From positions 186,001 to 250,000 of IMG/VR virus record IMGVR_UViG_3300034012_003212: a stretch of DNA of 64,000 bases. One strand, given 5' to 3'. The notes below the pieces were generated by a model. It was not told where the DNA came from and ran no database searches. It was given only the letters and a program-made list of their open reading frames with translations. Of the stretch, positions 1 through 64,000 are shown one piece after another. Position numbers and translations under genes: made by a program. This DNA is from a virus. The stretch's first letter is position 1, and each line of letters starts with the position of its first letter.

Positions 1-44
1 CTGTCCCGATCCGTCGGAAGTCGGTTGGTTATCCACTCACTCAT
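1..44 (-). CDS. N-terminal fragment of a small phage protein (partial)
   Basis: Only the first 14 codons are inside the window (MSEWITNRLPTDRD). The ATG at 44-42 follows a strong GGAGG ribosome site at about 51-57. The start closely matches that of the 219-aa protein at 1180-1839 (MSEWITDRLP), so the two probably share an N-terminal domain of the kind seen in DUF551-like phage proteins. The start overlaps the stop codon of the upstream gene by a few bases, so translation is probably coupled. The rest of the gene lies beyond the left edge. Confidence 0.7.
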   Translation of the reverse strand, partial: MSEWITNRLPTDRD

Positions 45-267
45 CTGTTTTCCCTCCTGGATTGTCGCGACTTCCAAATTTCAGCTCATGTAACTCGTGG
101 TATATTTTAGCGTGTCGTTCGAATAAATGTATGGCAGTATTTAGCATCTCTCTGAGGTACAACTCATTCATAATATCAAGGTCGTGAGAATATGATCTGG
201 CCTCAATCATGATGGCCTGTACATGTTCCATCACGGCGATCGAGAACGAAGGTTTATTCTGAGTCAT
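37..267 (-). CDS. Hypothetical small protein (76 aa)
   Basis: Unrecognised soluble, helical-looking protein. The start is placed at the ATG at 267-265 (MTQNKPSF), because a GGAG motif lies about 7 bases upstream; an ATG two codons earlier has poorer spacing. It overlaps the end of the preceding membrane-protein gene and the start of the next gene, so it sits inside a tightly packed minus-strand operon. No motif suggests a function. Confidence 0.65.
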   Translation of the reverse strand: MTQNKPSFSIAVMEHVQAIMIEARSYSHDLDIMNELYLREMLNTAIHLFERHAKIYHELHELKFGSRDNPGGKTDE

Positions 268-421
268 GATCAAACTCCATTATTTTAAAAATGATGAACA
301 CGATGAACTTCCCTATCCAGTATAGCCCACATGTGATTCCAGCAATTCTGAAAAAATGCATGAAATCACTGGACACTTCCCATGCGATCGATGCCATGAG
401 CACACCCATCAATATGTACAT
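254..421 (-). CDS. Small membrane protein (55 aa)
   Basis: Starts MYILMGVLMA and contains a hydrophobic stretch at about residues 2-13 and a second at about 24-46 (IAGITCGLYWIGKFIVFIIF), with a short acidic tail, so it is probably a two-span inner-membrane protein. Its ATG overlaps the stop of an upstream 19-codon reading frame (TAATG), which indicates translational coupling. A longer N-terminal extension of the same frame is possible but has no good start. No family recognised; a holin-like role cannot be excluded. Confidence 0.55.
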   Translation of the reverse strand: MYILMGVLMASIAWEVSSDFMHFFRIAGITCGLYWIGKFIVFIIFKIMEFDHDSE

Positions 422-480
422 TATGGTGTAGTGTATCGCTTGATCCGTTCCTCTCGTACGGGCCTTGCTATTCCGCGCAT
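421..480 (-). CDS. Tiny leader-like peptide (19 aa)
   Basis: The ATG at 480-478 follows a strong GGAGG and a TATTTTTG promoter at 534-541. The frame encodes only 19 residues (MRGIARPVREERIKRYTTP) and ends in TAA that overlaps the ATG of the membrane-protein gene. It is either a coupling leader peptide that delivers ribosomes to the membrane-protein start or a genuine microprotein. It is very basic (six Arg and one Lys). Confidence 0.4.
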   Translation of the reverse strand: MRGIARPVREERIKRYTTP

Positions 481-533
481 GACGCCTCCAAAAAATTAGT
501 GTGAAACGTTGAACTGTTGCGATCTGTCTTGTG

Positions 534-565
534 CAAAAATACAAAAAAAACGTGAAAGTTTTCAA
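534..565 (-). promoter_or_regulatory. Host-type promoter, TATTTTTG class
   Basis: On the minus strand TATTTTTGCAC (541-531) matches the Bacteroidota -7 consensus TAnnTTTG exactly, and a TTG at 565-563 lies 21 bases upstream where the -33 element is expected. It precedes the tiny peptide and membrane-protein genes. The surrounding DNA is a run of A/T tracts with no gene. Confidence 0.6.
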
Positions 566-661
566 TTTTTTTATTTTTTGGAAAAAAAATATCCGCACGG
601 AAGATCAGGCCAGTAGCTCCTTTTTGTAGTTGGAGCGCAGTTCACGAATTCTGTGCCTGGC

Positions 662-877
662 TTATTCTGCGTGATCCTCAAACCACTCGATCCCGCAGAA
701 GTAGATTTCCCCATCTTCTGCCAGAAAATGGGTTATCCCGTGTGACCAAGATGGGTAGTGAACTTTCATGAGTTCATGATCCTCTCCGTTTATTGGCGTC
801 ACATCCCCGAAATCTTTCAGGTGGAATTTCCTGTTCTGGAGATACTTCGGAGTTGGACCTTTGTGCCATTTTTCCAT
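662..877 (-). CDS. Hypothetical protein (71 aa)
   Basis: Unrecognised soluble protein rich in His, Trp and acidic residues (HYPSWSHGITHF, then GIEWFEDHAE at the C-terminus). The ATG start is MEKWHKGPTP. It is followed by about 60 bases without a gene before the AT-rich promoter region. Confidence 0.6.
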   Translation of the reverse strand: MEKWHKGPTPKYLQNRKFHLKDFGDVTPINGEDHELMKVHYPSWSHGITHFLAEDGEIYFCGIEWFEDHAE

Positions 878-895
878 GATTCTAAAGTATTTGTG

Positions 896-1174
896 TTACA
901 ACCGTCCTTTGACCTTCCACCCATATTGGAGGTTAAACATTCTCACGGCTTCTTTGCTCTTGTACTTTGGCTCTCGGAAAGTCTTGGAATATGAATCAAT
1001 CATCCACTCCATGAAAGACCTTTCTTCCTCTAGTGTCCACTCTCGGAGCGCGTACCACTTGTCCTGCTCAGTGAACGCAGGGTCATAGCCGCTGAACCCC
1101 ACACGGCGGAACATCTCGTCGAGGGCTATTTTGCGGAAGTCTTCGATCTTCTTCTTTACATCGAGTGTGCTCAT
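896..1174 (-). CDS. Hypothetical protein (92 aa)
   Basis: The start is put at the ATG at 1174 (MSTLDVKKKI) rather than an upstream TTG, because the ATG lies just past the stop of the preceding gene with a GGGA motif in front. The protein is mixed-charge and mostly helical, with several Trp residues (KWYALREWTLEEERSFMEWM is the most distinctive stretch). Family unknown. Confidence 0.6.
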   Translation of the reverse strand: MSTLDVKKKIEDFRKIALDEMFRRVGFSGYDPAFTEQDKWYALREWTLEEERSFMEWMIDSYSKTFREPKYKSKEAVRMFNLQYGWKVKGRL

Positions 1175-1179
1175 ATAGT

Positions 1180-1839
1180 TTATTCCCAATTGTTGTTCTC
1201 TACACGTGATTTTGCAGACTCCCTATCCACAAAAGTTCCAACATACTTAAACGAACGTTCTGCTCGAGACCATAATGACACGCTACATTTTCCGCTGTTT
1301 CGTTCCATACTTAGTTCTGCAATGACCTGTCCTTTTGCGTCTATTGCGAACATATTAAATAATCCTTTTTCTTTCCAGGTGATTGTGCCCGGATACTCAG
1401 GATCTGTGGTAAATTTAGTGGGTTTACTTTGTGCATAGCGAAGATTGTTGTTGATTGCGCGGATCCACTCTTTGCACTGAAATATGATGTACTCCCTCAA
1501 TTCTGGTGTTAAAAGACCTAAACCATGGTCGTAGCTCAGACAAACGTTCCCGATAAAATTATCATCAGTAGGAACGCTATAGGGCGTCTCCGTATTGCTG
1601 TTATCTTTTGTTTTTTGTGGTTGTTGATCTTCGTTAATTACATGGCCCTCTGGCGGTACCGGAGGCTCTGGCTTGACGTATGGCGCGGGTTTATTTGCAA
1701 TAGTTTGCCACGGTGTACCAAGTTTTACTTGATCAAACTGCTCAACATATACGTATCCGTCGCAATCTGAGATCCATACCTGTCCGTGAATATCAGAATT
1801 TTCTACATTTGGCAGCCTGTCTGTTATCCACTCACTCAT
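1180..1839 (-). CDS. Phage protein with DUF551-like N-terminus (219 aa)
   Basis: The first ~35 residues (MSEWITDRLPNVEN, then VWISDCDGYVYVEQFDQV) resemble the short DUF551-type domains common in phage genomes. A proline-rich linker follows at about residues 50-65. The C-terminal half (residues 95-219) is an unrecognised domain whose last part looks like a beta-rich fold. A strong AGGAGG lies just upstream of the ATG. The N-terminus is repeated in the truncated gene at the left edge, so the domain is present at least twice. Function unknown. Confidence 0.7.
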   Translation of the reverse strand: MSEWITDRLPNVENSDIHGQVWISDCDGYVYVEQFDQVKLGTPWQTIANKPAPYVKPEPPVPPEGHVINEDQQPQKTKDNSNTETPYSVPTDDNFIGNVCLSYDHGLGLLTPELREYIIFQCKEWIRAINNNLRYAQSKPTKFTTDPEYPGTITWKEKGLFNMFAIDAKGQVIAELSMERNSGKCSVSLWSRAERSFKYVGTFVDRESAKSRVENNNWE

Positions 1840-2044
1840 TTTCGCCTCCTAAAAAATTAAATTCTTTTGTTTCTTGCCTATTCCATCTGTCAATGAGCAT
1901 ATTGATATGCATCAGATGAAATTCGCCTTTTGTCCCTCTGAACCTGTCTGCACTCATCATACTATATCTCGTGGATAAACGCTTAGTCCCGACGTTTTGT
2001 TGACGTTCTATTGTGATCGTTATGAGTTCTTCGCCGGTTATCAT
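1832..2044 (-). CDS. Hypothetical protein (70 aa)
   Basis: Starts MITGEELITITIERQQN and overlaps the following gene by 8 bases and the preceding one by 4, so it belongs to the same packed operon. Middle section is basic (STRYSMMSADRFRGTKGEF). No known domain seen. Confidence 0.6.
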   Translation of the reverse strand: MITGEELITITIERQQNVGTKRLSTRYSMMSADRFRGTKGEFHLMHINMLIDRWNRQETKEFNFLGGENE

Positions 2045-2358
2045 TGATTTTCTCCTTCATTTACGAATGTTTGAATTACACTTCTCATACCAGTAAAGCG
2101 ATGCATTCCGGCGAGATCACACGCCCTATCTACGTTGTCCATGTCTCGGAGAAGAGCACGGAACGCCCTTAACATTAGTTCGTGTTGTTCTTCTAACTTC
2201 TTCACATCTTCGCCAATAACCCAATAACCATCAGCCATTGGATACTCACACCCACATTCGTCTATATCATATCTTTCTAGGGGTTTCGTGTTGTCAATCC
2301 TTTTTATTGTTGTTAATAATTCTACCGGTGAAGTAAGACCCAATGACACCCAGTCCAA
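2041..2358 (-). CDS. Hypothetical protein (up to 105 aa, start uncertain)
   Basis: The longest version starts at a TTG and overlaps the upstream membrane-protein gene by 65 bases, so the true start is probably further in, possibly at MADGYWVIGEDV. The C-terminal two thirds form a charged helical segment (EDVKKLEEQHELMLRAFRAL) followed by a Gly/Met/Arg-containing end. Family unknown. Confidence 0.55.
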   Translation of the reverse strand: MDWVSLGLTSPVELLTTIKRIDNTKPLERYDIDECGCEYPMADGYWVIGEDVKKLEEQHELMLRAFRALLRDMDNVDRACDLAGMHRFTGMRSVIQTFVNEGENQ

Positions 2359-2527
2359 TTAATCCCCCAAAACGTATCTCTGGTGTTACGAATGGAGACA
2401 TGAGAAAATAGACTATCACGTCTGTCGTTATGATTACTCTGATTAAGGGCATACCACGTTCCGATGTCTCCATGATATGTATCAAGAACTCACCGATTGA
2501 ACCGCCTTTTGAATTCTTACTATCCAT
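2294..2527 (-). CDS. Small two-span membrane protein (77 aa)
   Basis: Hydrophobic stretches at about residues 27-46 and 53-68 are separated by a short loop, with a soluble N-terminus and a basic C-terminal tail ending NNNKKD. Size and layout resemble class II holins, and a muramidase gene lies about 2 kb away on the same strand, but holins are not recognisable by sequence, so the role is only a possibility. Confidence 0.55.
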   Translation of the reverse strand: MDSKNSKGGSIGEFLIHIMETSERGMPLIRVIITTDVIVYFLMSPFVTPEIRFGGLIGLGVIGSYFTGRIINNNKKD

Positions 2528-2921
2528 TGGTTTTTTCTCCTATTATTTCAAATTCGTTCGCGTACATATAGTGGCATTGTAGTACCTGTCCAATATCTGG
2601 CTTATACCCGGCCTTTTTTGCCATTCTTATTACGTCAGGATATATGCTATCTTCTCCGTATGCTGCCTCTATGTTCAGAGTCTTCAGTAACATCATGTCA
2701 TCTTTCATTCCAACAAATTCAAATTCTTCTCGTCCTGGTATCAAGTTATCATCCGAATCAGACGTGTATTTCCTTCTGAGGATGACGCCTGGATTAAAAG
2801 GATTTGGGTCTTCATTATATCCTAGGGATAGGGCCCATTCAGTGTAACTCTGTACCTTATCTGTTGTCTTATCCGCACTTTTAAAGATGCGGCCAAATGT
2901 CTTTCCGATGTTGTCCATCAT
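2520..2921 (-). CDS. Hypothetical protein (133 aa)
   Basis: The start is chosen at the ATG at 2921 (MMDNIGKTFGRIF), which is preceded by AGGAGA at a good distance; a longer frame upstream lacks this. The protein is acidic and soluble, with no motif recognised. It overlaps the next gene by 8 bases. Confidence 0.6.
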   Translation of the reverse strand: MMDNIGKTFGRIFKSADKTTDKVQSYTEWALSLGYNEDPNPFNPGVILRRKYTSDSDDNLIPGREEFEFVGMKDDMMLLKTLNIEAAYGEDSIYPDVIRMAKKAGYKPDIGQVLQCHYMYANEFEIIGEKTNG

Positions 2922-2931
2922 GACTGTTCTC

Positions 2932-3156
2932 CTATTGTTTAAGATCATTCAACAAACTTCTTATCTTCTTTGCTGCTTTGATTGCTTCCTGCTTCGAGGG
3001 AAAGAGATTCCCAAGTTTCCAACGTGTATAGTGATACCTTTCCTCATACTCATAACAATCAACCAATCCAGCGGAATATAAACACTTTGGCGAGCTGATG
3101 TTTACGTACCACACCAAGTCTTCCTCTTTCGGTTTCCATCTCTTCGTTTTCATCAT
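2932..3156 (-). CDS. Small conserved phage protein (74 aa)
   Basis: The ATG at 3156 (MMKTKRWKPKEEDL) has an AGGAGA ribosome site. The layout W-K-P...W-Y-V...W-K-L-G-N-L-F-P-S-K-Q-E-A-I-K-A-A resembles a widespread family of small phage proteins with a GNxFxTKEEAExA signature near the C-terminus. Molecular role is not known. Confidence 0.6.
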   Translation of the reverse strand: MMKTKRWKPKEEDLVWYVNISSPKCLYSAGLVDCYEYEERYHYTRWKLGNLFPSKQEAIKAAKKIRSLLNDLKQ

Positions 3157-3234
3157 GTTTCTCCTGTGTTGTGTGAGCCGTGGACAATAGTACCTATGTC
3201 TTGTTGTGCTCACGGTTAGAGTTGTGATTTTGAC

Positions 3235-4059
3235 TTATTGCACTGCCTTCAAAAAATCTTCTTCACTCCATACGGTGACGCCATGTTCCCGTGCTCTATT
3301 CAGCTTATTTCCTGGCGCCTTACCTACAATGATGATGCTTGTGTTTTTATTAACGCTCCCGGAGATTTTACCACCACGTTTTTCTATAAACTCAGTGGCA
3401 TTAGATCGGGTCATAGAGTTTAACTCACCGGTGAGAACAAAGGTCATGCCAGACCATTCGTCGGATGTTCCAGGGTTTGAAACATCGGAGTTCATATCGC
3501 AGTTTGGTGAGTAGACACTTATGCTTCGTTTTATATCATCACGCTGGCGAATCCGATGTTCCAACGCTTCTTTTAGAAATTCAATTTCACGTTCTATCCC
3601 CAATAAAATCATATCCGTATTGTTTCCATACCAGGGGGCGCACTCCTCATCTTTTTGTCCTTCTTTCTCGAGAAGATCCTTAACACGCGCACGAGGATTT
3701 GAAAAATCAGAATAGTACCACTCGCCTTTGGTGAAGATGTAACCGCACTCATTCAAATCATACTCTCCGAGGTCTTTATACACAACAACTCCGCCAAACA
3801 CATCATCATCGGTCACATCGGGGTCGTCTTTAAAGTCATCTGCATAAAAAACTGTTGCGTCCTTGTCTTTCCACGGATCTCCTATGCACTTTCCTAATGT
3901 TGTTATCTCGCCCCGTGAAAGAAGATCCTTAATGATAGATGCGTCTTTATAGTGCATCACAAGAATCTTTCCTGTGTGGGATAGATACCCGTCGGATGAC
4001 ACGGGAACAACTTTGATTGTTCCGTCTTCCATCTCCATAGCTATAGTTGCTTTTGTCAT
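3235..4059 (-). CDS. BRCT-domain fusion protein (274 aa)
   Basis: Residues about 199-274 form a BRCT domain of the DNA-ligase (LigA) subtype: TFVLTGELNSMTRSNA, then GGKISGSVNKNTSIIIVG, KLNRAREHG and a terminal WSEEDFL. The first ~130 residues resemble a phage family recognised by an ATIAM start and a DGYLSHTGKILVMHY segment. A charged linker (about 130-198) joins them. There is no ligase or nuclease catalytic core, so this is probably a DNA- or protein-binding adaptor. Its promoter is the conserved element at 4091-4152. RBS AAGGATG precedes the ATG. Confidence 0.75.
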   Translation of the reverse strand: MTKATIAMEMEDGTIKVVPVSSDGYLSHTGKILVMHYKDASIIKDLLSRGEITTLGKCIGDPWKDKDATVFYADDFKDDPDVTDDDVFGGVVVYKDLGEYDLNECGYIFTKGEWYYSDFSNPRARVKDLLEKEGQKDEECAPWYGNNTDMILLGIEREIEFLKEALEHRIRQRDDIKRSISVYSPNCDMNSDVSNPGTSDEWSGMTFVLTGELNSMTRSNATEFIEKRGGKISGSVNKNTSIIIVGKAPGNKLNRAREHGVTVWSEEDFLKAVQ

Positions 4060-4090
4060 TGATGCATCCTTTGATTGTGTGAATCTTCTT

Positions 4091-4152
4091 GGTTCAAAAA
4101 TAACATTTTTTGACGCACGGAAAAAATAAATTTTGATTAAAGATTGTTAATC
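4091..4152 (-). promoter_or_regulatory. Conserved early promoter/palindrome element, copy 1
   Basis: One of four ~60-bp elements (others at 5249, 10226 and 10944). On the minus strand it runs TTAACAATC, TTTAATC, TTATTTTTTCC, a variable 6-7 bases, then a near-palindrome TCAAAAAATGTTATTTTTGA. The last part contains TATTTTTG (4102-4095), matching the Bacteroidota -7 box. The first TAA is also the stop codon of the preceding gene. It drives the BRCT protein gene. Confidence 0.65.
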
Positions 4153-4380
4153 TCTTTCCCTGCTGTTCATCAAAACTGCAATTTCTGGCATCATCGACAC
4201 AATCGTGAGTCCTATCATGATGGGCATGGTTAATAGTAGTGCACAGTTTGTCAAGCAGTCCGTCCACCCAGAATCCGGCATGACCATCGCATTGTGCACG
4301 TGCGCGAGGCTCCTCACATATGCTGCAAATATCAAAACAAGCATGAGGACCTTCATCATTAGAATGTTCTTGTGTTTCAT
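4147..4380 (-). CDS. Small membrane protein next to the lysin (77 aa)
   Basis: The start at the ATG at 4380 (MKHKNILMMKVLML) has AAGGAGA in front. Two hydrophobic segments (about residues 6-20 and 42-63) make it a two-span membrane protein. It lies directly downstream of the muramidase gene on the same strand, the usual place for a holin or antiholin, so that role is plausible but unproven. Confidence 0.6.
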   Translation of the reverse strand: MKHKNILMMKVLMLVLIFAAYVRSLAHVHNAMVMPDSGWTDCLTNCALLLTMPIMIGLTIVSMMPEIAVLMNSRERD

Positions 4381-4411
4381 GGCTTTCTCCTTATTGTTAG
4401 AATGTTGAACA

Positions 4412-4999
4412 TCACCCATTTGCATCTCGCATCAAAACAGCCAACTTCTCGTGGTACCTGTTCTTTCTGTACGCAGGACCGTTGTACCTTGATGCGAATG
4501 ATCTGTACTTTCCGTCTCTCAGAAGCCGGTCGAGTTTCTCATTTCTGATGAACTTACGGAACGCCTTCACCTGCCGTGCGCTATCGGCCCTGAACATCTC
4601 ATCGAGGCTAGAGAACCCGGCCTTCTTGTAGTTCATTCCCATTATCTGAAACATCCCGGCAGAACTGCTCATGAGGGCTGCGCGGTAGTTCATTCTTCTC
4701 GCTTGGTCGAAAGTCTTTGCCCTTCTTCCGGTCAGACGGCGGAACACGTGGCTTTCAAATCGGCGTGCCCTCGGGTTCGAATTGCTCTCGATTCGGGCTA
4801 TTGCTTTAGTCGCCATGATGAGCACATCGGGCCTTGGTTTTACTTCAGGCTTTGGTTCAATGACATCCGCCTGCACAGAAAACTGAGGCGCCATTGCAGG
4901 CGCAGGAATAACATTCTTTCTGACGGGCGGCACATTAGAGATGTTTGCGAGGAACACGATAGACGAGCAAGCAGCTAAGCACATCAAGAAGATTTTCAT
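4412..4999 (-). CDS. N-acetylmuramidase endolysin with N-terminal signal (195 aa)
   Basis: Peptidoglycan hydrolase of the N-acetylmuramidase (DUF3380) family, which cuts the glycan strands to release progeny. Family landmarks: ARIES with the likely catalytic Glu71, RRFESHVFRRLTG, a SSSAGMFQIMG segment and YNGPAYRKNRYHEKL near the end. Residues 1-20 are hydrophobic and include an LAAC motif, so the enzyme may be exported, lipid-anchored or held as a signal-arrest-release lysin. A proline-rich linker (about 23-58) precedes the catalytic domain. RBS GGAGA. The small membrane protein follows immediately. Confidence 0.9.
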   Translation of the reverse strand: MKIFLMCLAACSSIVFLANISNVPPVRKNVIPAPAMAPQFSVQADVIEPKPEVKPRPDVLIMATKAIARIESNSNPRARRFESHVFRRLTGRRAKTFDQARRMNYRAALMSSSAGMFQIMGMNYKKAGFSSLDEMFRADSARQVKAFRKFIRNEKLDRLLRDGKYRSFASRYNGPAYRKNRYHEKLAVLMRDANG

Positions 5000-5019
5000 G
5001 ACAGTTCTCCGTTGTTTCG

Positions 5020-5190
5020 TTAAGCCAAAAGATCAATTACATAATCAGGTTCGAGGCCTTCATCATAAAGGACTTCCTCCGGGTCCTCTCCGTCAATGAA
5101 CACACGGTGCCGCATTTCGCGGATCACATCAGCCGCCTCTTTGCGATCGAGACCGTCTCGCTCGATCAGCGTTCTCATGAGATCTGACAT
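5020..5190 (-). CDS. Small acidic conserved phage protein (56 aa)
   Basis: Starts MSDLMRTLIERDGLDRKEAA and ends GLEPDYVIDLLA, with the middle motif DGEDPEEVLYDEG. This GEDPEEVLYEEFGLEPDY pattern is common in small phage proteins of unknown role. The ATG follows a GGAGG. It has its own promoter element at 5249-5310. Confidence 0.7.
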   Translation of the reverse strand: MSDLMRTLIERDGLDRKEAADVIREMRHRVFIDGEDPEEVLYDEGLEPDYVIDLLA

Positions 5191-5248
5191 AAAACCTCCA
5201 GAAAAATGTGGGTGAATGTTTCCCGGTCCAGTATTGGTCCGTCATCTG

Positions 5249-5310
5249 GGTCAAAAATAATATTTTTTGAGGTGGGGAAAAAATAATTTTCGATTAAACG
5301 TTGTTAACCA
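5249..5310 (-). promoter_or_regulatory. Conserved early promoter/palindrome element, copy 2
   Basis: Second copy of the ~60-bp element. The -7 box TATTTTTG reads 5259-5252 on the minus strand inside the near-palindrome TCAAAAAATATTATTTTTGA. It sits about 60 bases upstream of the 56-aa gene and just downstream of the terminator of the preceding gene, as expected for an independent transcription unit. Confidence 0.65.
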
Positions 5311-5316
5311 TAGGCC

Positions 5317-5350
5317 TAAAACAAAAAAAGAGGTTGGGAACCCCAACCTC
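5317..5350 (-). terminator. Rho-independent terminator
   Basis: A perfect 9-bp stem GAGGTTGGG / CCCAACCTC (5330-5350) is followed on the minus strand by CTTTTTTTGTTTT. It ends the transcript of the 146-aa gene at 5404-5844. Confidence 0.85.
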
Positions 5351-5403
5351 CTGCATCTTTAACACTTTAACATGTCATGGTCCAATAGGTCCCATGGCTA
5401 GAT

Positions 5404-5844
5404 CTAAGCGTTCTTCAATTCCTTTACAAGCTCTTCAAATGAGTCATTGTAGCAGAGTGTTACGTTGAATATCACTTGTGAATCCTTTGTGGCCACTACA
5501 TATGGTTCGTTTTCTTCAGTATCGAATTTGAACATCGGAGCCCGTTTCGTGTTTCCGGGGACTTGGACAATGCACAACATGATCCATTGGTCGGCAATTG
5601 CTTCATCTGTCGGCCCGTTCTCTTCGCCCATGGTTCTTTCGATATCGTTTATGAACAAACGATAGAGCTCCTTGATATTTTCCTTTGCCTCTTCTTTGCT
5701 GCCATGCTTCGACACTTCAATTACATCATCCAGATCAGGGATAAGGTAGAATTCATCCCGGTTGAAGGAGTAGCCCATTGCATAGAACGAGTCGCTATAG
5801 TTATTATGGCCGCTCCATTGCTCAATTAACTTAACATGTTTCAT
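5404..5844 (-). CDS. Hypothetical protein (146 aa)
   Basis: Acidic soluble protein (MKHVKLIEQWSGHNNYSDSF start) with a helical middle (SKEEAKENIKELYRLF) and a beta-rich C-terminal half. It is a single-gene unit, with its own upstream region and a terminator directly after it. The phrase about attending to user-controlled signals such as QVPGNTKRAPMF gives no family match that I recognise. RBS AAGGA. Confidence 0.6.
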   Translation of the reverse strand: MKHVKLIEQWSGHNNYSDSFYAMGYSFNRDEFYLIPDLDDVIEVSKHGSKEEAKENIKELYRLFINDIERTMGEENGPTDEAIADQWIMLCIVQVPGNTKRAPMFKFDTEENEPYVVATKDSQVIFNVTLCYNDSFEELVKELKNA

Positions 5845-5870
5845 GATAATGTTCCTTTGTATTTTTTTAC

Positions 5871-5879
5871 TATATATTC
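5871..5879 (-). promoter_or_regulatory. Possible late-type promoter motif
   Basis: GAATATATA on the minus strand, about 27 bases upstream of the ATG of the 146-aa gene. It resembles the GATATATA motif upstream of the portal and LRR genes. A short AT-rich motif like this can arise by chance. Confidence 0.3.
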
Positions 5880-5967
5880 AAACCGGAGTTAAACAGCTAA
5901 CAGATTGATTAAACGTTTTAATGGAAGTGGGCGCAAACAAACTCGTAGTTCATGGATATAACACAAC

Positions 5968-6942
5968 ATGGAAAATATACTCATCACAGGGGGAATGGGG
6001 TTCATAGGCTCGCACCTCGTTCAAAGATTCACGCGAGAGGGGAAATACACTGTGTACAACGTCGACTGTTTGACATATGCAGCGAACCTCGATAATCTCA
6101 CAGAGCTCAAAGATGATCGACGCCACGTGTTCGTGCGCGCGAGGATAGATGATATGGAAAGCATGGACAAGCTCTTTGAGAAGTGCAAATTCACGTACGT
6201 CATCAATTGTGCGGCAGAGAGTCACGTGGATCGTTCGATAGAATCATCCACAGATTTCATAAGAACCAACGTCCTTGGAACCACGGTGCTACTCGAGTGC
6301 AGCAGAAAACACGGGGTGAAGAGGTTCCTGCAGGTGTCGACTGATGAGGTCTATGGATCCCTTGGCCCTGAGGGAACATTCACCGAAGAATCACCATTCG
6401 ATCCAAGGTCCCCGTATTCTGCGTCAAAGGCGTCTGCCGACCTTCTTGTGGCGGCGTTCTCCCATACACATTCGATGGACTGTGTCATCACCAGGTGCAC
6501 GAATAATTACGGAACACGCCAACACACGGAGAAGCTCATACCCAACACAGTGACGAAGGCATTCAACGGAGAGAAGATCCCAGTGTATGGAAAAGGTGAC
6601 AACGTCAGGGACTGGATACATGTGACAGACCACTGCGAGGGCATATTCGATGCACTCTTGAAAGGAAGACCAGGAGAGGTCTATAATTTCTCGGGTGGAA
6701 ACGAATTGTCGAACATCGATTGTATCATGTTGCTCCTGGAATTTGTTTCAGAATTATCCGGAACTGCTATCGAGAAGCTGAAGGATACTGTGTGTTTTGT
6801 CCAGGACCGTAAAGGCCACGACTACAGATATTCTATGGATTCTTCGAAAGCAAAGAGGGAACTCGGTTGGAGTCCTAAAGTACGGCTAAGCGATGGATTG
6901 AGAGAAACAGTGGGATTCTACTTTGAGCGCATGAGGCGCTGA
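5968..6942 (+). CDS. rmlB: dTDP-glucose 4,6-dehydratase
   Basis: Extended short-chain dehydrogenase that converts dTDP-glucose to dTDP-4-keto-6-deoxyglucose, the precursor of rhamnose and other deoxysugars. The NAD-binding GGMGFIG is at residues 8-14, the catalytic Thr125-Asp126-Glu127 in STDEVYG, and Tyr150/Lys154 in YSASK; the substrate loop is DRKGHDYRYSMD. At 324 aa it is close to full length for the family. It is the only plus-strand gene in the first 16 kb, and no other deoxysugar gene is near, so it probably feeds a host pathway or a distant phage glycosylation gene. Its stop directly abuts the stop of the convergent gene at 6943. Confidence 0.95.
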   Translation: MENILITGGMGFIGSHLVQRFTREGKYTVYNVDCLTYAANLDNLTELKDDRRHVFVRARIDDMESMDKLFEKCKFTYVINCAAESHVDRSIESSTDFIRTNVLGTTVLLECSRKHGVKRFLQVSTDEVYGSLGPEGTFTEESPFDPRSPYSASKASADLLVAAFSHTHSMDCVITRCTNNYGTRQHTEKLIPNTVTKAFNGEKIPVYGKGDNVRDWIHVTDHCEGIFDALLKGRPGEVYNFSGGNELSNIDCIMLLLEFVSELSGTAIEKLKDTVCFVQDRKGHDYRYSMDSSKAKRELGWSPKVRLSDGLRETVGFYFERMRR

Positions 6943-7191
6943 TTACATGGAGGATTCCACTCGTAAGAGATCGCCGGACTCACAATCAAACGTGAGCAAC
7001 GCGCCCGATAGTTTCATGGAAACAGGGCCCTTTAATCCTGAATCGTGGGATGCATTTTTCAGGTAGCCCGACACGAATGTTATGACGAGGCTCAAGTCAT
7101 TTGGATTCTCGAACCCATCGAGGTATGGTCCTATGATCGATTCCGGGAGTTGGAATGTGTCGCCGGATTCTATGTGAGTGAACTCGAACAT
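6943..7191 (-). CDS. Hypothetical protein (82 aa)
   Basis: Small, beta-rich, acidic protein starting MFEFTHIESGDTFQLPESI. It ends back to back with rmlB with no spacer. No clear ribosome site and no recognised domain. Confidence 0.6.
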   Translation of the reverse strand: MFEFTHIESGDTFQLPESIIGPYLDGFENPNDLSLVITFVSGYLKNASHDSGLKGPVSMKLSGALLTFDCESGDLLRVESSM

Positions 7192-7215
7192 TTTTCTTTA
7201 GGCTCTTGCTGAGTT

Positions 7216-7269
7216 AAAAAAATGAGAAACAGGGGGTTGCAGTTTTTTTTTGGAGGATTGCGCCCCCTG
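7216..7269 (-). terminator. Probable terminator after tRNA-CAT
   Basis: Arms CAGGGGG (7230-7236) and CCCCCTG (7263-7269) can pair across a 26-base loop, and the minus strand then reads TTTCTCATTTTTTT. It lies just downstream of the tRNA. The large loop makes this less certain. Confidence 0.45.
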
Positions 7270-7327
7270 CTTCTCTGCCAACACGTCCGCGATCAGCATT
7301 TCGTTCGTATGGCATCTATGTTCTTCG

Positions 7328-7400
7328 TGGGACCTGAGGGAGTTGAACCCCCAACCAACAGATTATGAGTCTGCTGCTCTAACCATTGAGCTAAGATCCC
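7328..7400 (-). tRNA. tRNA with CAT anticodon (Met or Ile2)
   Basis: Complete 73-nt cloverleaf: acceptor GGGATCT/AGGTCCC, D-stem GCTC/GAGC, anticodon stem GCAGA/TCTGT with loop CTCATAA, and T-arm GGGGG TTCAACT CCCTC. The CCA end is not encoded. It lacks the mismatched first pair and GGG/CCC anticodon stem of initiators, so it is elongator Met or an Ile tRNA needing lysidine. Confidence 0.92.
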
Positions 7401-7411
7401 CGCGTGACAAT

Positions 7412-7816
7412 TTACAATGATAGATTCACGCCTATGCATGACGACAATCTATTTTTCCAGTCGGGCCAGATGTTCTTATCTATGAAAGAAAGATCAACAT
7501 CTGTGAAATCTGCGCCCGTGAAGTTGCATGAATAGAACGTAGGGATTCCATTCTCATCTGGCTTCGTCATGCCAAATCCCCTGCTGCCAGAGAAATCGGC
7601 ATTCGTGAAATCACACCGGTTAAGAATTGAATACGTGAAATCACAATTTCTAAGTATTGCCCCGGAGTGATCCCCGTCAAATTGTGCATTTACAAATGAT
7701 GCGCCAACGATCTCAGTTCTAATGTCCTTAGGGAAGTAATCGCCTGCCGCATCCTCATCTGAAGAAGCCTCATGCATCTTTGAGTATCTCTCAAATGATT
7801 CGACTCTGTTATCCAT
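7412..7816 (-). CDS. Pentapeptide-repeat protein (134 aa)
   Basis: The central region has successive A(D/N/S)FxxA-type pentapeptides (GASFVNAQFDGD, ILRNCDFTYSILNRCDFTNADFSG and CNFTGADFTDVDLSF), which predict a right-handed quadrilateral beta-helix. A 37-residue acidic N-terminus precedes it. Some family members mimic DNA and inhibit gyrase, but nothing here shows the target. It lies directly upstream of the tRNA-CAT gene on the same strand. Confidence 0.8.
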   Translation of the reverse strand: MDNRVESFERYSKMHEASSDEDAAGDYFPKDIRTEIVGASFVNAQFDGDHSGAILRNCDFTYSILNRCDFTNADFSGSRGFGMTKPDENGIPTFYSCNFTGADFTDVDLSFIDKNIWPDWKNRLSSCIGVNLSL

Positions 7817-7840
7817 AATTCAATCCTAGTATGACGGCGA

Positions 7841-8092
7841 TTAATTGATGATCTGCTTCGTTATCCTGGCCTCGCAACGGTTCTCATTGAGGACCGAATG
7901 GATCTTGTCTTCTGCTTTCCTTGCGCTCTTCGTGTACTTGAACCGGGCGACAATGAAGTTCTCACTCTCGGCCATCGACACTCTGTTTGCTATTCCTATG
8001 TTAGATAGAATTTGATTCTTCATTCTCGCTGTGTTCATTCCTTCAGGGAAGTCCACTCTGAGCTCTATCACATGTGTCTTTTTGACGTTCAT
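7841..8092 (-). CDS. Hypothetical protein (83 aa)
   Basis: Alternating beta and helical segments (HVIELRVDFPEG, then FIVARFKYTKSARKAEDKIHSVL) suggest a small ferredoxin-like alpha/beta fold. Basic C-terminus. The ATG has only a weak GGA in front. Family not recognised. Confidence 0.6.
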   Translation of the reverse strand: MNVKKTHVIELRVDFPEGMNTARMKNQILSNIGIANRVSMAESENFIVARFKYTKSARKAEDKIHSVLNENRCEARITKQIIN

Positions 8093-8172
8093 ATAAAATC
8101 CGTCTGATATAGTTAAACATTTCCAAGCCCCCCTTTTTGTTACCGTTAGATGATCGATAAATCTTCCTCTAG

Positions 8173-8246
8173 TACACCCGATAGGAATCGAACCTACAAC
8201 CTAGAGTTTAGGAAACTCTTGCTCTGTCCAGTTGAGCTACGGGTGC
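8173..8246 (-). tRNA. tRNA-Arg (CCT anticodon)
   Basis: A 74-nt cloverleaf: acceptor GCACCCG/CGGGTGT, D-stem GCTC/GAGC, anticodon stem AGAGT/ACTCT with loop TTCCTAA, and T-arm GTAGG TTCGATT CCTAT. The anticodon CCT reads AGG. CCA is not encoded. Confidence 0.93.
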
Positions 8247-8268
8247 ATCGTTTGATTCCCTCGATGCG

Positions 8269-8276
8269 CAAATTTA
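8269..8276 (-). promoter_or_regulatory. Possible tRNA-Arg promoter (-7 box)
   Basis: TAAATTTG on the minus strand fits TAnnTTTG and lies about 23 bases upstream of the tRNA-Arg 5' end. A TTG is present upstream, though only 16 bases away rather than ~19. Confidence 0.4.
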
Positions 8277-8290
8277 AATAATATCTTTTT

Positions 8291-8312
8291 AACAAAAAAA
8301 GATTTTTTTGTT
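8291..8312 (-). terminator. AT-only hairpin after the zinc-binding protein gene
   Basis: Perfect 10-bp arms AACAAAAAAA and TTTTTTTGTT flank a GA centre, next to further A and T tracts. It may end the transcript of the 8329-8658 gene, but an all-A/T stem is weak. Confidence 0.3.
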
Positions 8313-8328
8313 TTTTTTTTCAGGAGTC

Positions 8329-8658
8329 CTAGGAGATACTTCGGTATGCATCAAGGAGAAGGTTCAAAGATTCAATCTCCTTCTCGAGGTCATTCTTTTC
8401 AATGATCAGCTTCTTGATTGTGTTCCTCAGTGCCATGACTTCCGTGCTGTTTCCGCCTGTTCTCACCGTCATGTTGGTATACATGTCAGGGTATGTAACT
8501 TCCCTAAATTCTTGGTCAAGTGCTCCCGAAATCATGATGTTTCCGCATGAACACGAAGGGGCGTAATTTTCTTTTGTGCTCTCGATTATTTCACAGCAGT
8601 TCATGCATTTGGCTGCATTGATCAGTATGGAATCCTGTATGCCTTTTGTTTCTTTCAT
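8329..8658 (-). CDS. Zinc-binding DUF7695-like protein with coiled coil (109 aa)
   Basis: Start at the ATG at 8658 (MKETKGIQDS), which has AAGGA in front; a frame starting 18 codons earlier has no ribosome site. A cysteine cluster KCMNCCEIIES followed by CSCGNIMISGALD is typical of the small DUF7695 phage zinc proteins. The last 40 residues form a coiled coil (ALRNTIKKLIIEKNDLEKEI). Probably a metal-binding adaptor; role unknown. Confidence 0.7.
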   Translation of the reverse strand: MKETKGIQDSILINAAKCMNCCEIIESTKENYAPSCSCGNIMISGALDQEFREVTYPDMYTNMTVRTGGNSTEVMALRNTIKKLIIEKNDLEKEIESLNLLLDAYRSIS

Positions 8659-8744
8659 GGTCCTTCTTGTATTTTTTGTGTTACTTGTTTCTTTTATATG
8701 AGTCTGATCCATTTGTTACAATTACAATGCAGCAAAATCTTGTG

Positions 8745-9293
8745 TCAGTGGCTGTACTTGTAGATGTATTCAACGCCTTCGTCCCAGCCTTGCACCTGAG
8801 TCAGGGCCTCTAGCTGCTTTACTGTATTTTCGGTTTTTTCCATGTACACTGAATCATACTCAACACTTCCGTAGAATTTTCCATTTCCGGCCATTGTCGG
8901 CAGAAGATTATGTCCCGATGATGGATCACGCAGAACGGACTTGCACAGCTTCAACAGTTTTACGATGTCGCATGGCTGGACCATGCATTCCTGCTTGGAA
9001 GAAACATCCTCCGATGAATTCATGATGAACCATCGGTGTATGTGGTTGGCCTTTGTCCATTTGGCATGTGTGTGCAACACGACTGCTGTGTCGAAGCTCA
9101 AATCATTCTTCGAAAGAGAGCATGACACTTTTTTCAACAACTGGTCAGGAAGAAGAACCGAAGCGGAAAGGTCCATGCGGTCCACTGTGACATGTGATAC
9201 TGCTTTGAAATCGAACCCCAGGCTCTTTGCGAAGAACTTCCTAAGCATGTCCTGCGCGTTCATTCTTGAGTGGAGCATCATTGACAGTGCCAT
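8745..9293 (-). CDS. Conserved phage protein of the WFxxN/LLPTxxGxFxGS family (182 aa)
   Basis: The middle and C-terminus show the pattern WTKANHIHRWFIMN, LLKLCKSVLRD, LLPTMAGNGKFYGS and EYDSVYMEKTENTVKQLEAL. These match a widespread phage/prophage family with WRKANAIHxWFV and LLPTxxGFFFGSTEYDxxY motifs and no known function. About 60 residues at the N-terminus are extra. RBS GAGGAA. Confidence 0.75.
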   Translation of the reverse strand: MALSMMLHSRMNAQDMLRKFFAKSLGFDFKAVSHVTVDRMDLSASVLLPDQLLKKVSCSLSKNDLSFDTAVVLHTHAKWTKANHIHRWFIMNSSEDVSSKQECMVQPCDIVKLLKLCKSVLRDPSSGHNLLPTMAGNGKFYGSVEYDSVYMEKTENTVKQLEALTQVQGWDEGVEYIYKYSH

Positions 9294-9329
9294 ACCGGTT
9301 CCTCTTTATCGATGTTGTGGGAAATATTC

Positions 9330-9368
9330 AAAAAAACCCTGGGGGCTCCTGTGGCCCCGCCCCCAGGG
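9330..9368 (-). terminator. Strong rho-independent terminator
   Basis: A perfect 10-bp GC-rich stem CCCTGGGGGC / GCCCCCAGGG (9337-9368) is followed on the minus strand by TTTTTTTG. It ends the transcript of the 129-aa gene at 9395-9784. Confidence 0.9.
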
Positions 9369-9394
9369 GAGGGTGGTGAACGGAAGAACTTCGG

Positions 9395-9784
9395 TTACTC
9401 TTCTGGGTTTTCGCCTTCTTTTGCTTCATTTATCGCCTTCGAGACCATGTTTTCCACGATCTTCAGCTGGACCAGGTTGTGTATGATCGACACCACGTGC
9501 GCAACGAGGACGACGTCGAGTTTATTCTTGCTCATGCAGTAATCGATGATGATGTTGGAATCATCGTTCGACATTCCAACTGCATGGTTTGTGCGAAGAA
9601 ATGAATCGAATTTTTTGAAACACTCCCTGAGATCATCCTCGCTCTTGTGGTAGAGCGAATCGATGAGTTCTGTTGCCTTTCTCTCTCCTAGCGAGTGCAT
9701 GTTGTCACAAAGCACCTTGTCGAATTCTGAGTCATTGAGCTCAGAGATAGAAGAAGAGAACACTCTGCTGATCTTGGTTTTCAT
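9395..9784 (-). CDS. Hypothetical helical protein (129 aa)
   Basis: All-helical appearance with no known domain; starts MKTKISRVFSSSISELND and ends acidic (EGENPEE). GGAGGA ribosome site in front of the ATG, terminator directly after the stop. Confidence 0.65.
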   Translation of the reverse strand: MKTKISRVFSSSISELNDSEFDKVLCDNMHSLGERKATELIDSLYHKSEDDLRECFKKFDSFLRTNHAVGMSNDDSNIIIDYCMSKNKLDVVLVAHVVSIIHNLVQLKIVENMVSKAINEAKEGENPEE

Positions 9785-9824
9785 ACATCCTCCATGTATG
9801 TTAGTGAAACAACTAAAACAACAT

Positions 9825-10187
9825 CTACTGCTTTACCTGAATCTTTGGAAGTTCGACGACTTTTCCGATGAGGCTAGACTCATCAACCAGCTCGATTGTC
9901 TCTCCTATGAGACCGTTTGCGAGAGAGTAGGTTTTTCCATTTGCGTGTATCCATTCGATAGAATCTATGGATATGGATCTGATTGCCTTCTTGACGTGAT
10001 CCCGCACGATGAGGAGGTTCTTCTCCTCTGGCGAGTATGCGAGTTCACCACCTTTGGTGAGATTCTGATAGTTGACCGAGCAGTTCATGATGCGGCGCTC
10101 TCCGGTGGTGCGTTTGATGAAACTCACGGTGAATATCCGGGTTCCGACCATGTCTCGCATCTGTCGCATGAGTGATTTCGGTTCCAT
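9825..10187 (-). CDS. DUF2693 (SH3 beta-barrel) protein (120 aa)
   Basis: The segment MVGTRIFTVSFIKRTTGERR, MNCSVNYQ, KGGELAYSPEEKNLLIVRDH, then SISIDSIEWIHANGKTY fits the DUF2693/SH3-barrel proteins common in phages and Bacteroidota elements (FTVTFIKxxGxxRTMNCR...KGGxLxYxP). Role unknown; possibly a nucleic-acid or regulatory adaptor. Own promoter element at 10226. Confidence 0.75.
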   Translation of the reverse strand: MEPKSLMRQMRDMVGTRIFTVSFIKRTTGERRIMNCSVNYQNLTKGGELAYSPEEKNLLIVRDHVKKAIRSISIDSIEWIHANGKTYSLANGLIGETIELVDESSLIGKVVELPKIQVKQ

Positions 10188-10225
10188 GGCTTTGCTCCTT
10201 GTGTGCTAGTGTAACAACTAATCTT

Positions 10226-10288
10226 GGGTCAAAAATAACTTTTTTTGAATTACCGAAAAAATACTTTTCAATTAAAGGTTGTTAATCT
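10226..10288 (-). promoter_or_regulatory. Conserved early promoter/palindrome element, copy 3
   Basis: Third copy; TATTTTTG reads 10237-10230 on the minus strand. The TAA at the far end (10284-10282) doubles as the stop codon of the 70-aa gene upstream, as in copy 1. It drives the DUF2693 gene. Confidence 0.65.
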
Positions 10289-10494
10289 TCGGCTTCCACG
10301 AAATCGACGTACTTTGAGAGCGTGTCGATGAAAACCCCGCGGGGCATTGTGCCATCGACTTTGGAGAACAGTTCACTCGCTTTATCATCCATTCCGGCCT
10401 TGCGGAGCTCGTTCATGGATCTCAGGAAGAGTGTTGTGATGGATCCTGACACTCTGCCATTTTTTCCGATTGCAGGGACTTTGGGCTTTTCCAT
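10282..10494 (-). CDS. Hypothetical protein (70 aa)
   Basis: MEKPKVPAIGKNGRVSGSIT start, then a helical SMNELRKAGMDDKASELF segment and acidic end. Single small domain; no family identified. Its stop codon is built into the conserved promoter element. Confidence 0.6.
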   Translation of the reverse strand: MEKPKVPAIGKNGRVSGSITTLFLRSMNELRKAGMDDKASELFSKVDGTMPRGVFIDTLSKYVDFVEAED

Positions 10495-10524
10495 ATAGAT
10501 GGTCCTTTCGTTTGTTGGTGGTGG

Positions 10525-10908
10525 TTATGAAATTGTGACGTGCATTACGAGCTTCGGGGGAAAAACTGGCTCTCTCATGGATAAATCTGTCTTGAATCCA
10601 GGACTGCAGGGGCAGGAGCAGCCGAGCCGTTGTCTCCATCTGAAGTTCTCAATTCTCATTCCAAATTCTTCTATGAGCCGGTTGATCTCCGGTAGTATCT
10701 CCTTTTTGTAGTAGCTGTAGGGTCTTGACCTGCGGTTCTGGAGGTTTTCCAAGAGCGTCTCGCCTTCTGGCCATATGTATACAAAGCATTCTCCTGGGCG
10801 TGGATCGTGCGATGACCCCATTTGCCTGGATTCATTGATAGAAATCTCGATGCTCACGTCGCGTCCGCTTCTATCGACCATCTTGCTGCTGATGCTCTCG
10901 AACTTCAT
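10525..10908 (-). CDS. Phage protein with CSCPCSPGF motif (127 aa)
   Basis: The C-terminal third contains RWRQRLGCSCPCSPGF, a cysteine motif seen in a family of phage proteins of unknown function and possibly metal-binding. The N-terminal half is mixed alpha/beta. It is driven by promoter element copy 4. Confidence 0.65.
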   Translation of the reverse strand: MKFESISSKMVDRSGRDVSIEISINESRQMGSSHDPRPGECFVYIWPEGETLLENLQNRRSRPYSYYKKEILPEINRLIEEFGMRIENFRWRQRLGCSCPCSPGFKTDLSMREPVFPPKLVMHVTIS

Positions 10909-10943
10909 AAATCCTCCGTAGATTGGTGTGTTACTTAATCTCA

Positions 10944-11004
10944 GTTCAAAAATAATATTTTTTGTGACGCTGAAAAAATAATTTTCGGTTAAACGTTGTT
11001 AATC
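10944..11004 (-). promoter_or_regulatory. Conserved early promoter/palindrome element, copy 4
   Basis: Fourth copy, with TATTTTTG at 10954-10947 on the minus strand. The ~95 bases between it and the next gene (11005-11098) hold no gene; I see only AT-rich DNA and a short GGTTAA/TTAACC inverted repeat at 11087-11104. Confidence 0.65.
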
Positions 11005-11098
11005 CAAATGTCCCTTTTTTTAAAGACTGCACACCCCAACTTACTATAAATCTAAGAATGTTATGGTTAACGTGGAAATACTTTTGGGTTAAAAGAAA

Positions 11099-11395
11099 TT
11101 AACCTCGAAGGATGGTGATGCGTCCCTTTGATGCGGTGATTGTGGCAGCTGATTCGTCTATCGGCCCGACTGTGGATTCATGGAGCCTGATTGATCCATC
11201 GAGCTCCACTGTGTATGTTGCTATGATCTTCTGTTTCGCCGGAGGATTCTGGGTCATCACGAGTTCATCGAACCCGTTCTTCCCGTATGTGACATAGACC
11301 GTGTCACGGGGGAAAATTCCACAAGCGCGCAGGACTATAGACCAGATGCGAACCCTCCTCCTGCTACATTTTGATATGCCAGTCGTGTTTACCAT
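11099..11395 (-). CDS. Basic protein coupled to the LRR array (98 aa)
   Basis: The N-terminus is strongly basic (KCSRRRVRIWSIVLRACG), followed by FPRDTVYVTYGKNGFDELVM, which recalls the small beta-barrel of SymE/AbrB-like proteins (a weak resemblance). The ATG overlaps the stop of the last minus-strand LRR gene (ATGGTAA), so it is the terminal gene of that operon and probably translated by coupling. Confidence 0.55.
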   Translation of the reverse strand: MVNTTGISKCSRRRVRIWSIVLRACGIFPRDTVYVTYGKNGFDELVMTQNPPAKQKIIATYTVELDGSIRLHESTVGPIDESAATITASKGRITILRG

Positions 11396-11784
11396 TCAGT
11401 GTACTTCAACTTGTGCTTCAGGTGCTTAGGAATCACACCGGGCACATGCACACGGCCATAGAACCCTGTGTCCGAATCATAAGAGATCTCTTCTCCCGTA
11501 TGAAGGTCATCAGGCAGCTTCTTGATCCCTGAGCATCTACTAAGATGCACACCTCCTCTAACTATGAGTCCATCAGGCAGCTTCGTGAGGCCCTTGCAAT
11601 CCCATAGACTCAAATACCCATTCACCTTGAGTCCATCAGGCAGCTTCGTGATCCCTGTGCAATAATAGAGACGCAGATCGCCATTCACCTTGACAACCTC
11701 AAGTGTTCCAAATGAATCCAAAGCCTCCTGGGAACACCTTCGAAGTTCCACCCTCGTTTCTTCTTCTACATTTATTTCTATCAT
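11389..11784 (-). CDS. LRR-array protein M1 (131 aa, 3 repeats)
   Basis: Last LRR gene of the minus arm. The C-terminus is KHKLKYTEW rather than the usual KLKKW, and its stop overlaps the ATG of the basic 98-aa protein. The third unit has LSRCSGIKKLP. The C-cap is the GRVHVPGVIPKHLK variant. Confidence 0.85.
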   Translation of the reverse strand: MIEINVEEETRVELRRCSQEALDSFGTLEVVKVNGDLRLYYCTGITKLPDGLKVNGYLSLWDCKGLTKLPDGLIVRGGVHLSRCSGIKKLPDDLHTGEEISYDSDTGFYGRVHVPGVIPKHLKHKLKYTEW

Positions 11785-11809
11785 ATTCAGTTTCTATTTT
11801 GGAATCCCT

Positions 11810-12325
11810 TTACACCATCCTCAACTTGTGCTTCAGCCTCTCGGGGATCACACCGGGCTCGTCCTCATGGCCAGAGAACCCTGTCTCTGAATTATAATAT
11901 ATTCTTCCTTCCACCTGAAGATCTTCAGGCAGCTTCGTGATCCCTGAGCAACCATAGAGACTCATCCCGCCATTCACCTTGAGATCAACAGGCAGCTCCG
12001 TGAGTCCTGTGCAATAATCGAGATTCAATTCCCTATTCACCATGAGGCCATCAGGCAGCTTCGTGATCCCTGTGCAATAATTGAGAAACAAATACATATT
12101 CACCATCAGGCCCTCAGGCAGACTCGCGAGTCCTGTGCAATTTCTGAGACTCAAATACCCATTCACCTTGAGATCATCAGGAAGCTTCTTGAGTCCTGCA
12201 CAATAATAGAGACTCAGATCCCCATTCACCTTAAGGGCCCTGAGGGACCCAAATGAATCTAAAGCTTCCTGGGAACACTTCCTGAGGTGTACCCTCGTTT
12301 CTAGTTTTACTTCTATTTCTATCAT
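11810..12325 (-). CDS. LRR-array protein M2 (171 aa, 5 repeats)
   Basis: Five units, including ASLPEGL and TELPVDL variants. N-cap MIEIEVKLETRVHLRKCSQEA. The C-cap is the GHEDEPGVIPERLKHKLRMV type shared with M4 and M9. Confidence 0.87.
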   Translation of the reverse strand: MIEIEVKLETRVHLRKCSQEALDSFGSLRALKVNGDLSLYYCAGLKKLPDDLKVNGYLSLRNCTGLASLPEGLMVNMYLFLNYCTGITKLPDGLMVNRELNLDYCTGLTELPVDLKVNGGMSLYGCSGITKLPEDLQVEGRIYYNSETGFSGHEDEPGVIPERLKHKLRMV

Positions 12326-12345
12326 ATTCAGTTTTTATTTTGGAA

Positions 12346-12801
12346 TCAATCCCATTTCTTCAATTTGTGCTTCAGGCCCTCAGGGATCACTCCAGGTTCA
12401 TCCTCGTGGCCAGAGAACCCTGTGTCCGAATCATACAAGATGTTTTCTTCCACATGAATGCCCTCAGGCAGCTTCGTGATCCCTGTGCAACCATAAAGAA
12501 TCATACCCCCTTGCACATGGAGTCCATCGGGCAGCTTCGTGATCCCTGTGCAACCATAGAGATCCAGATGGATTCTAACCTTAAGATCTTTGGGCAGCTT
12601 CGTGAGCCCCACGCACCAACGTAGATTCAATTGCCCATTCACCTTGAGTCCATCGGGCAGCCTTGTGAGCCCTGAACAATTCCTAAAAATCAAATACCGA
12701 TCCACCTTGACGGCCTCAAGGGACCCAAATGAATCCAAAGCCTCTTGGGAACAATACTCAAGGTCCACCTTCGTTTCTAGTTTTACTTCTATTTCTATCA
12801 T
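12346..12801 (-). CDS. LRR-array protein M3 (151 aa, 4 repeats)
   Basis: Closest relative is P6 on the opposite strand (19152-19607): both have the unusual VDRYLIFRNC first unit and GQLNLRWC second unit, and the same KKWD end, so this is an inverted duplicate. Confidence 0.87.
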   Translation of the reverse strand: MIEIEVKLETKVDLEYCSQEALDSFGSLEAVKVDRYLIFRNCSGLTRLPDGLKVNGQLNLRWCVGLTKLPKDLKVRIHLDLYGCTGITKLPDGLHVQGGMILYGCTGITKLPEGIHVEENILYDSDTGFSGHEDEPGVIPEGLKHKLKKWD

Positions 12802-12826
12802 ATTCAGTTTCTATTTTGGAATCCCT

Positions 12827-13222
12827 TTACACCATCCTCAATTTGTGCTTCAGCCTCTCGGGGATCACACCAGGTTCATCCTCGTGGCCGTAGAACCCTG
12901 TTTCTGAACCATAAAAGATCTTTTCTCCCATATGAAGGTCATCAGGCAGCTTCGTGAGTCCTGTACAGCCATTAAGATGCAGATACCCTCCCACAATGAG
13001 ACCATTAGGAAGTCTTGCGATCCCTGTGCAGTCAATAAGATTCAAATACCCATCCACCCTGAGACCCTCAGGAAGCCTCGTGAGTCCTGTGCACATAAAG
13101 AGATCCAAATCCCCATTCACCCTGACGGACTCAAGGGACCCAAATGAATCCAAAGCCTCCTGGGAACAATACTCAAGGCGCACCCTCGTTTCTACTTGTA
13201 TCTTTATCTTCTTCTTTCTCAT
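12827..13222 (-). CDS. LRR-array protein M4 (131 aa, 3 repeats)
   Basis: Carries the second N-cap type (MRKKKIKIQVETRVRLEYC). The ARLPNGLIVGGYL unit is shared with plus-strand P5, another cross-strand match. Confidence 0.87.
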   Translation of the reverse strand: MRKKKIKIQVETRVRLEYCSQEALDSFGSLESVRVNGDLDLFMCTGLTRLPEGLRVDGYLNLIDCTGIARLPNGLIVGGYLHLNGCTGLTKLPDDLHMGEKIFYGSETGFYGHEDEPGVIPERLKHKLRMV

Positions 13223-13248
13223 GTCTTGTTTCTATTTTGGAATCACAA

Positions 13249-13650
13249 CTACCACATCTTCAACTTGTCCCGTAGGTGGTCAGGGATCACACCAGGCTCA
13301 TCCTTATGTTTAAAGAACCCTGTGTGTGAGTTATACCATATCTTTGCACCTACAGTGAGACCCTCAGGCAGCTTCTTGATCCCTTTGCAATATGAGAGAT
13401 TCAGAATTTCTCCTACTATGAGATCTCTAGGAATCTCTGTCGTTGTATCACGTAGAATCAGACCCTCTTTCACCCTGAGATCTCTAGGAAGCTCTTTGAG
13501 CCCTACACAACCAGCGAGATTCAGGTACCCATTCACCCTGAGACCCTCTATCCTTCTTAAGGAGTTCAAGGCCTGCCTAGAACACTCCATTAGAGACACA
13601 ATAGTAAGCTCAGGTACTTGTATTTTTCCATTTATTTCTGTCATGCTCAT
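13249..13650 (-). CDS. LRR-array protein M5, divergent (133 aa, 3 repeats)
   Basis: The N-cap is divergent (CSRQALNSLRRIEGLRVNG), and one unit has lost its cysteine and reads RDTTTEIPRDL. Two in-frame ATGs (13650 and 13644) are possible starts. The C-cap is FKHKDEPGVIPDHLRDKLKMW. Confidence 0.83.
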   Translation of the reverse strand: MSMTEINGKIQVPELTIVSLMECSRQALNSLRRIEGLRVNGYLNLAGCVGLKELPRDLRVKEGLILRDTTTEIPRDLIVGEILNLSYCKGIKKLPEGLTVGAKIWYNSHTGFFKHKDEPGVIPDHLRDKLKMW

Positions 13651-13671
13651 GTTTTATTTATTTTTTATTTA

Positions 13672-14244
13672 TTAATGCCATCTCTTCAACCTTTCCTTCA
13701 GATGGTTAGGGATCACTCCCCGCTTGTCCTTACTTTTAGAGAACCCTGTGACTGAGTTATACCAGATCTTTCCTACCACCTGGAGATCTTCAGGCAGCTT
13801 AGTGATCCCTTCACAACCGCGTAGATCCAGATCCTTTCTAACTATGAGGTCATCAGGAAGCTCCGTGAGCCCTGTGCAATTGCATAGATCCAGATCCTTT
13901 CTAACTATGAGGTCATTAGGAAGCTCCGTGAGCCCTTCACAATTACTGAGTGTTAGGCTCCCTCCTACAACAAGACCCTCAGGCAACTCTGTGAGCCCTG
14001 TGCAATCTTCTAGATCCAGTCTCTCTCCTACAACAAGACCCTCAGGCAGCTCTGTGAGCCCTGCACAGTCTTGGAAAAACAGACTCCCACTCACCTTTAG
14101 ATCATCAGGCAGCCCTGTGCAGCTGACGAGACCTATATTCCCTTTCACCCTTAGAGTTCCGATCTTCCTTAAGGAGTCAATAGCCTCACGAGAACAACTT
14201 CCGGCATTCACTTTCGTGTAATCTTCTACATTTATTGTTACCAT
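13672..14244 (-). CDS. LRR-array protein M6 (190 aa, 6 repeats)
   Basis: The first unit is four residues short (CTG runs directly into LPDDLKVSG), a clean internal deletion. Two middle pairs (LVVGERLDLEDC/LVVGGSLTLSNC and the two LIVRKDLDL units) look like recent tandem duplications. The C-cap is basic (SKSKDKRGVIPNHLK). Confidence 0.87.
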   Translation of the reverse strand: MVTINVEDYTKVNAGSCSREAIDSLRKIGTLRVKGNIGLVSCTGLPDDLKVSGSLFFQDCAGLTELPEGLVVGERLDLEDCTGLTELPEGLVVGGSLTLSNCEGLTELPNDLIVRKDLDLCNCTGLTELPDDLIVRKDLDLRGCEGITKLPEDLQVVGKIWYNSVTGFSKSKDKRGVIPNHLKERLKRWH

Positions 14245-14269
14245 ATTCAGTTTCTATTTTGGAATCCCT

Positions 14270-14659
14270 TTAATATTTCCTCAACTTGCACTTCAGGTGC
14301 TTAGGAATCACACCGGGCACATGCACACGGATATAGAACCCTGTGTCTGAATTATAATATATAACTCCTATCAGATGAAGATCTTTAGGCAGCTTCGTGA
14401 TCCCTGTGCAATTTCTGAGGTTCAGAAGCCCTCCCACGGTGAGGCCATCAGGCAGCTTCTTGAGTCCTGCACAATAATAGAGACTCAGGTTCCCTCCCAC
14501 AGTAAGGCCATCAGGCAGCTTCGTGAGGCCTGTGCAACCCACCAAATACAAACCCCCATTCACCTTAGGGGACTCAAGGGACCCAAATGAATCCAAAGCC
14601 TCTTTGGAACACTCTCTAAGGACCACTAACGTTTCTTTTCTTACCTTTATTTCTATCAT
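14270..14659 (-). CDS. LRR-array protein M7 (129 aa, 3 repeats)
   Basis: N-cap MIEIKVRKETLVVLRECSKEA, with CSKEA like P1. Units include LTVGGNLSLYYCAGLKKLP, also present in P13. C-cap IRVHVPGVIPKHLKCKL. Confidence 0.86.
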   Translation of the reverse strand: MIEIKVRKETLVVLRECSKEALDSFGSLESPKVNGGLYLVGCTGLTKLPDGLTVGGNLSLYYCAGLKKLPDGLTVGGLLNLRNCTGITKLPKDLHLIGVIYYNSDTGFYIRVHVPGVIPKHLKCKLRKY

Positions 14660-14681
14660 ATTCAGTTTCTATTTTGGAATC

Positions 14682-15134
14682 TTATTTATATTTCTTCAAC
14701 TTGTGTTTCAGTCTGTCAGGGATCACACCGGGCACATGCTCATGGCCATAGAACCCTGTCAATCCATTATAGTAAATTGTTTCACCCACATGAAGGTCAT
14801 CAGGCAGCTTAGTGATCCCTGAGCAACCATAGAGAAACAAATACCCCACCATGAGGTCATCAGGCAGCTCCGTGAGCCCTGTGCAGCCTACTAGATTCAA
14901 ATACCCATTCACCATGAGATACACGGGCAATTTTTTGAGCCCCTTGCGGCCACTAATATCCAAATCCCCATTCACCCTGAGGCCCCCAGACAGCTTCGTG
15001 AGCCCCTTGCAATCATAGAGACTCAAATGCCCATTCACCTTGAGGGCGTCAATCCTTCCTAAGGAGTCAATAGCCTCCTGAGAACAGCCCCTAAGGTTCA
15101 CTGTTGTTTCTTCTTCTACATTTATTTCTATCAT
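14682..15134 (-). CDS. LRR-array protein M8 (150 aa, 4 repeats)
   Basis: Start put at the spacer ATG at 15134; a GTG two codons earlier is also open. One unit has LSGGL instead of LPxGL, one reads SGRKGLKKLP without the cysteine, and one lacks a residue (MVGYLFLYG). Confidence 0.85.
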   Translation of the reverse strand: MIEINVEEETTVNLRGCSQEAIDSLGRIDALKVNGHLSLYDCKGLTKLSGGLRVNGDLDISGRKGLKKLPVYLMVNGYLNLVGCTGLTELPDDLMVGYLFLYGCSGITKLPDDLHVGETIYYNGLTGFYGHEHVPGVIPDRLKHKLKKYK

Positions 15135-15159
15135 ATTCACTTTATATTTTGGAATCCCT

Positions 15160-15744
15160 TTACACCATCCTCAACTTGTGCTTCAGCCTCTCGGGGATCA
15201 CACCAGGTTCATGCTCATGGTCATAGAACCCCGTGTATGAATTATACCAGATGACTCCATCTACATTAAGATCATCAGGCAGCTTAGTGATCCCCTTGCA
15301 ATCATAGAGATCCAAATCCCCATTCACCTTGAGTCCATCAGGCAGCTTAGTGATCCCCTTGCAATCATAGAGACTCAAATACCCATTCACCTTGAGACCG
15401 TCAGGCAGCCCTGTGAGCCTTATGCAATGATTGAGAGCCAAATCCCCATTCACCATAAGATCATCAGGCAGCTTCGTGATCCCTGTGCAACCATAGAGAT
15501 CCAGATGCCTTCCAACCTTAAGATCTTTGGGCAGCTTCGTGAGCCCTGTGCAACCACGAAGACTCAAATACCCAGCCACCATGAGATCATCAGGCAGCTT
15601 CTTTATCCCTGTGTGTTTCCATAGACCCAGATCCCCATTCACCTTGACAACCTCAAGGGACCCAAATGAATCCAAAGCCTCTTGGGAACACCTTCCAAGG
15701 TTCACTATTGTTTTTTCTTGTATCTTTATCTTCTTCTTTCTCAT
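15160..15744 (-). CDS. LRR-array protein M9 (194 aa, 6 repeats)
   Basis: First LRR gene of the minus arm and the longest regular member, with N-cap MRKKKIKIQEKTIVNL. The first unit carries the rare WKHTGIKKLP, paralleled by WQHTGIKKLP in P10. Lies 36 bases downstream of the small acidic gene. Confidence 0.87.
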   Translation of the reverse strand: MRKKKIKIQEKTIVNLGRCSQEALDSFGSLEVVKVNGDLGLWKHTGIKKLPDDLMVAGYLSLRGCTGLTKLPKDLKVGRHLDLYGCTGITKLPDDLMVNGDLALNHCIRLTGLPDGLKVNGYLSLYDCKGITKLPDGLKVNGDLDLYDCKGITKLPDDLNVDGVIWYNSYTGFYDHEHEPGVIPERLKHKLRMV

Positions 15745-15780
15745 GTCTAGTTTCTATTTTGGAATCCAACGAACCCTAAT

Positions 15781-15945
15781 CTACACAAAATACCAGTGTG
15801 ATCGTGCAGCTTCTTCGTATTCTTCTTCGTCCTCTTCATCCTCGTCTTCGTAGTCCTCTTCGTACTCATCAGAATCATCAGGAGGAAAGAACCACGGGGC
15901 GGTGGGCCTTACGAACACTGCGAACTTTGTCTCGGGGTCTTTCAT
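15781..15945 (-). CDS. Small very acidic protein leading the minus LRR arm (54 aa)
   Basis: MKDPETKFAVFVRPTAPWFF is followed by an almost uninterrupted Asp/Glu/Tyr stretch (residues 23-44) and the end AARSHWYFV. It is the first gene of the minus arm. A GATATATA motif ends 5 bases before its ATG, so if that is a promoter the mRNA would be leaderless. The acidic tract may mimic DNA or bind basic proteins; function unknown. Confidence 0.5.
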   Translation of the reverse strand: MKDPETKFAVFVRPTAPWFFPPDDSDEYEEDYEDEDEEDEEEYEEAARSHWYFV

Positions 15946-15950
15946 GGTTT

Positions 15951-15958
15951 TATATATC
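15951..15958 (-). promoter_or_regulatory. Candidate late promoter of the minus LRR arm
   Basis: GATATATA on the minus strand, 5 bases from the ATG of the 54-aa gene. By T4 late-promoter geometry, transcription would start at about the A of the ATG. Confidence 0.4.
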
Positions 15959-16196
15959 ACGCGGGGCGTGGTGTTACATTGTGCTACAGGGAGGCTGGGG
16001 TGGAAGAGAGGGCCCCAGGGGGAACGCGCGCCAGGATTGACCAGGTGACTCGAAAGGGAAAATGGGTGGGGTAACATGGGTATGATGAGTTTCATTAGAC
16101 CTGGGTGGAACAGTAGTGTCAGAAAATGAACAGGGGTAAAGGGTCGGGGGTTTTTTAAAAAAACATTTATATTGTATCAACCTCATCCGCTTTCCG

Positions 16197-16348
16197 CTCT
16201 CCTGGGCAAAAAGTGCCCTGGTTGTGCCCATTCACATATCACCCTCATGGGCAAAACGTTCCGTGGCTGCGCCTTTTTGTATACCGTACCCTCCTGGGCA
16301 AAAAGTTCTATGGCCCGGGCGAGTCCACTTACTGTGCCCTCCTGGGCC
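16197..16348 (+). repeat. Tandem ~47-bp repeat, three copies plus a partial
   Basis: Units begin at about 16197, 16242, 16289 and 16337 with CTCCTGGGCAAAAAGT or a close variant, and share a downstream TGG...GC pattern. They are imperfect, so not very recent. A short TGGTCCT triplication follows at 16357-16378. Confidence 0.65.
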
Positions 16349-16412
16349 CTCAGTCCTGGTCCTTGGTCCTTGGTCCTGATTGTCTTGAGGGCCTGTGCGA
16401 GTGTGTCCTGAC

Positions 16413-16450
16413 AGAACAGAGGGGTGGAACTGATTCATCTACTCTGTTCT
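16413..16450. repeat. Inverted repeat in the hub
   Basis: AGAACAGAG (16413-16421) and CTCTGTTCT (16442-16450) are perfect 9-bp arms around a 20-base loop. With a two-base bulge the stem extends to CTGA/TCAG. No T-tract follows, so it is not an obvious terminator. Confidence 0.5.
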
Positions 16451-16667
16451 CAGGTTTCCTTGTCTTTTTTCTTCTTTCTCTCTGTGGGTGTGGGTGGATC
16501 TTCTGGATCCTGTGCCCCCTTTTGATCTTCTCTCTCTCTCTTTCTTTCCTTTCTTCCAGGCTGGGTTGGGTGTGAGTGTGAGTGTGAGAGGAGGGTCATT
16601 CCTTTTTCTGGTCCTTCTGGTTGTTGGTCGGTGGGCACACAGAGAGAGTGGGGGGTTCTGGCATCTT

Positions 16668-16703
16668 GGAGGGTTTTTTTTTGGAGGGGGAGGGGGAGGG
16701 GGG
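16668..16703 (+). other. G-run cluster with G-quadruplex potential
   Basis: The plus strand reads GGAGGG, nine Ts, then GGAGGGGGAGGGGGAGGGGGG. Runs of 3, 5, 5 and 6 Gs could form a multi-tetrad quadruplex. It lies just upstream of two TATTTTTG boxes and about 240 bases before the first plus-strand LRR gene. Confidence 0.65.
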
Positions 16704-16718
16704 TGTGAGTAAAAATGT

Positions 16719-16735
16719 TATTTTTGTTATTTTTG
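16719..16735 (+). promoter_or_regulatory. Tandem host-type -7 boxes
   Basis: TATTTTTG at 16719-16726 and again at 16728-16735 on the plus strand, facing the plus LRR arm. The -33 region falls inside the G-rich tract and lacks a TTG, which weakens the call. Confidence 0.4.
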
Positions 16736-16870
16736 TTAGTTGGAGTCTTCTTCCCGGGTCTGATCATCAGAGGGAAGATGTTGGGCCGTTGTGGTTATGA
16801 AGAGAAGCTGATCCGTCATCGGGCACAGGGGCGATGATTTTAATGGCAGAAGGTTCCATCAGGGGTGGTT

Positions 16871-16885
16871 TATTTTTGATATATA
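16871..16885 (+). promoter_or_regulatory. Candidate promoter(s) of the plus LRR arm
   Basis: TATTTTTG (16871-16878) runs directly into GATATATA (16878-16885). The second part, GATATATACAGC, is identical over 12 bases to the motif upstream of the portal gene. The first LRR gene starts 57 bases further on. Confidence 0.5.
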
Positions 16886-16941
16886 CAGCCCACCGTGGAT
16901 TATGAATAGACGGCGCGCGCTAGGTGAAATAAAAACTGAAT

Positions 16942-17460
16942 ATGATAGAAATAAATGTAAGAAAAGAAACGTTAGTGTACCTTAGAGAGTGTTCCAAAGA
17001 GGCTTTGGATTCATTTGGGTCCCTTGAGGCCCTTAAGGTGAATGGGCATTTGGATCTCTATTATTGCACTGGGCTCAAGAAGCTGCCTGATGGCCTAATG
17101 GTGAATGGGGATCTGAATCTCTATGGCTGCACAGGACTCACGAAGCTGCCTGATGATCTTAAGGTTGGAAAGCATCTGATTCTATGGAGTTGCCCGGGGC
17201 TCACAGAGCTGCCTGATGATCTCAAGGTGAATGGGAGTCTGAATATATGGAATTGCACGGGCCTCACGAAGCTGCCTGAAGGGCTCAAGGTTGAAGGGAC
17301 TCTGGATCTATGGTATTGCACAGGGATCACGAAGCTGCCTGAAGATCTTCAGGTGGAAGGATTCATATATTATAATGAAGGCACAGGGTTCTATGGACAT
17401 ATGGATGAGCCTGGCGTTATCCCTAACCACCTGAAGAACAAGTTGAAGAAACGTAAATAA
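16942..17460 (+). CDS. LRR-array protein P1 (172 aa, 5 repeats)
   Basis: First gene of the plus arm, next to the hub promoters, so the best expressed if transcription decays along the array. Uses the CSKEA N-cap variant of M7. The C-cap is GHMDEPGVIPNHLKNKLKKRK. Confidence 0.88.
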   Translation: MIEINVRKETLVYLRECSKEALDSFGSLEALKVNGHLDLYYCTGLKKLPDGLMVNGDLNLYGCTGLTKLPDDLKVGKHLILWSCPGLTELPDDLKVNGSLNIWNCTGLTKLPEGLKVEGTLDLWYCTGITKLPEDLQVEGFIYYNEGTGFYGHMDEPGVIPNHLKNKLKKRK

Positions 17461-17482
17461 GACTTTAAAATAGAAAGTGAAT

Positions 17483-17878
17483 ATGATGGAAATAGAGGTA
17501 GATGTAGAAACGAGTGTGGTCCTCCGAAGGTGTTCCCAAGAGGCTTTGGATTCATTTGGGTCTCTTGAGGCCGTCAAGGTTAATGGGGATTTGGGTCTGC
17601 ACCGTTGCACAGGGCTCACGGAGCTGCCTGATGATCTCAAGGTGGATGGGTATTTGAGTCTATATGGTTGCCCGGGGATCAAGAAGCTTCCTGGGGGCCT
17701 CAGTGTGAATGGGGACCTGGATCTAGGTCATTGTCCAGGGATCAAGGATCTTCCTGAAGATCTTCAGGTGGAAGGAAGCATATATTATAATTCAAAGACA
17801 GGGTTCTCTGGCCATGAGGACGAGCCTGGCGTGATCCCTGATCATCTGAAGAACAAATTGGAAAAATATGGTAGATGA
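17483..17878 (+). CDS. LRR-array protein P2 (131 aa, 3 repeats)
   Basis: Start at the spacer ATG (a GTG two codons earlier is open). Positions 17675-17794 are identical to 27852-27971 in P25, spanning the GIKKLPGGLSVNGDLDL unit, the KDLPEDL unit and the start of the C-cap. Confidence 0.87.
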   Translation: MMEIEVDVETSVVLRRCSQEALDSFGSLEAVKVNGDLGLHRCTGLTELPDDLKVDGYLSLYGCPGIKKLPGGLSVNGDLDLGHCPGIKDLPEDLQVEGSIYYNSKTGFSGHEDEPGVIPDHLKNKLEKYGR

Positions 17879-17900
17879 GATTCCAAAATAGAAACTGAAC

Positions 17901-18290
17901 ATGACAGAAATAAAGGTAAAAGAAAAAACACTAGTGAAACTTAGTTGGTGTTCTCAGGAGGCTTTGGATTCATTTGGGTCCCTTGAGGCCCTTAAGGTGA
18001 ATGGGGGGCTGAGTCTCTATTATTGTGTAGGCATCAAGAAGCTGCCTGATGATCTCAAGGTGAATGGATATTTGAATCTCACCAATTGCGCAGGGCTCAC
18101 AGAGCTGCCTGATGGACTCCATGTGAAAGTTAGTGTGATTCTTTATGGTTGCTTAGGGATCACGAAGCTGCCTGATGACCTTCATGTGGGAGAAGAGATC
18201 TGGTATAATTCATACACGGGGTTCTACGGCCGTGTGCATGTGCCCGGTGTGATCCCTAAGCACCTGAAGCGCAAGTTGAAGAAATTTTAA
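17901..18290 (+). CDS. LRR-array protein P3 (129 aa, 3 repeats)
   Basis: Begins MTEIKVKEKTLVKLSWC. One unit, LHVKVSVILYGC, departs from the VNG consensus. The C-cap is GRVHVPGVIPKHLKRKLKKF, as in M1. Confidence 0.86.
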   Translation: MTEIKVKEKTLVKLSWCSQEALDSFGSLEALKVNGGLSLYYCVGIKKLPDDLKVNGYLNLTNCAGLTELPDGLHVKVSVILYGCLGITKLPDDLHVGEEIWYNSYTGFYGRVHVPGVIPKHLKRKLKKF

Positions 18291-18314
18291 GAGATTCCAA
18301 AATAGAAACTGAAT

Positions 18315-18734
18315 ATGAGAAAGAAGAAGATAAAGATACAAGAGAAAACAATAGTGCACCTCTGGAATTGTTCCCAAGAGGCTTTGGATTCATTTGGGTC
18401 CCTTGAGGCCGTCAAGGTGAATGGCGATCTGCGTCTCAATTATTGCACAGGGATCACGAAGCTGCCTGATGGACTCAAGGTGAATGGGTATTTGAGTCTT
18501 ATTGGCTGCACAGGACTCACGAAGTTGCCTGATGGCCTCAAGGTGGATGGGAATTTGAATCTCTTTATGTGTACAGGACTCGCGAAGCTGCCTGAAGATC
18601 TTCAGGTGGAAGGAGTCATATATTATGATTCAGACACGGGGTTCTCTGGCCATGAGCATGAACCTGGTGTGATCCCTACAAGGCTGAAGCACAAGTTGAA
18701 GAAATGGGAGATGAGATTCCAAAATAGAAACTGA
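18315..18734 (+). CDS. LRR-array protein P4 with read-through tail (139 aa, 3 repeats)
   Basis: The normal stop after KLKKW is missing and the frame runs through the spacer, adding EMRFQNRN. The TGA inside the spacer (ACTGAAT) stops it two bases before the next ATG. Confidence 0.85.
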   Translation: MRKKKIKIQEKTIVHLWNCSQEALDSFGSLEAVKVNGDLRLNYCTGITKLPDGLKVNGYLSLIGCTGLTKLPDGLKVDGNLNLFMCTGLAKLPEDLQVEGVIYYDSDTGFSGHEHEPGVIPTRLKHKLKKWEMRFQNRN

Positions 18735-18736
18735 AT

Positions 18737-19126
18737 ATGATAGAAATAGAGGTAAAAGAAAAAACGACAGTGAACCTTCAATGGTGTTCCCAAGAGGCTT
18801 TGGATTCATTTGGGTCCCTTGAGGCCGTCAAGGTGAATGGGGATCTGGGTCTATGGGATTGCAGGGGCCTCACTAAGCTGCCTGATGGACTCAAGGTGAA
18901 TGGGTATTTGAATCTTATTGACTGCACAGGGATCGCAAGACTTCCTAATGGTCTCATTGTGGGAGGGTATCTGCAACTTTATGGTTGCACAGGGATCACG
19001 AAGCTTCCTGATGACCTTCATGTGGAAGAAAAGATCTTGTATGATTCGGACACAGGGTTCTCTGGCCATGAGGACGAGCCCGGTGTGATTCCTAAGCACC
19101 TGAAGCGCAAGTTGAGGAAATATTAA
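18737..19126 (+). CDS. LRR-array protein P5 (129 aa, 3 repeats)
   Basis: Shares the NLIDCTGIARLPNGLIVGGY block with minus-strand M4. First unit is WDCRGLTKLP. Confidence 0.86.
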   Translation: MIEIEVKEKTTVNLQWCSQEALDSFGSLEAVKVNGDLGLWDCRGLTKLPDGLKVNGYLNLIDCTGIARLPNGLIVGGYLQLYGCTGITKLPDDLHVEEKILYDSDTGFSGHEDEPGVIPKHLKRKLRKY

Positions 19127-19151
19127 AGGGATTCCAAAATAGAAACTGAAT

Positions 19152-19607
19152 ATGATAGAAATAGAAGTAAAACTAGAAACGAAGGTGGACCTTAGTGAGT
19201 GTTCCCAAGAGGCTTTGGATTCATTTGGGTCCCTTGAGGCCGTCAAGGTGGATCGGTATTTGATTTTTAGGAATTGTCCAGGGCTCACGAAGCTGCCTGA
19301 TGGACTCAAGGTGAATGGGCAATTGAATCTACGTTGGTGCACAGGGCTCACGAAGCTGCCCAAAGATCTTAAGGTTGGAAGCCATCTGGATCTCTATGGC
19401 TGCACAGGACTCACGAAGCTGCCCGATGGACTCCATGTGCAAGGGGGTGTGATTCTTTATGGTTGCTTAGGGATCACGAAGCTGCCTGATGACCTTCATG
19501 TGGGAGAAGAGATCTATTATGATTCGGACACAGGGTTCTATGGCCGTGTGCATGTGCCCGGTGTGATCCCTGAGAGGCTGAAGCACAAATTGAAGAAATG
19601 GGATTGA
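19152..19607 (+). CDS. LRR-array protein P6 (151 aa, 4 repeats)
   Basis: Cross-strand near-duplicate of M3; the two differ mainly in the last unit and C-cap, where P6 has the GRVHVPGVIPERLK type and M3 the GHEDEPGVIPEGLK type, consistent with cap exchange. Confidence 0.87.
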   Translation: MIEIEVKLETKVDLSECSQEALDSFGSLEAVKVDRYLIFRNCPGLTKLPDGLKVNGQLNLRWCTGLTKLPKDLKVGSHLDLYGCTGLTKLPDGLHVQGGVILYGCLGITKLPDDLHVGEEIYYDSDTGFYGRVHVPGVIPERLKHKLKKWD

Positions 19608-19627
19608 TTCCAAAATAGAAACTGAAT

Positions 19628-19954
19628 ATGATGGAAATAGAGGTAAGAAAAGAAACGACGGTGGACCTTGAGTATTGTTCCCAAGAGGCTTTGGATTCAT
19701 TTGGGTCCCTTGAGGCTGTTGGGGTGAATGGGCATTTGTTTCTTGATGGATGCCGAGGGCTCACGGAGCTGCCTGATGGCCTCAAGGTGGATGGGCATTT
19801 GTTTCTCAATTATTGCACAGGGATCACGAAGCTGCCTGAAGATCTTCAGGTGGAAGGATTCATATATTATAATTCAGAGATAGGGTTCTATGGCCATGAG
19901 GATGAACCTGGCGTGATTCCTAAGCACCTGAAGCGCAAGTTGAGGAAATATTAA
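19628..19954 (+). CDS. LRR-array protein P7 (108 aa, 2 repeats)
   Basis: One of the two shortest members, with just two units and both caps intact (VGVNGHLFLDGCRGLTELP, then a TKLPEDL unit). Confidence 0.85.
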   Translation: MMEIEVRKETTVDLEYCSQEALDSFGSLEAVGVNGHLFLDGCRGLTELPDGLKVDGHLFLNYCTGITKLPEDLQVEGFIYYNSEIGFYGHEDEPGVIPKHLKRKLRKY

Positions 19955-19979
19955 AGGGATTCCAAAATAGAAACTGAAT

Positions 19980-20399
19980 ATGATAGAAATAAAGGTAAGA
20001 AAAGAAACGACGGTGCATCTCTGGAATTGTTCCCAAGAGGCTTTGGATTCATTTGGGTCCCTTGAGGCCCTCAAGGTGAATGGCGATCTGAATCTCTTTA
20101 GGTGCAAAAGACTCACGAAGCTGCCTGACGTCCTCAAGGTGAATGGGGGGCTGAGTCTCAGAAATTGCGCAGGACTCGCGAGTCTGCCTGATGGCCTCAA
20201 GGTGGATGGGCATTTGGATCTCTATGGTTGCTCAGGGATCACGAAGCTGCCTGGCGACCTTCATACGGGAGAAGAGATCTGGTATAATTCAGAGACAGGG
20301 TTCTATGGTCATGAGGATGAGCCCGGTGTGATCCCTGAGAGGCTGAAGCACAAGTTGAAGAAATGGGAGATGAGATTCCAAAATAGAAACCGAATATGA
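19980..20399 (+). CDS. LRR-array protein P8 with read-through tail (139 aa, 3 repeats)
   Basis: As in P4 the stop after KKW is lost, adding EMRFQNRNRI. A C in place of T in the spacer (ACCGAAT) removes the spacer TGA too, so it ends at the TGA overlapping the next gene's start (ATGA). Confidence 0.85.
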   Translation: MIEIKVRKETTVHLWNCSQEALDSFGSLEALKVNGDLNLFRCKRLTKLPDVLKVNGGLSLRNCAGLASLPDGLKVDGHLDLYGCSGITKLPGDLHTGEEIWYNSETGFYGHEDEPGVIPERLKHKLKKWEMRFQNRNRI

Positions 20400-20725
20400 T
20401 AGAAATAGAGCTACAAAGAGACGCGACAGTGGACCTTATGAAGTGTTCCCAAGAGGCTTTGGATTCATTTGGGTCCCTTGAGGCCGTCAAGGTTAATGGG
20501 GATTTGAATCTGCACCGTTGCACAGGACTCACGAAGCTGCCTGAGGGCCTAATGGTGAATAAGGATTTGTTTCTCAATTATTGCACAGGGATCACGAAGC
20601 TGCCTGAAGATCTTAATGTATATGGAGACATCTGGTATAATTATTGCACAGGGTTCTGTGGCCACGAGGATGAACCTGGAGTGATCCCTGAGAGCCTGAA
20701 GCACAATTTATATAAATTCTCCTGA
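20396..20725 (+). CDS. LRR-array protein P9 (109 aa, 2 repeats)
   Basis: Start overlaps the stop of P8. Two units only. Divergent N-cap (MIEIELQRDATVDLMKC) and the LYKFS ending, followed by a duplicated AATTTATATAAATTCT segment. Confidence 0.85.
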   Translation: MIEIELQRDATVDLMKCSQEALDSFGSLEAVKVNGDLNLHRCTGLTKLPEGLMVNKDLFLNYCTGITKLPEDLNVYGDIWYNYCTGFCGHEDEPGVIPESLKHNLYKFS

Positions 20726-20773
20726 AGTGCAATTTATATAAATTCTAGAGAGATTCCAAAATAGAAACTGAAT

Positions 20774-21163
20774 ATGATAGAAATAAAGGTAAAAGAAAAA
20801 ACGACAGTGTACCTTAGATATTGTTCCCAAGAGGCTTTGGATTCATTTGGGTCCATTGAGTCCCCTAAGGTGGATGGGGATCTGGTTCTATGGCAACACA
20901 CAGGGATAAAGAAGCTGCCTGATGATCTCAGGGTGGCTGGGTATTTGAGTATCAGAAATTGCACAGGGCTCACGGAGCTGCCTGATGATCTCAAGGTGAA
21001 TGGCGGAATGAGTCTCATTGGTTGCTCAGGGATCACGAAGCTACCTGAGGGCATTCATGTGGAAGGAGAGATCTTGTATAATTCAAAGACGGGGTTCTGT
21101 GGCCATGAGGATGAGCCCGGTGTGATCCCTGACAGACTGAAACACAAATTGGAAGAATTGTAG
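20774..21163 (+). CDS. LRR-array protein P10 (129 aa, 3 repeats)
   Basis: First unit LVLWQHTGIKKLPDDLRVAGY parallels M9 on the minus arm. Ends KHKLEEL. Confidence 0.86.
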   Translation: MIEIKVKEKTTVYLRYCSQEALDSFGSIESPKVDGDLVLWQHTGIKKLPDDLRVAGYLSIRNCTGLTELPDDLKVNGGMSLIGCSGITKLPEGIHVEGEILYNSKTGFCGHEDEPGVIPDRLKHKLEEL

Positions 21164-21189
21164 ATGAGATTCCAAAATAAAAACAGAAC

Positions 21190-21702
21190 ATGATAGAAAT
21201 AAAGGTGAGAAAAATAACGAGGGTAGTCCTCCGCAGGTGTTCCCAGGAGGCTTTGGATTCATTTGGGTCCCTCAGAGCCCTCAAGGTGAATGGGGATCTG
21301 GATCTAACATGGCACGAAGGGCTCATAGAGTTGCCCGAGGGACTCATAGTTGCAGGGGATCTGGATCTATGGGGTTGTACACTGCTCACAGAGCTGCCTG
21401 AGGGTCTCACTGTAGGAGGGAGTATGGATCTAGACGGTTGCATAGGGCTCACAGAGCTGCCTGAGGGTCTCACTGTAGGAGGGAGTATGGATCTAGAAGG
21501 TTGCATAGGGCTCACAGAGCTGCCTGAGGGTCTCACAGTTGCAGGAAATCTCGATCTCCGAGGTTGTGAAGGAATAACAATGCTGCCCGAAGATCTTCAT
21601 CTAGGAGGAGGCATCTGGTATAACTCAGAGACGGGGTTCTGTGATCAAGAGCATGAACCTGGTGTGATCCCTAAGCACCTGAAGGGTAAGTTGTGGAAAT
21701 AA
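21190..21702 (+). CDS. LRR-array protein P11 (170 aa, 5 repeats)
   Basis: Contains near-identical 63-bp units in tandem (the segment GCTCACAGAGCTGCCTGAGG starts at 21384, 21447 and 21510), encoding LTVGGSMDL units. A sign of recent slippage or unequal exchange. Confidence 0.87.
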   Translation: MIEIKVRKITRVVLRRCSQEALDSFGSLRALKVNGDLDLTWHEGLIELPEGLIVAGDLDLWGCTLLTELPEGLTVGGSMDLDGCIGLTELPEGLTVGGSMDLEGCIGLTELPEGLTVAGNLDLRGCEGITMLPEDLHLGGGIWYNSETGFCDQEHEPGVIPKHLKGKLWK

Positions 21703-21724
21703 GATAATAAAATAGAAACTGGGT

Positions 21725-22177
21725 ATGATAGAAATAAAGGTAAGAAAAGAAACGAGGGTAGTCCTCCGCAGGTGTTCCCAGGAGGCTTTGGATTCATTTG
21801 GGTCCCTCAGAGCCCTCAAGGTGAATGGGGATCTGGATCTAATGTATTGCGCAGGGCACATTAAGTTTCCTGATAATCTCATAGTTGCAGGGGATCTGGA
21901 TCTATGGAGTTGCCTAGGACTCACTGAGCTGCCTGATGGCCTCAATGTGGATGGGAGTCTGGATCTATATAATTGCGCAAAACTCACAAGACTTCCTGAT
22001 GGCCTTGTGGTAATGGGGCGGTTGGATCTTAGGTATTGTGCAGGAATAACAATGCTGCCTGAAGATCTTCAGGTGGAAGGAATCATATATTATAATTCAG
22101 AGACAGGGTTCTATGGTCATGAGGATGAGCTTGGTGTGATCCCTGATCATTTGAAGAACAAGTTGATGAAATTTTAA
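21725..22177 (+). CDS. LRR-array protein P12 (150 aa, 4 repeats)
   Basis: 5' part matches P11 closely; the 3' part (LRYCAGITMLPEDL) matches P16. The first unit is atypical, with CAGHIKFPDNL. Confidence 0.86.
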   Translation: MIEIKVRKETRVVLRRCSQEALDSFGSLRALKVNGDLDLMYCAGHIKFPDNLIVAGDLDLWSCLGLTELPDGLNVDGSLDLYNCAKLTRLPDGLVVMGRLDLRYCAGITMLPEDLQVEGIIYYNSETGFYGHEDELGVIPDHLKNKLMKF

Positions 22178-22201
22178 GAGATTCCAAAATAGAAACTGAA
22201 T

Positions 22202-22594
22202 ATGATAGAAATAAATGTAAGAAAAGAAACGGTAGTGAAACTTTATAAGTGTTCCCAAGAGGCTTTGGATTCATTTGGGTCCCTCAGAGCCCTCAAGGTG
22301 AATGGGGATCTGAGTATATGGCATTGTCCAGGGCTCACGGAGCTGCCTGATGGACTCAAGGTGAATGGGTATTTGTATCTTAATGGATGCACAGGTCTCA
22401 TGAGTCTGCCTGATGGCCTTACTGTGGGAGGGAACCTGAGTCTCTATTATTGCGCAGGACTCAAGAAGCTCCCGAAGGGACTCACAGTTTTTGGTGTCAT
22501 ACGGTATACCTCAGGGACGGGATTCTATGGCCATGAGGATGAGCCTGGGGTGATTCCTGAGGGCCTGAAGCATAAGTTGAAAAAAATGGTTTAA
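22202..22594 (+). CDS. LRR-array protein P13 (130 aa, 3 repeats)
   Basis: Includes LTVGGNLSLYYCAGLKKLP, shared with minus-strand M7. C-cap starts TSGTGFYGHEDEP, where most have NSxTGF. Confidence 0.86.
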   Translation: MIEINVRKETVVKLYKCSQEALDSFGSLRALKVNGDLSIWHCPGLTELPDGLKVNGYLYLNGCTGLMSLPDGLTVGGNLSLYYCAGLKKLPKGLTVFGVIRYTSGTGFYGHEDEPGVIPEGLKHKLKKMV

Positions 22595-22607
22595 ATAGAA
22601 TTTGAAT

Positions 22608-23129
22608 ATGATAGAAATAGAGGTAAGAAAAGAAACGAGGGTGGAACTTCGAAGGTGTTCCCAGGAGGCTTTGGATTCATTTGGGTCCCTTGAGGCTGTC
22701 AAGGTGAATGGGGATCTGGGTCTATTGTATTGCACGGGGATCACGAAGCTCCCTGGCGCCGTCAAGGTCACAGGGTCCCTGGATCTTAGGTATTGCACGG
22801 GCCTCACAAAGTTGCCTGATGGTCTAAAGGCGGGAGGCCATCTGTATCTACGGAATTGCACAGGACTCACAGGGCTGCCTGATGATCTTATGGTGAATGG
22901 GGATTTGACTCTCAATCATTGCATAAAGCTCACAGGACTGCCTGATGGTCTCAAGGTGAATGGGTATTTGAGTCTATGGAATTGCACAAGACTCAAAGAG
23001 CTTCCTGATGACCTTCATGTGGGAGAAGAGATCTGGTATAATTCAAAGACAGGATTCTATGGACATATGCACGAGCCTGGTGTGATTCCTGATGCCCTGA
23101 AGCGCAAGTTGAGGAAAAATGGTAGATGA
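22608..23129 (+). CDS. LRR-array protein P14 (173 aa, 5 repeats)
   Basis: Start at the spacer ATG (an in-frame TTG lies two codons earlier). Unusual first unit with LPGAVKVTGSL. Ends ALKRKLRKNGR, extended as in P2 and P25. Confidence 0.86.
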   Translation: MIEIEVRKETRVELRRCSQEALDSFGSLEAVKVNGDLGLLYCTGITKLPGAVKVTGSLDLRYCTGLTKLPDGLKAGGHLYLRNCTGLTGLPDDLMVNGDLTLNHCIKLTGLPDGLKVNGYLSLWNCTRLKELPDDLHVGEEIWYNSKTGFYGHMHEPGVIPDALKRKLRKNGR

Positions 23130-23151
23130 GATTCCAAAATAAAAACAGAAC

Positions 23152-23541
23152 ATGATAGAAATAGAGGTAAGAAAAGAAACGAAGATGTACCTTAGTGGGT
23201 GTTCCCAAGAGGCTTTGGATTCATTTGGGTCCCTCAGGGCCCTTAAGGTGAATGGGGATTTGAATCTCCTATTTTGTGTAGGGCCCACGAAGCTGCCCGA
23301 TGGGCTCAAGGTGAATATGGGTTTGAATCTTATTGGCTGCACAGGGCTCACGAAGCTGCCTGATGGACTCACTGTTGGAATGAATTTGTTTCTCTATGGT
23401 TGCTCAGGGATCACGAAGCTGCCTGAAGATCTTCAGGTGGAAGGAAGAATATATTATAATTCAGAGACAGGGTTCTATGGTCATGAGGATGAGCTTGGTG
23501 TGATCCCTGAGAGGCTGAAACACAAGTTGGAAAAATGGTAG
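23152..23541 (+). CDS. LRR-array protein P15 (129 aa, 3 repeats)
   Basis: N-cap MIEIEVRKETKMYLSGC. First unit is LLFCVGPTKLP, with Pro replacing the usual Leu/Ile. C-cap GHEDELGVIPERLKHKLEKW. Confidence 0.86.
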   Translation: MIEIEVRKETKMYLSGCSQEALDSFGSLRALKVNGDLNLLFCVGPTKLPDGLKVNMGLNLIGCTGLTKLPDGLTVGMNLFLYGCSGITKLPEDLQVEGRIYYNSETGFYGHEDELGVIPERLKHKLEKW

Positions 23542-23567
23542 ATGAGATTCCAAAATAAAAACTGAAT

Positions 23568-23957
23568 ATGATAGAAATAGATGTAGAAGAAGAAACAATA
23601 GTGGTCCTTAGATATTGTTCCCAAGAGGCTTTGGATTCATTGGGAACGCTTGACGTCCTCAAGGTGAACGGGGGGTTGTTTCTCTATAGTTGCACAGGGC
23701 TCACTGAGCTGCCTGATGATCTTAAGGTGAATGGGAGTCTGAATCTATATAATTCCGAAGAACTCACAAGACTTCCTGATGGCCTTAGGGTAGCGGGGCG
23801 GTTGGATCTTAGGTATTGTGCAGGAATAACAATGCTGCCTGAAGATCTCAATGTAGATGGAGGCATCTGGTATAATTCAGAAACAGGGTTCTTTGACCGT
23901 AAGGATGAACCTGGTGTGATCCCTGATCATTTGAAGAACAAGTTGATGAAATTTTAA
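23568..23957 (+). CDS. LRR-array protein P16 (129 aa, 3 repeats)
   Basis: Belongs to the SLGTLDVL N-cap subgroup. One unit has YNSEELTRLP in place of the cysteine. C-cap FDRKDEPGVIPDHLKNKLMKF, the last part shared with P12. Confidence 0.86.
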   Translation: MIEIDVEEETIVVLRYCSQEALDSLGTLDVLKVNGGLFLYSCTGLTELPDDLKVNGSLNLYNSEELTRLPDGLRVAGRLDLRYCAGITMLPEDLNVDGGIWYNSETGFFDRKDEPGVIPDHLKNKLMKF

Positions 23958-23981
23958 GAGATTCCAAAATAGAAACTGAAT

Positions 23982-24371
23982 ATGATAGAAATAAATGTAA
24001 AACCAAGCACGCATGTGCAACTTCGATGGTGTTCCCAGGCGGCTTTAGATTCTCTGGGAATGCTTGACACACTCAGGGTGGATGGGGATTTAAATTTCTA
24101 TACTTGCAGAGGACTTACAGGGCTATCTGATGATATAAATGTGAAAGGGACTCTGAATCTCAGTTTCTGCACAGGGCTTACAGAGCTTCCTGATGGTCTC
24201 ACTGTGAAATGGGGCCTGGCTCTTTTTGGTTGCAAAGGGATCACGAAGCTGCCTGAAGATCTTCAGGTGGAAGGAGTCATATATTATAATGAAGGCACAG
24301 GGTTCTATGGACATATGGATGAGCCTGGCGTGATCCCTAACCACCTGAAGAACAAGTTGAAGAAATTTTAA
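23982..24371 (+). CDS. LRR-array protein P17 (129 aa, 3 repeats)
   Basis: Divergent N-cap (INVKPSTHVQLRWCSQAALDS). First unit has GLSDDINVKG instead of LPDDL. The C-cap block matches P1. Confidence 0.86.
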   Translation: MIEINVKPSTHVQLRWCSQAALDSLGMLDTLRVDGDLNFYTCRGLTGLSDDINVKGTLNLSFCTGLTELPDGLTVKWGLALFGCKGITKLPEDLQVEGVIYYNEGTGFYGHMDEPGVIPNHLKNKLKKF

Positions 24372-24395
24372 GAGATTCCAAAATAGAAACTAGAC

Positions 24396-24851
24396 ATGAG
24401 AAAGAAGAAGATTAAAGTACAAGAAAAAACGAGTGTGGACATTCGAAGGTGTTCACAAGAGGCTTTGGATTCATTTGGGTCCCTCAGCGCCCTCAAGGTG
24501 AATGGGGATCTGTTTCTAGACTGGCGCGAAATGCCCGCTAAGCTGCCTGATGATCTCATAGTTAGAGGAGGTGCGCATCTTAGTAGATGCAGAAGGCTCA
24601 TAGAGCTTCCTATGGGTCTAATTGTGGGAGAGCATCTGGATCTAAGATGGTGCGAAAGACTCACAGAGCTGCCTAATGATCTAATTGTAGGAGAGAATCT
24701 ATATCTCTATGGCTGTGTGGAGATCAAAAAGCTCCCTGGAGATCTTACAGTTTGTGGAGACATCTACTATGATTCAGAGACAGGGTTCTATGGTCGTGTG
24801 GATGAACCTGATGTGATCCCTAAGCACCTGAAGGGTAAATTGTGGAGATAA
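24396..24851 (+). CDS. LRR-array protein P18 (151 aa, 4 repeats)
   Basis: N-cap of the MRKKKIK type. Two units lack the canonical CxG (DWREMPAKLP and RWCERLTELP). LIVRGGAHLSRC resembles the GGVHLSRC unit of M1. Confidence 0.86.
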   Translation: MRKKKIKVQEKTSVDIRRCSQEALDSFGSLSALKVNGDLFLDWREMPAKLPDDLIVRGGAHLSRCRRLIELPMGLIVGEHLDLRWCERLTELPNDLIVGENLYLYGCVEIKKLPGDLTVCGDIYYDSETGFYGRVDEPDVIPKHLKGKLWR

Positions 24852-24873
24852 GATAATAAAATATGAACTGGGT

Positions 24874-25275
24874 ATGAGAAAGAAGAAGATAAAGATAAAG
24901 GTAAGAAAAGAAACGAAGGTGTACCTTAGTGGGTGTTCTCAGGAAGCTTTGGATTCATTTGGGTCCCTCAACGCCCTCAAGGTGGATGGGTATCTGGGTC
25001 TATGGTATTGCGCAGGGCTCAAGAAGCTGCCTGATGGACTCATGGTGGGCGGGGTTTTGAATCTCGGTTATTGCATAGGACTCACGAGGCTGCCCGATGG
25101 ACTCATTGTCGCAGGTGGGTTGAATCTCGGTCATTGCATAGGACTCACGAGTCTGCCTGATGATCTTAATGTGGGAGAAGTCATCTGGTATAATCTAAAA
25201 ACAGGGTTCTGTGGCCATGAGCATGAACCTGGCGTGATCCCTGATCATCTGAAGAACAAATTGCACAAACATTAA
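24874..25275 (+). CDS. LRR-array protein P19 (133 aa, 3 repeats)
   Basis: N-cap MRKKKIKIKVRKETKVYL looks like a join of both N-cap types. Two consecutive units share NLGxCIGLT, another tandem duplication. Confidence 0.86.
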   Translation: MRKKKIKIKVRKETKVYLSGCSQEALDSFGSLNALKVDGYLGLWYCAGLKKLPDGLMVGGVLNLGYCIGLTRLPDGLIVAGGLNLGHCIGLTSLPDDLNVGEVIWYNLKTGFCGHEHEPGVIPDHLKNKLHKH

Positions 25276-25300
25276 AGAGATTCCAAAATAGAAACTGAGT

Positions 25301-25690
25301 ATGATGACGATAAAGGTAAAAGAATACACGAAGGTGGACTTTCGAAGGTGTTCCCAAGAGGCTTTGGATTCATTTGGGTCCCTTGAGGCCCTCAAGGTGG
25401 ATGGGGGTTTGTATTTGGTGGGTTGCACAGGCCTCATGAGGTTGCCTGATGGACTCAAGGTGAATAGGGGTCTGTATTTGGTGGGTTGCACAGGCCTCAC
25501 GAAGCTTCCTGATGGCCTAAATGTGAGACATAGACTGGAGGTCACATGGTGCTCAGGAATCACAAAGCTTCCCTATGATCTTCACGTGGGTGGATACATC
25601 TACTATAATTCAAAGACGGGGTTCTATGGCCATGAGGATGAACCTGGAGTGATCCCTGAGAGGCTAAAGCACAAGTTATATAAATTCTAG
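25301..25690 (+). CDS. LRR-array protein P20 (129 aa, 3 repeats)
   Basis: Two tandem LYLVGCTGL units. The last unit, VTWCSGITKLPYDL, is unusual. Ends KHKLYKF; the LYKF tail and following 20 bases are shared with P21 and P9. Confidence 0.86.
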   Translation: MMTIKVKEYTKVDFRRCSQEALDSFGSLEALKVDGGLYLVGCTGLMRLPDGLKVNRGLYLVGCTGLTKLPDGLNVRHRLEVTWCSGITKLPYDLHVGGYIYYNSKTGFYGHEDEPGVIPERLKHKLYKF

Positions 25691-25715
25691 AGAGATTTCA
25701 AAATAAAAACTGAAT

Positions 25716-26108
25716 ATGATAGAAATAAATGTAGAAGGACACACGACGGTGGACCTTAGTGATTGTTCCCAAGAGGCTTTGGATTCATTGGGAACGCTTG
25801 ACACACTCAGGGTGAATGGGGGTCTGAGTTTTTTTAGGAATTGCTCAGGGCTCACAAGGCTGCCTGATGGACTCATGGTGAATGGGAATTTGAATCTCGA
25901 TCATTGCATAAGGCTCACAGGGCTTCCTGGTGGTCTCAAGGTGGATGGGCATTTGAGTCTATGGGATTGCAAGGGCCTCACGAAGCTGCCTGATGACCTT
26001 CATGTGGGAGAAGAGATCTATTATGATTCGGACACAGGGTTCTATGGCCGTGTGCATGTGCCCGGTGTGATTCCTAAGCACCTGAAGCGCAAGTTATATA
26101 AATTCTAG
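25716..26108 (+). CDS. LRR-array protein P21 (130 aa, 3 repeats)
   Basis: N-cap IEINVEGHTTVDLSDC. The first unit has one extra residue (LSFFRNCSG). The C-cap combines GRVHVPGVIPKHLKRK with the LYKF tail. Confidence 0.86.
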   Translation: MIEINVEGHTTVDLSDCSQEALDSLGTLDTLRVNGGLSFFRNCSGLTRLPDGLMVNGNLNLDHCIRLTGLPGGLKVDGHLSLWDCKGLTKLPDDLHVGEEIYYDSDTGFYGRVHVPGVIPKHLKRKLYKF

Positions 26109-26133
26109 AGAGATTCCAAAATAAAAACTGAAT

Positions 26134-26541
26134 ATGATAGAAATAAATGTAAGAAAAGAAACGTCGGTGAACCTTCGAAGGTGTTCCCAGGAGGCTTTGG
26201 ATTCATTGGGAACGCTTGACACACTCAGGGTGAATGGGGGGTTGTTTCTCTATAATTGCACAGGACTCACGAAGCTGCCTGAGGGACTCAAGGTGAATAG
26301 GGGTTTGTATCTTAATGGATGCGCAGGGCTCAGAGAGCTGCCTGATGGACTCACTGTTGGAATGAATTTGGTTCTCTATGGTTGCTCAGGGCTCACGAAG
26401 CTGCCTGAAGATCTTAATGTGGGAGAAGTCATCCGGTCTGATTCAAACACAGGGTTCTCTGGCCGTGTGCATGTGCCTGGTGTGATCCCTAAGCACCTGA
26501 AGGATAAGTTAAGTATCGCATGGTTATCATGGATATCATAG
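26134..26541 (+). CDS. LRR-array protein P22 (135 aa, 3 repeats)
   Basis: Ends in the rare tail KDKLSIAWLSWIS. Positions 26497-26576, covering this tail, the stop and the spacer into the next start, are identical to 28918-28997 at the end of P27. Confidence 0.86.
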   Translation: MIEINVRKETSVNLRRCSQEALDSLGTLDTLRVNGGLFLYNCTGLTKLPEGLKVNRGLYLNGCAGLRELPDGLTVGMNLVLYGCSGLTKLPEDLNVGEVIRSDSNTGFSGRVHVPGVIPKHLKDKLSIAWLSWIS

Positions 26542-26572
26542 TAGAGATAAGATTCCAAAATAGAAACTGAAT

Positions 26573-27025
26573 ATGACAGAAATAAAGGTAAAAGAAAAAA
26601 CGACAGTGAATCTTCAATGGTGTTCCCAAGAGGCTTTGGATTCATTTGGGTTCCTTGAAGCCGTCAAGGTGAATGGGGATTTGGATTTCTATCGTTGCAA
26701 AAGACTCACGAAGCTGCCTGTTGATCTCAAGGTGGCAGGGGAACTGCGTCTCAATCGGTGCACAGAGCTCACAGAGCTACCCGACGATCTCATAGTGGGA
26801 GGGGGCATCTATCTCTATAGCTGCGAAAAGATCACGAAGCTGCCTAGGGGTCTCATAGTGGGAGAGTGGATGAATCTAGGTCAATGCAAAGGGATCACGA
26901 AGCTGCCTAAAGATCTCACAGTTTTTGATGACATATGGTATAACCCAGAGACGGGATTCTCTGGCAGTGTGCATGAGCCTGGTGTGATCCCTGTCCACCT
27001 GAAGCACAAGTTGAAAAACTATTAA
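26573..27025 (+). CDS. LRR-array protein P23 (150 aa, 4 repeats)
   Basis: First part near-identical to P5. Later units are distinct (IYLYSCEKITKLPRGL, MNLGQCKGITKLPKDL). C-cap GSVHEPGVIPVHLKHKLKNY, with the rare NPETGF. Confidence 0.86.
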   Translation: MTEIKVKEKTTVNLQWCSQEALDSFGFLEAVKVNGDLDFYRCKRLTKLPVDLKVAGELRLNRCTELTELPDDLIVGGGIYLYSCEKITKLPRGLIVGEWMNLGQCKGITKLPKDLTVFDDIWYNPETGFSGSVHEPGVIPVHLKHKLKNY

Positions 27026-27049
27026 GAGATTCCAAAATAAAAACTGAAT

Positions 27050-27508
27050 ATGAGAAAGAAGAAGATACAGATACGAAAAGAAACGCATGTGCAACTTCGA
27101 TGGTGTTCCAAAGAGGCTTTGGATTCATTTAAGTCCCTTGATGCCGCCAGTGTGAATGGGAATTTGAATCTTAGTGGTTGCACAGGACCCACGAAGCTTC
27201 CTGATGGTCTAATCGTAGGAGGGTTTTTATATCTCGGCAATTGCACAGGGCTCAAGAAGCTGCCTGATGGACTCATGGTGAATGGGGATTTGAATCTGTA
27301 TGGTTGCTCAGAGCTCACGAAGCTTCCCGATGGCCTCAGGGTGATTGGGGATCTGGATCTCTGTTATTGCCCAGGGATCAAGGATCTTCCTGCGGATCTC
27401 ATTGTTGACGGTGTTATCACCTATGATTCAGACACGGGGTTCTATGGCCGTGTGCATGTGCCTGGTGTGATCCCTAAGCACCTGAAGAACAAATTGCACA
27501 AATATTAA
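27050..27508 (+). CDS. LRR-array protein P24 (152 aa, 4 repeats)
   Basis: N-cap MRKKKIQIRKETHVQLRWCSKEALDSF followed by KSLDAASVNG. Last unit KDLPADLIVDGVI. C-cap GRVHVPGVIPKHLKNKLHKY. Confidence 0.86.
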   Translation: MRKKKIQIRKETHVQLRWCSKEALDSFKSLDAASVNGNLNLSGCTGPTKLPDGLIVGGFLYLGNCTGLKKLPDGLMVNGDLNLYGCSELTKLPDGLRVIGDLDLCYCPGIKDLPADLIVDGVITYDSDTGFYGRVHVPGVIPKHLKNKLHKY

Positions 27509-27533
27509 AGAGATTCTAAAATAGAAACTGAAT

Positions 27534-28055
27534 ATGCTGGAAATACAGGTAAAAGAAGAAACGAAAGTGGACCTTGGGTATTGTTCACAAGAATCACTTG
27601 ATTCCTTGGTGACTATCAAGCGCCTCAATGTGAACGGGGATTTGGATCTATTGGGTTGCCCAGGGATCACAGAGCTGCCTGAAGATCTTAAAGTGGGAGG
27701 GAATCTGGATCTACGTTGGTGTGACGGGCTCACAGAGCTGCCTAAAGAGCTCACCGTCGCTGGGAAACTGAATCTAGAGAATTGCACAGGACTCACGAGG
27801 CTGCCTGAGGGACTCCGTGTGAATGTGTATTTGTTTCTCTATGGTTGCTCAGGGATCAAGAAGCTTCCTGGGGGCCTCAGTGTGAATGGGGACCTGGATC
27901 TAGGTCATTGTCCAGGGATCAAGGATCTTCCTGAAGATCTTCAGGTGGAAGGAAGCATATATTATAATTCAGGGACAGGATTCTTTGGCCATATGCAAGA
28001 GCCCGGTGTGATCCCTGATCATCTGAAGAACAAATTGGAAAAATATGGTAGATGA
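27534..28055 (+). CDS. LRR-array protein P25 (173 aa, 5 repeats)
   Basis: N-terminal half is rather distinct (CSQESLDSLVTIKRLNVNG), but positions 27852-27971 are identical to P2, about 10 kb away, so the gene is a mosaic. Confidence 0.87.
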   Translation: MLEIQVKEETKVDLGYCSQESLDSLVTIKRLNVNGDLDLLGCPGITELPEDLKVGGNLDLRWCDGLTELPKELTVAGKLNLENCTGLTRLPEGLRVNVYLFLYGCSGIKKLPGGLSVNGDLDLGHCPGIKDLPEDLQVEGSIYYNSGTGFFGHMQEPGVIPDHLKNKLEKYGR

Positions 28056-28077
28056 AATTCCAAAATAGAAACTGAAT

Positions 28078-28530
28078 ATGAGAAAGATAAAGGTAAAAAA
28101 AGAAACGAGGGTGAACCTTCAATTGTGTTCCCAAGAGGCTTTAGATTCATTTGGGTATCTCAGCGCCCTCAGGGTGGATGGGTACCTTAATCTCGCTTAT
28201 TGCGCGGGGGCCACGAGGATTCCCGAGGGGCTCAAGGTGAATGGGGATCTGAATCTTAATGGTTGTGTAGGGATCACAAGTCTGCCTGATGGATTCAGGG
28301 TTGGAGGGGATCTGATTCTGTATAAATGTTCAGGGTTCGCGGAGCTGCCTGATGATCTCACTGTTGCAGGGGAATTGTTTCTATGGGGTTGTACAGGGAT
28401 CACAAGTCTGCCTGACGATCTCCATGTGGCAGGAAACATACTTTATGATTCAAAGACAGGATTCTTTGGCCATGTGCACGAGCCTGGTGTGATACCCGGT
28501 AACCTGAAGAACAAATTGAAAGAAATATAA
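28078..28530 (+). CDS. LRR-array protein P26 (150 aa, 4 repeats)
   Basis: N-cap MRKIKVKKETRVNLQLC. Units include ATRIPEGL and TSLPDGFRVGG. C-cap GHVHEPGVIPGNLKNKLKEI. Confidence 0.86.
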   Translation: MRKIKVKKETRVNLQLCSQEALDSFGYLSALRVDGYLNLAYCAGATRIPEGLKVNGDLNLNGCVGITSLPDGFRVGGDLILYKCSGFAELPDDLTVAGELFLWGCTGITSLPDDLHVAGNILYDSKTGFFGHVHEPGVIPGNLKNKLKEI

Positions 28531-28554
28531 GAGATTCCAAAATAGAAACTGAAT

Positions 28555-28962
28555 ATGATGACGATAAATGTAAAAGAAGAAACTAGGGTGATACTTTATG
28601 AGTGTTCTCAGAAAGCTTTGGATTCATTTGGATCACTCAGCCGGATGAGAGTGGGTGGGTTTCTGAGTTTCTATGGTTGCACAAAGCTCAAAAAGCTGCC
28701 CGATGGCCTCAGGGTACGAGGGGGTTTACAAATTACGTGGTGTGTAGGACTCACGAGGCTGCCCGATGGACTCATTGTCGCAGGTGGGTTGAATCTCGGG
28801 GCTTGCGAAGAACTCACAAGTATCCCTCAAGATCTCCAGGTGGGCGGCACCATCCTCCATGATCAAGGAACGGGGTTCTATGGCCACGAGAATGAGCCTG
28901 GTGTGATACCCGAGATGCTGAAGGATAAGTTAAGTATCGCATGGTTATCATGGATATCATAG
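28555..28962 (+). CDS. LRR-array protein P27 (135 aa, 3 repeats)
   Basis: Diverged N-cap (CSQKALDSFGSLSRMRVGG) but the same SIAWLSWIS tail as P22, in an 80-bp identical block. C-cap begins HDQGTGFYGHENEP. Confidence 0.86.
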   Translation: MMTINVKEETRVILYECSQKALDSFGSLSRMRVGGFLSFYGCTKLKKLPDGLRVRGGLQITWCVGLTRLPDGLIVAGGLNLGACEELTSIPQDLQVGGTILHDQGTGFYGHENEPGVIPEMLKDKLSIAWLSWIS

Positions 28963-28993
28963 TAGAGATAAGATTCCAAAATAGAAACTGAAT

Positions 28994-29389
28994 ATGATAG
29001 AAATAAATGTAAGAAAAAAATACACGAGGGTGGACCTTAGTGAGTGTTCCCAAGAGGCTTTGGATTCATTTGGGTCCATTGAGACCCTCAAGGTGAATGG
29101 GGATCTGAGTCTTCGTGGTTGCTCAGGGCTCACAAGGCTGCCTGATGGCTCCACTGTGGGAGGCGGTTTGTATATTAGTGGTTGCACAGGACTCATAAAG
29201 CTGCCTGATGGCCTCACCGTGGGAGGGCTTCTGAACCTCAGAAATTGCACAGGGATCACAAGACTTCCTGAAGATCTTCAGGTGGGTGGAATGATCTGGT
29301 ATAGTCTAAAAACAGGGTTCTTTGGTCATAAGTATGATCCTGGCGTGATACCCGATAGGCTGAAACACAAGTTGGAAAACCGGTGGTAA
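28994..29389 (+). CDS. LRR-array protein P28 (131 aa, 3 repeats)
   Basis: N-cap has one extra residue (VRKKYTRVDLSEC). First unit ends LPDGSTVGG. C-cap GHKYDPGVIPDRLKHKLENRW, with a Tyr-Asp variant. Confidence 0.86.
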   Translation: MIEINVRKKYTRVDLSECSQEALDSFGSIETLKVNGDLSLRGCSGLTRLPDGSTVGGGLYISGCTGLIKLPDGLTVGGLLNLRNCTGITRLPEDLQVGGMIWYSLKTGFFGHKYDPGVIPDRLKHKLENRW

Positions 29390-29414
29390 TAAGGTCGTAA
29401 AATAAAAACTGAAT

Positions 29415-29930
29415 ATGATAGAAATAAATATAAAAGAACATACTCATGTGAACTTCCAGCGGTGTTCTAGGGAATCACTGGACTACTTGGGATCCCTTTA
29501 TGGCTTCAAGGTGAATGGGGAATTGGTTCTTAATGGTTGTGGAAAACTTACAAAGCTTCCAAATAGTCTTATTGTACGTGGGAACTTGGATCTTGTGGAT
29601 TGTGATAATTTAAAAAAGCTTCCCGATGATCTGAAGGTTGGGGGTACTTTATATCTAATGCGCTCTATGCTAAAAAATCTGCCCGACAATCTCGAGATAG
29701 GAGAAGATCTTAGTATTTGGGGATCTATAGAACTTTCATCACTTCCTAGTAGTCTTACTATAGGATCGGATTTTTATTTAGGTAGTTGTTTTAAGCTTAA
29801 AAAACTGCCCGATGATCTTCATGTGGGCGGATACATTTACTATGATTCAAACACAGGATTCTCAGGTCATGTGCATGAGCCCGGTGTGATCCCTGACCAC
29901 CTGAAGCACAAGTTGAAGAAATGGGATTGA
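29415..29930 (+). CDS. LRR-array protein P29, diverged (171 aa, 5 repeats)
   Basis: First strongly diverged member going rightward. Two units lack the cysteine (LMRSMLKNLP and IWGSIELSSLP), yet the C-cap matches the consensus nearly perfectly. Confidence 0.86.
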   Translation: MIEINIKEHTHVNFQRCSRESLDYLGSLYGFKVNGELVLNGCGKLTKLPNSLIVRGNLDLVDCDNLKKLPDDLKVGGTLYLMRSMLKNLPDNLEIGEDLSIWGSIELSSLPSSLTIGSDFYLGSCFKLKKLPDDLHVGGYIYYDSNTGFSGHVHEPGVIPDHLKHKLKKWD

Positions 29931-29950
29931 TTCCAAAATAGAAACAGAAT

Positions 29951-30406
29951 ATGAGAAAGAAGAAGATAAAGATACAAGAGAAAACAATAGTGGACCTTAT
30001 GAAGTGTTCCCAAGAGGCTTTGGATTCATTTGGGTCCATTGAGGTTGTCAAGGTGAATGGGGATTTGAATCTCTATTATTGCACAGGGATCACGAAGCTG
30101 CCTGATGGACTCAGGGTGGCACTGAGGTTAAGTATTAAATATTGCACAGGGCTTACAGAGCTGCCTGATGATCTCAAGGTGGGGGTGAATATGGATATAC
30201 AAGGTTGCACAGGGCTCACGAAGCTTCCTGGGGGCCTAAGGGTAGGAGGTTATCTGAATCTGCATGGTTGCGCAGGACTCACGGAGCTGCCTGATGATCT
30301 TCAGGTGGGTGGGATGATCTGGTATAATTCAGAAACAGGGTTCCATGGCCATGAGGATGAACCTGGGGTAATTCCTGATCACCTGAAGGACATGTTGTTG
30401 TGGTAG
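29951..30406 (+). CDS. LRR-array protein P30 (151 aa, 4 repeats)
   Basis: Return to near-consensus sequence after P29; N-cap of the MRKKKIK type. Ends LKDMLLW. Confidence 0.86.
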   Translation: MRKKKIKIQEKTIVDLMKCSQEALDSFGSIEVVKVNGDLNLYYCTGITKLPDGLRVALRLSIKYCTGLTELPDDLKVGVNMDIQGCTGLTKLPGGLRVGGYLNLHGCAGLTELPDDLQVGGMIWYNSETGFHGHEDEPGVIPDHLKDMLLW

Positions 30407-30432
30407 TTAGGATTCCAAAATAGAAAAAGAAT

Positions 30433-30888
30433 ATGATGACGATAAAGGTAAAAGAAAAAACATTGGTGGACTTTGATGGGTGTTCACAGAATGCACTCGA
30501 CTCCTTAGTTTCACTTGGATCCCTCAAGATTTCAGGAAATGTGTTCCTCAATTATTGCACAAAGCTCACGAAGCTGCCTGATGGTCTCATTGTAGGAGGT
30601 CATTTGGATCTATGGATGTGCACGAGCCTCACGAAGCTGCCCGATGAATTCAGGGTGAATGGGGATTTGAATCTGTATGGTTGCTCAGGGCTCATGAAGC
30701 TGCCTGATGACCTCAATGTTGCAGGGGATTTGAATCTTTGTGGATGCAAAGGAATCCAGAGCCTGCCTGTTGGTCTCAATGTGAATGGAAACATATGCTA
30801 CGATTCAGAGACGGGATTCCATTGGTTTGAGGGTGATCCAGGAGTTATACCAGATCATCTAAGAAACAAGTTGAAGTTTATTTCATAG
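30433..30888 (+). CDS. LRR-array protein P31 (151 aa, 4 repeats)
   Basis: N-cap CSQNALDSLVSLGSLKISGNV, shared with P32. C-cap HWFEGDPGVIPDHLRNKLKFIS is divergent. Confidence 0.86.
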   Translation: MMTIKVKEKTLVDFDGCSQNALDSLVSLGSLKISGNVFLNYCTKLTKLPDGLIVGGHLDLWMCTSLTKLPDEFRVNGDLNLYGCSGLMKLPDDLNVAGDLNLCGCKGIQSLPVGLNVNGNICYDSETGFHWFEGDPGVIPDHLRNKLKFIS

Positions 30889-30909
30889 ATTCCAAAATAT
30901 AAACTGAAT

Positions 30910-31365
30910 ATGACAAAGAAGAAGATGAAGATAGAGGTAATAGAAGAAACGAAGGTGAAACTTAGTGAGTGTTCCCAACATGCGTTGGATTCCTTGGCGT
31001 CACTTGGATCCCTCAAGATTTTAGGTAATATGTCTCTCAATTATTGCACAGGACTCACAGGGCTCCCTGATGAACTCAAGGTGGCTGGAGATTTGAATCT
31101 ATGGGATTGTACGAGCCTCATGAATCTATCCGATGACATGAAGATCAAAGGGGATTTAAATCTATGGTCTTGCACAGGACTCACAGGGCTCCCTGGTGGA
31201 CTAGCGGTGATCGGAGATTTGACTCTATATGGATGCAAAGGAATCAAGAGCCTGCCGGATGACCTTCAAGTAAGTCGCATATTCTGTGATGCAAAGACGG
31301 GGTTCTCTGGCCATGAGCATGAGCCCGGCGTGATCCCTGAGAGTCTGAAGCACAAGTTACGTTAA
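30910..31365 (+). CDS. LRR-array protein P32 (151 aa, 4 repeats)
   Basis: Sister of P31 in the N-cap. One unit has LSDDMKIKG in place of LPDDL. C-cap lacks two residues (SRIFCDAKTGF). Confidence 0.86.
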   Translation: MTKKKMKIEVIEETKVKLSECSQHALDSLASLGSLKILGNMSLNYCTGLTGLPDELKVAGDLNLWDCTSLMNLSDDMKIKGDLNLWSCTGLTGLPGGLAVIGDLTLYGCKGIKSLPDDLQVSRIFCDAKTGFSGHEHEPGVIPESLKHKLR

Positions 31366-31390
31366 AGAGATTCCAAAATAGAAACAGAAT

Positions 31391-31843
31391 ATGATAACAA
31401 TAGAAATAAGAAAAGAAACGACAGTGAACCTTAGAGGGTGTTCTCAAGAAGCACTTGATTCCCTGGGAACGCTTGACGCCCTCAAGGTGAATGGGGATTT
31501 GAGTCTATGGCGTTGCACAGGAATCACAAAGCTGCCTGGGGGCCTCAGGGTGAATGGGGATTTGAGTCTATGGGGTTGCACAGGAATCACAAAGCTGCCT
31601 GGGGGCCTCAGGGTGAATGGGGATTTGAGTCTATCGGGTTGCACAGGAATCACAAAGCTGCCTGGGGGCCTCAGGGTGAATGGGGATTTGAGTCTATCGG
31701 GTTGCACAGGAATCACAAAGCTGCCTGAAGATCTTCAGGTGGAAGGAGTCATATATTATAATTCAAAGACGGGGTTCTATGGCTATGAGCATGTGCCTGG
31801 TGTGATCCCTGATCATCTGAAGAACAAGTTGAATAAATGGTAG
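31391..31843 (+). CDS. LRR-array protein P33 with near-perfect tandem units (150 aa, 4 repeats)
   Basis: Four units start at 31512, 31575, 31638 and 31701, exactly 63 bases apart and almost identical in DNA (CTGITKLPGGLRVNGDLSL). This is the clearest recent repeat expansion in the array. Confidence 0.88.
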   Translation: MITIEIRKETTVNLRGCSQEALDSLGTLDALKVNGDLSLWRCTGITKLPGGLRVNGDLSLWGCTGITKLPGGLRVNGDLSLSGCTGITKLPGGLRVNGDLSLSGCTGITKLPEDLQVEGVIYYNSKTGFYGYEHVPGVIPDHLKNKLNKW

Positions 31844-31869
31844 AGAAGATTATAAAATAGAACCTAGAT

Positions 31870-32259
31870 ATGATGACGATAAAGATAGAAGAAAAAACAA
31901 AGGTGGACTTCACATGTTGTTCTCAGGAAGCTTTAGATTCCTTGTCGTTCCTCGATGGGCTCAAGGTGAATGGGTATTTAAATCTCTTTGATTGCTGGAG
32001 ACTTGAGAAACTCCCTCAGGGTTTTGAGGTGTCGGGTGGTTTGCAAATTGCATGGTGTAGGGGAATCACAAGGTTGCCTAATGGACTCAAGGTGGGCGGG
32101 TGGCTGGGCATCAGACATTGCCCGAAAATTACTGTGCTTCCTGAAGATCTCCAGGTGGGTGAAACAATTAACTATAATGGAGCGACGGGGTTCTATGGCT
32201 ATGAGCATGTGCCTGGTGTGATCCCTGATCATCTGAAGAACAAGTTGAATAAATGGTAG
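31870..32259 (+). CDS. LRR-array protein P34 (129 aa, 3 repeats)
   Basis: Diverged repeats (FDCWRLEKLPQGFEVSG, IAWCRGITRLP), but the C-cap and the following spacer (through AAGATTATAAAATA) are shared with P33, the gene just upstream. Confidence 0.86.
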   Translation: MMTIKIEEKTKVDFTCCSQEALDSLSFLDGLKVNGYLNLFDCWRLEKLPQGFEVSGGLQIAWCRGITRLPNGLKVGGWLGIRHCPKITVLPEDLQVGETINYNGATGFYGYEHVPGVIPDHLKNKLNKW

Positions 32260-32285
32260 AGAAGATTATAAAATATAAATTGAAT

Positions 32286-32735
32286 ATGAGAAAAAGGAAG
32301 ATAAAGATAGGAGATTTTACATTCGTGGATATTAGGTCCTGTTCTCAGAAGGCAATGGAATCCATAACATCATTGGACAATAAGTTAAGGATCAAGGGAT
32401 ATTGGTGGTTTAACAATCTCACGAGAATTCCTGAAGGACTTAGAATTGACGAAGATCTGGATCTCTATGAGTTCGGATTCAAAGAGCTGCCTTCTGGCAT
32501 AAAGGTTGCGGGAAGTTTGTCTCTTTCTGATTCAACAGAACTCGCTGGACTCCCTGATGACCTCAAAGTGGGAAAGAATTTGTATTTAGGCGGATGCAAA
32601 GGACTCTTGTCTCTTCCTGCGAGTCTTCAAGTAGGAAGATATATTTACTATGATACACGAACAGGATTCTATGATCATATTCGTGAATCTGGTGCCATCC
32701 CTGTAGGCCTCAGGCGTAAATTGAAGAAGTATTAA
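32286..32735 (+). CDS. LRR-array protein P35 (149 aa, 4 repeats)
   Basis: Start at the spacer ATG (MRKRKIKIGD); an upstream ATG inside P34 is open but unlikely. Several units lack Cys. Last gene with the standard spacer. Confidence 0.84.
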   Translation: MRKRKIKIGDFTFVDIRSCSQKAMESITSLDNKLRIKGYWWFNNLTRIPEGLRIDEDLDLYEFGFKELPSGIKVAGSLSLSDSTELAGLPDDLKVGKNLYLGGCKGLLSLPASLQVGRYIYYDTRTGFYDHIRESGAIPVGLRRKLKKY

Positions 32736-32747
32736 TGGGATTTCAAA

Positions 32748-33161
32748 ATGCAAACTGGATATGAAAAAAAAGCTATAGAAATACAAGTAGGGGAAGTAGG
32801 GACCGTAAAACTCAATGGCTGCTCCGGGTGTGCATTAGACAGTATTATGTCTCTTTCACGTCTAAATGTCAGAGGACACTTGATTCTATGGGATTGCTCA
32901 AACATCAATAAGCTTCCTGATTGCCTAAATGTGGTTTGGGATCTATGTCTCCAAAGTTGCGAAAACCTCACTAAGCTTCCCGACGATCTCAAGGTAGGAA
33001 GGAATTTGTATATTTACGGATGCATAAAGCTCAAGAAGCTGCCCGAGAGCCTTCAAGTTGGGGATCTTATTTTATACAACGTCTTCACTGGATTCAGAAG
33101 AAGTGACCCAGGAATCCCCTTTCACTTACTCGATAAAATAACAGATGTTGGCAAAAAATAA
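32748..33161 (+). CDS. LRR-array protein P36 with shifted start (137 aa, 3 repeats)
   Basis: The ATG in the usual spacer position (32761) is out of frame and hits a stop after five codons, apparently from a change in an A-run. An ATG created earlier in the spacer (MQTGYEKKAIEIQVG) opens the frame. N-cap CSGCALDSIMSL. Confidence 0.8.
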   Translation: MQTGYEKKAIEIQVGEVGTVKLNGCSGCALDSIMSLSRLNVRGHLILWDCSNINKLPDCLNVVWDLCLQSCENLTKLPDDLKVGRNLYIYGCIKLKKLPESLQVGDLILYNVFTGFRRSDPGIPFHLLDKITDVGKK

Positions 33162-33170
33162 ACACTGGTC

Positions 33171-33713
33171 ATGAAACATCAGATAAAGACACAAGAAATA
33201 TCAGTCATTAATCTTAGGGAATGTTCTCAAAAGGCACTGTATTCCATAAAATACATGCATGGTTCGTTCAATGCGCAGGGTTGGTTGATCCTCTCGGGTT
33301 GCATAGTACTTGATGGGCTTCCCGATACACTCAAAATAGCGGAGCGTTTGAATCTCCATGGTTGCACAGGGCTCAAGAGCCTGCCTGATGGTCTCAAGAT
33401 CGGAGGGAATTTGCACCTTAATCGGTGCACTGGACTCATTAGTTTGCCCGATGGACTCACCGTGGGAGGGAATTTGTATCTCAATGACTGCACAGGGCTT
33501 AAGAGTTTACCTAATGGCCTCAGTATTGCAGGGGATTTGAATCTCTCGGGATGTGCAAACATTAAAACGTTACAGAAAGATCTACGTGTAGGAGGATATA
33601 TCAAATATGATGAATCAACAGGATTCTATGATCATATATATGAACCAGGGGTGGTTGAATACTTAATGAACGGCGGTAGATTCCAGAAAGTGATGAGATA
33701 CGATATAAACTGA
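33171..33713 (+). CDS. LRR-array protein P37 (180 aa, 5 repeats)
   Basis: Regular NLHxCTGLxSLPDGL units, but an altered C-cap (DHIYEPGVVEYLMNGG) in place of GVIPxxLK. No standard spacer. Confidence 0.83.
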   Translation: MKHQIKTQEISVINLRECSQKALYSIKYMHGSFNAQGWLILSGCIVLDGLPDTLKIAERLNLHGCTGLKSLPDGLKIGGNLHLNRCTGLISLPDGLTVGGNLYLNDCTGLKSLPNGLSIAGDLNLSGCANIKTLQKDLRVGGYIKYDESTGFYDHIYEPGVVEYLMNGGRFQKVMRYDIN

Positions 33714-33718
33714 GCACG

Positions 33719-34114
33719 ATGACAAAGATACATATACGCAAAGTAACAGAAGTGAAACTCGTTCAATGTTCACAGCGTGCGCTGAACTCTATAATGTTTC
33801 TTGATGGTAAGTTAAAAATCAAAGGACATTTGAATCTACGATGGTGTAGGGGAATCCCAAAACTCCCAGATGAACTCATGGTTGAAGGTAGTGTTGGGCT
33901 CGATCATTCGTATACAGTCAAAATACTTCCTATTGGGCTCAGGATTGGAGGCAGTCTGTGGATCCGCGGTAGCATGATATCATCACTTCCTGATGATTTG
34001 CAAGTTGGAGATAAAATATACTATAGTTACAGAAAGGGATCACAGAAGGATGAAAGATTTTTTAGGGAGATTCCAAGTCACCTCATAAATAAACTATATG
34101 GCATTGAAACGTGA
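33719..34114 (+). CDS. LRR-array protein P38, diverged (131 aa, 3 repeats)
   Basis: CSQRALNSIMFLDGKLKIKG cap and loss of Cys in most units. C-cap reduced (SYRKGSQKDERFFREIPSHL). Confidence 0.8.
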   Translation: MTKIHIRKVTEVKLVQCSQRALNSIMFLDGKLKIKGHLNLRWCRGIPKLPDELMVEGSVGLDHSYTVKILPIGLRIGGSLWIRGSMISSLPDDLQVGDKIYYSYRKGSQKDERFFREIPSHLINKLYGIET

Positions 34115-34132
34115 TTCGAATATAAACAATCC

Positions 34133-34534
34133 ATGATAACAATAAAGATAGAAGAAGAAACTTTAGTCAATTTTCAGAAATGTACACAAGCTGCATTAGA
34201 CTCCATTTTAGTGCTTGATGACAAGATAAGGGTCAAAGGATGCTTGAGTTTCTGGGGATGCACTGGAATTACGACGATTCCTCGCGGAATTATCGTATCG
34301 GAGGAACTGAATTTATGGTATTGTAAGAATCTTGTAACACTTCCTTCTGGGATTGGGGTTGGATTAGATTTACATCTAGGTGCCTGTGAACTTCTCCTGT
34401 CGCTTCCCGAAGATCTGAGAGTGGGAGGCAGGATTCGATATAATTACAGAACCGGTTTATCCGGCCATGAGCATGAACGCGGTGTGATACCAAATAACTT
34501 ACGGAAAAAAATGATTAAATCAGTATATTGGTGA
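34133..34534 (+). CDS. LRR-array protein P39, diverged (133 aa, 3 repeats)
   Basis: CTQAALDSILVLDDKIRVKG cap. Units TTIPRGI, VTLPSGI, LSLPEDL. C-cap GHEHERGVIPNNLRKKM still recognisable. Confidence 0.8.
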   Translation: MITIKIEEETLVNFQKCTQAALDSILVLDDKIRVKGCLSFWGCTGITTIPRGIIVSEELNLWYCKNLVTLPSGIGVGLDLHLGACELLLSLPEDLRVGGRIRYNYRTGLSGHEHERGVIPNNLRKKMIKSVYW

Positions 34535-34552
34535 AAAATAAAATTAAACACT

Positions 34553-35011
34553 ATGATTGAGATAAAGGTAAAAGAATCAGCGGTTGTAAAATTTATCTGG
34601 TGCTCTGATGATGCACTTAAATCTATAGAAGGACTAAGGAGGTTGACGGTTTATGGAAGATTGGACTTATATCAATCTAAAATAAAAAGGATTCCTGACA
34701 ATACTATGGTTGAAGGAATTCTATCAATAGATTATTGCAGAAAAATAGAGAATCTTCCTACTGGACTAGTGGTCGGAGGTAACCTAGAACTACAGGAATC
34801 TACTCATATACGGAACTTGCCAGAGGACTTATTAGTAGGAGGGAACATGAACCTCATGGGTTGTAGCTTAATTAAATCCCTTCCAAAAGGTCTGCGTTTC
34901 TCTGGAATTATCTTTTGTGATTCTTCCACCGGGTTCTCAGATGAAACAATATGGGGAAGAAATTGGAGGCACCATATTCCAGACCATCTTAAAGATAAAT
35001 GCTGGAAATAA
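34553..35011 (+). CDS. LRR-array protein P40, diverged (152 aa, 4 repeats)
   Basis: CSDDALKSIEGLRRLTVYG cap. C-cap changed (DETIWGRNWRHHIPDHLKDKC). About 135 AT-rich bases without a gene follow. Confidence 0.8.
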   Translation: MIEIKVKESAVVKFIWCSDDALKSIEGLRRLTVYGRLDLYQSKIKRIPDNTMVEGILSIDYCRKIENLPTGLVVGGNLELQESTHIRNLPEDLLVGGNMNLMGCSLIKSLPKGLRFSGIIFCDSSTGFSDETIWGRNWRHHIPDHLKDKCWK

Positions 35012-35146
35012 TTAAATTATGATAAAATACCTTTAAAAATAAAACATTGAAACAGAAATAAAGTGTACAATATGAAGCAGTGTATACAAAAGACACCTGA
35101 CTATATTGCCTTCTTTTACTTTATTCAATAAACTTTTTGAAAAAAA

Positions 35147-35548
35147 ATGAAAGACAATTACGATTTTGATACGCGCGTTAACTTAAGCAACTGCCCTTTA
35201 CGAGTGATAGACAATCTTCCTATAGGGATGAAAATAAAAGGAATTCTCAATATAGTTGGAATTAAAAAGGATTTCTCCCTTCCTGAAGGATTATGTGTAT
35301 CTTGGCTCATGCAGTTAATAGGGGCAGTGAAACTAAAAAGCCTTCCACGCGATATGAAGATAGGCGGATGGATCAATCTACTTGATTGTCAATCACTACT
35401 CGATTTACCTGATGATATCTTTATATGTGGTGGAGTGTGGTATAATAAAGAAACTGGATTTATCGCAGCAGGACAAGACATACATGAACTAGAGGAGCGC
35501 TTTAGGGCAGAATTTAACATGTTTAACTCCAGCACTATAACACGATGA
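35147..35548 (+). CDS. LRR-array protein P41, diverged (133 aa)
   Basis: The N-cap is reduced to CPLRVIDNLPIGMKIKG. About three further units. The C-terminus ends HELEERFRAEFNM, a new tail also found in modified form in P43 and P47. Confidence 0.75.
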   Translation: MKDNYDFDTRVNLSNCPLRVIDNLPIGMKIKGILNIVGIKKDFSLPEGLCVSWLMQLIGAVKLKSLPRDMKIGGWINLLDCQSLLDLPDDIFICGGVWYNKETGFIAAGQDIHELEERFRAEFNMFNSSTITR

Positions 35549-36145
35549 ATATATCACAAATATGTACAGTAGATTTCAGCAAGTGTGATCAAAAGGTGTT
35601 TGATAGTATGAAGACAAATTCATGCATAAAAGCACTAACAATAATCAGTCGGAATCCTAGAATCAATAAGCTTCCCGATGGATTGCATATTGGTGGTTAC
35701 GTTGATATTAGCCGATGCAAAGGAATCGAGGACCTCCCCGGGGGGTCTGAGAGTTCTACACGGCATAATGATGATAGAGACTCGAATAAAAGAGATTCAT
35801 TCTGATGTGGTTGTTCTCGGCGAAATCGATCTACATGGAAGCCAAAGATTTAACAAAATCCCTGAGAACTTTACGGTATACGATGATTTATGTTTATCTG
35901 GAATCCCAATCAGTAATCTCCCAAAAGGATTACATGTACTAGGTAATCTGTTTGTTCGTAACTGTGAATTTCTCAAGGATCTTCCCGATGATTTACGTGT
36001 ATCTGGTACAATCTATTATTCAGAGAAGACGGGGTTCTACAGAGATAAACGTAAATTTAATAAATTAATTAAACGGTTAAATCTTCGGATTCCCCCTGAC
36101 TCCGATTTATACTCAATACAGTTATGGAAGAAAAAGCAAGAATAG
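35545..36145 (+). pseudogene. LRR-array member P42 split by a frameshift
   Basis: The first frame (35545-35805) runs normally to KGIEDLPGG, then shifts out of register at the C4G6 run (35736-35745). Read in the next frame the expected GGLRVLHG and further units (NKIPENF, SNLPKGL, KDLPDDLRVSGTIYYSEKTGF) continue to 36145. So a one-base change in the homopolymer breaks one ancestral gene. An internal ATG pair (35769) could alternatively restart the second half. Confidence 0.7.
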
Positions 36146-36558
36146 ATATAGGCGCATGTAGTTTACGCGCACTCCGGAGTCTACCCCATGGGATGTGTGT
36201 CTGCGGTGCGTTGATATCCAAAACCCGGGTTGACCCTATGTTTCTGCCTGAACAACTAAGGGCGTTGAAGCTTGACTTATACAATTGTCAAGGGGGTGTT
36301 GAGGTTTCCCATGGGACATGTATTGCAGACGGTATGTTTCTGGAAAAATGTAGGATATCAAAATTACCCACGGGTCTAATTGTAGGTGACTTAATATATG
36401 TATCCAACTGCAAAGATCTAATGGATCTACCCAAAGATATGTTGTTGTCATTGGATGGTAGAGTATATTACAATAATCACACAGGGTTTGCTGGTAATAA
36501 AGAGAAACTAGAGGAGTTGCAAGAAAGGTTCCCTGGACAAATAAAAACCTTGTTTTGA
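36124..36558 (+). CDS. LRR-array protein P43, diverged (144 aa)
   Basis: Short CSLRALRSLPHGMCVCG cap, cysteine-rich. C-cap YYNNHTGFAGNKEKLEELQERF belongs to the new tail type. Confidence 0.75.
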   Translation: MEEKARIDIGACSLRALRSLPHGMCVCGALISKTRVDPMFLPEQLRALKLDLYNCQGGVEVSHGTCIADGMFLEKCRISKLPTGLIVGDLIYVSNCKDLMDLPKDMLLSLDGRVYYNNHTGFAGNKEKLEELQERFPGQIKTLF

Positions 36559-36571
36559 AAGTAAGAATTAA

Positions 36572-36868
36572 TTGAGTGTTCAGATAAAAACAAATTTTTT
36601 GAATAGTGTTGTGTGTGAAGAACTTTTTCTCTTTGGCGTTACATCAGGTTTTTTTTTGAAGTGGATCGATTCCGTCGTCTTCGCAAAATTCATCTTCTTG
36701 AAAGATTTGTACAACTATGTTAATGGTGATTTTGTGCCTTACAGGGGGGAGCTCCACAATTTGAATATTATCACAGCGAAAGTGAAAGATGGGCTATTTC
36801 TCACAAGAAGTATGGATGAACTTCCTAAAAATGCCAAAGTCTTAGACGACAAGAATCACAATAGTTAA
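36572..36868 (+). CDS. Degenerate array remnant (98 aa, TTG start)
   Basis: Only traces of the repeat pattern (DLYNYVNGDF, MDELPKNAKV). Uses a TTG start if translated. May be decaying. Confidence 0.4.
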   Translation: MSVQIKTNFLNSVVCEELFLFGVTSGFFLKWIDSVVFAKFIFLKDLYNYVNGDFVPYRGELHNLNIITAKVKDGLFLTRSMDELPKNAKVLDDKNHNS

Positions 36869-36882
36869 TAAAAGAATATGAT

Positions 36883-37341
36883 ATGAGTAAAAATAAACTT
36901 TCAAATAGTAATCCAAAAAACGACAAGGCAGTTGTCATGTTTAAGAAAGGAAATTTGAGGTTTCCCAATGGAATCAAGGTCAATGGAATGTTGACGATAC
37001 ATATTGCTGCAAATATCGAGATCACAGGTGATATTGTCTGCGATTATCTGAACCTAAATTCTCTATTTTCTGCCATGCCTCTTATCGTGAGTACGAGATT
37101 CATATGCAAAACTGCATCACTGCGTACTGTTGTGCTTCCTAGTGAATCTTTTCAAGATTGGATTCATAATGTGATATTCGTAGAAAAAATCACACTTCAT
37201 TACTATATGCACCATGCAGTTACTACAGCTATAGAATCTTCACAGGAAGAAGAAAATTATTCGTACCTCGATAAACTAGGATTTAAAACAGATTTTGATA
37301 CATACAATCATCTGATAATCAGAAGGAAAGGGGATGCATGA
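36883..37341 (+). CDS. Highly diverged array-end protein (152 aa)
   Basis: RFPNGIKVNGMLTI recalls one LRR unit; the rest is unlike the family. Overlaps the next start by four bases (ATGATGA context), so the pair is probably co-translated. Confidence 0.6.
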   Translation: MSKNKLSNSNPKNDKAVVMFKKGNLRFPNGIKVNGMLTIHIAANIEITGDIVCDYLNLNSLFSAMPLIVSTRFICKTASLRTVVLPSESFQDWIHNVIFVEKITLHYYMHHAVTTAIESSQEEENYSYLDKLGFKTDFDTYNHLIIRRKGDA

Positions 37342-37823
37342 TGAAATATCAGGAGTTCAAAACAAACATAAATGATGCTAATTTTCTTCCCTTTTCAGGT
37401 GTTAGCAAGATAACTATAAGGGATCTTTCGAAGATATCTGTGAAGAATCACATAAGAGTCCGAGGGGTGATGTCTTTGGCCACAAAGGTTGATATGAATT
37501 CTGATCTCACACACACATTCCCTCATGGGTTCTCGTGTGAAACACTAGAGTTTGCTAGAGGACTTGTATCAACAATTTTAAACAGTACTGGATTGATTGG
37601 GCCCTCGTTCAAGTTTCTTGAGCTGAACGTATTTCTTTTTTTTATGCCTTTACACGCAGCGAGAGACATCATCAAGTCTCATGATGAATGTCTACGGGTA
37701 TACTGCAAAACGGACTTAAGCAATAGTGACAAGGATCTCAAAGGAACTGGTTTAAAATATTTACCTGTTGCAAAAAGTAATACGCCCAGAGAACTATACT
37801 GGACTATAGTGAGTCGAAAGTAA
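37338..37823 (+). CDS. Highly diverged array-end protein (161 aa)
   Basis: Weak periodicity (ISVKNHIRVRGVMSLATK) suggests descent from the LRR family, but canonical LP motifs are almost gone. No other domain recognised. Confidence 0.55.
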   Translation: MMKYQEFKTNINDANFLPFSGVSKITIRDLSKISVKNHIRVRGVMSLATKVDMNSDLTHTFPHGFSCETLEFARGLVSTILNSTGLIGPSFKFLELNVFLFFMPLHAARDIIKSHDECLRVYCKTDLSNSDKDLKGTGLKYLPVAKSNTPRELYWTIVSRK

Positions 37824-37897
37824 AAGGCTACGTAAGATCTATGAGATTTTGCAAGTTCACATAAGAATATATAAAAGAAGAGAAATGATGTAGAGTT

Positions 37898-38542
37898 ATG
37901 ATAGATGAACTTAAAATAAAAACAATCACAGAAATAAAATTGCAACGCTGCGAAGGACCAGTAACGAATAATCTCCCAAGGGGCATGAGAGTGGACGGCA
38001 ATTTAATATTTGATTATAATCCGGATCTGATTAAAGCGCCAGACGATCTTCTAGTTAATGGGTCCTGTTCATTTAGAGCGTGCGACAATCTTAAACACGT
38101 GTCAGAGAATTTAATCGTCAAAGACTCATTATTGATCCAATACTGCCAAAATATTACTGAATTGCCAAAAGGGATGATTGTATACCGCCTATTTCTTAGT
38201 GCGAACAAGAATCTAAACAAAATTGCAGAAGATATATCAGTCAGGTTATTATCCATGCGGGGGTGCGTCAATATCAATAAACTTCCTAAAGCATTCGCCG
38301 GAAGGAGTATGGTATTCCTTGATATAAAGAATTCTGCTATTGATGAAATACCAGATGGAATGAATTTGGAATTGCTCAACATAGAAGGATGCCGGTCTAT
38401 CCAAGATCTTCCTCAGAGTCTGACTGTCATCGATGAAGTAGTGTATAATGCTGACACCGGATTTGCATCTGACAAGAAAAAAATCAAAGAGCTCAAACAA
38501 AGGTTTAGGATGAGGTTTGCGCGAAATAGAAGGTGGAGATGA
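37898..38542 (+). CDS. LRR-array protein P47 (214 aa)
   Basis: Longest array protein, with about six or seven degenerate units (IKAPDDL, TELPKGM, NKLPKAF, DEIPDGM, QDLPQSL), the basic tail KKIKELKQRFRMRFARN and the YNADTGF C-cap remnant. Confidence 0.75.
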   Translation: MIDELKIKTITEIKLQRCEGPVTNNLPRGMRVDGNLIFDYNPDLIKAPDDLLVNGSCSFRACDNLKHVSENLIVKDSLLIQYCQNITELPKGMIVYRLFLSANKNLNKIAEDISVRLLSMRGCVNINKLPKAFAGRSMVFLDIKNSAIDEIPDGMNLELLNIEGCRSIQDLPQSLTVIDEVVYNADTGFASDKKKIKELKQRFRMRFARNRRWR

Positions 38543-38578
38543 TGAAGACCGTAAAAATAAATAAATAAAATCATCAAA

Positions 38579-38941
38579 ATGCTGAAAAATATAGCCATTT
38601 TCACAACAGTGGAGATCGACAGAAATACTGTGATAAGGGATGGGTCAAAAATAAAAGGCAATCTTCGTATAGGGTATAGGTCAAAAACTTTACTAAATCT
38701 ACCAGTAGGACTTAGAGTAAAAGGCGACATAAATTTATACTATGAGCAGGATTTAGTTTCGCTTCCAGAAGGACTTGTAGTATTACATGATATTGATCTA
38801 CGAGGTTGTATGGAATTGAAATACATACCTACAGATGCAATCATAGGCGGCGAGATACACTATGACGGTAACACATATGAAAAAACTGTAGATGTATTGA
38901 AGAAACGATTTAAAGGTAAGGTGATCTATGATAATGATTGA
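38579..38941 (+). CDS. LRR-array protein P48, terminal member (120 aa)
   Basis: About three units (LNLPVGL, VSLPEGL, KYIPTDA). Last array gene; its stop lies three bases from the stop of the convergent reductase gene, a sharp end to the array. Confidence 0.75.
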   Translation: MLKNIAIFTTVEIDRNTVIRDGSKIKGNLRIGYRSKTLLNLPVGLRVKGDINLYYEQDLVSLPEGLVVLHDIDLRGCMELKYIPTDAIIGGEIHYDGNTYEKTVDVLKKRFKGKVIYDND

Positions 38942-38944
38942 TTC

Positions 38945-40069
38945 TCACTTCTTACTGAAGAAGTAGTGAACGTCCTGGGTTTCGTTGTATACGAAGAATA
39001 TCGCAGCTTCATCGATGGGTATGTCCATCCCTAAATGCTTGGATATGTAGTAAAATTTCGCCCTTCCGTTTATAGAGTTCTTTGGGAGATTTGATTCCCC
39101 TACGAATTTCATAAATTCTTCTCTTGTTATCTCAGTGGAGTCTCCTACGTCCCCTTCGTCGGGATTACCTACCTTTTGTGCCATGCTAGTAGCATCCGTA
39201 AATATGTCGCACACGGGCATTCTATTACCTGATTCCATATTGACGTCAATGCAGCTTCCTATGTATTTGGCGCCTTCGTTGATTTTTATGCTTTCTACTA
39301 CTCCCTGCACTGGAGGTACGCCAAGAGATGAATGAAAGGCTTGTGAGTCTTTCTTGTATCCTTCTTGAGTTTCATCTGTGACGTCCTGTGTGTACTGCCA
39401 TGACCACGTCAATTCGCTAGGGGTTTCGAAACCATAGAAACTGAGAACTTCTTTCTGTTTTTCTGACTCATTCTTCCCATTCCAGTTGTGGCCTATACAG
39501 ATGAATCCAGCATTTTTCCCCTCTATGGGATTCGCTCCGCCGAGGGTCGTGTGCATGTTTTGCATCCACGTCAGCCTCTCTATGAGTTTCTGGTATTCTG
39601 CGTTTGCTGAACCCCATCGTATGCTAGCAAAAAATATGACTGCGTCTGATTCAAATATTTCACGGCTGATTCTCCAAAGCTCGTCCTTATTATCATTCAC
39701 ACTCGCCCAACATCTATGGAGCCCTGATGGATTTTTCTTCTTGTCCTTTAGGATGGCATCTTTCACTCCACATGTATTTCCGGATGCATGACTAACATTT
39801 CCTTCACACGGGAGGATGTTAAGCCGTGGAACATCTATCCATGAAGTGGGGTGAAGAACCTGGCTCTTTATATGTAGCGCAAGTAGTGTCGACCTGGGAA
39901 CCTCAGGAGAATGGCCTCCGAGGTCATACCCTGTGTTGTAGGGATACCTTGTACTCGTGGTGAGGAACAGCGTTTTTTTGCTATTGTTATTCAAAAAATC
40001 CACTGTCATCTGAACAGGGTTGGAGCTAGAGTAGTCTAACGATACATCTGAGTTTCCTATGTAGGGCAC
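38945..40069 (-). CDS. Flavodoxin-like NADPH-dependent FMN reductase with extension (374 aa)
   Basis: Residues about 32-230 match flavodoxin-fold NAD(P)H-dependent oxidoreductases: LFLTTSTRYP, PCEGNVSHASGNTCGVKDAI, NPSGLHRCWASVN, ELWRISREIFESDAVIFFAS and RWGSANAEYQKLIERLTW. The last ~130 residues are an unrecognised extension. It is a strange neighbour for virion genes. The start is a GTG; an ATG 21 codons in (MTVDFLNNN) is also possible. Likely cytosolic redox enzyme using FMN; substrate unknown. Confidence 0.8.
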   Translation of the reverse strand: MPYIGNSDVSLDYSSSNPVQMTVDFLNNNSKKTLFLTTSTRYPYNTGYDLGGHSPEVPRSTLLALHIKSQVLHPTSWIDVPRLNILPCEGNVSHASGNTCGVKDAILKDKKKNPSGLHRCWASVNDNKDELWRISREIFESDAVIFFASIRWGSANAEYQKLIERLTWMQNMHTTLGGANPIEGKNAGFICIGHNWNGKNESEKQKEVLSFYGFETPSELTWSWQYTQDVTDETQEGYKKDSQAFHSSLGVPPVQGVVESIKINEGAKYIGSCIDVNMESGNRMPVCDIFTDATSMAQKVGNPDEGDVGDSTEITREEFMKFVGESNLPKNSINGRAKFYYISKHLGMDIPIDEAAIFFVYNETQDVHYFFSKK

Positions 40070-40087
40070 GTTACTTTGTTTTTTTTT

Positions 40088-40423
40088 TTAATTGAATTCC
40101 GCAACTTTCCACTTATCCGGGGCGGATTCTATCTTCTCTGTTGATATCCTGATTCCCGATTCGTTGAGTGAATCCATGTCATCATTGACTTTGAAGTGAC
40201 TTGTGAATTCTTCGCACACAACTTCATTGGGTACATGTTCAGTGGAATCATGTAGCCATGTCACTCCGAGGGAACACATGATTCTATCCACTGATTCATT
40301 TTTGAACTTAACATCTAGATTCCCTAGAACCTTGAGTTCAGAGCACCCAGGATCATTCTTCAGAACAACAAGTGTCTCGTATTCACTTCCTAAACCTAAC
40401 TTATGTAAGAAGAACCTTGACAT
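40088..40423 (-). CDS. Hypothetical protein (111 aa)
   Basis: Soluble, unrecognised protein directly upstream of the reductase, starting MSRFFLHKLGLGSEYETL. The short gap suggests it shares a transcript with the reductase. Confidence 0.6.
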   Translation of the reverse strand: MSRFFLHKLGLGSEYETLVVLKNDPGCSELKVLGNLDVKFKNESVDRIMCSLGVTWLHDSTEHVPNEVVCEEFTSHFKVNDDMDSLNESGIRISTEKIESAPDKWKVAEFN

Positions 40424-40530
40424 ACATCCATTTCGGTGTTACAATTCTGGTATAATATACACAATTCTTTCTAACGGATGAAATTTTTTTTATCAAAAAT
40501 TGAACAAACGTTTCATCACAGAATCTCAGG

Positions 40531-40538
40531 TATATATA
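40531..40538 (+). promoter_or_regulatory. Candidate late-type promoter
   Basis: GGTATATATACACC on the plus strand contains TATATATA and lies about 75 bases before the ATG of the membrane protein. The motif is nearly palindromic. Confidence 0.3.
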
Positions 40539-40610
40539 CACCTATCGGATGGTTTAATAAAAAATGCAATCGGAATTCACACCCCGGGAGCGGAGAAAAA
40601 AAGTAACAAC

Positions 40611-41399
40611 ATGGAATTTTTGGGCGTTTCGAACATAATAAGCATGATAGAAAAGATAGGAGTACTCCAGACGATCTTCGTCACTATTGTGATGACATGT
40701 ATCTATCTGCTATCACGTCACTGGTTAAAACGCATAGACTCAAACTATGAGAAGATAAAAAAAGATAACGAGATCCTCCAGGATAAGATAACAGCGCTAA
40801 AGACTGAACACGAGGATAAGATGTCATCGATAGAGGCCGAGATAAAGAAGAAACTCGACCAGAGGACAAACTTCATGAAGAACCACCCATTTTTCTCAAC
40901 CATGGATTATCTTGTGGATGTGAAAATACCCGGGATATACTACCGATCACAGTTCAAGAAGATTGTGTTCACCGATATACTTGTTAACATGGTATCGAGC
41001 GCCAATGAAGTTTTCAAAAATTTCGTCTTCGATTCGAAGAATTACGAAACCGGAGCGATAGAATTCAGGAACAATATAACCACGTCCATGAAGAACATGC
41101 ACCAGTCATTCGCTGCCGCATGTAACAAGGACGCGGTACCTGCTATTGTCATGGAATCTTTCAGCGCGTGGGTGGCGCCTCTGACGCGTTTTGTGTTCTC
41201 TGCGACAGAGAGTATATGCGACAGCAAAATGTATGAAACTAACATAGATAAGATAAACACGATACTGAGCATCAATCTTGCAGTCTATGACGAGATGGTT
41301 TCTAATATAGAGGTGTATTTAGACGAGATAAATGGCGATTTCAACGGACTCACATACAAAGGAATCGTGTGTGAAGAAGAGCACCACCATCATCCTTAG
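40611..41399 (+). CDS. Membrane-anchored coiled-coil protein (262 aa)
   Basis: The ATG at 40611 (MEFLGVSNII) is preferred over a TTG 37 codons earlier. One membrane span (about 20-36, GVLQTIFVTIVMTCIYLLS) is followed by a coiled coil (about 43-85) and a helical C-terminal domain. It ends in a natural acidic-His tail (EEEHHHHP). Its stop overlaps the convergent gene at 41396. It is the only plus-strand gene among minus-strand virion genes, so possibly involved in lysis or membrane association; unproven. Confidence 0.65.
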   Translation: MEFLGVSNIISMIEKIGVLQTIFVTIVMTCIYLLSRHWLKRIDSNYEKIKKDNEILQDKITALKTEHEDKMSSIEAEIKKKLDQRTNFMKNHPFFSTMDYLVDVKIPGIYYRSQFKKIVFTDILVNMVSSANEVFKNFVFDSKNYETGAIEFRNNITTSMKNMHQSFAAACNKDAVPAIVMESFSAWVAPLTRFVFSATESICDSKMYETNIDKINTILSINLAVYDEMVSNIEVYLDEINGDFNGLTYKGIVCEEEHHHHP

Positions 41400-42991
41400 A
41401 TGTCGTCGGCTCCTGCGAAGTCTGATGGCTTTTCTTCCCGTAGGCGCTTCTTTATCTCCTCAAAATTCATGTCGTCTAGCTTTTCTTCCTTCTTCTTTTC
41501 GTCGAAGTCCTTGCTAACGAGCATGAGGGTTTTTCCATTCGGAGATTTTGTTATATCCTCGAATGATACGCGCATTCCTTTGAGTCTTCCTTTTTTCTTA
41601 TTTGCTATAAGAGACAGTTCAAGATCTGCCAAAGTTAGCTTTTTGTTTCCCTTTGTTCCAACCGGAATGCCATCTAATGTGAGGACCACTTCTCGCAGCG
41701 GGGATCCTTCTACCTTCTTTTTTATACCAAGGGACCTAAGGGGCATGAAATCACCATCTCTTAGTTTTGCGTAAAACACCGATGAGTTATCGGATGGAAC
41801 TATCCGGTATTTTGATGCATTGTTCTTCACCCATGAACTAAGTTCTTCTTGGCGTATGATGAGGTTCTGCCCTTCTGATATGAGCTTTACGATTATTCTT
41901 CCTGACGTGTAAAACCATGGGCATGATTCGAACACAGCAGGATTTTTTGAATCATTGTTACACGCAACATTGAGCCTTGTCATGAATGTTCTGAAGCTCC
42001 GGCTGACTTCATCATCAGACTCACAGAAAGATTCGTAGTAACTGTCTATGTAATTATTCTTTCCTGTATTCCAGGACTTAATTGGATTATCATCGGAGCC
42101 ATACTTACTCTGTCCCATGCACATGTTCCATGCATCGTATATCACCATCATCATGGTATTGAATACAGAGAAGTATGATGCACTAATGGGATCATCACCA
42201 AAAATCCCCACAAAGTCTTTGTTCAAGTACGGTGATATCCACGATAGAAGCACATCATCTTCGATCTCTTCTATATCCCCGTATGCTATGTATTTCCAAG
42301 CGCCACTAACTATATCCCATACGATGTAGTCGATTGCCAACACAGCTACGGCAGGAAGGGCTTCATTGACAGAGGACTCATTCACCTTTTTTTTGAAGAG
42401 AGCGGATACCTTTTTGAACAGCCCATCTAATGAATTAGAGGCGCTCGGTATCACTTTTTTTCCGATCTTCAGGAGATCTTTTCCCACCTGAGCTGCCGCG
42501 ATGGCCTGAGTGGGATCCGAACGAACGACCCCTGACACTGTGAGATTTGCTAGATCGTCGTCATTCTTTATGTAATCAATGAGAACTGATTTAGCACTGC
42601 TTGCATCTGGCCATCTGTACCACTCCTCTATAACGGAGCACAATACATCTGCGTATGTTCCTTCCTTTTTCTGCTGGATGAATTCGTGTAGTTTAATGCT
42701 AAGGTTCGTGTTTCCGATTATATCCTCGGCCTTTGCTTCAATGCCATATAGCTGCTTGTAACTACTTGCGATGGTTGATTTCACGAAGTCGGGAGAGTCT
42801 GATTTTCTTTTAGTCCAGCCCTTTAGTATTTTTTTGGCATTGACGTACTTATTTGGATTCCTCGACGGGCGCACATCGGGCATATTACGATAAGCCTCGA
42901 TGATTTTTGCCATGTACTTTGACTTGGGCTTCATCTCGGTTAGTTCATCTACCTCATTTACAATATTCCATTTTTTAAAGTCTTTGATCAT
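41396..42991 (-). CDS. Large protein of the unknown virion cluster (531 aa)
   Basis: Starts MIKDFKKWNIVNEVDELTEM, a short basic/aromatic leader followed by xNE, similar to T4 leader peptides removed by the prohead protease at (I/L)xE sites. A hydrophobic segment lies near residue 215-230. The C-terminal third is charged. No known domain. It overlaps the upstream gene by four bases. Confidence 0.65.
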   Translation of the reverse strand: MIKDFKKWNIVNEVDELTEMKPKSKYMAKIIEAYRNMPDVRPSRNPNKYVNAKKILKGWTKRKSDSPDFVKSTIASSYKQLYGIEAKAEDIIGNTNLSIKLHEFIQQKKEGTYADVLCSVIEEWYRWPDASSAKSVLIDYIKNDDDLANLTVSGVVRSDPTQAIAAAQVGKDLLKIGKKVIPSASNSLDGLFKKVSALFKKKVNESSVNEALPAVAVLAIDYIVWDIVSGAWKYIAYGDIEEIEDDVLLSWISPYLNKDFVGIFGDDPISASYFSVFNTMMMVIYDAWNMCMGQSKYGSDDNPIKSWNTGKNNYIDSYYESFCESDDEVSRSFRTFMTRLNVACNNDSKNPAVFESCPWFYTSGRIIVKLISEGQNLIIRQEELSSWVKNNASKYRIVPSDNSSVFYAKLRDGDFMPLRSLGIKKKVEGSPLREVVLTLDGIPVGTKGNKKLTLADLELSLIANKKKGRLKGMRVSFEDITKSPNGKTLMLVSKDFDEKKKEEKLDDMNFEEIKKRLREEKPSDFAGADDI

Positions 42992-43881
42992 GAGCTTAGT
43001 TTTTTGAACATAGAATATGTCGAGAACGTCATAGCATTAAGTTTCATAAGCGATTCCATAAATGTGGAATCAAAGTCTTTGAATAGTGAGTACGACTCAT
43101 ACGGGGCTTCTGCTGTCTTCTTACCAGAGGCGATACGCTCTATATTTTGTATAGTTGTCGTGTAGTATGCCCCAGATATCTGAGATGAAATGTCTCCCAA
43201 TTCTGTGAATAGGGATGTGCTAGGCACATTCTTTGATGCCCTTCTGCAGAAACTAAGAACGCCTTCGAGTGCATCCTTTGTGAGATCTTTGTCGAAATCA
43301 GAAGAGTTATTTGTCAAACATGCAGTATCTATCCCTCGGTCTTCGAGTTTTGAATTAAGTTCAGACCTGTCCGCTAGACCAAAGAGGAATGCCAGTTTTT
43401 TCCAATCTTCCTTCACCCCGGAATCCAGTTTTTTATCGCTGTACTCAACATCAGATGAACCGAAAACATTTGTGAGAAACATGCTCGTTCTATCCGATCG
43501 AAGAGATTCGAACCATTCTGTTTCAAACCAATCACAGAACTCTTTTGCCTGTTTTTTCATATCATCCAGGGGCACATCTTCTCCGGCTTCCTTTTTGATG
43601 ATGGCCTCTAATACCAATTTCTTTTCCTGGGTTTTGTTTAGACCCATTCTCGGCAGATTCTCCAGGACCTGAGAAGATTGACACAAGAAATTCTTCTTTT
43701 GTGCAATATCGGCGAAGAAATTGAAGCAGTGCTTTAGAAGAATCCTCTGTGAAGAATACGCTAAAAATTCTTTGGTTGTGCACCCAGATTTTGAGAGCTG
43801 CGATAGCCTTGGAAACGAAAATTCAACTCCATGGTCTCTTATCCACGTGCTCGCATTAACCTCTGCAATATTTTTTTCCAT
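42988..43881 (-). CDS. Protein of the unknown virion cluster (297 aa)
   Basis: Soluble helical protein starting MEKNIAEVNASTW. No family recognised. A TATATTTG sequence (fits TAnnTTTG) lies about 25 bases upstream, so it may also have its own promoter. Confidence 0.6.
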   Translation of the reverse strand: MEKNIAEVNASTWIRDHGVEFSFPRLSQLSKSGCTTKEFLAYSSQRILLKHCFNFFADIAQKKNFLCQSSQVLENLPRMGLNKTQEKKLVLEAIIKKEAGEDVPLDDMKKQAKEFCDWFETEWFESLRSDRTSMFLTNVFGSSDVEYSDKKLDSGVKEDWKKLAFLFGLADRSELNSKLEDRGIDTACLTNNSSDFDKDLTKDALEGVLSFCRRASKNVPSTSLFTELGDISSQISGAYYTTTIQNIERIASGKKTAEAPYESYSLFKDFDSTFMESLMKLNAMTFSTYSMFKKLSS

Positions 43882-43924
43882 GAATTGTGTTTATAGTTTA
43901 TCGGCCAAATATAGAATCACGACG

Positions 43925-45292
43925 CTACTTTTCCATCAGCGCATTGTAGAGCTTTATCGGGATTATCAACCTCGATGAGCCGTCTGTCCTCAGGGCCTTG
44001 AGTAATCTAGGGTATTTTGTTTTGGAGTACCCATTTGAATTACCCCAGTAAATTATCTGGGTTCGTATCTGGCGAACGAGAAACTTTATATCTTTTTTAG
44101 ATTCTATCTGCGTCATCAGAGAATCATATTGAGATTTTCCTATCTGATTCTCTGACAGCAACTTGCTTATTATTGAAGCCATTGTACTGCTGGAGTAGTG
44201 TATGTAATACACGTCAACTCCTTCGTATACGTCTTTTCTTACATCAGGATCCTGTGCTTCTTCTTGGTCTGTTATTTTTTCCTGGCCTTTTTCAGCTTCG
44301 GCTGATCCAGAAGAACCATCTGGCATCTGAATCATCTTTGCCATTCCTAACTGGTCGTAGACCCACGCACACATTCCTATGACAACCAACGATTGGAATA
44401 GATAGAATAGGTCTGTTGTGAGAAGAACGCTGGACCATGTTTTACTGGATTCCGCCTTTTCCCTCAATTCGAGAGTTTTCTTTATTGCTATGCTGCATAC
44501 GTAGTTGATCGCAGATAGACCACTCGTCATTGAAGGTATGGGAGCCACTAGACCTGCATCAACGACAAATCCCTCAAAAGCGTCCTCGGGAGATGGGGAT
44601 ATTCCCGTTTTTATCGATAATGGTTTGTACTCATTCGAGCTGAGCCATTTCACGTGATCATCGTCATCAGCTATGTTTTTAAAGAGCCAAGATACTGCAC
44701 GCTTCCAGCTTTTTTCCGAAAAGTACGTCGTCAACATGCTCACTGCTTGCTTTAACGCAGAACTCCCTGGTTGTTTCTGTATGTCTATATGAGCAGATCC
44801 TTTATAGAGATCAATTCCTAGATTTCCCCCTGATAAGAATTCATCCATCTTTAAAAAATAGTCCGCGACAGTCTCTCGTTCTGATTTAAGGTCCTCGAGG
44901 TTCTTTTTGCTGAACCAAGTTCCTTTCATCTTTGACCTAGCAGTACTGCGTTCCTCTGAGGTAAGCATCGTTGCAGCGATCGTTCCATTCTTTACGTTAT
45001 TCCATGTTTCCTTGGCGAATGTGTTCACCACTTTTGCAGCAAACACAGAAAGTATATCGTCTTCCTTCAGCAGTGGGGTGTATGCATTTCCAGATGTGGG
45101 AAAGTCATTTTTCATGAGATCAAAGTCCCACATCCAGTCGGAAACTTTCACCTGATTCATTTTCTTCCCCTCGAGGTTTATACCCTCTCCCTTCTTTTCA
45201 TACAGCACGCCTCCAGTAAACAGATCACCGACCTCTTTGTTCTGGAACCGTACTTCTGGTAAAAACTCGTCTATTTTCTTAAGATTGTTCAT
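43925..45292 (-). CDS. Large protein of the unknown virion cluster (455 aa)
   Basis: Start put at the ATG at 45292 (MNNLKKIDEFLPEV) rather than nine codons upstream, because it gives the leader-like KKIDEFLPE N-terminus shared with its neighbours. A hydrophobic segment (SSVLLTTDLFYLFQSLVVIG) lies in the middle, then an acidic SSGSAEAEKGQEK linker. Function unknown. Confidence 0.6.
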   Translation of the reverse strand: MNNLKKIDEFLPEVRFQNKEVGDLFTGGVLYEKKGEGINLEGKKMNQVKVSDWMWDFDLMKNDFPTSGNAYTPLLKEDDILSVFAAKVVNTFAKETWNNVKNGTIAATMLTSEERSTARSKMKGTWFSKKNLEDLKSERETVADYFLKMDEFLSGGNLGIDLYKGSAHIDIQKQPGSSALKQAVSMLTTYFSEKSWKRAVSWLFKNIADDDDHVKWLSSNEYKPLSIKTGISPSPEDAFEGFVVDAGLVAPIPSMTSGLSAINYVCSIAIKKTLELREKAESSKTWSSVLLTTDLFYLFQSLVVIGMCAWVYDQLGMAKMIQMPDGSSGSAEAEKGQEKITDQEEAQDPDVRKDVYEGVDVYYIHYSSSTMASIISKLLSENQIGKSQYDSLMTQIESKKDIKFLVRQIRTQIIYWGNSNGYSKTKYPRLLKALRTDGSSRLIIPIKLYNALMEK

Positions 45293-45296
45293 ACGT

Positions 45297-47537
45297 CTAT
45301 ATATTTCTATCCAATTCATTCATGACCCATTCGAGAAGAACTGGTATCTCATTTATCTTCGGGGATTCGCTCTTTAGATTGGCTACAACTTTTATATTTT
45401 TCCATGCGTTCACTGTTTCGGTGTCCATCACTCCGTTTGGAACAACACTAGAAACTCCTTCTAACAGAATCTCCGCCTGTTGAAGAAGAGACTGCAATCT
45501 TGTTACATTTTCATGTGAAACGTTCTCAATTCCTTCATTGGCTTTCTTTGGAATTAGCATTGAACAAGTTTCATTCATCATGCACAGTGCCATTATATCT
45601 CGCATGACAGAAAAATAGTGCCCATTAGTTCCGTACTTATCTATGAGGGATCCTTTTTCAGGAGAGCGCCCTTTGATAGTGCTTGTCACCTCATCAACGT
45701 AATCACCAAAAATAGAATTAAGTATTTTTGATTGTCCTATTTTTTCATATCCAGAAGGGGTTCCTGCGATAAACGACATCGCCTTGATACAGTTGCCCAA
45801 TTGGCCACTTCCAAATAAAGAGGCTGATAGGTATTTTCCTGACTGAAATGGACTGTTGCTCGATGGAATAGAAGCAAGGCACGTGAACAACCAATCGCAC
45901 CATAGTGCAAAATCACTAGCAGAACTTTTATTAGACTGGATTGTCTGCATTTCTTCATTGAATTTTTCGAGGTTCTTTAGCTGTACGTCCTTTCCCTCAT
46001 CCGACTGCATAAAACGATAAACATCAGTCTTTACTCTTCCTGATTCAACTGTGTTTTTAAATGATGAAAACATACCACAGAACACGGAAGCGCCGTTTAA
46101 TGCAGCTGCAGCATCCCCGGAATCACCGCGGAGGTTTTCGGTGTAGAATAGATTCTTAACGCCCTTGTCCGATAAAGACAATTTATGGTTACCGAAACGA
46201 ATAGGTGAACCATTTTCATAAAAATCAGACAGTCCTTCCTTTCCTTTTTCTGATACTTTAACAAAAACACTGTACAGATCCTTTGATTTGTTCAGCTCAG
46301 TCAACATGGAAAACATCCCATCTTGGTTGCTGATCAAACTATCCCGATAGTATGAAAAGTATGTTATAGGCTTACTTATGAACGCATCTTGTGTGTTTGC
46401 CGCTATATCTGCGATTGTTTTTTCTGTCCCCGATTCTGAATATTTAACATCAGTCGGGAGAGCTTCCTGTTTGAACCCTGGTATGCTATCCGAAGATGTG
46501 GTCGTGCTGAATGAATTAAGGTCTATGTATTTGTTTATACTATCACTAACGCCAGCTGTAGCGCTTCCTCTAGCGTTTGATGCTACATTCTCAGGAGTCT
46601 CTCCTTTTGAGAAAAATTCACGCCTCATCCATTCGCCAACCGCAAACAGAAAAATACTAGCTGTTACCCATTTAGACACTTTGTATAACTTCTTCGCCTT
46701 TGCCAATACATTAAGATTCTTCTTAGGACCTTTCACGTCGCCAGAAGATTCAATGGAATCTGTTGCATCATTCTGAAGCTCCTTGCCTGCATCATCCACC
46801 AATCCTTCGGCCTTTTTGTTTAGCTCGTCTCTTAGTTCACTTCTTGAACTTGTTCCCATGCTAGATGCGTCACTTATAGCATTGTCCACATTCTGTAATA
46901 TCTCCTGGGGCTCATCATTTTTCAATGAATTGACTATATCAGCAACAACTTCATCTGCTGGTTTTACTGCTTTTGACGCTTTAGCTGAAAGCTTACCTAC
47001 ATTCTTCTTCCATCTGTTTCCATCCTTTATCAAACCGTTCACGGCTGATATCTCAGTGTCATAATCCTTGAGTTTGCTCGAGGCTGCTATCAAATAATCA
47101 TCCATCGAATTCTTCGCCTTCAAGAGAGCGTTCTTCGTCTCTCCTTTAGGCCAATCGATAAAATCAGTGAAGTCCTCTATTCTTTTATGTGTATCCTGTA
47201 ATTTTTCTACCTGTTTTCCGAATTTTTCAAAATTCTTTATGGCATCATCCAACTCCTGTTTACTCATGGTGTTGTATGCCTTTTTGAAATCATCGACGAG
47301 GTCATTCGCATTTTTCTTCAGATTGATGCGAACCTCCAACGGGAGTTCTTTGAATTCTTTCTGCGACAATTTCTCGAATGCTTCTCGTATCTCTGGGGTG
47401 AAATTCTTCCATTCCTTTTCAGTGAATTTGAAGAGGTTGGAAACATACTTAGGTATGTTTTTTAATAACCCTGAGCCAGTGGCTTCATCTATAGATTGGT
47501 TTTTATTTTCTTCCCACTGATTAAAATTCTTTATCAT
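45297..47537 (-). CDS. Large protein of the unknown virion cluster, leader and membrane span (746 aa)
   Basis: N-terminus MIKNFNQWEENKNQSIDEA contains IDE-A, a perfect match to the T4 prohead protease rule (I/L)xE before A or G. A long helical Lys-rich region follows, a single hydrophobic segment (WVTASIFLFAVGEWM) sits at about residue 290-305, and near the end RLQSLLQQAEILLEG...VPNGVMDTETVNAW recalls a peptidoglycan-binding repeat (weak). A DNA-ejection or internal head role is an inference. Confidence 0.65.
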   Translation of the reverse strand: MIKNFNQWEENKNQSIDEATGSGLLKNIPKYVSNLFKFTEKEWKNFTPEIREAFEKLSQKEFKELPLEVRINLKKNANDLVDDFKKAYNTMSKQELDDAIKNFEKFGKQVEKLQDTHKRIEDFTDFIDWPKGETKNALLKAKNSMDDYLIAASSKLKDYDTEISAVNGLIKDGNRWKKNVGKLSAKASKAVKPADEVVADIVNSLKNDEPQEILQNVDNAISDASSMGTSSRSELRDELNKKAEGLVDDAGKELQNDATDSIESSGDVKGPKKNLNVLAKAKKLYKVSKWVTASIFLFAVGEWMRREFFSKGETPENVASNARGSATAGVSDSINKYIDLNSFSTTTSSDSIPGFKQEALPTDVKYSESGTEKTIADIAANTQDAFISKPITYFSYYRDSLISNQDGMFSMLTELNKSKDLYSVFVKVSEKGKEGLSDFYENGSPIRFGNHKLSLSDKGVKNLFYTENLRGDSGDAAAALNGASVFCGMFSSFKNTVESGRVKTDVYRFMQSDEGKDVQLKNLEKFNEEMQTIQSNKSSASDFALWCDWLFTCLASIPSSNSPFQSGKYLSASLFGSGQLGNCIKAMSFIAGTPSGYEKIGQSKILNSIFGDYVDEVTSTIKGRSPEKGSLIDKYGTNGHYFSVMRDIMALCMMNETCSMLIPKKANEGIENVSHENVTRLQSLLQQAEILLEGVSSVVPNGVMDTETVNAWKNIKVVANLKSESPKINEIPVLLEWVMNELDRNI

Positions 47538-47549
47538 GACAGATTTATT

Positions 47550-49883
47550 TTACTTTTTAGATGGAGCACCTTTCTTTGACTGCTTTTCATTACCAGCAAC
47601 CGGTTTATCCAAATTTTGTGAAATAGAAGAGCCCTTTAATTTTTTGGACAAAACTGATTCCAACTCATCCTTTAGACTCGAAACGAGTTCTTTCCATTCA
47701 CCCTCCTCAATGTCCTGCTTTCCGTTCGCATCCTCGATTCGATTCGTCAACTCCTCGTTGCGTATCATTTTATGAGAATTATTGATGAACGCCCTCAAAC
47801 CGTACTTTAATGTCTCCAGCAAAAACGGGGTTACGAGTTCTCCGAAGTTCATTAGTCTGTAAGACTCCTTGAGCTTCGGGTCTTTGGAAACATTTATGAT
47901 ATACCAAGACAAAACATTATCGTATTTTTTATACATCTCTTGTATTGTAGCTGCGTCATTGTGTATAGATTCTCCTGATGGAGAGAACACTATCTTTCCG
48001 TGACATAGTATACACGCAAAGGACTTACCTTGCTTCTGTATGTAGTTTATCCAATCGGCTGTGTTCTTGATCTCAACGGTGTTATCACCAACTGTGATGA
48101 CGATCTTCTTCTGATCGCCTTCCAGCTTGTTTATCACTTCTTTTTCCGGAAACCATTTCTGCACAACTCCGTCCATAACAGCCGACTTCAATTCTCCCAT
48201 GGCGGTCCATACTGACTTTCCATTTTTGATCACGTCATACACAGGTTTTGCCAGATTATATGCAAGTCCTATTGTTACGTCATTTCCAAATTCCAACGTC
48301 TTCAGGAGCGCATCTTTAGCCCCGAGTTCTGATACTGTATTTGTGGAAGATTTTACGTCGTATGAAGCAACATTTCTTGCAGCATACTTTATCGGCATGC
48401 TGAGATCAACACCAGAAGAACTCTTCAATTCTGATTCAGGCTCCGTCGTGGGTTCAAAAAACCACGAATTTAATTTCTCGACAGTTTTTCCAACATCTGA
48501 AGTCCCGAATATGTCCATGAACCCTGTGAGGTTGAGTATGTTAACTATGGTTTTTTTATCGTTTGAACTAAGATCATCATAGCTCTGGGCGAATGCGTTC
48601 GATTCCTTGTCGGTTAACATTACAGAACCTTTGAAGTTTTCAATACTCATCTGAGTGAAGTAATTGACCTTCTTGGACATTCTTTCCATCATGTCGTTGA
48701 GATCATACACGATGTTCTTTATCTCCTGTATGTTAGGATTATCCGATGTTTTTAGCGTTTCGTAGAACGCCATGTTGTTTATAAAATGTAATCCGCCATC
48801 CTTTTCGTTTGAATCAAGAAACTGAGTGTATTTCCTGGTCTTGATGTCGACCGCCTTTGCAGCCTTTCCGATGCTCTCATCTATTTCAGCAAGGGATTTT
48901 ATCGCAAGTATGATCTTCACAAACGGTTTCCATTTCGATCCAATAAGCCATGACATGCCAAAAGACTCTAACATGGAATCATCGATTCCTTCTGCAAGTT
49001 CATTTAGTATATCATCTGCTATTGGCGAGGATTTTGAAAGGAACGATGGAACAGGAAAAAGATCATACTTCTTGGAATTTTCTCCTGAGAATTTTTCAAC
49101 GTCGAAATCAAACGTTCCATCTTCTTTAATAAACTGTGAAAAGAGTCCAACAGACAATGCTTGTTGGTTCTTGAGCTCATCTGATTGGGCTGCTATTTTC
49201 AGCGAATCGAACACTGCGTCGACTGCTTTTGCAATATCTGAATCCGCTTTTTCAGCATCAAATTCAACAGTGAACCTGCTGCTTATAGGATATTCGGTGA
49301 ACATGCTTATGTTCTTGTTCGCAAACGCCTCGATGAAATCACGCCTGGACTCTTTAGTAGATACCACATCAGAGGCTCGCTGGTCAACGAGGAACATCTT
49401 CATGCATGATTTGTAGATATTCTTGAGGCCCTCAATGATGTCTTCCTGTGCTGATTCGTTCCTTCTTAGTATCTTCTTTGCATTTTCGATTCCTTTGGAA
49501 TTCTTTACTCTAAGGTCAATTTGCGAAGAAAGAGCCTTTATGAAAACCTGGTAGTATATGTAGATGAAAAATGTTTCAACATACTCATCATAATATAGCT
49601 CTCCTTTTGACTTTCCGTCTTTTACGTAACTCTTTTCACCGAATGCTTGAATTTTTTTAGCATTGTCCAATCCAATTCCAAAAGGACTCGTCGGACCCGT
49701 GCTAAAAAGATCCTTGAATTTACCGTATGAAAAATTGCTATCATTGAAGAATCTTTCGATCTTACTGTACATGTCCTGAATGGAATCAGCTTTCACGAAA
49801 GACGAGAGCTTTTCTGGTTTTGCGTTATCCCCTTTTCTGGTTATATCGCGATCGATCGTTTCGAGTAAATGTTGAATTTTCAT
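47550..49883 (-). CDS. Largest protein of the unknown virion cluster (777 aa)
   Basis: N-terminus MKIQHLLETIDRD has a leader-like LLE. Mostly helical, with two cysteines in ACILCHGKIVFSPSGES (a single possible metal or heme-like CxxCH). C-terminal tail basic and Lys-rich (SKKGAPSKK). Family unknown. Directly downstream of the portal gene. Confidence 0.65.
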   Translation of the reverse strand: MKIQHLLETIDRDITRKGDNAKPEKLSSFVKADSIQDMYSKIERFFNDSNFSYGKFKDLFSTGPTSPFGIGLDNAKKIQAFGEKSYVKDGKSKGELYYDEYVETFFIYIYYQVFIKALSSQIDLRVKNSKGIENAKKILRRNESAQEDIIEGLKNIYKSCMKMFLVDQRASDVVSTKESRRDFIEAFANKNISMFTEYPISSRFTVEFDAEKADSDIAKAVDAVFDSLKIAAQSDELKNQQALSVGLFSQFIKEDGTFDFDVEKFSGENSKKYDLFPVPSFLSKSSPIADDILNELAEGIDDSMLESFGMSWLIGSKWKPFVKIILAIKSLAEIDESIGKAAKAVDIKTRKYTQFLDSNEKDGGLHFINNMAFYETLKTSDNPNIQEIKNIVYDLNDMMERMSKKVNYFTQMSIENFKGSVMLTDKESNAFAQSYDDLSSNDKKTIVNILNLTGFMDIFGTSDVGKTVEKLNSWFFEPTTEPESELKSSSGVDLSMPIKYAARNVASYDVKSSTNTVSELGAKDALLKTLEFGNDVTIGLAYNLAKPVYDVIKNGKSVWTAMGELKSAVMDGVVQKWFPEKEVINKLEGDQKKIVITVGDNTVEIKNTADWINYIQKQGKSFACILCHGKIVFSPSGESIHNDAATIQEMYKKYDNVLSWYIINVSKDPKLKESYRLMNFGELVTPFLLETLKYGLRAFINNSHKMIRNEELTNRIEDANGKQDIEEGEWKELVSSLKDELESVLSKKLKGSSISQNLDKPVAGNEKQSKKGAPSKK

Positions 49884-49923
49884 CTATTATTGGTCTTGTT
49901 GTTTTCGTGCAACATGAATATCA

Positions 49924-51618
49924 CTATTCGGCTGCTTCTTCCTCGGTTGCTCCACCTTCTTGCGGGCTCTCTTCAGGTGTCTCTGTTTCCTCTGGTGCCT
50001 CTTCGGTTTCGGGTTCGGATGTAACTTCTTCTGAAGCTGATACTGTTTCGCTGGATTCTTCTGTTCCTTCTGACTGAGATTCTTCCGATTCCGCCGTAGC
50101 TTTCTCAAGCAGGGACTTATTCTCTTTCAGCTCAGTCTCTGTGAAGTCCAGGAATTGTTCCACAAGCCAATCAACAGAGAAGAACGCTTTGTCGTTCTGA
50201 TCCTTGAAGTCTCTGAGTTTTGTGATGTGGTCTATCTCCTTCTGGAGTATCTCCATCTTCTTCGCTTTTTCGAAGAGGTTATCGCTGTTGAACTTTATTC
50301 CTATGCTACTCTTGAGGATGATGTCATCCTTTAATTCAGGGTACTTTAGAAGGAACATTGTCCATACAGGCTTCCATATTATCTCCTGGAATCCAGATCT
50401 CAGACGGTTTATGAACTTGGCAAATCGTATCTCGTCTCTCTCGGCACCATCCGCGTTAAACGTTATTGTGCCGCTACCACCATCTTGATTGAACCGGCTG
50501 AATGGTACGTTAGATTCCTGTCTCATCTTGTCCCTGAAGTACTTCAGCGCGTCCATGTTTGAAAGATCAGGACCACCATTTTCAACGGCATCTATCGACA
50601 CCTGTTCTCCGCCTTTGTTTGGGAATATGTAGTTCTTGTAGAATGGAATGTTCGGCCTTCCTTGAACAGAAAGCTCACCACTATCGTTATCGAGGTACAG
50701 GTCTTCCCTGTATATCGCGGCGAACTGACTGAGGCTTTGAACCCATCTCTGAGGACTCTTTGTGCCCACCGGAACAACCATCTTCATTCGCCACTGGGAG
50801 TTCATTATGTTCCATATCACTCTCGAGTTCTCGAGAACTCGCAGAAGGTTGAAACTCCTTACAAGTGGTTCTATGTACGATATAGGACCCACTCCAGTTC
50901 TGGCGTAGGATATGTATATGATCTGTGAATCGTACAGCATTCTCTCCTGCGAGAGGTTTCCTGCATATTGGACCCACACCTTCTTCTTTTGGCCGCCTTC
51001 GTCTATTATATCGGGCCTAAGACTCGATGGGTCAAGTTCCTTAAAGCCTATGATCTTTTTACCCATTTGATCGAATACCATCTCGAATGCGAGGGCTCCT
51101 TCTATCAGGAACTGACGGAAGAATGCGAAAGCCTGGTGATCTTCATTGAAACGAAACGCAGCATATACGTGATTGAATATTTCTTCAAGGTTAGATTTTA
51201 TCTCTTCTGCCTTATCATCGCTGACGACGCTGGTTATTCCTTTGGTGTCTATATAGCAGAACCTGTTCTTGTTGTCGTAAACGATGCTCTCGTCTGCTAT
51301 GATATTGATGATAAAGTTCACTTCTCCGTTACGGCTGAACTTCCTGAGCATTTCTCGCTTTCCGATGTAGTCCTTATCGAAATACGTGACATACTTTTTA
51401 GGCCCGATGTCCTGCATCGCAAGCGCGTACTGGAGTTCAGTCTGTGTGAGCAGATCCGCCCCGGCAACACTAGCTAAGGTCGATTCAGTGGATCCTATCG
51501 CCATGGATTGCTTTACCACCATGTCATCATAGGACATTCCGAGATTCGAGATCTTTCTCAGTGTCGTTGCAAGTCGGGCGACGACGCCACTCTGTTTTCT
51601 ATCAAAAAATCCTGCCAT
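49924..51618 (-). CDS. 20: Portal vertex protein, gp20-like (564 aa)
   Basis: Forms the twelve-fold ring through which DNA enters and leaves the head and on which the neck is built. Family signs: NFIINIIADESIVYD near the N-terminus, a GFKELDPSSLRP segment, GVGPISYIEPLVRSFNLLRVLE, WRMKMVVPVGT and ALKYFRDKMRQESNVPFSRF. The last ~65 residues are a Glu/Ser/Thr-rich acidic tail that T4 gp20 lacks. AGGAGA ribosome site and a GATATATA motif upstream. Confidence 0.9.
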   Translation of the reverse strand: MAGFFDRKQSGVVARLATTLRKISNLGMSYDDMVVKQSMAIGSTESTLASVAGADLLTQTELQYALAMQDIGPKKYVTYFDKDYIGKREMLRKFSRNGEVNFIINIIADESIVYDNKNRFCYIDTKGITSVVSDDKAEEIKSNLEEIFNHVYAAFRFNEDHQAFAFFRQFLIEGALAFEMVFDQMGKKIIGFKELDPSSLRPDIIDEGGQKKKVWVQYAGNLSQERMLYDSQIIYISYARTGVGPISYIEPLVRSFNLLRVLENSRVIWNIMNSQWRMKMVVPVGTKSPQRWVQSLSQFAAIYREDLYLDNDSGELSVQGRPNIPFYKNYIFPNKGGEQVSIDAVENGGPDLSNMDALKYFRDKMRQESNVPFSRFNQDGGSGTITFNADGAERDEIRFAKFINRLRSGFQEIIWKPVWTMFLLKYPELKDDIILKSSIGIKFNSDNLFEKAKKMEILQKEIDHITKLRDFKDQNDKAFFSVDWLVEQFLDFTETELKENKSLLEKATAESEESQSEGTEESSETVSASEEVTSEPETEEAPEETETPEESPQEGGATEEEAAE

Positions 51619-51641
51619 CTATTCTCCTAGTTTTGGTGCTG

Positions 51642-51649
51642 TATATATC
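51642..51649 (-). promoter_or_regulatory. Candidate late promoter of the portal operon
   Basis: GATATATA on the minus strand, part of GATATATACAGC, which recurs identically upstream of the plus LRR arm. A predicted start about six bases on leaves an 18-base leader with AGGAGA. Confidence 0.5.
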
Positions 51650-51688
51650 TTTTTGAGCGCAGTTGAAAATGAAAAAATCCAATTAACG

Positions 51689-52273
51689 CTAAAAATCGCA
51701 ATGGATCAAGTGCTTCCAGTGTCTGTAGTCTATGCATCTCAGGGTGTTCCTGAGTATCAGACGATTGTCATATTTCCTTATCCTAGGGTTAATGTTCGCT
51801 GAACCGAATAGGAATTTTCTGGTGCCTTCCTCATGCAGAGGCAATGCCCTCTGTTCTGGTACATTTTTGTGCAAAAATTCCATATTTTCTTGCAGTATGA
51901 ACCCGAACATCGTTAAAATTGCTTTAAACAATCTGGCGCGTTCTCCTGGATCGATGCTCTTTATTTCAAACCCGTAATCAGTAAAAACATCATTGACGGC
52001 GAGTCCGTTCATGACACAGAAGATTGTATGCCTCGTGGCCTTATTATCCTTCTGTGAAACGAACGTGTATATTTTACCTGGAACCATTCCAAGCCCTGAT
52101 GATATCATCATGTCATCGGTTGTGTCCTTGAATGAATCCCGCCAGGATACATAATATTTGTTGGATATAAAATCCAATGCATCTTTCGATGATATGATAT
52201 CGTCCCCGAGAATTGAAGGCCCTCTTCGGTACACATCATCGATGTTTCCTATTATGTTCGATGGTTCTATCAT
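51689..52273 (-). CDS. Hypothetical neck/head-region protein (194 aa)
   Basis: Start at the ATG at 52273 (MIEPSNIIG), which overlaps the gp4 stop in an ATGA. The segment GMVPGKIYTFVSQKDNKATRHT resembles the PGKxYxFxY...K lead of small T4-like structural proteins encoded near gp4/gp53. Position between gp4 and portal supports a structural role, but identity is uncertain. Confidence 0.6.
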   Translation of the reverse strand: MIEPSNIIGNIDDVYRRGPSILGDDIISSKDALDFISNKYYVSWRDSFKDTTDDMMISSGLGMVPGKIYTFVSQKDNKATRHTIFCVMNGLAVNDVFTDYGFEIKSIDPGERARLFKAILTMFGFILQENMEFLHKNVPEQRALPLHEEGTRKFLFGSANINPRIRKYDNRLILRNTLRCIDYRHWKHLIHCDF

Positions 52274-52752
52274 AGGCCAAGATTCTCCTCTGTCCAAACT
52301 TTAAATTCAAACCCTATAGACTTTGCATACAATTCTGCTGCCTCCCACTTGGCCCTATTTGTTACGTATGTCTCCAGATGTTGTCTGTATCTTTCCATGG
52401 TCTTGAAAGAACCTGGATTCTTCATCTCAAACAGAGTCTGGTTTTTAGGTTTTATCTCGACGAGAAAATTCTTGATGGTCCCATCCGGATCTGAGAACTT
52501 ATAGTAAAAATCAACAAAGTAACGATGCGTCTTCCCATCGATCGGGGAAACGTATGGTATTGCTATGGGCTCACTCGACCAGGATATTACAGATTCGTTC
52601 GTATCACACATTATCATAAAGATCCTCTCCCAGGAGGAACGATATATTATGTTTGATATATTCCCAGTGTATTTATGGGGGTTCGACGGAATGAAATATC
52701 CCTGCTTGAATGTTGAGTTTGGATTTGGTGCAAGTTCTTTTATGCTTTTCAT
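52270..52752 (-). CDS. 4: Head completion protein gp4-like (160 aa)
   Basis: T4 gp4 family, with a TnsA-type nuclease fold, acting when heads are closed after packaging. Diagnostic stretches: KYTGNISNIIYRSSWERIFM, VISWSSEPIAIPYVSPIDGK, HRYFVDFYYKF, FLVEIKPKNQT and NRAKWEAAELYAKSIGFEF. The D...E-x-K arrangement of the nuclease core is visible. About the normal length. Confidence 0.9.
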   Translation of the reverse strand: MKSIKELAPNPNSTFKQGYFIPSNPHKYTGNISNIIYRSSWERIFMIMCDTNESVISWSSEPIAIPYVSPIDGKTHRYFVDFYYKFSDPDGTIKNFLVEIKPKNQTLFEMKNPGSFKTMERYRQHLETYVTNRAKWEAAELYAKSIGFEFKVWTEENLGL

Positions 52753-52760
52753 GATCTAGT

Positions 52761-52770
52761 GAATATATAA
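52761..52770 (+). promoter_or_regulatory. Candidate late-type promoter of the 93-aa gene
   Basis: GAATATATAA on the plus strand, about 33 bases before the ATG at 52804. Confidence 0.35.
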
Positions 52771-52803
52771 AAAGCATCACACAATAAACTTGAAAGGAAG
52801 AGA

Positions 52804-53085
52804 ATGAAGGATGCTTTACGCATGCTTAACAGCGAAACACCTGGGTTTGGTGAGAGAAAAGAAAAAACCCATTCAACGTACAGAATGGATGACCAGGTTA
52901 GAGAAATGGCAGATCTTGTTATCGTCATTCGTTCATTGATGTTTGGAAATCGTGCAGAAACTTACACGAAACTGTACGCGAACCTAGTAAAAGAAGAACT
53001 ATACCGACTAAAGAACCATGAACGGTTCGCAGAGGTGATAGAATCCACCATAAATAAAGATAACGAGAATAAGGAAAGTAACTAG
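52804..53085 (+). CDS. Hypothetical helical protein (93 aa)
   Basis: Isolated plus-strand gene between gp4 and gp55. GGAAGAG precedes the ATG. Charged, helical (DQVREMADLVIVIRSLMF, TYTKLYANLVKEELYRL). Its end overlaps the last bases of gp55 on the other strand, so antisense effects are possible. Role unknown. Confidence 0.65.
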   Translation: MKDALRMLNSETPGFGERKEKTHSTYRMDDQVREMADLVIVIRSLMFGNRAETYTKLYANLVKEELYRLKNHERFAEVIESTINKDNENKESN

Positions 53086-53432
53086 ATGTTACTAATACCA
53101 TCCGACTCGTTTATGTTTATGATGCGAATGTTTTGCGTCTTTCCATGGAGCTTCTTCCAGCCTTTAGCAAGACCATTCTTTGCTATTTGTGTATAATACG
53201 CAAATGCGTTGCTTGACATGTTAGGATCGAACCCCCTCCAATATCGAAGAAGATCCTCGATTGCAAATGCTATGCAATCCTTTCTATCCTCTTCATATTT
53301 GAACTTCAGCGCCTTTGATAGCTCATTTGGTATTACTATGAGCATCTCTAATGCTAACGGTGTTAATTCCCCATCCCTTTTTGAGATTATTATCTCTTGG
53401 AATAATTTCTTTTGATCTATGTATTTTGCCAT
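53082..53432 (-). CDS. 55: Late-transcription sigma factor, gp55-like (116 aa)
   Basis: T4 gp55 redirects host RNA polymerase to late promoters. Here the sigma-2-like core is present: CIAFAIEDLLRYWRGFDPNMSS, then NAFAYYTQIAKNGLAKGWKK, close to the gp55 FDxxxxxNPHAYITQAxxNAF pattern. It is shorter than T4 gp55 (185 aa), missing mainly N-terminal residues and part of the C-terminus. Would recognise the GATATATA motifs if these are late promoters. Confidence 0.8.
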   Translation of the reverse strand: MAKYIDQKKLFQEIIISKRDGELTPLALEMLIVIPNELSKALKFKYEEDRKDCIAFAIEDLLRYWRGFDPNMSSNAFAYYTQIAKNGLAKGWKKLHGKTQNIRIININESDGISNI

Positions 53433-53466
53433 AACAAATTATATCATTTTAAGTATAGTTTGTTAA

Positions 53467-53736
53467 CTATTCAGATATTGTCTTTATTATCGAGGCAAGT
53501 TCATAGTATAGTGTGTTCAACCTATCTGTTTCTATCTCCATCCTGTCTAAATCCTGAGTGATGAGTCCTATGGAATGCAGTATCTCTTTTAATTGATCAA
53601 CTGACGTCAATAGATCGAGCTTTTTACTTTCCCGTTCTTGGGTCTCCTTCGCCTTCATCATAACTCCCTGATAGTCAACATCATCGTAATTAAGTTGACC
53701 TTCAAGAAACATGTCGATTGATGTTATGTTTTTCAT
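53467..53736 (-). CDS. Small coiled-coil protein (89 aa)
   Basis: MKNITSIDMFLEGQLNYDDV start includes FLE-G, which fits the prohead protease rule; the rest is helical with heptads. May be a prohead core or tail-associated protein. No family assigned. Confidence 0.55.
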   Translation of the reverse strand: MKNITSIDMFLEGQLNYDDVDYQGVMMKAKETQERESKKLDLLTSVDQLKEILHSIGLITQDLDRMEIETDRLNTLYYELASIIKTISE

Positions 53737-53784
53737 AAGCAGTGTATGTAATTTTAAAGGGGACTTTTAAGAAGTAATCATTTC

Positions 53785-53823
53785 CATATAAAAAACCCCC
53801 TACACTGAGAAGTTATAGGGGGT
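53785..53823 (-). terminator. Rho-independent terminator after the 831-aa gene
   Basis: Arms ACCCCCTA (53795-53802) and TAGGGGGT (53816-53823) form an 8-bp stem, followed on the minus strand by TTTTTTAT. Confidence 0.85.
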
Positions 53824-53850
53824 GTAGATTAATTACTCATTCAGTCAGAG

Positions 53851-56346
53851 TTATTCTTCTTCTATCATTCCGGATCCAGAGCCTTCTAGATCTTCATTTT
53901 CTTCTTCGCCATATTCATCGTCGTCATCGACATCTTCTGCAGCCTCTGTACCAAAATCAGAGATTTCTTCGCCTTCGTCGTTCATTGTTTCATCGCCTTC
54001 GCTGTAGTTCTCATATGCTCCATCATACTCATCATATTCCTCATCATCATATGAAAATGGTTGGACTGTATCTTCTATTTCAATTTCATCATCATTGATA
54101 TCGTCGAGGCTCTTATAACCATAATCGTCACCCTCTTCTGCTTCTTCGCGCTCCATTTCGTCATAATTAAATTCCTGATCTTCTACGCTAGTGTCATCAT
54201 CATACATTGTGTGGTTAGGTTCCGTTTCGTGCCCATCATAAAACACTATGGATTCTTCCATTTCTCCTTCTTCGTCGAACGGGCGTTCTTCGAGGGGTGT
54301 ACCAAACTCATCTTCTTCAGCAGCAAAATCTTCAGCATACTCTTCGGTTTCACTGTCCATTCCATACTCATCCTCAGAAGGATATAGTTCTTCATCTTCC
54401 TCGGGAGAATAATCACCGAATCCTCTTTGTACCCTTTCTTCGAAGTTCTCCTCGTCTGTATCATATACTGTTCCAAAGTCTGGGTGCTTCATGACAGCAG
54501 AAGGGTCATTGTACAGTCCTTCAACCTCTTCAGGGGATACTTCTTCAACCTCGTCAAATTCTGTTTCCATGAAGGATTCTTTCAACTTCTTTGCACCTTT
54601 CATGCTCTTTGTGTCAAGAGGAGTGGCCTTCGAACCCTTTATTGCGTCTATCGCAGCTTCAGCTGAAGCTACTCTGCTCTTCTTAACAACGGGGTCCAAG
54701 ATGCTTATCTCGTTTCCGTTGCAACGGCAAGTGCTGCCATTTTCCAGCATTACGGTGAATTGCTTGTTAACTCCATCTACTGAAAGAACTGTTCCGTTTC
54801 CCTTTTTTCCCACCTTCACTTTATCGCCTACTGCGGGAATGGGAACAAAACTCATCATTTCGTTCAGCTTCAACTGTGCGGAGTTATACGTCTTCTTCAG
54901 GATATTCAATTCGGAATCGAGTGATTTGAACAGCATCTGTATGTGCTTGTTTTCGTTCACTGCTTCGTCACTTTCCATTGCAGCTTTAACCTTCCTGTGT
55001 TCCCTTTCGATTTTAACCAGGTTCTCAAATATTTTTGAGATGACATCCTTTTGTTTTTGGATTCCGGCTTCTTCTTTCGTGAGAACTTCGGAGAATGCTT
55101 CAGAAATGTCATACGATAATTTTTCCATGACAAAATTCCTCAGCTTCCTTGCTGATATAAAATCAAGGCACCTTGATTCATTCATTGCACCGTTTCGGAA
55201 ATTGACCAAATAATTTTTGCCTTTCACGATGTTGATGCGAACGCCTTCGAATATGTTTGACTTTATAGTCTTTGCGAAATCGATGTCCATCAATTTCTGT
55301 GCATGGAGGTTGAGAGTCAGTGCGTCGTAGAGGTTCTTTACCTGCGAACGATCCACGATAGATGCCATGTTAACTCTGTGTGTCAACTGATCACGGCTGA
55401 TCTTCTCTTCATTCACATATATGCTACCGTCATCTGTGAGGCGGATTGTCGTGCTGCCCATCGGTACCATGATAGAATCTTCGAGTATGTACGCGCCTGT
55501 CCTTGACATTGCACCGTGTATTTCAACGAGATCACTACATTCCTTCAAGGCCTCAGATTCTTTAACATACGAGAAAGACTGACCTTCTTTGCGGTATATG
55601 ACACCGTCTAAGAGGAAGTAATCGCATTTTTCATTTATCTTAACAAATCCTATCGCCGATTTTATCGAACATTTGGAATCATTCGACAGAGGGTTAAAGT
55701 TTCCATTCTCGTTCTCGAGCATTCGAAGTCCATTTGCGAGCCTATTGATAGTGGAATCGAATTTGTATTTATCGAGTTCCTGTATAATCATCTTCCTTGA
55801 ACCAGATGAAAGATCATACACATAGTTATCTAACTTCTCAAGCAGCGGTTTGTATATGATTCGATTTTTTGATGCACTTATGATATCAGCATGCTTTTTA
55901 ACGAGGATTTCTTCCCTGAGGCCAGAAATCTTCGATTCAAGCAGGTCGTACTCCCTTTTGATTACGGGGTCCCACAATAGATTCTTAAGACTGTTCATGT
56001 AGTTCTCTGCTATGATATAATCCGCAGATTGACCACTGACATTCCTAAATTGTCCTATGGGGTTCCTCAAGTGAGGGTATTTAGATATAGAGCTCTCCTG
56101 GAGTATACGATTAACAGACTCGGATATTCCCATGTCTTTTAATGTCGATATCCTCTTCTCATTCGCTATAAATGACCTCACAGCGATGTCTGAAGTATAC
56201 GGTTCCAACTTTTCAATCGAAATGATTGAAAGATTGTGATCGGGAATGTTATCGGCCATTTCGAGGAGCGATTCACATATCCTCCTCACGGCGCTCTTTA
56301 CCGTTTTGTTCGAAAGGACTGCCAACCTGAGTTTAGCTGTATTCAT
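53851..56346 (-). CDS. Large protein with SH3/KOW-like segment and acidic tail (831 aa)
   Basis: Residues 1-520 are mostly helical with coiled-coil parts. At about 505-555 VGDKVKVGKKGNGTVLSVDG, then FTVMLENGSTCRC looks like an SH3/KOW-type barrel. From about residue 600 to the end the chain is overwhelmingly Asp/Glu/Tyr. Preceded by GATATATA and followed by a terminator, so it is its own unit. Scaffold, DNA-mimic or assembly role are possibilities; not recognised. Confidence 0.7.
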   Translation of the reverse strand: MNTAKLRLAVLSNKTVKSAVRRICESLLEMADNIPDHNLSIISIEKLEPYTSDIAVRSFIANEKRISTLKDMGISESVNRILQESSISKYPHLRNPIGQFRNVSGQSADYIIAENYMNSLKNLLWDPVIKREYDLLESKISGLREEILVKKHADIISASKNRIIYKPLLEKLDNYVYDLSSGSRKMIIQELDKYKFDSTINRLANGLRMLENENGNFNPLSNDSKCSIKSAIGFVKINEKCDYFLLDGVIYRKEGQSFSYVKESEALKECSDLVEIHGAMSRTGAYILEDSIMVPMGSTTIRLTDDGSIYVNEEKISRDQLTHRVNMASIVDRSQVKNLYDALTLNLHAQKLMDIDFAKTIKSNIFEGVRINIVKGKNYLVNFRNGAMNESRCLDFISARKLRNFVMEKLSYDISEAFSEVLTKEEAGIQKQKDVISKIFENLVKIEREHRKVKAAMESDEAVNENKHIQMLFKSLDSELNILKKTYNSAQLKLNEMMSFVPIPAVGDKVKVGKKGNGTVLSVDGVNKQFTVMLENGSTCRCNGNEISILDPVVKKSRVASAEAAIDAIKGSKATPLDTKSMKGAKKLKESFMETEFDEVEEVSPEEVEGLYNDPSAVMKHPDFGTVYDTDEENFEERVQRGFGDYSPEEDEELYPSEDEYGMDSETEEYAEDFAAEEDEFGTPLEERPFDEEGEMEESIVFYDGHETEPNHTMYDDDTSVEDQEFNYDEMEREEAEEGDDYGYKSLDDINDDEIEIEDTVQPFSYDDEEYDEYDGAYENYSEGDETMNDEGEEISDFGTEAAEDVDDDDEYGEEENEDLEGSGSGMIEEE

Positions 56347-56371
56347 GTGCTAAAATTTTTTTTGGATGATC

Positions 56372-56379
56372 TATATATC
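56372..56379 (-). promoter_or_regulatory. Candidate late promoter of the 831-aa gene
   Basis: GATATATA on the minus strand, giving a leader of about 20 bases before the ATG at 56346. Confidence 0.45.
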
Positions 56380-56403
56380 AAATTTTGTGTAAAAGTAATA
56401 GCA

Positions 56404-57915
56404 TTAATTGCGTATTATCTTCGTTGAATCCGATTCTTTGAATATTCGAAGGTTTAATTCCATGAAATCTGTCTTCGGTATATTCGTCCAGAATTCTAAT
56501 GCGACGTCATTAAAGTCGTCATCTGAAGAGTATTGTGCTATGATGATATCCTGGTCAAAGAATTTTGCATTTCCAGATACATGTTCAACGTCGATTATCA
56601 CATAGTTCACAGTGCCAGAAGGATTCAATTCATATGCTACTTTCTTCGTGTGGAATGTCGCAGAGCCACCAATGCTCATATTGCGCAATGAAATCTTCTT
56701 ATCGAACCTTTCTTCTTTAATGTATGCAGAAAGAAACCATTCAGATAGATCGTTTTGATTGAAATCCTGGCCTGAGATATATATCTGTGTTATCTGGTTT
56801 AATGTATTCGCCTGTAAAAGCGATGACTCTTCTTCTGGGACTCCTGGAACTTCTATAGAGAAACACAGAGCACCTTGTGTGATTTCCCCCTCTCCTCCTG
56901 CTATATACTTGAACGTTTGGAAAGGATTGTTCGAACCGTTTATGTCGATCCTGAATTTTGTGATGTCATTGTATACTGCATCACTTAGATCATTGCTGTC
57001 CACAACCGGAACTGTGATCGTGTTTCCTGACTTTGAAACCGGATCGCTGATTATAAGATAGAACTCATCTCCCGATTCGTTGGATACCTTTATCCTCTGG
57101 CCTACTGTGAAATTTGACGTCGGATAGAAGCCGTCGAACACCAGTTTCATAGACCCTGATGTTGCACTCGTATTGGAAGAAAGAACGGGATTTGCATTAC
57201 TTACCTGCTTTTTTGATTTCGACATCTCGATGCTTGATGCAAATGTCTGCATCGTGTTTCCTTTAAAGAACTCCGTCGTGAGATCGAGCACAGGCATATA
57301 TGTCTCCACTTCGACAGAGAAATCCATTTTTATCCTTTGATCGCCCCCGACGTCATAGTTGAAGTTCTTTTCTCCTGGTATCGGAGCCGGAAACATAGCC
57401 CTTGCAGGTATCCTGAAGGTTTTATACCTGAAACTGAAAGGGACACTTTTGAAAAACTGGGAAAAAGCAACCTCGAATATCCTGAAATAATCTAAGATTA
57501 TGTCAGCATACATCTTAACCTGAAATGTTACCCTCAGGGGCACGGCAAACCCTCTCGCTGAAAACGTCTTCATCTGGCCATCTACCAGCTTCTGGTATTC
57601 CATGCGAACGAAATTATTGGTCAATGCATCTTCTGCCACACTGACTGATGCCATATTCACCACTCCTCTAGGTATGGGGTCGAAGTTTCCATCAGCAAAA
57701 TCGAATTTACAGTTATCGAAATTGATGAAGTTATCCTGTATAAATCTCCCGTCTCCGACTATTGAGTAGTAAAATGGAACAGAATAAGTTCGAGTCTCTG
57801 TAGGAGATACAACCACATCGTATTTTATCCTATCGTTGAGAGTGTTTATGAATGCGATGATCAGAGATCGCAGAAAAACATCATCTGTGTTTGTCTTAAA
57901 GTTAAATGGCAGCAT
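56404..57915 (-). CDS. Probable tail sheath stabiliser/completion protein, gp15-like (503 aa)
   Basis: Start at the ATG at 57915 (MLPFNFKTNTDD), not the TTG five codons earlier. The first ~230 residues have the gp15/gp3 tail-terminator layout: an early helix FLRSLIIAFINTLNDR, a YSVPFYYSIVG strand pair, then PLRVTFQVKMYADIILDYFRIFE and IKMDFSVEVETYMP. The remaining ~270 residues are an extra beta-rich part not in T4 gp15. Assignment is by pattern, moderate. Confidence 0.55.
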   Translation of the reverse strand: MLPFNFKTNTDDVFLRSLIIAFINTLNDRIKYDVVVSPTETRTYSVPFYYSIVGDGRFIQDNFINFDNCKFDFADGNFDPIPRGVVNMASVSVAEDALTNNFVRMEYQKLVDGQMKTFSARGFAVPLRVTFQVKMYADIILDYFRIFEVAFSQFFKSVPFSFRYKTFRIPARAMFPAPIPGEKNFNYDVGGDQRIKMDFSVEVETYMPVLDLTTEFFKGNTMQTFASSIEMSKSKKQVSNANPVLSSNTSATSGSMKLVFDGFYPTSNFTVGQRIKVSNESGDEFYLIISDPVSKSGNTITVPVVDSNDLSDAVYNDITKFRIDINGSNNPFQTFKYIAGGEGEITQGALCFSIEVPGVPEEESSLLQANTLNQITQIYISGQDFNQNDLSEWFLSAYIKEERFDKKISLRNMSIGGSATFHTKKVAYELNPSGTVNYVIIDVEHVSGNAKFFDQDIIIAQYSSDDDFNDVALEFWTNIPKTDFMELNLRIFKESDSTKIIRN

Positions 57916-57920
57916 ATGTT

Positions 57921-57928
57921 TATATATC
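57921..57928 (-). promoter_or_regulatory. GATATATA motif before the gp15-like gene
   Basis: Ends 5 bases before the ATG at 57915 and overlaps the end of gp46. If functional it gives a leaderless mRNA, as at 15951. Confidence 0.3.
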
Positions 57929-59597
57929 AATTTACGGGCTCTAGTTCTATTGAACTGAAACCATTTGCCTTTTTCGTTCTGAGGATGTAATCGAATTCCT
58001 CATGTGGAAGCTGTGCATGGTTCACAACTATCGTGTTTAGCCTCATATCCCTCGTTATCTTTCCTAGTATTCTGATGACATGGTAGACGTTTCCCTGATC
58101 AACGGATGAAAAGACCTCATCGAGGAACAATATGTTAAGCTCAGGGAACCTCATCTTCATCAGTTTTATGAGGCCGACGAGAACTATTATGTCGAGCTTC
58201 TTTGTCTCGCCTGTCGAGAGAGTTTTGGGTGATATCTCTTCTCCGAGGTGAAAAAGTTTTGCCTCAAATTCTTCGTCGAATGATGCAGCATACTCCGACC
58301 CCATTTCAGTCGATAGATCTGATATGTACGTGTTTAATACAGGCAGGAGGTTTCGTATTGCCATGGTCTTTATTCCACCATCTCCTAGTATAGAATCAAG
58401 GACTCTTATGTATGAGGATTTTGATTCTGCTTTTGTCCGTATTTCTTGCTTCTCTTCAAGAAGGGCTTCTGATTCTTCTATGAGTTTGGCTATGACCCCA
58501 ACATCTTCATTCTTTGATCCCTGGTTCTCCAGAAAATCTATCTTTGACTTTATCGTCTTTATTGATGATTGAGTGTTGATTCGCCTTTCTCGAATGGATT
58601 CGTTGAGTTCCTTAAGTTTATCTATAGATTCATTGACCTCTTTGAGGAGATTCTTTTTATCCAGCATGTTGCTCTTCAGGCTATCTATCTCTGCCAATAT
58701 GCTTTGTTTTGAACTCTCTCTGAAACTCAGTTCCATTTCACGGCCACATGTTGGGCAGCTGTCTTTTTCAAACAGCGTGAGTTCTTTTTCTTTTATGTCT
58801 ATAGTGTATTTAGTTTTCCTCACTTCTTCCTCGAGGTTACTCCTCTTTGGCGAGAGATTATTGTAAGATTCTTTCACTTTAGAGTCTTCGATACTTATCT
58901 CTTTTGATTCCTCCTCGAGGTGCTGGGCATTTAATGTGAGTCGTTCTATTTCTTCGCTCGCATCCTGTTTCATCTTCTTTTCTATTTCTGCCCTTTTTTC
59001 TATGCTCTTCTGTATCGATGATTCTATCCATGTGATTTCTTTGTTGACGGAATCGAGGATGTTCTTAACATCCCTGGAATCAGCCTTCAACAATTCGCGC
59101 ATCTGGTTTATTATATCCAAAGAAAAAAGACGGTCTATGATCGCCCGTTTATCTGAAGGCGTCATGTCTATAAAACTCTTAAAGTCATTTATGTTCAGGC
59201 TTATGAGGTTGTCGAAAACATAGAAGGGCATTTTGAATATCTCGTCCTCGAGGTACTTCTGGATGTTTGCCTTTCCAGCCTCTCCGATGACTGCGCCGTC
59301 AACTGTGACTTCAAATGTATTCGGGGATATGCCTCTTTCTATTACCACGTTTCGCTGTGACGCTTCTAACTCTATCCTCACCCATGCATTTTTGTTCTTT
59401 CGATTCGCCAGGTCCTTCAAACTCTTGTTTGTGACCTTTCCATAGAGTGCGAATGTTATGCAGTTCAAAAAACTTGATTTACCAGTTGCATTGTCTCCTG
59501 TGAGCATGAAAAATCCAGGATTGTTCTCGAAATCAATCCTCTGTACCTTGTTGCCGTAGGAAGATATGTTCCTCCATGCTATCCTCTTTATCCTCAT
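57927..59597 (-). CDS. 46: Recombination nuclease subunit gp46 (Rad50-like, 556 aa)
   Basis: SMC/Rad50-type ATPase that works with gp47 to resect DNA ends for recombination-dependent replication. Walker A GDNATGKSS at 34-42, a zinc-hook CPTC at 281-284 between coiled coils, signature LSTGETKKLD, and Walker B LNILFLDE at 487. The stop of gp47 overlaps its ATG, so the subunits are co-translated. Length is normal for T4 gp46. Confidence 0.95.
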   Translation of the reverse strand: MRIKRIAWRNISSYGNKVQRIDFENNPGFFMLTGDNATGKSSFLNCITFALYGKVTNKSLKDLANRKNKNAWVRIELEASQRNVVIERGISPNTFEVTVDGAVIGEAGKANIQKYLEDEIFKMPFYVFDNLISLNINDFKSFIDMTPSDKRAIIDRLFSLDIINQMRELLKADSRDVKNILDSVNKEITWIESSIQKSIEKRAEIEKKMKQDASEEIERLTLNAQHLEEESKEISIEDSKVKESYNNLSPKRSNLEEEVRKTKYTIDIKEKELTLFEKDSCPTCGREMELSFRESSKQSILAEIDSLKSNMLDKKNLLKEVNESIDKLKELNESIRERRINTQSSIKTIKSKIDFLENQGSKNEDVGVIAKLIEESEALLEEKQEIRTKAESKSSYIRVLDSILGDGGIKTMAIRNLLPVLNTYISDLSTEMGSEYAASFDEEFEAKLFHLGEEISPKTLSTGETKKLDIIVLVGLIKLMKMRFPELNILFLDEVFSSVDQGNVYHVIRILGKITRDMRLNTIVVNHAQLPHEEFDYILRTKKANGFSSIELEPVN

Positions 59598-60688
59598 TTT
59601 CCTGTGCTCCTCTGGGAAATTGCTCTTGTGTAGAGATCCTGTAAGTGGTTCTTGAGTTTATTTTTAACTTTGACGTTGTACCTGTCCATTGAATTTATCA
59701 TTTCTTCGCTGAGTTTCATAACATCCATCGGAGAATTATCATGCGAACTCACGGATTCTACTGGCTCCTCTTCTGTTTTCTTCTTGCCCACAGGAAAGAG
59801 GCTCCTCGCACAGCCTTCGAATATCCTCACAAATTCCTGATATGGGAAATCTGGATACTTATAGAAATCAACTACGACATCGACGAAATTATTTTTCACT
59901 AGATTTTCTATTTCATAGATGGGCATATCCAACAGGGAATCCATCTCAACTTTAAGGAACTCCGGGCAGTTCCTGTTCTTTATGAACTCATACTCAAGGG
60001 TTTCGGTATCGATGATCCAGAAACCTTTTTCGTTTCCAACATCAGACCTTGTCATTGAATAAGGAGGTCCGACGAATATCACGTTTCCGTTTTTCTGTCT
60101 GTGGTGTATGTGTCCCGAGAAAACTAGTTTGAACTTTGAGAAATCTTCTGCTATGCACCCTTCTTCTATCTTCCTCCATGGATTAAAGTCTGCGCCCTTC
60201 ATGTCAGTGTGTGCGAAGAGCACTTCTGCTTTCTGTGATGCCAATAAGTCCATTGCAGACCTCTCAGAATCGTGGCGGTTTTTGTCGTCTCCGTATCTCC
60301 ATGGCATCAGACCAAATATTCGATTTCCGTACTTCTGCGTACACGGCTCTCGAAAAACCCGTATGTTCTCTATCAGTCCTAGCGTGGGTTCGACTGAGTT
60401 GATGTCATTCGTATTCCTATCGTGGCAGTCGTGGTTTCCTAGTATTATGTCTATTGGCGCTATCTTGGATAGTTCCTCAAATTTCCTGGGAACTGAATCC
60501 AGGACCTTCATATGGATAGACTGCCGGGAATCAAAAACATCGCCAAGGTGTATTATCCTGTCGCCGTTATTCATCCTCTTCTTAACTTCTCTTTTGAACC
60601 AGTCGAGGGTTGAAAGCTGAATCTCCAACCACTCCTGCGAACAGTTCCTGACTCCAAAGTGTGTATCACTGATAATGAATAGTTTCAT
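59594..60688 (-). CDS. 47: Recombination nuclease subunit gp47 (Mre11-like, 364 aa)
   Basis: Metal-dependent phosphoesterase. Motifs: DTH at residues 8-10, GDVFD at 49-53, GNHDCHD at 84-90, then AHTDMKG and GHIHHRQ, all expected of Mre11 nucleases. A C-terminal capping region follows. Pairs with gp46 encoded directly downstream. Confidence 0.95.
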   Translation of the reverse strand: MKLFIISDTHFGVRNCSQEWLEIQLSTLDWFKREVKKRMNNGDRIIHLGDVFDSRQSIHMKVLDSVPRKFEELSKIAPIDIILGNHDCHDRNTNDINSVEPTLGLIENIRVFREPCTQKYGNRIFGLMPWRYGDDKNRHDSERSAMDLLASQKAEVLFAHTDMKGADFNPWRKIEEGCIAEDFSKFKLVFSGHIHHRQKNGNVIFVGPPYSMTRSDVGNEKGFWIIDTETLEYEFIKNRNCPEFLKVEMDSLLDMPIYEIENLVKNNFVDVVVDFYKYPDFPYQEFVRIFEGCARSLFPVGKKKTEEEPVESVSSHDNSPMDVMKLSEEMINSMDRYNVKVKNKLKNHLQDLYTRAISQRSTGK

Positions 60689-61146
60689 CAGAATAACTTT
60701 TTAATGTTCATTTTTGATAAAATACGGTATTCGCTGTCGAGTTCACTGAGTATCTTCTCCTTGTGCGTTAGGCTGAGCTTTTTGAACATGTTCTCATAGC
60801 TACAACCAAGGTATTCACAGGATCCTATCATCATCTCCACAATAGTGTATGTGGAATCTTTTGCCTTTACATTTTCCACGATGAAGCAGAAGAAATCGTT
60901 TAATTTTGCTTTTGGGAACTTCCGTTTCACCTGGAGCTTTAGGCTGTACTTGCTATCGTGTGTTATTTCTTCTATGATATGGAGAAGGTTGGTCAATCGT
61001 GCATACTTCTCATTGTCATAGTATTCATTCAAATAATCATCGGCGTATTCATTACTGATCTTCATATCGCGCACGTGGAAATGTTCGTGCTCTATCTGGC
61101 CAGTGTTGAAACTGTTATCCAGTATTTTGTCCCCTGTTCTTCTCAT
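60688..61146 (-). CDS. Hypothetical protein between gp41 and gp47 (152 aa)
   Basis: Helical protein (LLHIIEEITHDSKYSLKLQ; CEYLGCSYENMFKKLSLTHK). Position in the replication/recombination operon and a one-base overlap with gp47 suggest a role in DNA metabolism. Family not identified. Confidence 0.65.
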   Translation of the reverse strand: MRRTGDKILDNSFNTGQIEHEHFHVRDMKISNEYADDYLNEYYDNEKYARLTNLLHIIEEITHDSKYSLKLQVKRKFPKAKLNDFFCFIVENVKAKDSTYTIVEMMIGSCEYLGCSYENMFKKLSLTHKEKILSELDSEYRILSKMNIKKLF

Positions 61147-61161
61147 GCTGTATGTGTTTTT

Positions 61162-62466
61162 TTATTGAGCGGGTTCTAATGTCTCTCTTATCATCATCTT
61201 TGGGTACTCTACCAAGAATTTTTTCCTCATGCCAGAGTCTTCTGAATTCCTAAGTGCGAGTGATTTAAGGACGTATTCTCCCTCTGCTTTCATGAGATCA
61301 CTCTGTATGATTCCATATAGAGTATCTACAGTTGAAGCGAGACCCATGGATTCAGATATATCGGTCATGCTCATATCAGTCGAACCCACATTAGTCCTGT
61401 TTATCTGTGTTGCTGATGCTATAGCCCAGTTATTTCGAAGAGCCATAGCTCGAACATCTTCTGATATCTGCTTAACCTTTATATAGAGGTTCTCCGTGTT
61501 AGGGTTCCTCCAGTTCTTCATTATGTTAAGATAATCTATAACGATGAGATCAAATTTTATGCCTTTGGTCTCTTCCTTTTTTCTGATAAACGATTCTATG
61601 TCATTAGCAGACGCAGTCGACGTTGGATAAGACTTTATGTACAATGCACCGAACGGATTGTAACCATCGCCGTAATCTATAACCTTACGTATATTCTTCT
61701 TCAGCCACAAGGAATCCTTTTCGATGAGTTTTTTGGAATACTCACCAGTGGAAACACCCATGAGATTGGAAGATATCCTTTGGAGGTACTGGTAATCAAG
61801 GAGCTCAAGCGTTATGATCATCACATTCTTCCCTGTTCTTACTGCATTCGCAGCTAGATTAAGGAGCCACACAGACTTACCAGATTTTTGTGCACCCATG
61901 AGAACATTGAGTGTTCCGGGTATCCAACCTCCCCCCATGGTCTGATCTATGAAATTATATCCCGTGGAGAACGATTTCATTGTTATAGACCTATGGTTCT
62001 CGGGATCAGAGAAGTCCAAACAGTCATCGTTTGCGAGATCTATACTAGCGCCATCTCGTATGATATTGACAACACGATCCGCAACATCCTTTGCATTCTG
62101 TGCCGTTACCTTCTGGCCTTTCATGAATGTGAAAGCATCGAATAGAGTTGTGTTCAATGCTCTCCAGGATATCCAGCCTTCGAGTGTCTGCTGGAGCCAA
62201 TCTTCATCGTAACCGCTGTTGTTCTCTATTAGGCTATCAATGTAATCGACCGACAATACATCCTCTAGCTTGTTGGTCTGAACAAGGTGCTTGAGCTGCC
62301 TTTTCTCCGGAGAATGTTTGTATTTTTCAAAGAACCTCCTGCTGAGCTCGTATGCTTTACGTATCTCCGGTGTCTCAAAGTATTCATCCTTTACCGATTC
62401 AAAGTACTTGTAATCAGCAAGAATCTGGTTGAGTATTATCTTTTCCGTCTGCACATCGCCGTTCAT
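61162..62466 (-). CDS. 41: Replicative DNA helicase gp41 (DnaB-like, 434 aa)
   Basis: Hexameric 5'-3' helicase that unwinds the phage fork with the primase. RecA-type core: Walker A GAQKSGKS at 191-198, Walker B KFDLIVIDYLNIM, and the DnaB motif ASATQINRTN, with ALRNSEDSG near the C-terminus. The N-terminal ~150 residues are the interaction domain. Follows a small gene and uvsX. Confidence 0.93.
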   Translation of the reverse strand: MNGDVQTEKIILNQILADYKYFESVKDEYFETPEIRKAYELSRRFFEKYKHSPEKRQLKHLVQTNKLEDVLSVDYIDSLIENNSGYDEDWLQQTLEGWISWRALNTTLFDAFTFMKGQKVTAQNAKDVADRVVNIIRDGASIDLANDDCLDFSDPENHRSITMKSFSTGYNFIDQTMGGGWIPGTLNVLMGAQKSGKSVWLLNLAANAVRTGKNVMIITLELLDYQYLQRISSNLMGVSTGEYSKKLIEKDSLWLKKNIRKVIDYGDGYNPFGALYIKSYPTSTASANDIESFIRKKEETKGIKFDLIVIDYLNIMKNWRNPNTENLYIKVKQISEDVRAMALRNNWAIASATQINRTNVGSTDMSMTDISESMGLASTVDTLYGIIQSDLMKAEGEYVLKSLALRNSEDSGMRKKFLVEYPKMMIRETLEPAQ

Positions 62467-62759
62467 AGGTATGGACTCCGAAGGAATTGTATGGTTCTTT
62501 TTGTTTTTGTTGTTGTCACTTCAGCGTACCCTTCTTTGCCACACCACTCGATGAATTTATTCCTCCATGATTCTTCCGTCGGATGCTTGAATGCATATGA
62601 CAACGAGTGCTCACTTATAGAATCGCTTTCCTTCTCTTTCAAAAAAACAAGAAGGTCGTACAGTGCATCGTTAAATGACTTGTACTCGTCATTTTTATGA
62701 TGTAATTTTAATGTAAGGCAAAGTGGAACTTTCTTCTCATCAAATAATATCTTCGTCAT
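62463..62759 (-). CDS. Hypothetical protein between uvsX and gp41 (98 aa)
   Basis: Small helical protein (FNDALYDLLVFLKEKE, ESWRNKFIEWCGKEGYAEV). It overlaps both neighbours (20 bases with uvsX, 4 with gp41), so it is co-translated. A helicase-loading role is attractive from position only. Confidence 0.6.
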   Translation of the reverse strand: MTKILFDEKKVPLCLTLKLHHKNDEYKSFNDALYDLLVFLKEKESDSISEHSLSYAFKHPTEESWRNKFIEWCGKEGYAEVTTTKTKRTIQFLRSPYL

Positions 62760-63984
62760 ACAGCTCTTCCTCGATGTGACTTAAATCCTCTGTTATTTCT
62801 GTTATGTTAGGGAGTTCAAATAACGGACGAATTATTTTAGAATCAAGTTCCCTTAGTATTTCTTCCGTGAAGACTTCTTTTCTGAATATTTGGCTCGATT
62901 TAATGTTTTCTCCTAAGTGACGAACTGCGTACGTTTTAGGATTTGCTGAATCGTCTGGAACGTAAATGAATTCGCCAGTAGGAACGCTGTCGTATACCGG
63001 TTTACCCCTTTTGACGACTTGTACTCCGTTTTCATCAAGAACCGGGACCATGTCTATTTTTTCTTCTAGTTTACCGGGCCCTATTCCAATGCTTTCCCAC
63101 GACACATATTTCTCGAGTCCAACGTATGGATTCATTCCTGTCAAGAATGATATATGGAATTTGACTGGTATAGTCTTCGTGAACCTGCTCTTTTTCAATT
63201 TAGAGGTAACAACAATACCCGTTCCCGTCATCCCTTGTTTTTCTGCTTCCTTGTTGTTCTCCTTTAGTTTTGCCTTTTGGAGCATCAGAATCATAGAAGC
63301 TGCATATTCTGGTCCACCTCCGCCACTCATCCTCTGGGAGGGAACATACGAACCTATTTCTGCGTAGCTGTGGTTTGTGAAGACGAGCGGTATCTTGAGT
63401 TCGGCGAGATCTGTTGTTATGATCCTGAAAAGGCTCCTGAGACCGGCCTGGCGAGTCATGTCTTTCTTCTCGCTACCGGAGACCGCGTCATCCCTCTCTT
63501 TATCTGTTCCAAGATTTCCGAGTGAGTCTATCACCATGAGAATTTTCGGGAGTTCAAATCCTTTGTTCTTTTTTTCCTTCATCTCTATGTAGAGATTCGA
63601 ACATATCTTCTTTAATGCTGTTATCGTTTTAACGGGCTCGTGCCTGAACCTGTTCAGATCAACACCAAATTTTCCACACACATCCCTATCGACTGCTGCT
63701 TCAGTGTCACAATAGATCACGGCGTAGCCCATCTTCTGGGCCTCTCTTGCTATGTTAAGACACAGAAATGTTTTTCCCGTGCCACTCTCTCCTGAAAGAG
63801 CAACACTTCTTGTGTTTGGTATTCCGCCAAAAAGTGAACCTGTCATCTGTGCATTTACCATGTAATTACCGGTTGGTATATGCTCATCTATGATGCTAAA
63901 CTTACTATCTGCTATTATTGAACCCAGGTCGTTCACCTTCGACATGGTCTTCGAAAGGTCCTCGAACGAAAATACTTTGCTCAT
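62740..63984 (-). CDS. uvsX: RecA-like recombinase UvsX (414 aa)
   Basis: Pairs homologous DNA in recombination and recombination-dependent replication. Walker A GESGTGKT at 65-72, the AVIYCDTEAAVD segment, Walker B ILMVIDSLGNL, and FTNHSY followed by SGGGGPEYAA (the L2-type DNA-binding loop). Length is close to T4 UvsX (391 aa). RBS GAGGA lies just upstream of the ATG near the right edge. Confidence 0.95.
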   Translation of the reverse strand: MSKVFSFEDLSKTMSKVNDLGSIIADSKFSIIDEHIPTGNYMVNAQMTGSLFGGIPNTRSVALSGESGTGKTFLCLNIAREAQKMGYAVIYCDTEAAVDRDVCGKFGVDLNRFRHEPVKTITALKKICSNLYIEMKEKKNKGFELPKILMVIDSLGNLGTDKERDDAVSGSEKKDMTRQAGLRSLFRIITTDLAELKIPLVFTNHSYAEIGSYVPSQRMSGGGGPEYAASMILMLQKAKLKENNKEAEKQGMTGTGIVVTSKLKKSRFTKTIPVKFHISFLTGMNPYVGLEKYVSWESIGIGPGKLEEKIDMVPVLDENGVQVVKRGKPVYDSVPTGEFIYVPDDSANPKTYAVRHLGENIKSSQIFRKEVFTEEILRELDSKIIRPLFELPNITEITEDLSHIEEELYDEDII

Positions 63985-64000
63985 GGTTGATCCTCTGATA

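Follow-up and report, generated by a model that had tools for sequence, protein, structure and literature searches.

A tailed phage in the IMG/VR collection devotes approximately 26 kb of its 260,658-base record to about 54 adjoining, mostly unique genes for small LRR proteins. We tentatively read this locus, at somewhat less than even confidence, as a germline-encoded repertoire of small LRR binders. The window analyzed here comprises 64,000 nucleotides (bases 186001–250000 of the record), and positions refer to it unless preceded by C1, which denotes whole-record coordinates (genome G000). A first-pass annotation had reported about 57 tandem LRR genes at 11389–38941. One large family is indeed present and the coordinates are right overall, but they enclose a non-LRR gap (15767–16941) and the count is lower. 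The family LRR profile matches 55 of the 58 open reading frames (ORFs) in this interval at E < 1e-3, nine on the minus strand (11389–15744) and 46 on the plus strand (16942–38941). Two matching ORFs (35545–35805 and 35678–36145) overlap in different reading frames, as a single frameshifted gene would; merging this apparent pair gives the estimate of about 54 genes.

ORF spacing and profile matches divide the array into divergent arms. The left arm (11389–15744, minus strand) contains nine tandem LRR genes encoding 131–194 amino acids, with spacers of 19–26 bp. The core of the right arm (16942–32259, plus strand) has 34 tandem genes encoding 108–175 amino acids, most with a conserved leader; core spacers are mostly 16–31 bp. 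The distal right arm (32253–36558, plus strand) carries divergent LRR genes with ~31–48% identity to the nearest core member, including the apparent frameshifted gene (35545–36145). Next on the same strand come three small ORFs that the LRR family profile does not match significantly (36572–37823; ORFs at 36572, 36883 and 37338), and then two divergent plus-strand members of 214 (37898–38542) and 120 amino acids (38579–38941), the latter being the last. Starting at 32 kb, divergence is greater and GC lower, the pattern that an older and decaying edge of the array should show. Outside the array, the genome has three further lone LRR members (C1 26221–27183, 136717–137436 and 180623–181090).

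The leader is a 22-nt sequence (GATTCCAAAATAGAAACTGAAT; for example, at 17879–17900, plus strand) located immediately upstream of array genes. It occurs 34 times in the window at three or fewer mismatches (0 expected), always at array genes, and nowhere outside the array in the whole genome. Together with best-pair protein identities of 50–85% among core members, this enrichment argues that the LRR array did not arise by chance. The mean pairwise difference is 0.13 in the leader versus 0.38–0.45 at synonymous sites of array codons, making the leader approximately three times more conserved. This is consistent with selection (on translation start or RNA processing) or with use as a favored exchange point, two explanations that conservation does not separate. 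An assembly artifact is an improbable origin for the array. A repeat artifact would yield near-identical copies, whereas even the most similar pair has 85% protein identity and no exact repeat shared by two genes exceeds 120 nt. Misjoins at exact repeats of up to 120 nt within the array are possible.

Core members share one layout: an N-cap (M-x-E-I-x-V...C-S-Q-E-A-L-D-S), units of 21 residues (consensus PDGLKVNGDLNLYGCTGLTKL; core pattern LxVxGxLxLxxC) and a C-cap with the consensus IxYNSxTGFYGHEDEPGVIPxHLKxKL. Alignment and length-based counts in the 43 core genes bear out the earlier description of constant caps around two to six variable units (a strand-motif regular expression overcounted and was dropped); the divergent gene at 37898–38542 is longer. 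The structure prediction that the first-pass annotation had proposed returned an LRR solenoid (AlphaFold2 with 49 paralogues; pLDDT 94, pTM 0.87) with one short strand per unit and helical caps. Among solved structures, the LRR chain of a polar flagellar motor (8z5u, E 5e-20) matched best by sequence, and LRRs of plant NLRs came next. Thus, the 21-residue LxVxGxLxLxxC units, the predicted solenoid and the matches at E 5e-20 to solved LRR chains place the array proteins in the LRR superfamily. Foldseek searches of the PDB also brought up LRR proteins, all with E-values above 0.001, and the best matches in a viral fold library were LRR proteins of uncultured tailed phages (35% identity, E 5e-6). 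The best scores of the scanned window genes against Pfam LRR_1, DUF5649 and LRR_EndoS all fell under the curated cut-offs; only a protein from another phage (G001) exceeded that of LRR_EndoS.

Known LRR systems resemble the array in part. The bacterial 8z5u protein, despite being the best solved sequence match, has a fold TM of 0.51, a different N-terminus and units without the cysteine ladder. Its chain 0, of the same LRR type within a polar flagellar motor, may hint at a target in the flagellum. The LRRs of type III effectors (SspH1/SlrP, XopL and XopAC) have short bacterial LP-containing units in common with the array and give weak profile matches, but array scores are far under the cut-offs. 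Furthermore, the array proteins have no ligase or other enzyme domain (the C-cap has only ~35 residues), and none of the window array genes has an IpaH/SspH-type NEL ubiquitin-ligase domain after the LRR. Melanoplus sanguinipes entomopoxvirus, an insect virus, also has a large LRR multigene family.

We used 106 complete internal units to compute variability. Entropy peaks at positions 13, 9 and 11 of the unit. These residues point outward from the xLxLx strand and are frequently Y, R, W, D or N. Positions P1, L4, V6, L10, L12, C15 and L21 are near-invariant. In paralogue comparisons with gene-level resampling, the ratio of pN to unit-wide pS was 1.25 (CI 1.13–1.37) at positions 9/11/13, 1.21 at 14/16, 1.23 at 5/7, 0.66 in turns and 0.11 in the framework. 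The caps, with pN of 0.25 and 0.19, are more constrained than the exposed unit positions. Diversification spans every exposed position, with entropy highest on the strand face. As the raised pN comes from paralogue comparisons, it shows functional divergence rather than proving positive selection at present. The rise in pN extends to every exposed position instead of being confined to the strand face, which counts against a repertoire of binders.

Nearest relatives among the array genes are seldom adjacent. In 18 gene pairs we identified exact tracts of 55–120 nt, the rest of the genes being ~64–80% identical (90% in one pair); some of these tracts lie in different unit registers or are shared between the opposite-strand arms. 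As read from the sequences, exact tracts of 60–120 nt joining otherwise ~75%-identical, mostly non-adjacent genes indicate segmental exchange between array members. Four nearly identical 63-nt units within a single gene (31480–31727, plus strand) reflect a recent unit duplication. A diversity-generating retroelement was considered and rejected, as the 260,658-base record, possibly incomplete, has no match to reverse transcriptases (PF00078). The likeness to lamprey VLRs drawn in the first-pass annotation holds as an analogy: both systems have constant caps, variable modules and a hypervariable exposed face, and the array shows exchange. Literal kinship is not supported. The VLR-type disulfide-bonded LRRNT/LRRCT caps are absent from the array proteins (one conserved cysteine in the N-cap, none in the C-cap), as is an incomplete gene awaiting cassettes. 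Instead of undergoing somatic assembly, the array consists of many complete genes; all members but one are complete ORFs with their own start, and most have their own leader.

The claim that no phage locus of this design had been described needs qualification. A literature search returned no paper on a phage LRR array of comparable size and design, but unrelated uncultured phages (G001, G005/G047, G008, G010, G048 and G049) carry smaller tandem LRR arrays of about 3–12 genes, for which our search likewise gave no published description. For example, G005 has seven LRR genes, G047 six plus a second group, G049 at least six, G048 three, and the 257-kb G010 two groups. Like the window array, they combine constant ends with varying unit numbers; unlike it, they have other N-caps and, in some cases, extra N-terminal domains. 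The LRRs of G010 are preceded by either of two N-terminal domains whose motifs recall ADP-ribosyltransferases (ARTs); these domains have invariant YRG, SWT and ExE motifs but no ART fold or profile match (model pLDDT 75). Phage LRR proteins at L041, L045, L046 and L105–L110 show two different N-terminal domains with ART-like motifs and interchangeable LRR ends, and PcfJ-domain proteins (E about 1e-15) in phage contigs (L033/L035) have C-terminal LRRs. The LRR is thus a reusable module in other phages, joined there to differing N-terminal domains, a point in favor of a binder repertoire. G005 and G047 provide a view of array dynamics: their flanks are 94–97% identical, yet their arrays of seven and six genes differ in content by at least three LRR genes plus one chimeric gene, through gains and losses. 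Array content that differs between such near-identical phages implies fast turnover. Orthologous LRR genes of this pair have a pN/pS of 0.45 versus 0.10 in flanking genes.

Collection scans used alignment A2, as alignment A1 had no sufficiently conserved stretch. In an annotated phage collection (50,697 records), LRRs of the window type occur in only a handful of records. Single LRR proteins of uncultured Caudovirales, Edwardsiella phage Edno5 and Vibrio phage 367.14 share the LRR type, but each phage has few matching places and no array; the best annotated match, the one such gene of Edno5, shows 52% identity across 71% of the length of an array member. A2 found nothing in the genome contigs collection, where a single array member had only 27–35% matches, in Clostridia. 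Two Acetobacter plasmids, pAP22518-1 and pAC1084_1 (L125 and L126), have 25–28 tblastn places for the window LRR type per record; the members read are larger Cys-type proteins, apparently dispersed. LRR proteins and viral multigene families were thus already known, and we found a phage family of ~54 genes in no other phage.

The description of the phage as T4-like is fair for its core genes, which include a portal (Portal_T4, E 1.9e-64) and gp46/47-like, DnaB-like and UvsX-like genes; among named phages, it is closest to huge phages, one of them Lak. Six contigs have portals 74–77% identical, and no LRR match was found in any of the 31 portal-related records, all fragments. The array may therefore be dispensable in the wider phage group, a point against a repertoire of binders. 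In four of the six contigs, the orthologue of window gene 40500–41399 lies ~100 bp from the orthologues of C1 27244–28437, so the array is absent from the matching junction there. In this genome, the two loci are ~199 kb apart in changed relative orientation; 40500–41399 is near the array end, and C1 27244–28437 adjoins a lone, oppositely oriented LRR gene. The separation would be explained if LRR genes were gained at that junction and two LRR copies then mediated an inversion. A search for relatives of the neighboring gene 38945–40069 gave none. Genes for tRNA-Met (7327–7400) and tRNA-Arg (8172–8246) lie 3–4 kb from the array, and Shine-Dalgarno use is so mixed that it points to no particular host group. 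Other repeats are present in the genome. C1:7500–19500 (L051, L048) holds dozens of short tandem ORFs of a single family (MNLENVxxKIWxSVxNSVW...RLQEPIREERKG), which carry a repeat of four residues (SVxx) and are spaced ~170–206 nt apart. Tandem paralogues starting MSEWITDRLP occupy C1:183136–187839 (window 1–1839 and upstream), with a pentapeptide-repeat gene at 183924–184379. Collagen-like or simple-repeat ORFs lie at both record ends (C1:17–1474 and 257132–260646), and the record may represent a circular genome that was opened within this repeat.

Where the proteins would act can be gauged from their ends and cysteines. They have no visible signal peptide, anchor or LLE-type leader, and each unit has one unpaired, buried cysteine, features that favor action in the cytoplasm; such a cysteine would suit a reducing compartment. 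The first-pass annotation had listed adhesins and virion decorations among candidate roles, and the sequence lends these no support. A virion location, with LRRs decorating the capsid or fibers or packaged in the head to widen receptor or surface binding, is unlikely. In favor of it, the portal gene is 11 kb from the end of the array, and LRR proteins of other phages start with LLE-containing stretches (MTHLLRSLIRETLLLEE, MIKLIDLLEN and MKFQDLTTLLEQ), which presumably resemble T4 head-targeting leaders. However, the window array proteins lack such a leader, a visible signal or an anchor, they have one free cysteine per unit, and 55 distinct small ORFs are an odd route to a decoration protein.

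Near-neutral amplification, in which recombination-prone repeats grow and decay with little function, appears rather unlikely. It is consistent with the amplification of other repeat families by this phage (the short ORFs at C1 7.5–19.5 kb and the MSEWITDRLP paralogues), the one apparent frameshift and the decaying distal members, but nearly all members are open frames, framework pN is ~0.1 of pS, and the leader is kept. Quite improbable is superinfection control, in which the repertoire would exclude rivals by binding components of competing phages; a large, fast-changing binder set would suit varied rivals, but the proposal derives from array turnover rather than from direct sequence signals.

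A binder repertoire fits the combination of constant caps, diversified exposed sites, exchange between members and rapid turnover. Two long operons could be transcribed away from the central gap, one per arm. The 1.2-kb gap (15767–16941) is a candidate control region serving both; its unusual sequence has repeated CCTCCTGGGCAAAA, poly-G/A tracts and a possible acidic ORF of 54 residues, with no Rfam match and no second copy anywhere in the genome. Promoter and terminator scans, and the frequency of the T4 late-promoter octamer, were at chance level. The LRR binders would be made in the host cytoplasm after infection and remain there, with different members binding different host or rival-phage proteins such as defense sensors or takeover targets. 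We predict host takeover or counter-defense as the most likely role, although no known defense-system family was matched and the annotated neighbors of the array suggest no pathway. The repertoire may stay large because its targets vary among hosts and change fast. Large sets are kept likewise in other host-parasite repeat-protein families. A bolder proposal, conceivable but doubtful, is a recombining germline combinatorial library of ~54 LRR binders that deploys many specificities at once from two operons against variable host defense proteins. Such a library would evolve like an immune-receptor repertoire in reverse.

Phage genomes are compact, and ~26 kb for one binder family implies either that the family is strongly beneficial or that repeats are unusually well tolerated. 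Should the proteins bind host factors, the array would provide a ready-made library of binders evolved by a phage and a direct route to unknown host targets or defenses. Furthermore, with its segmental exchange, birth and death of genes and exposed-site diversification, the array offers a test of repertoire evolution in a bacterial virus.
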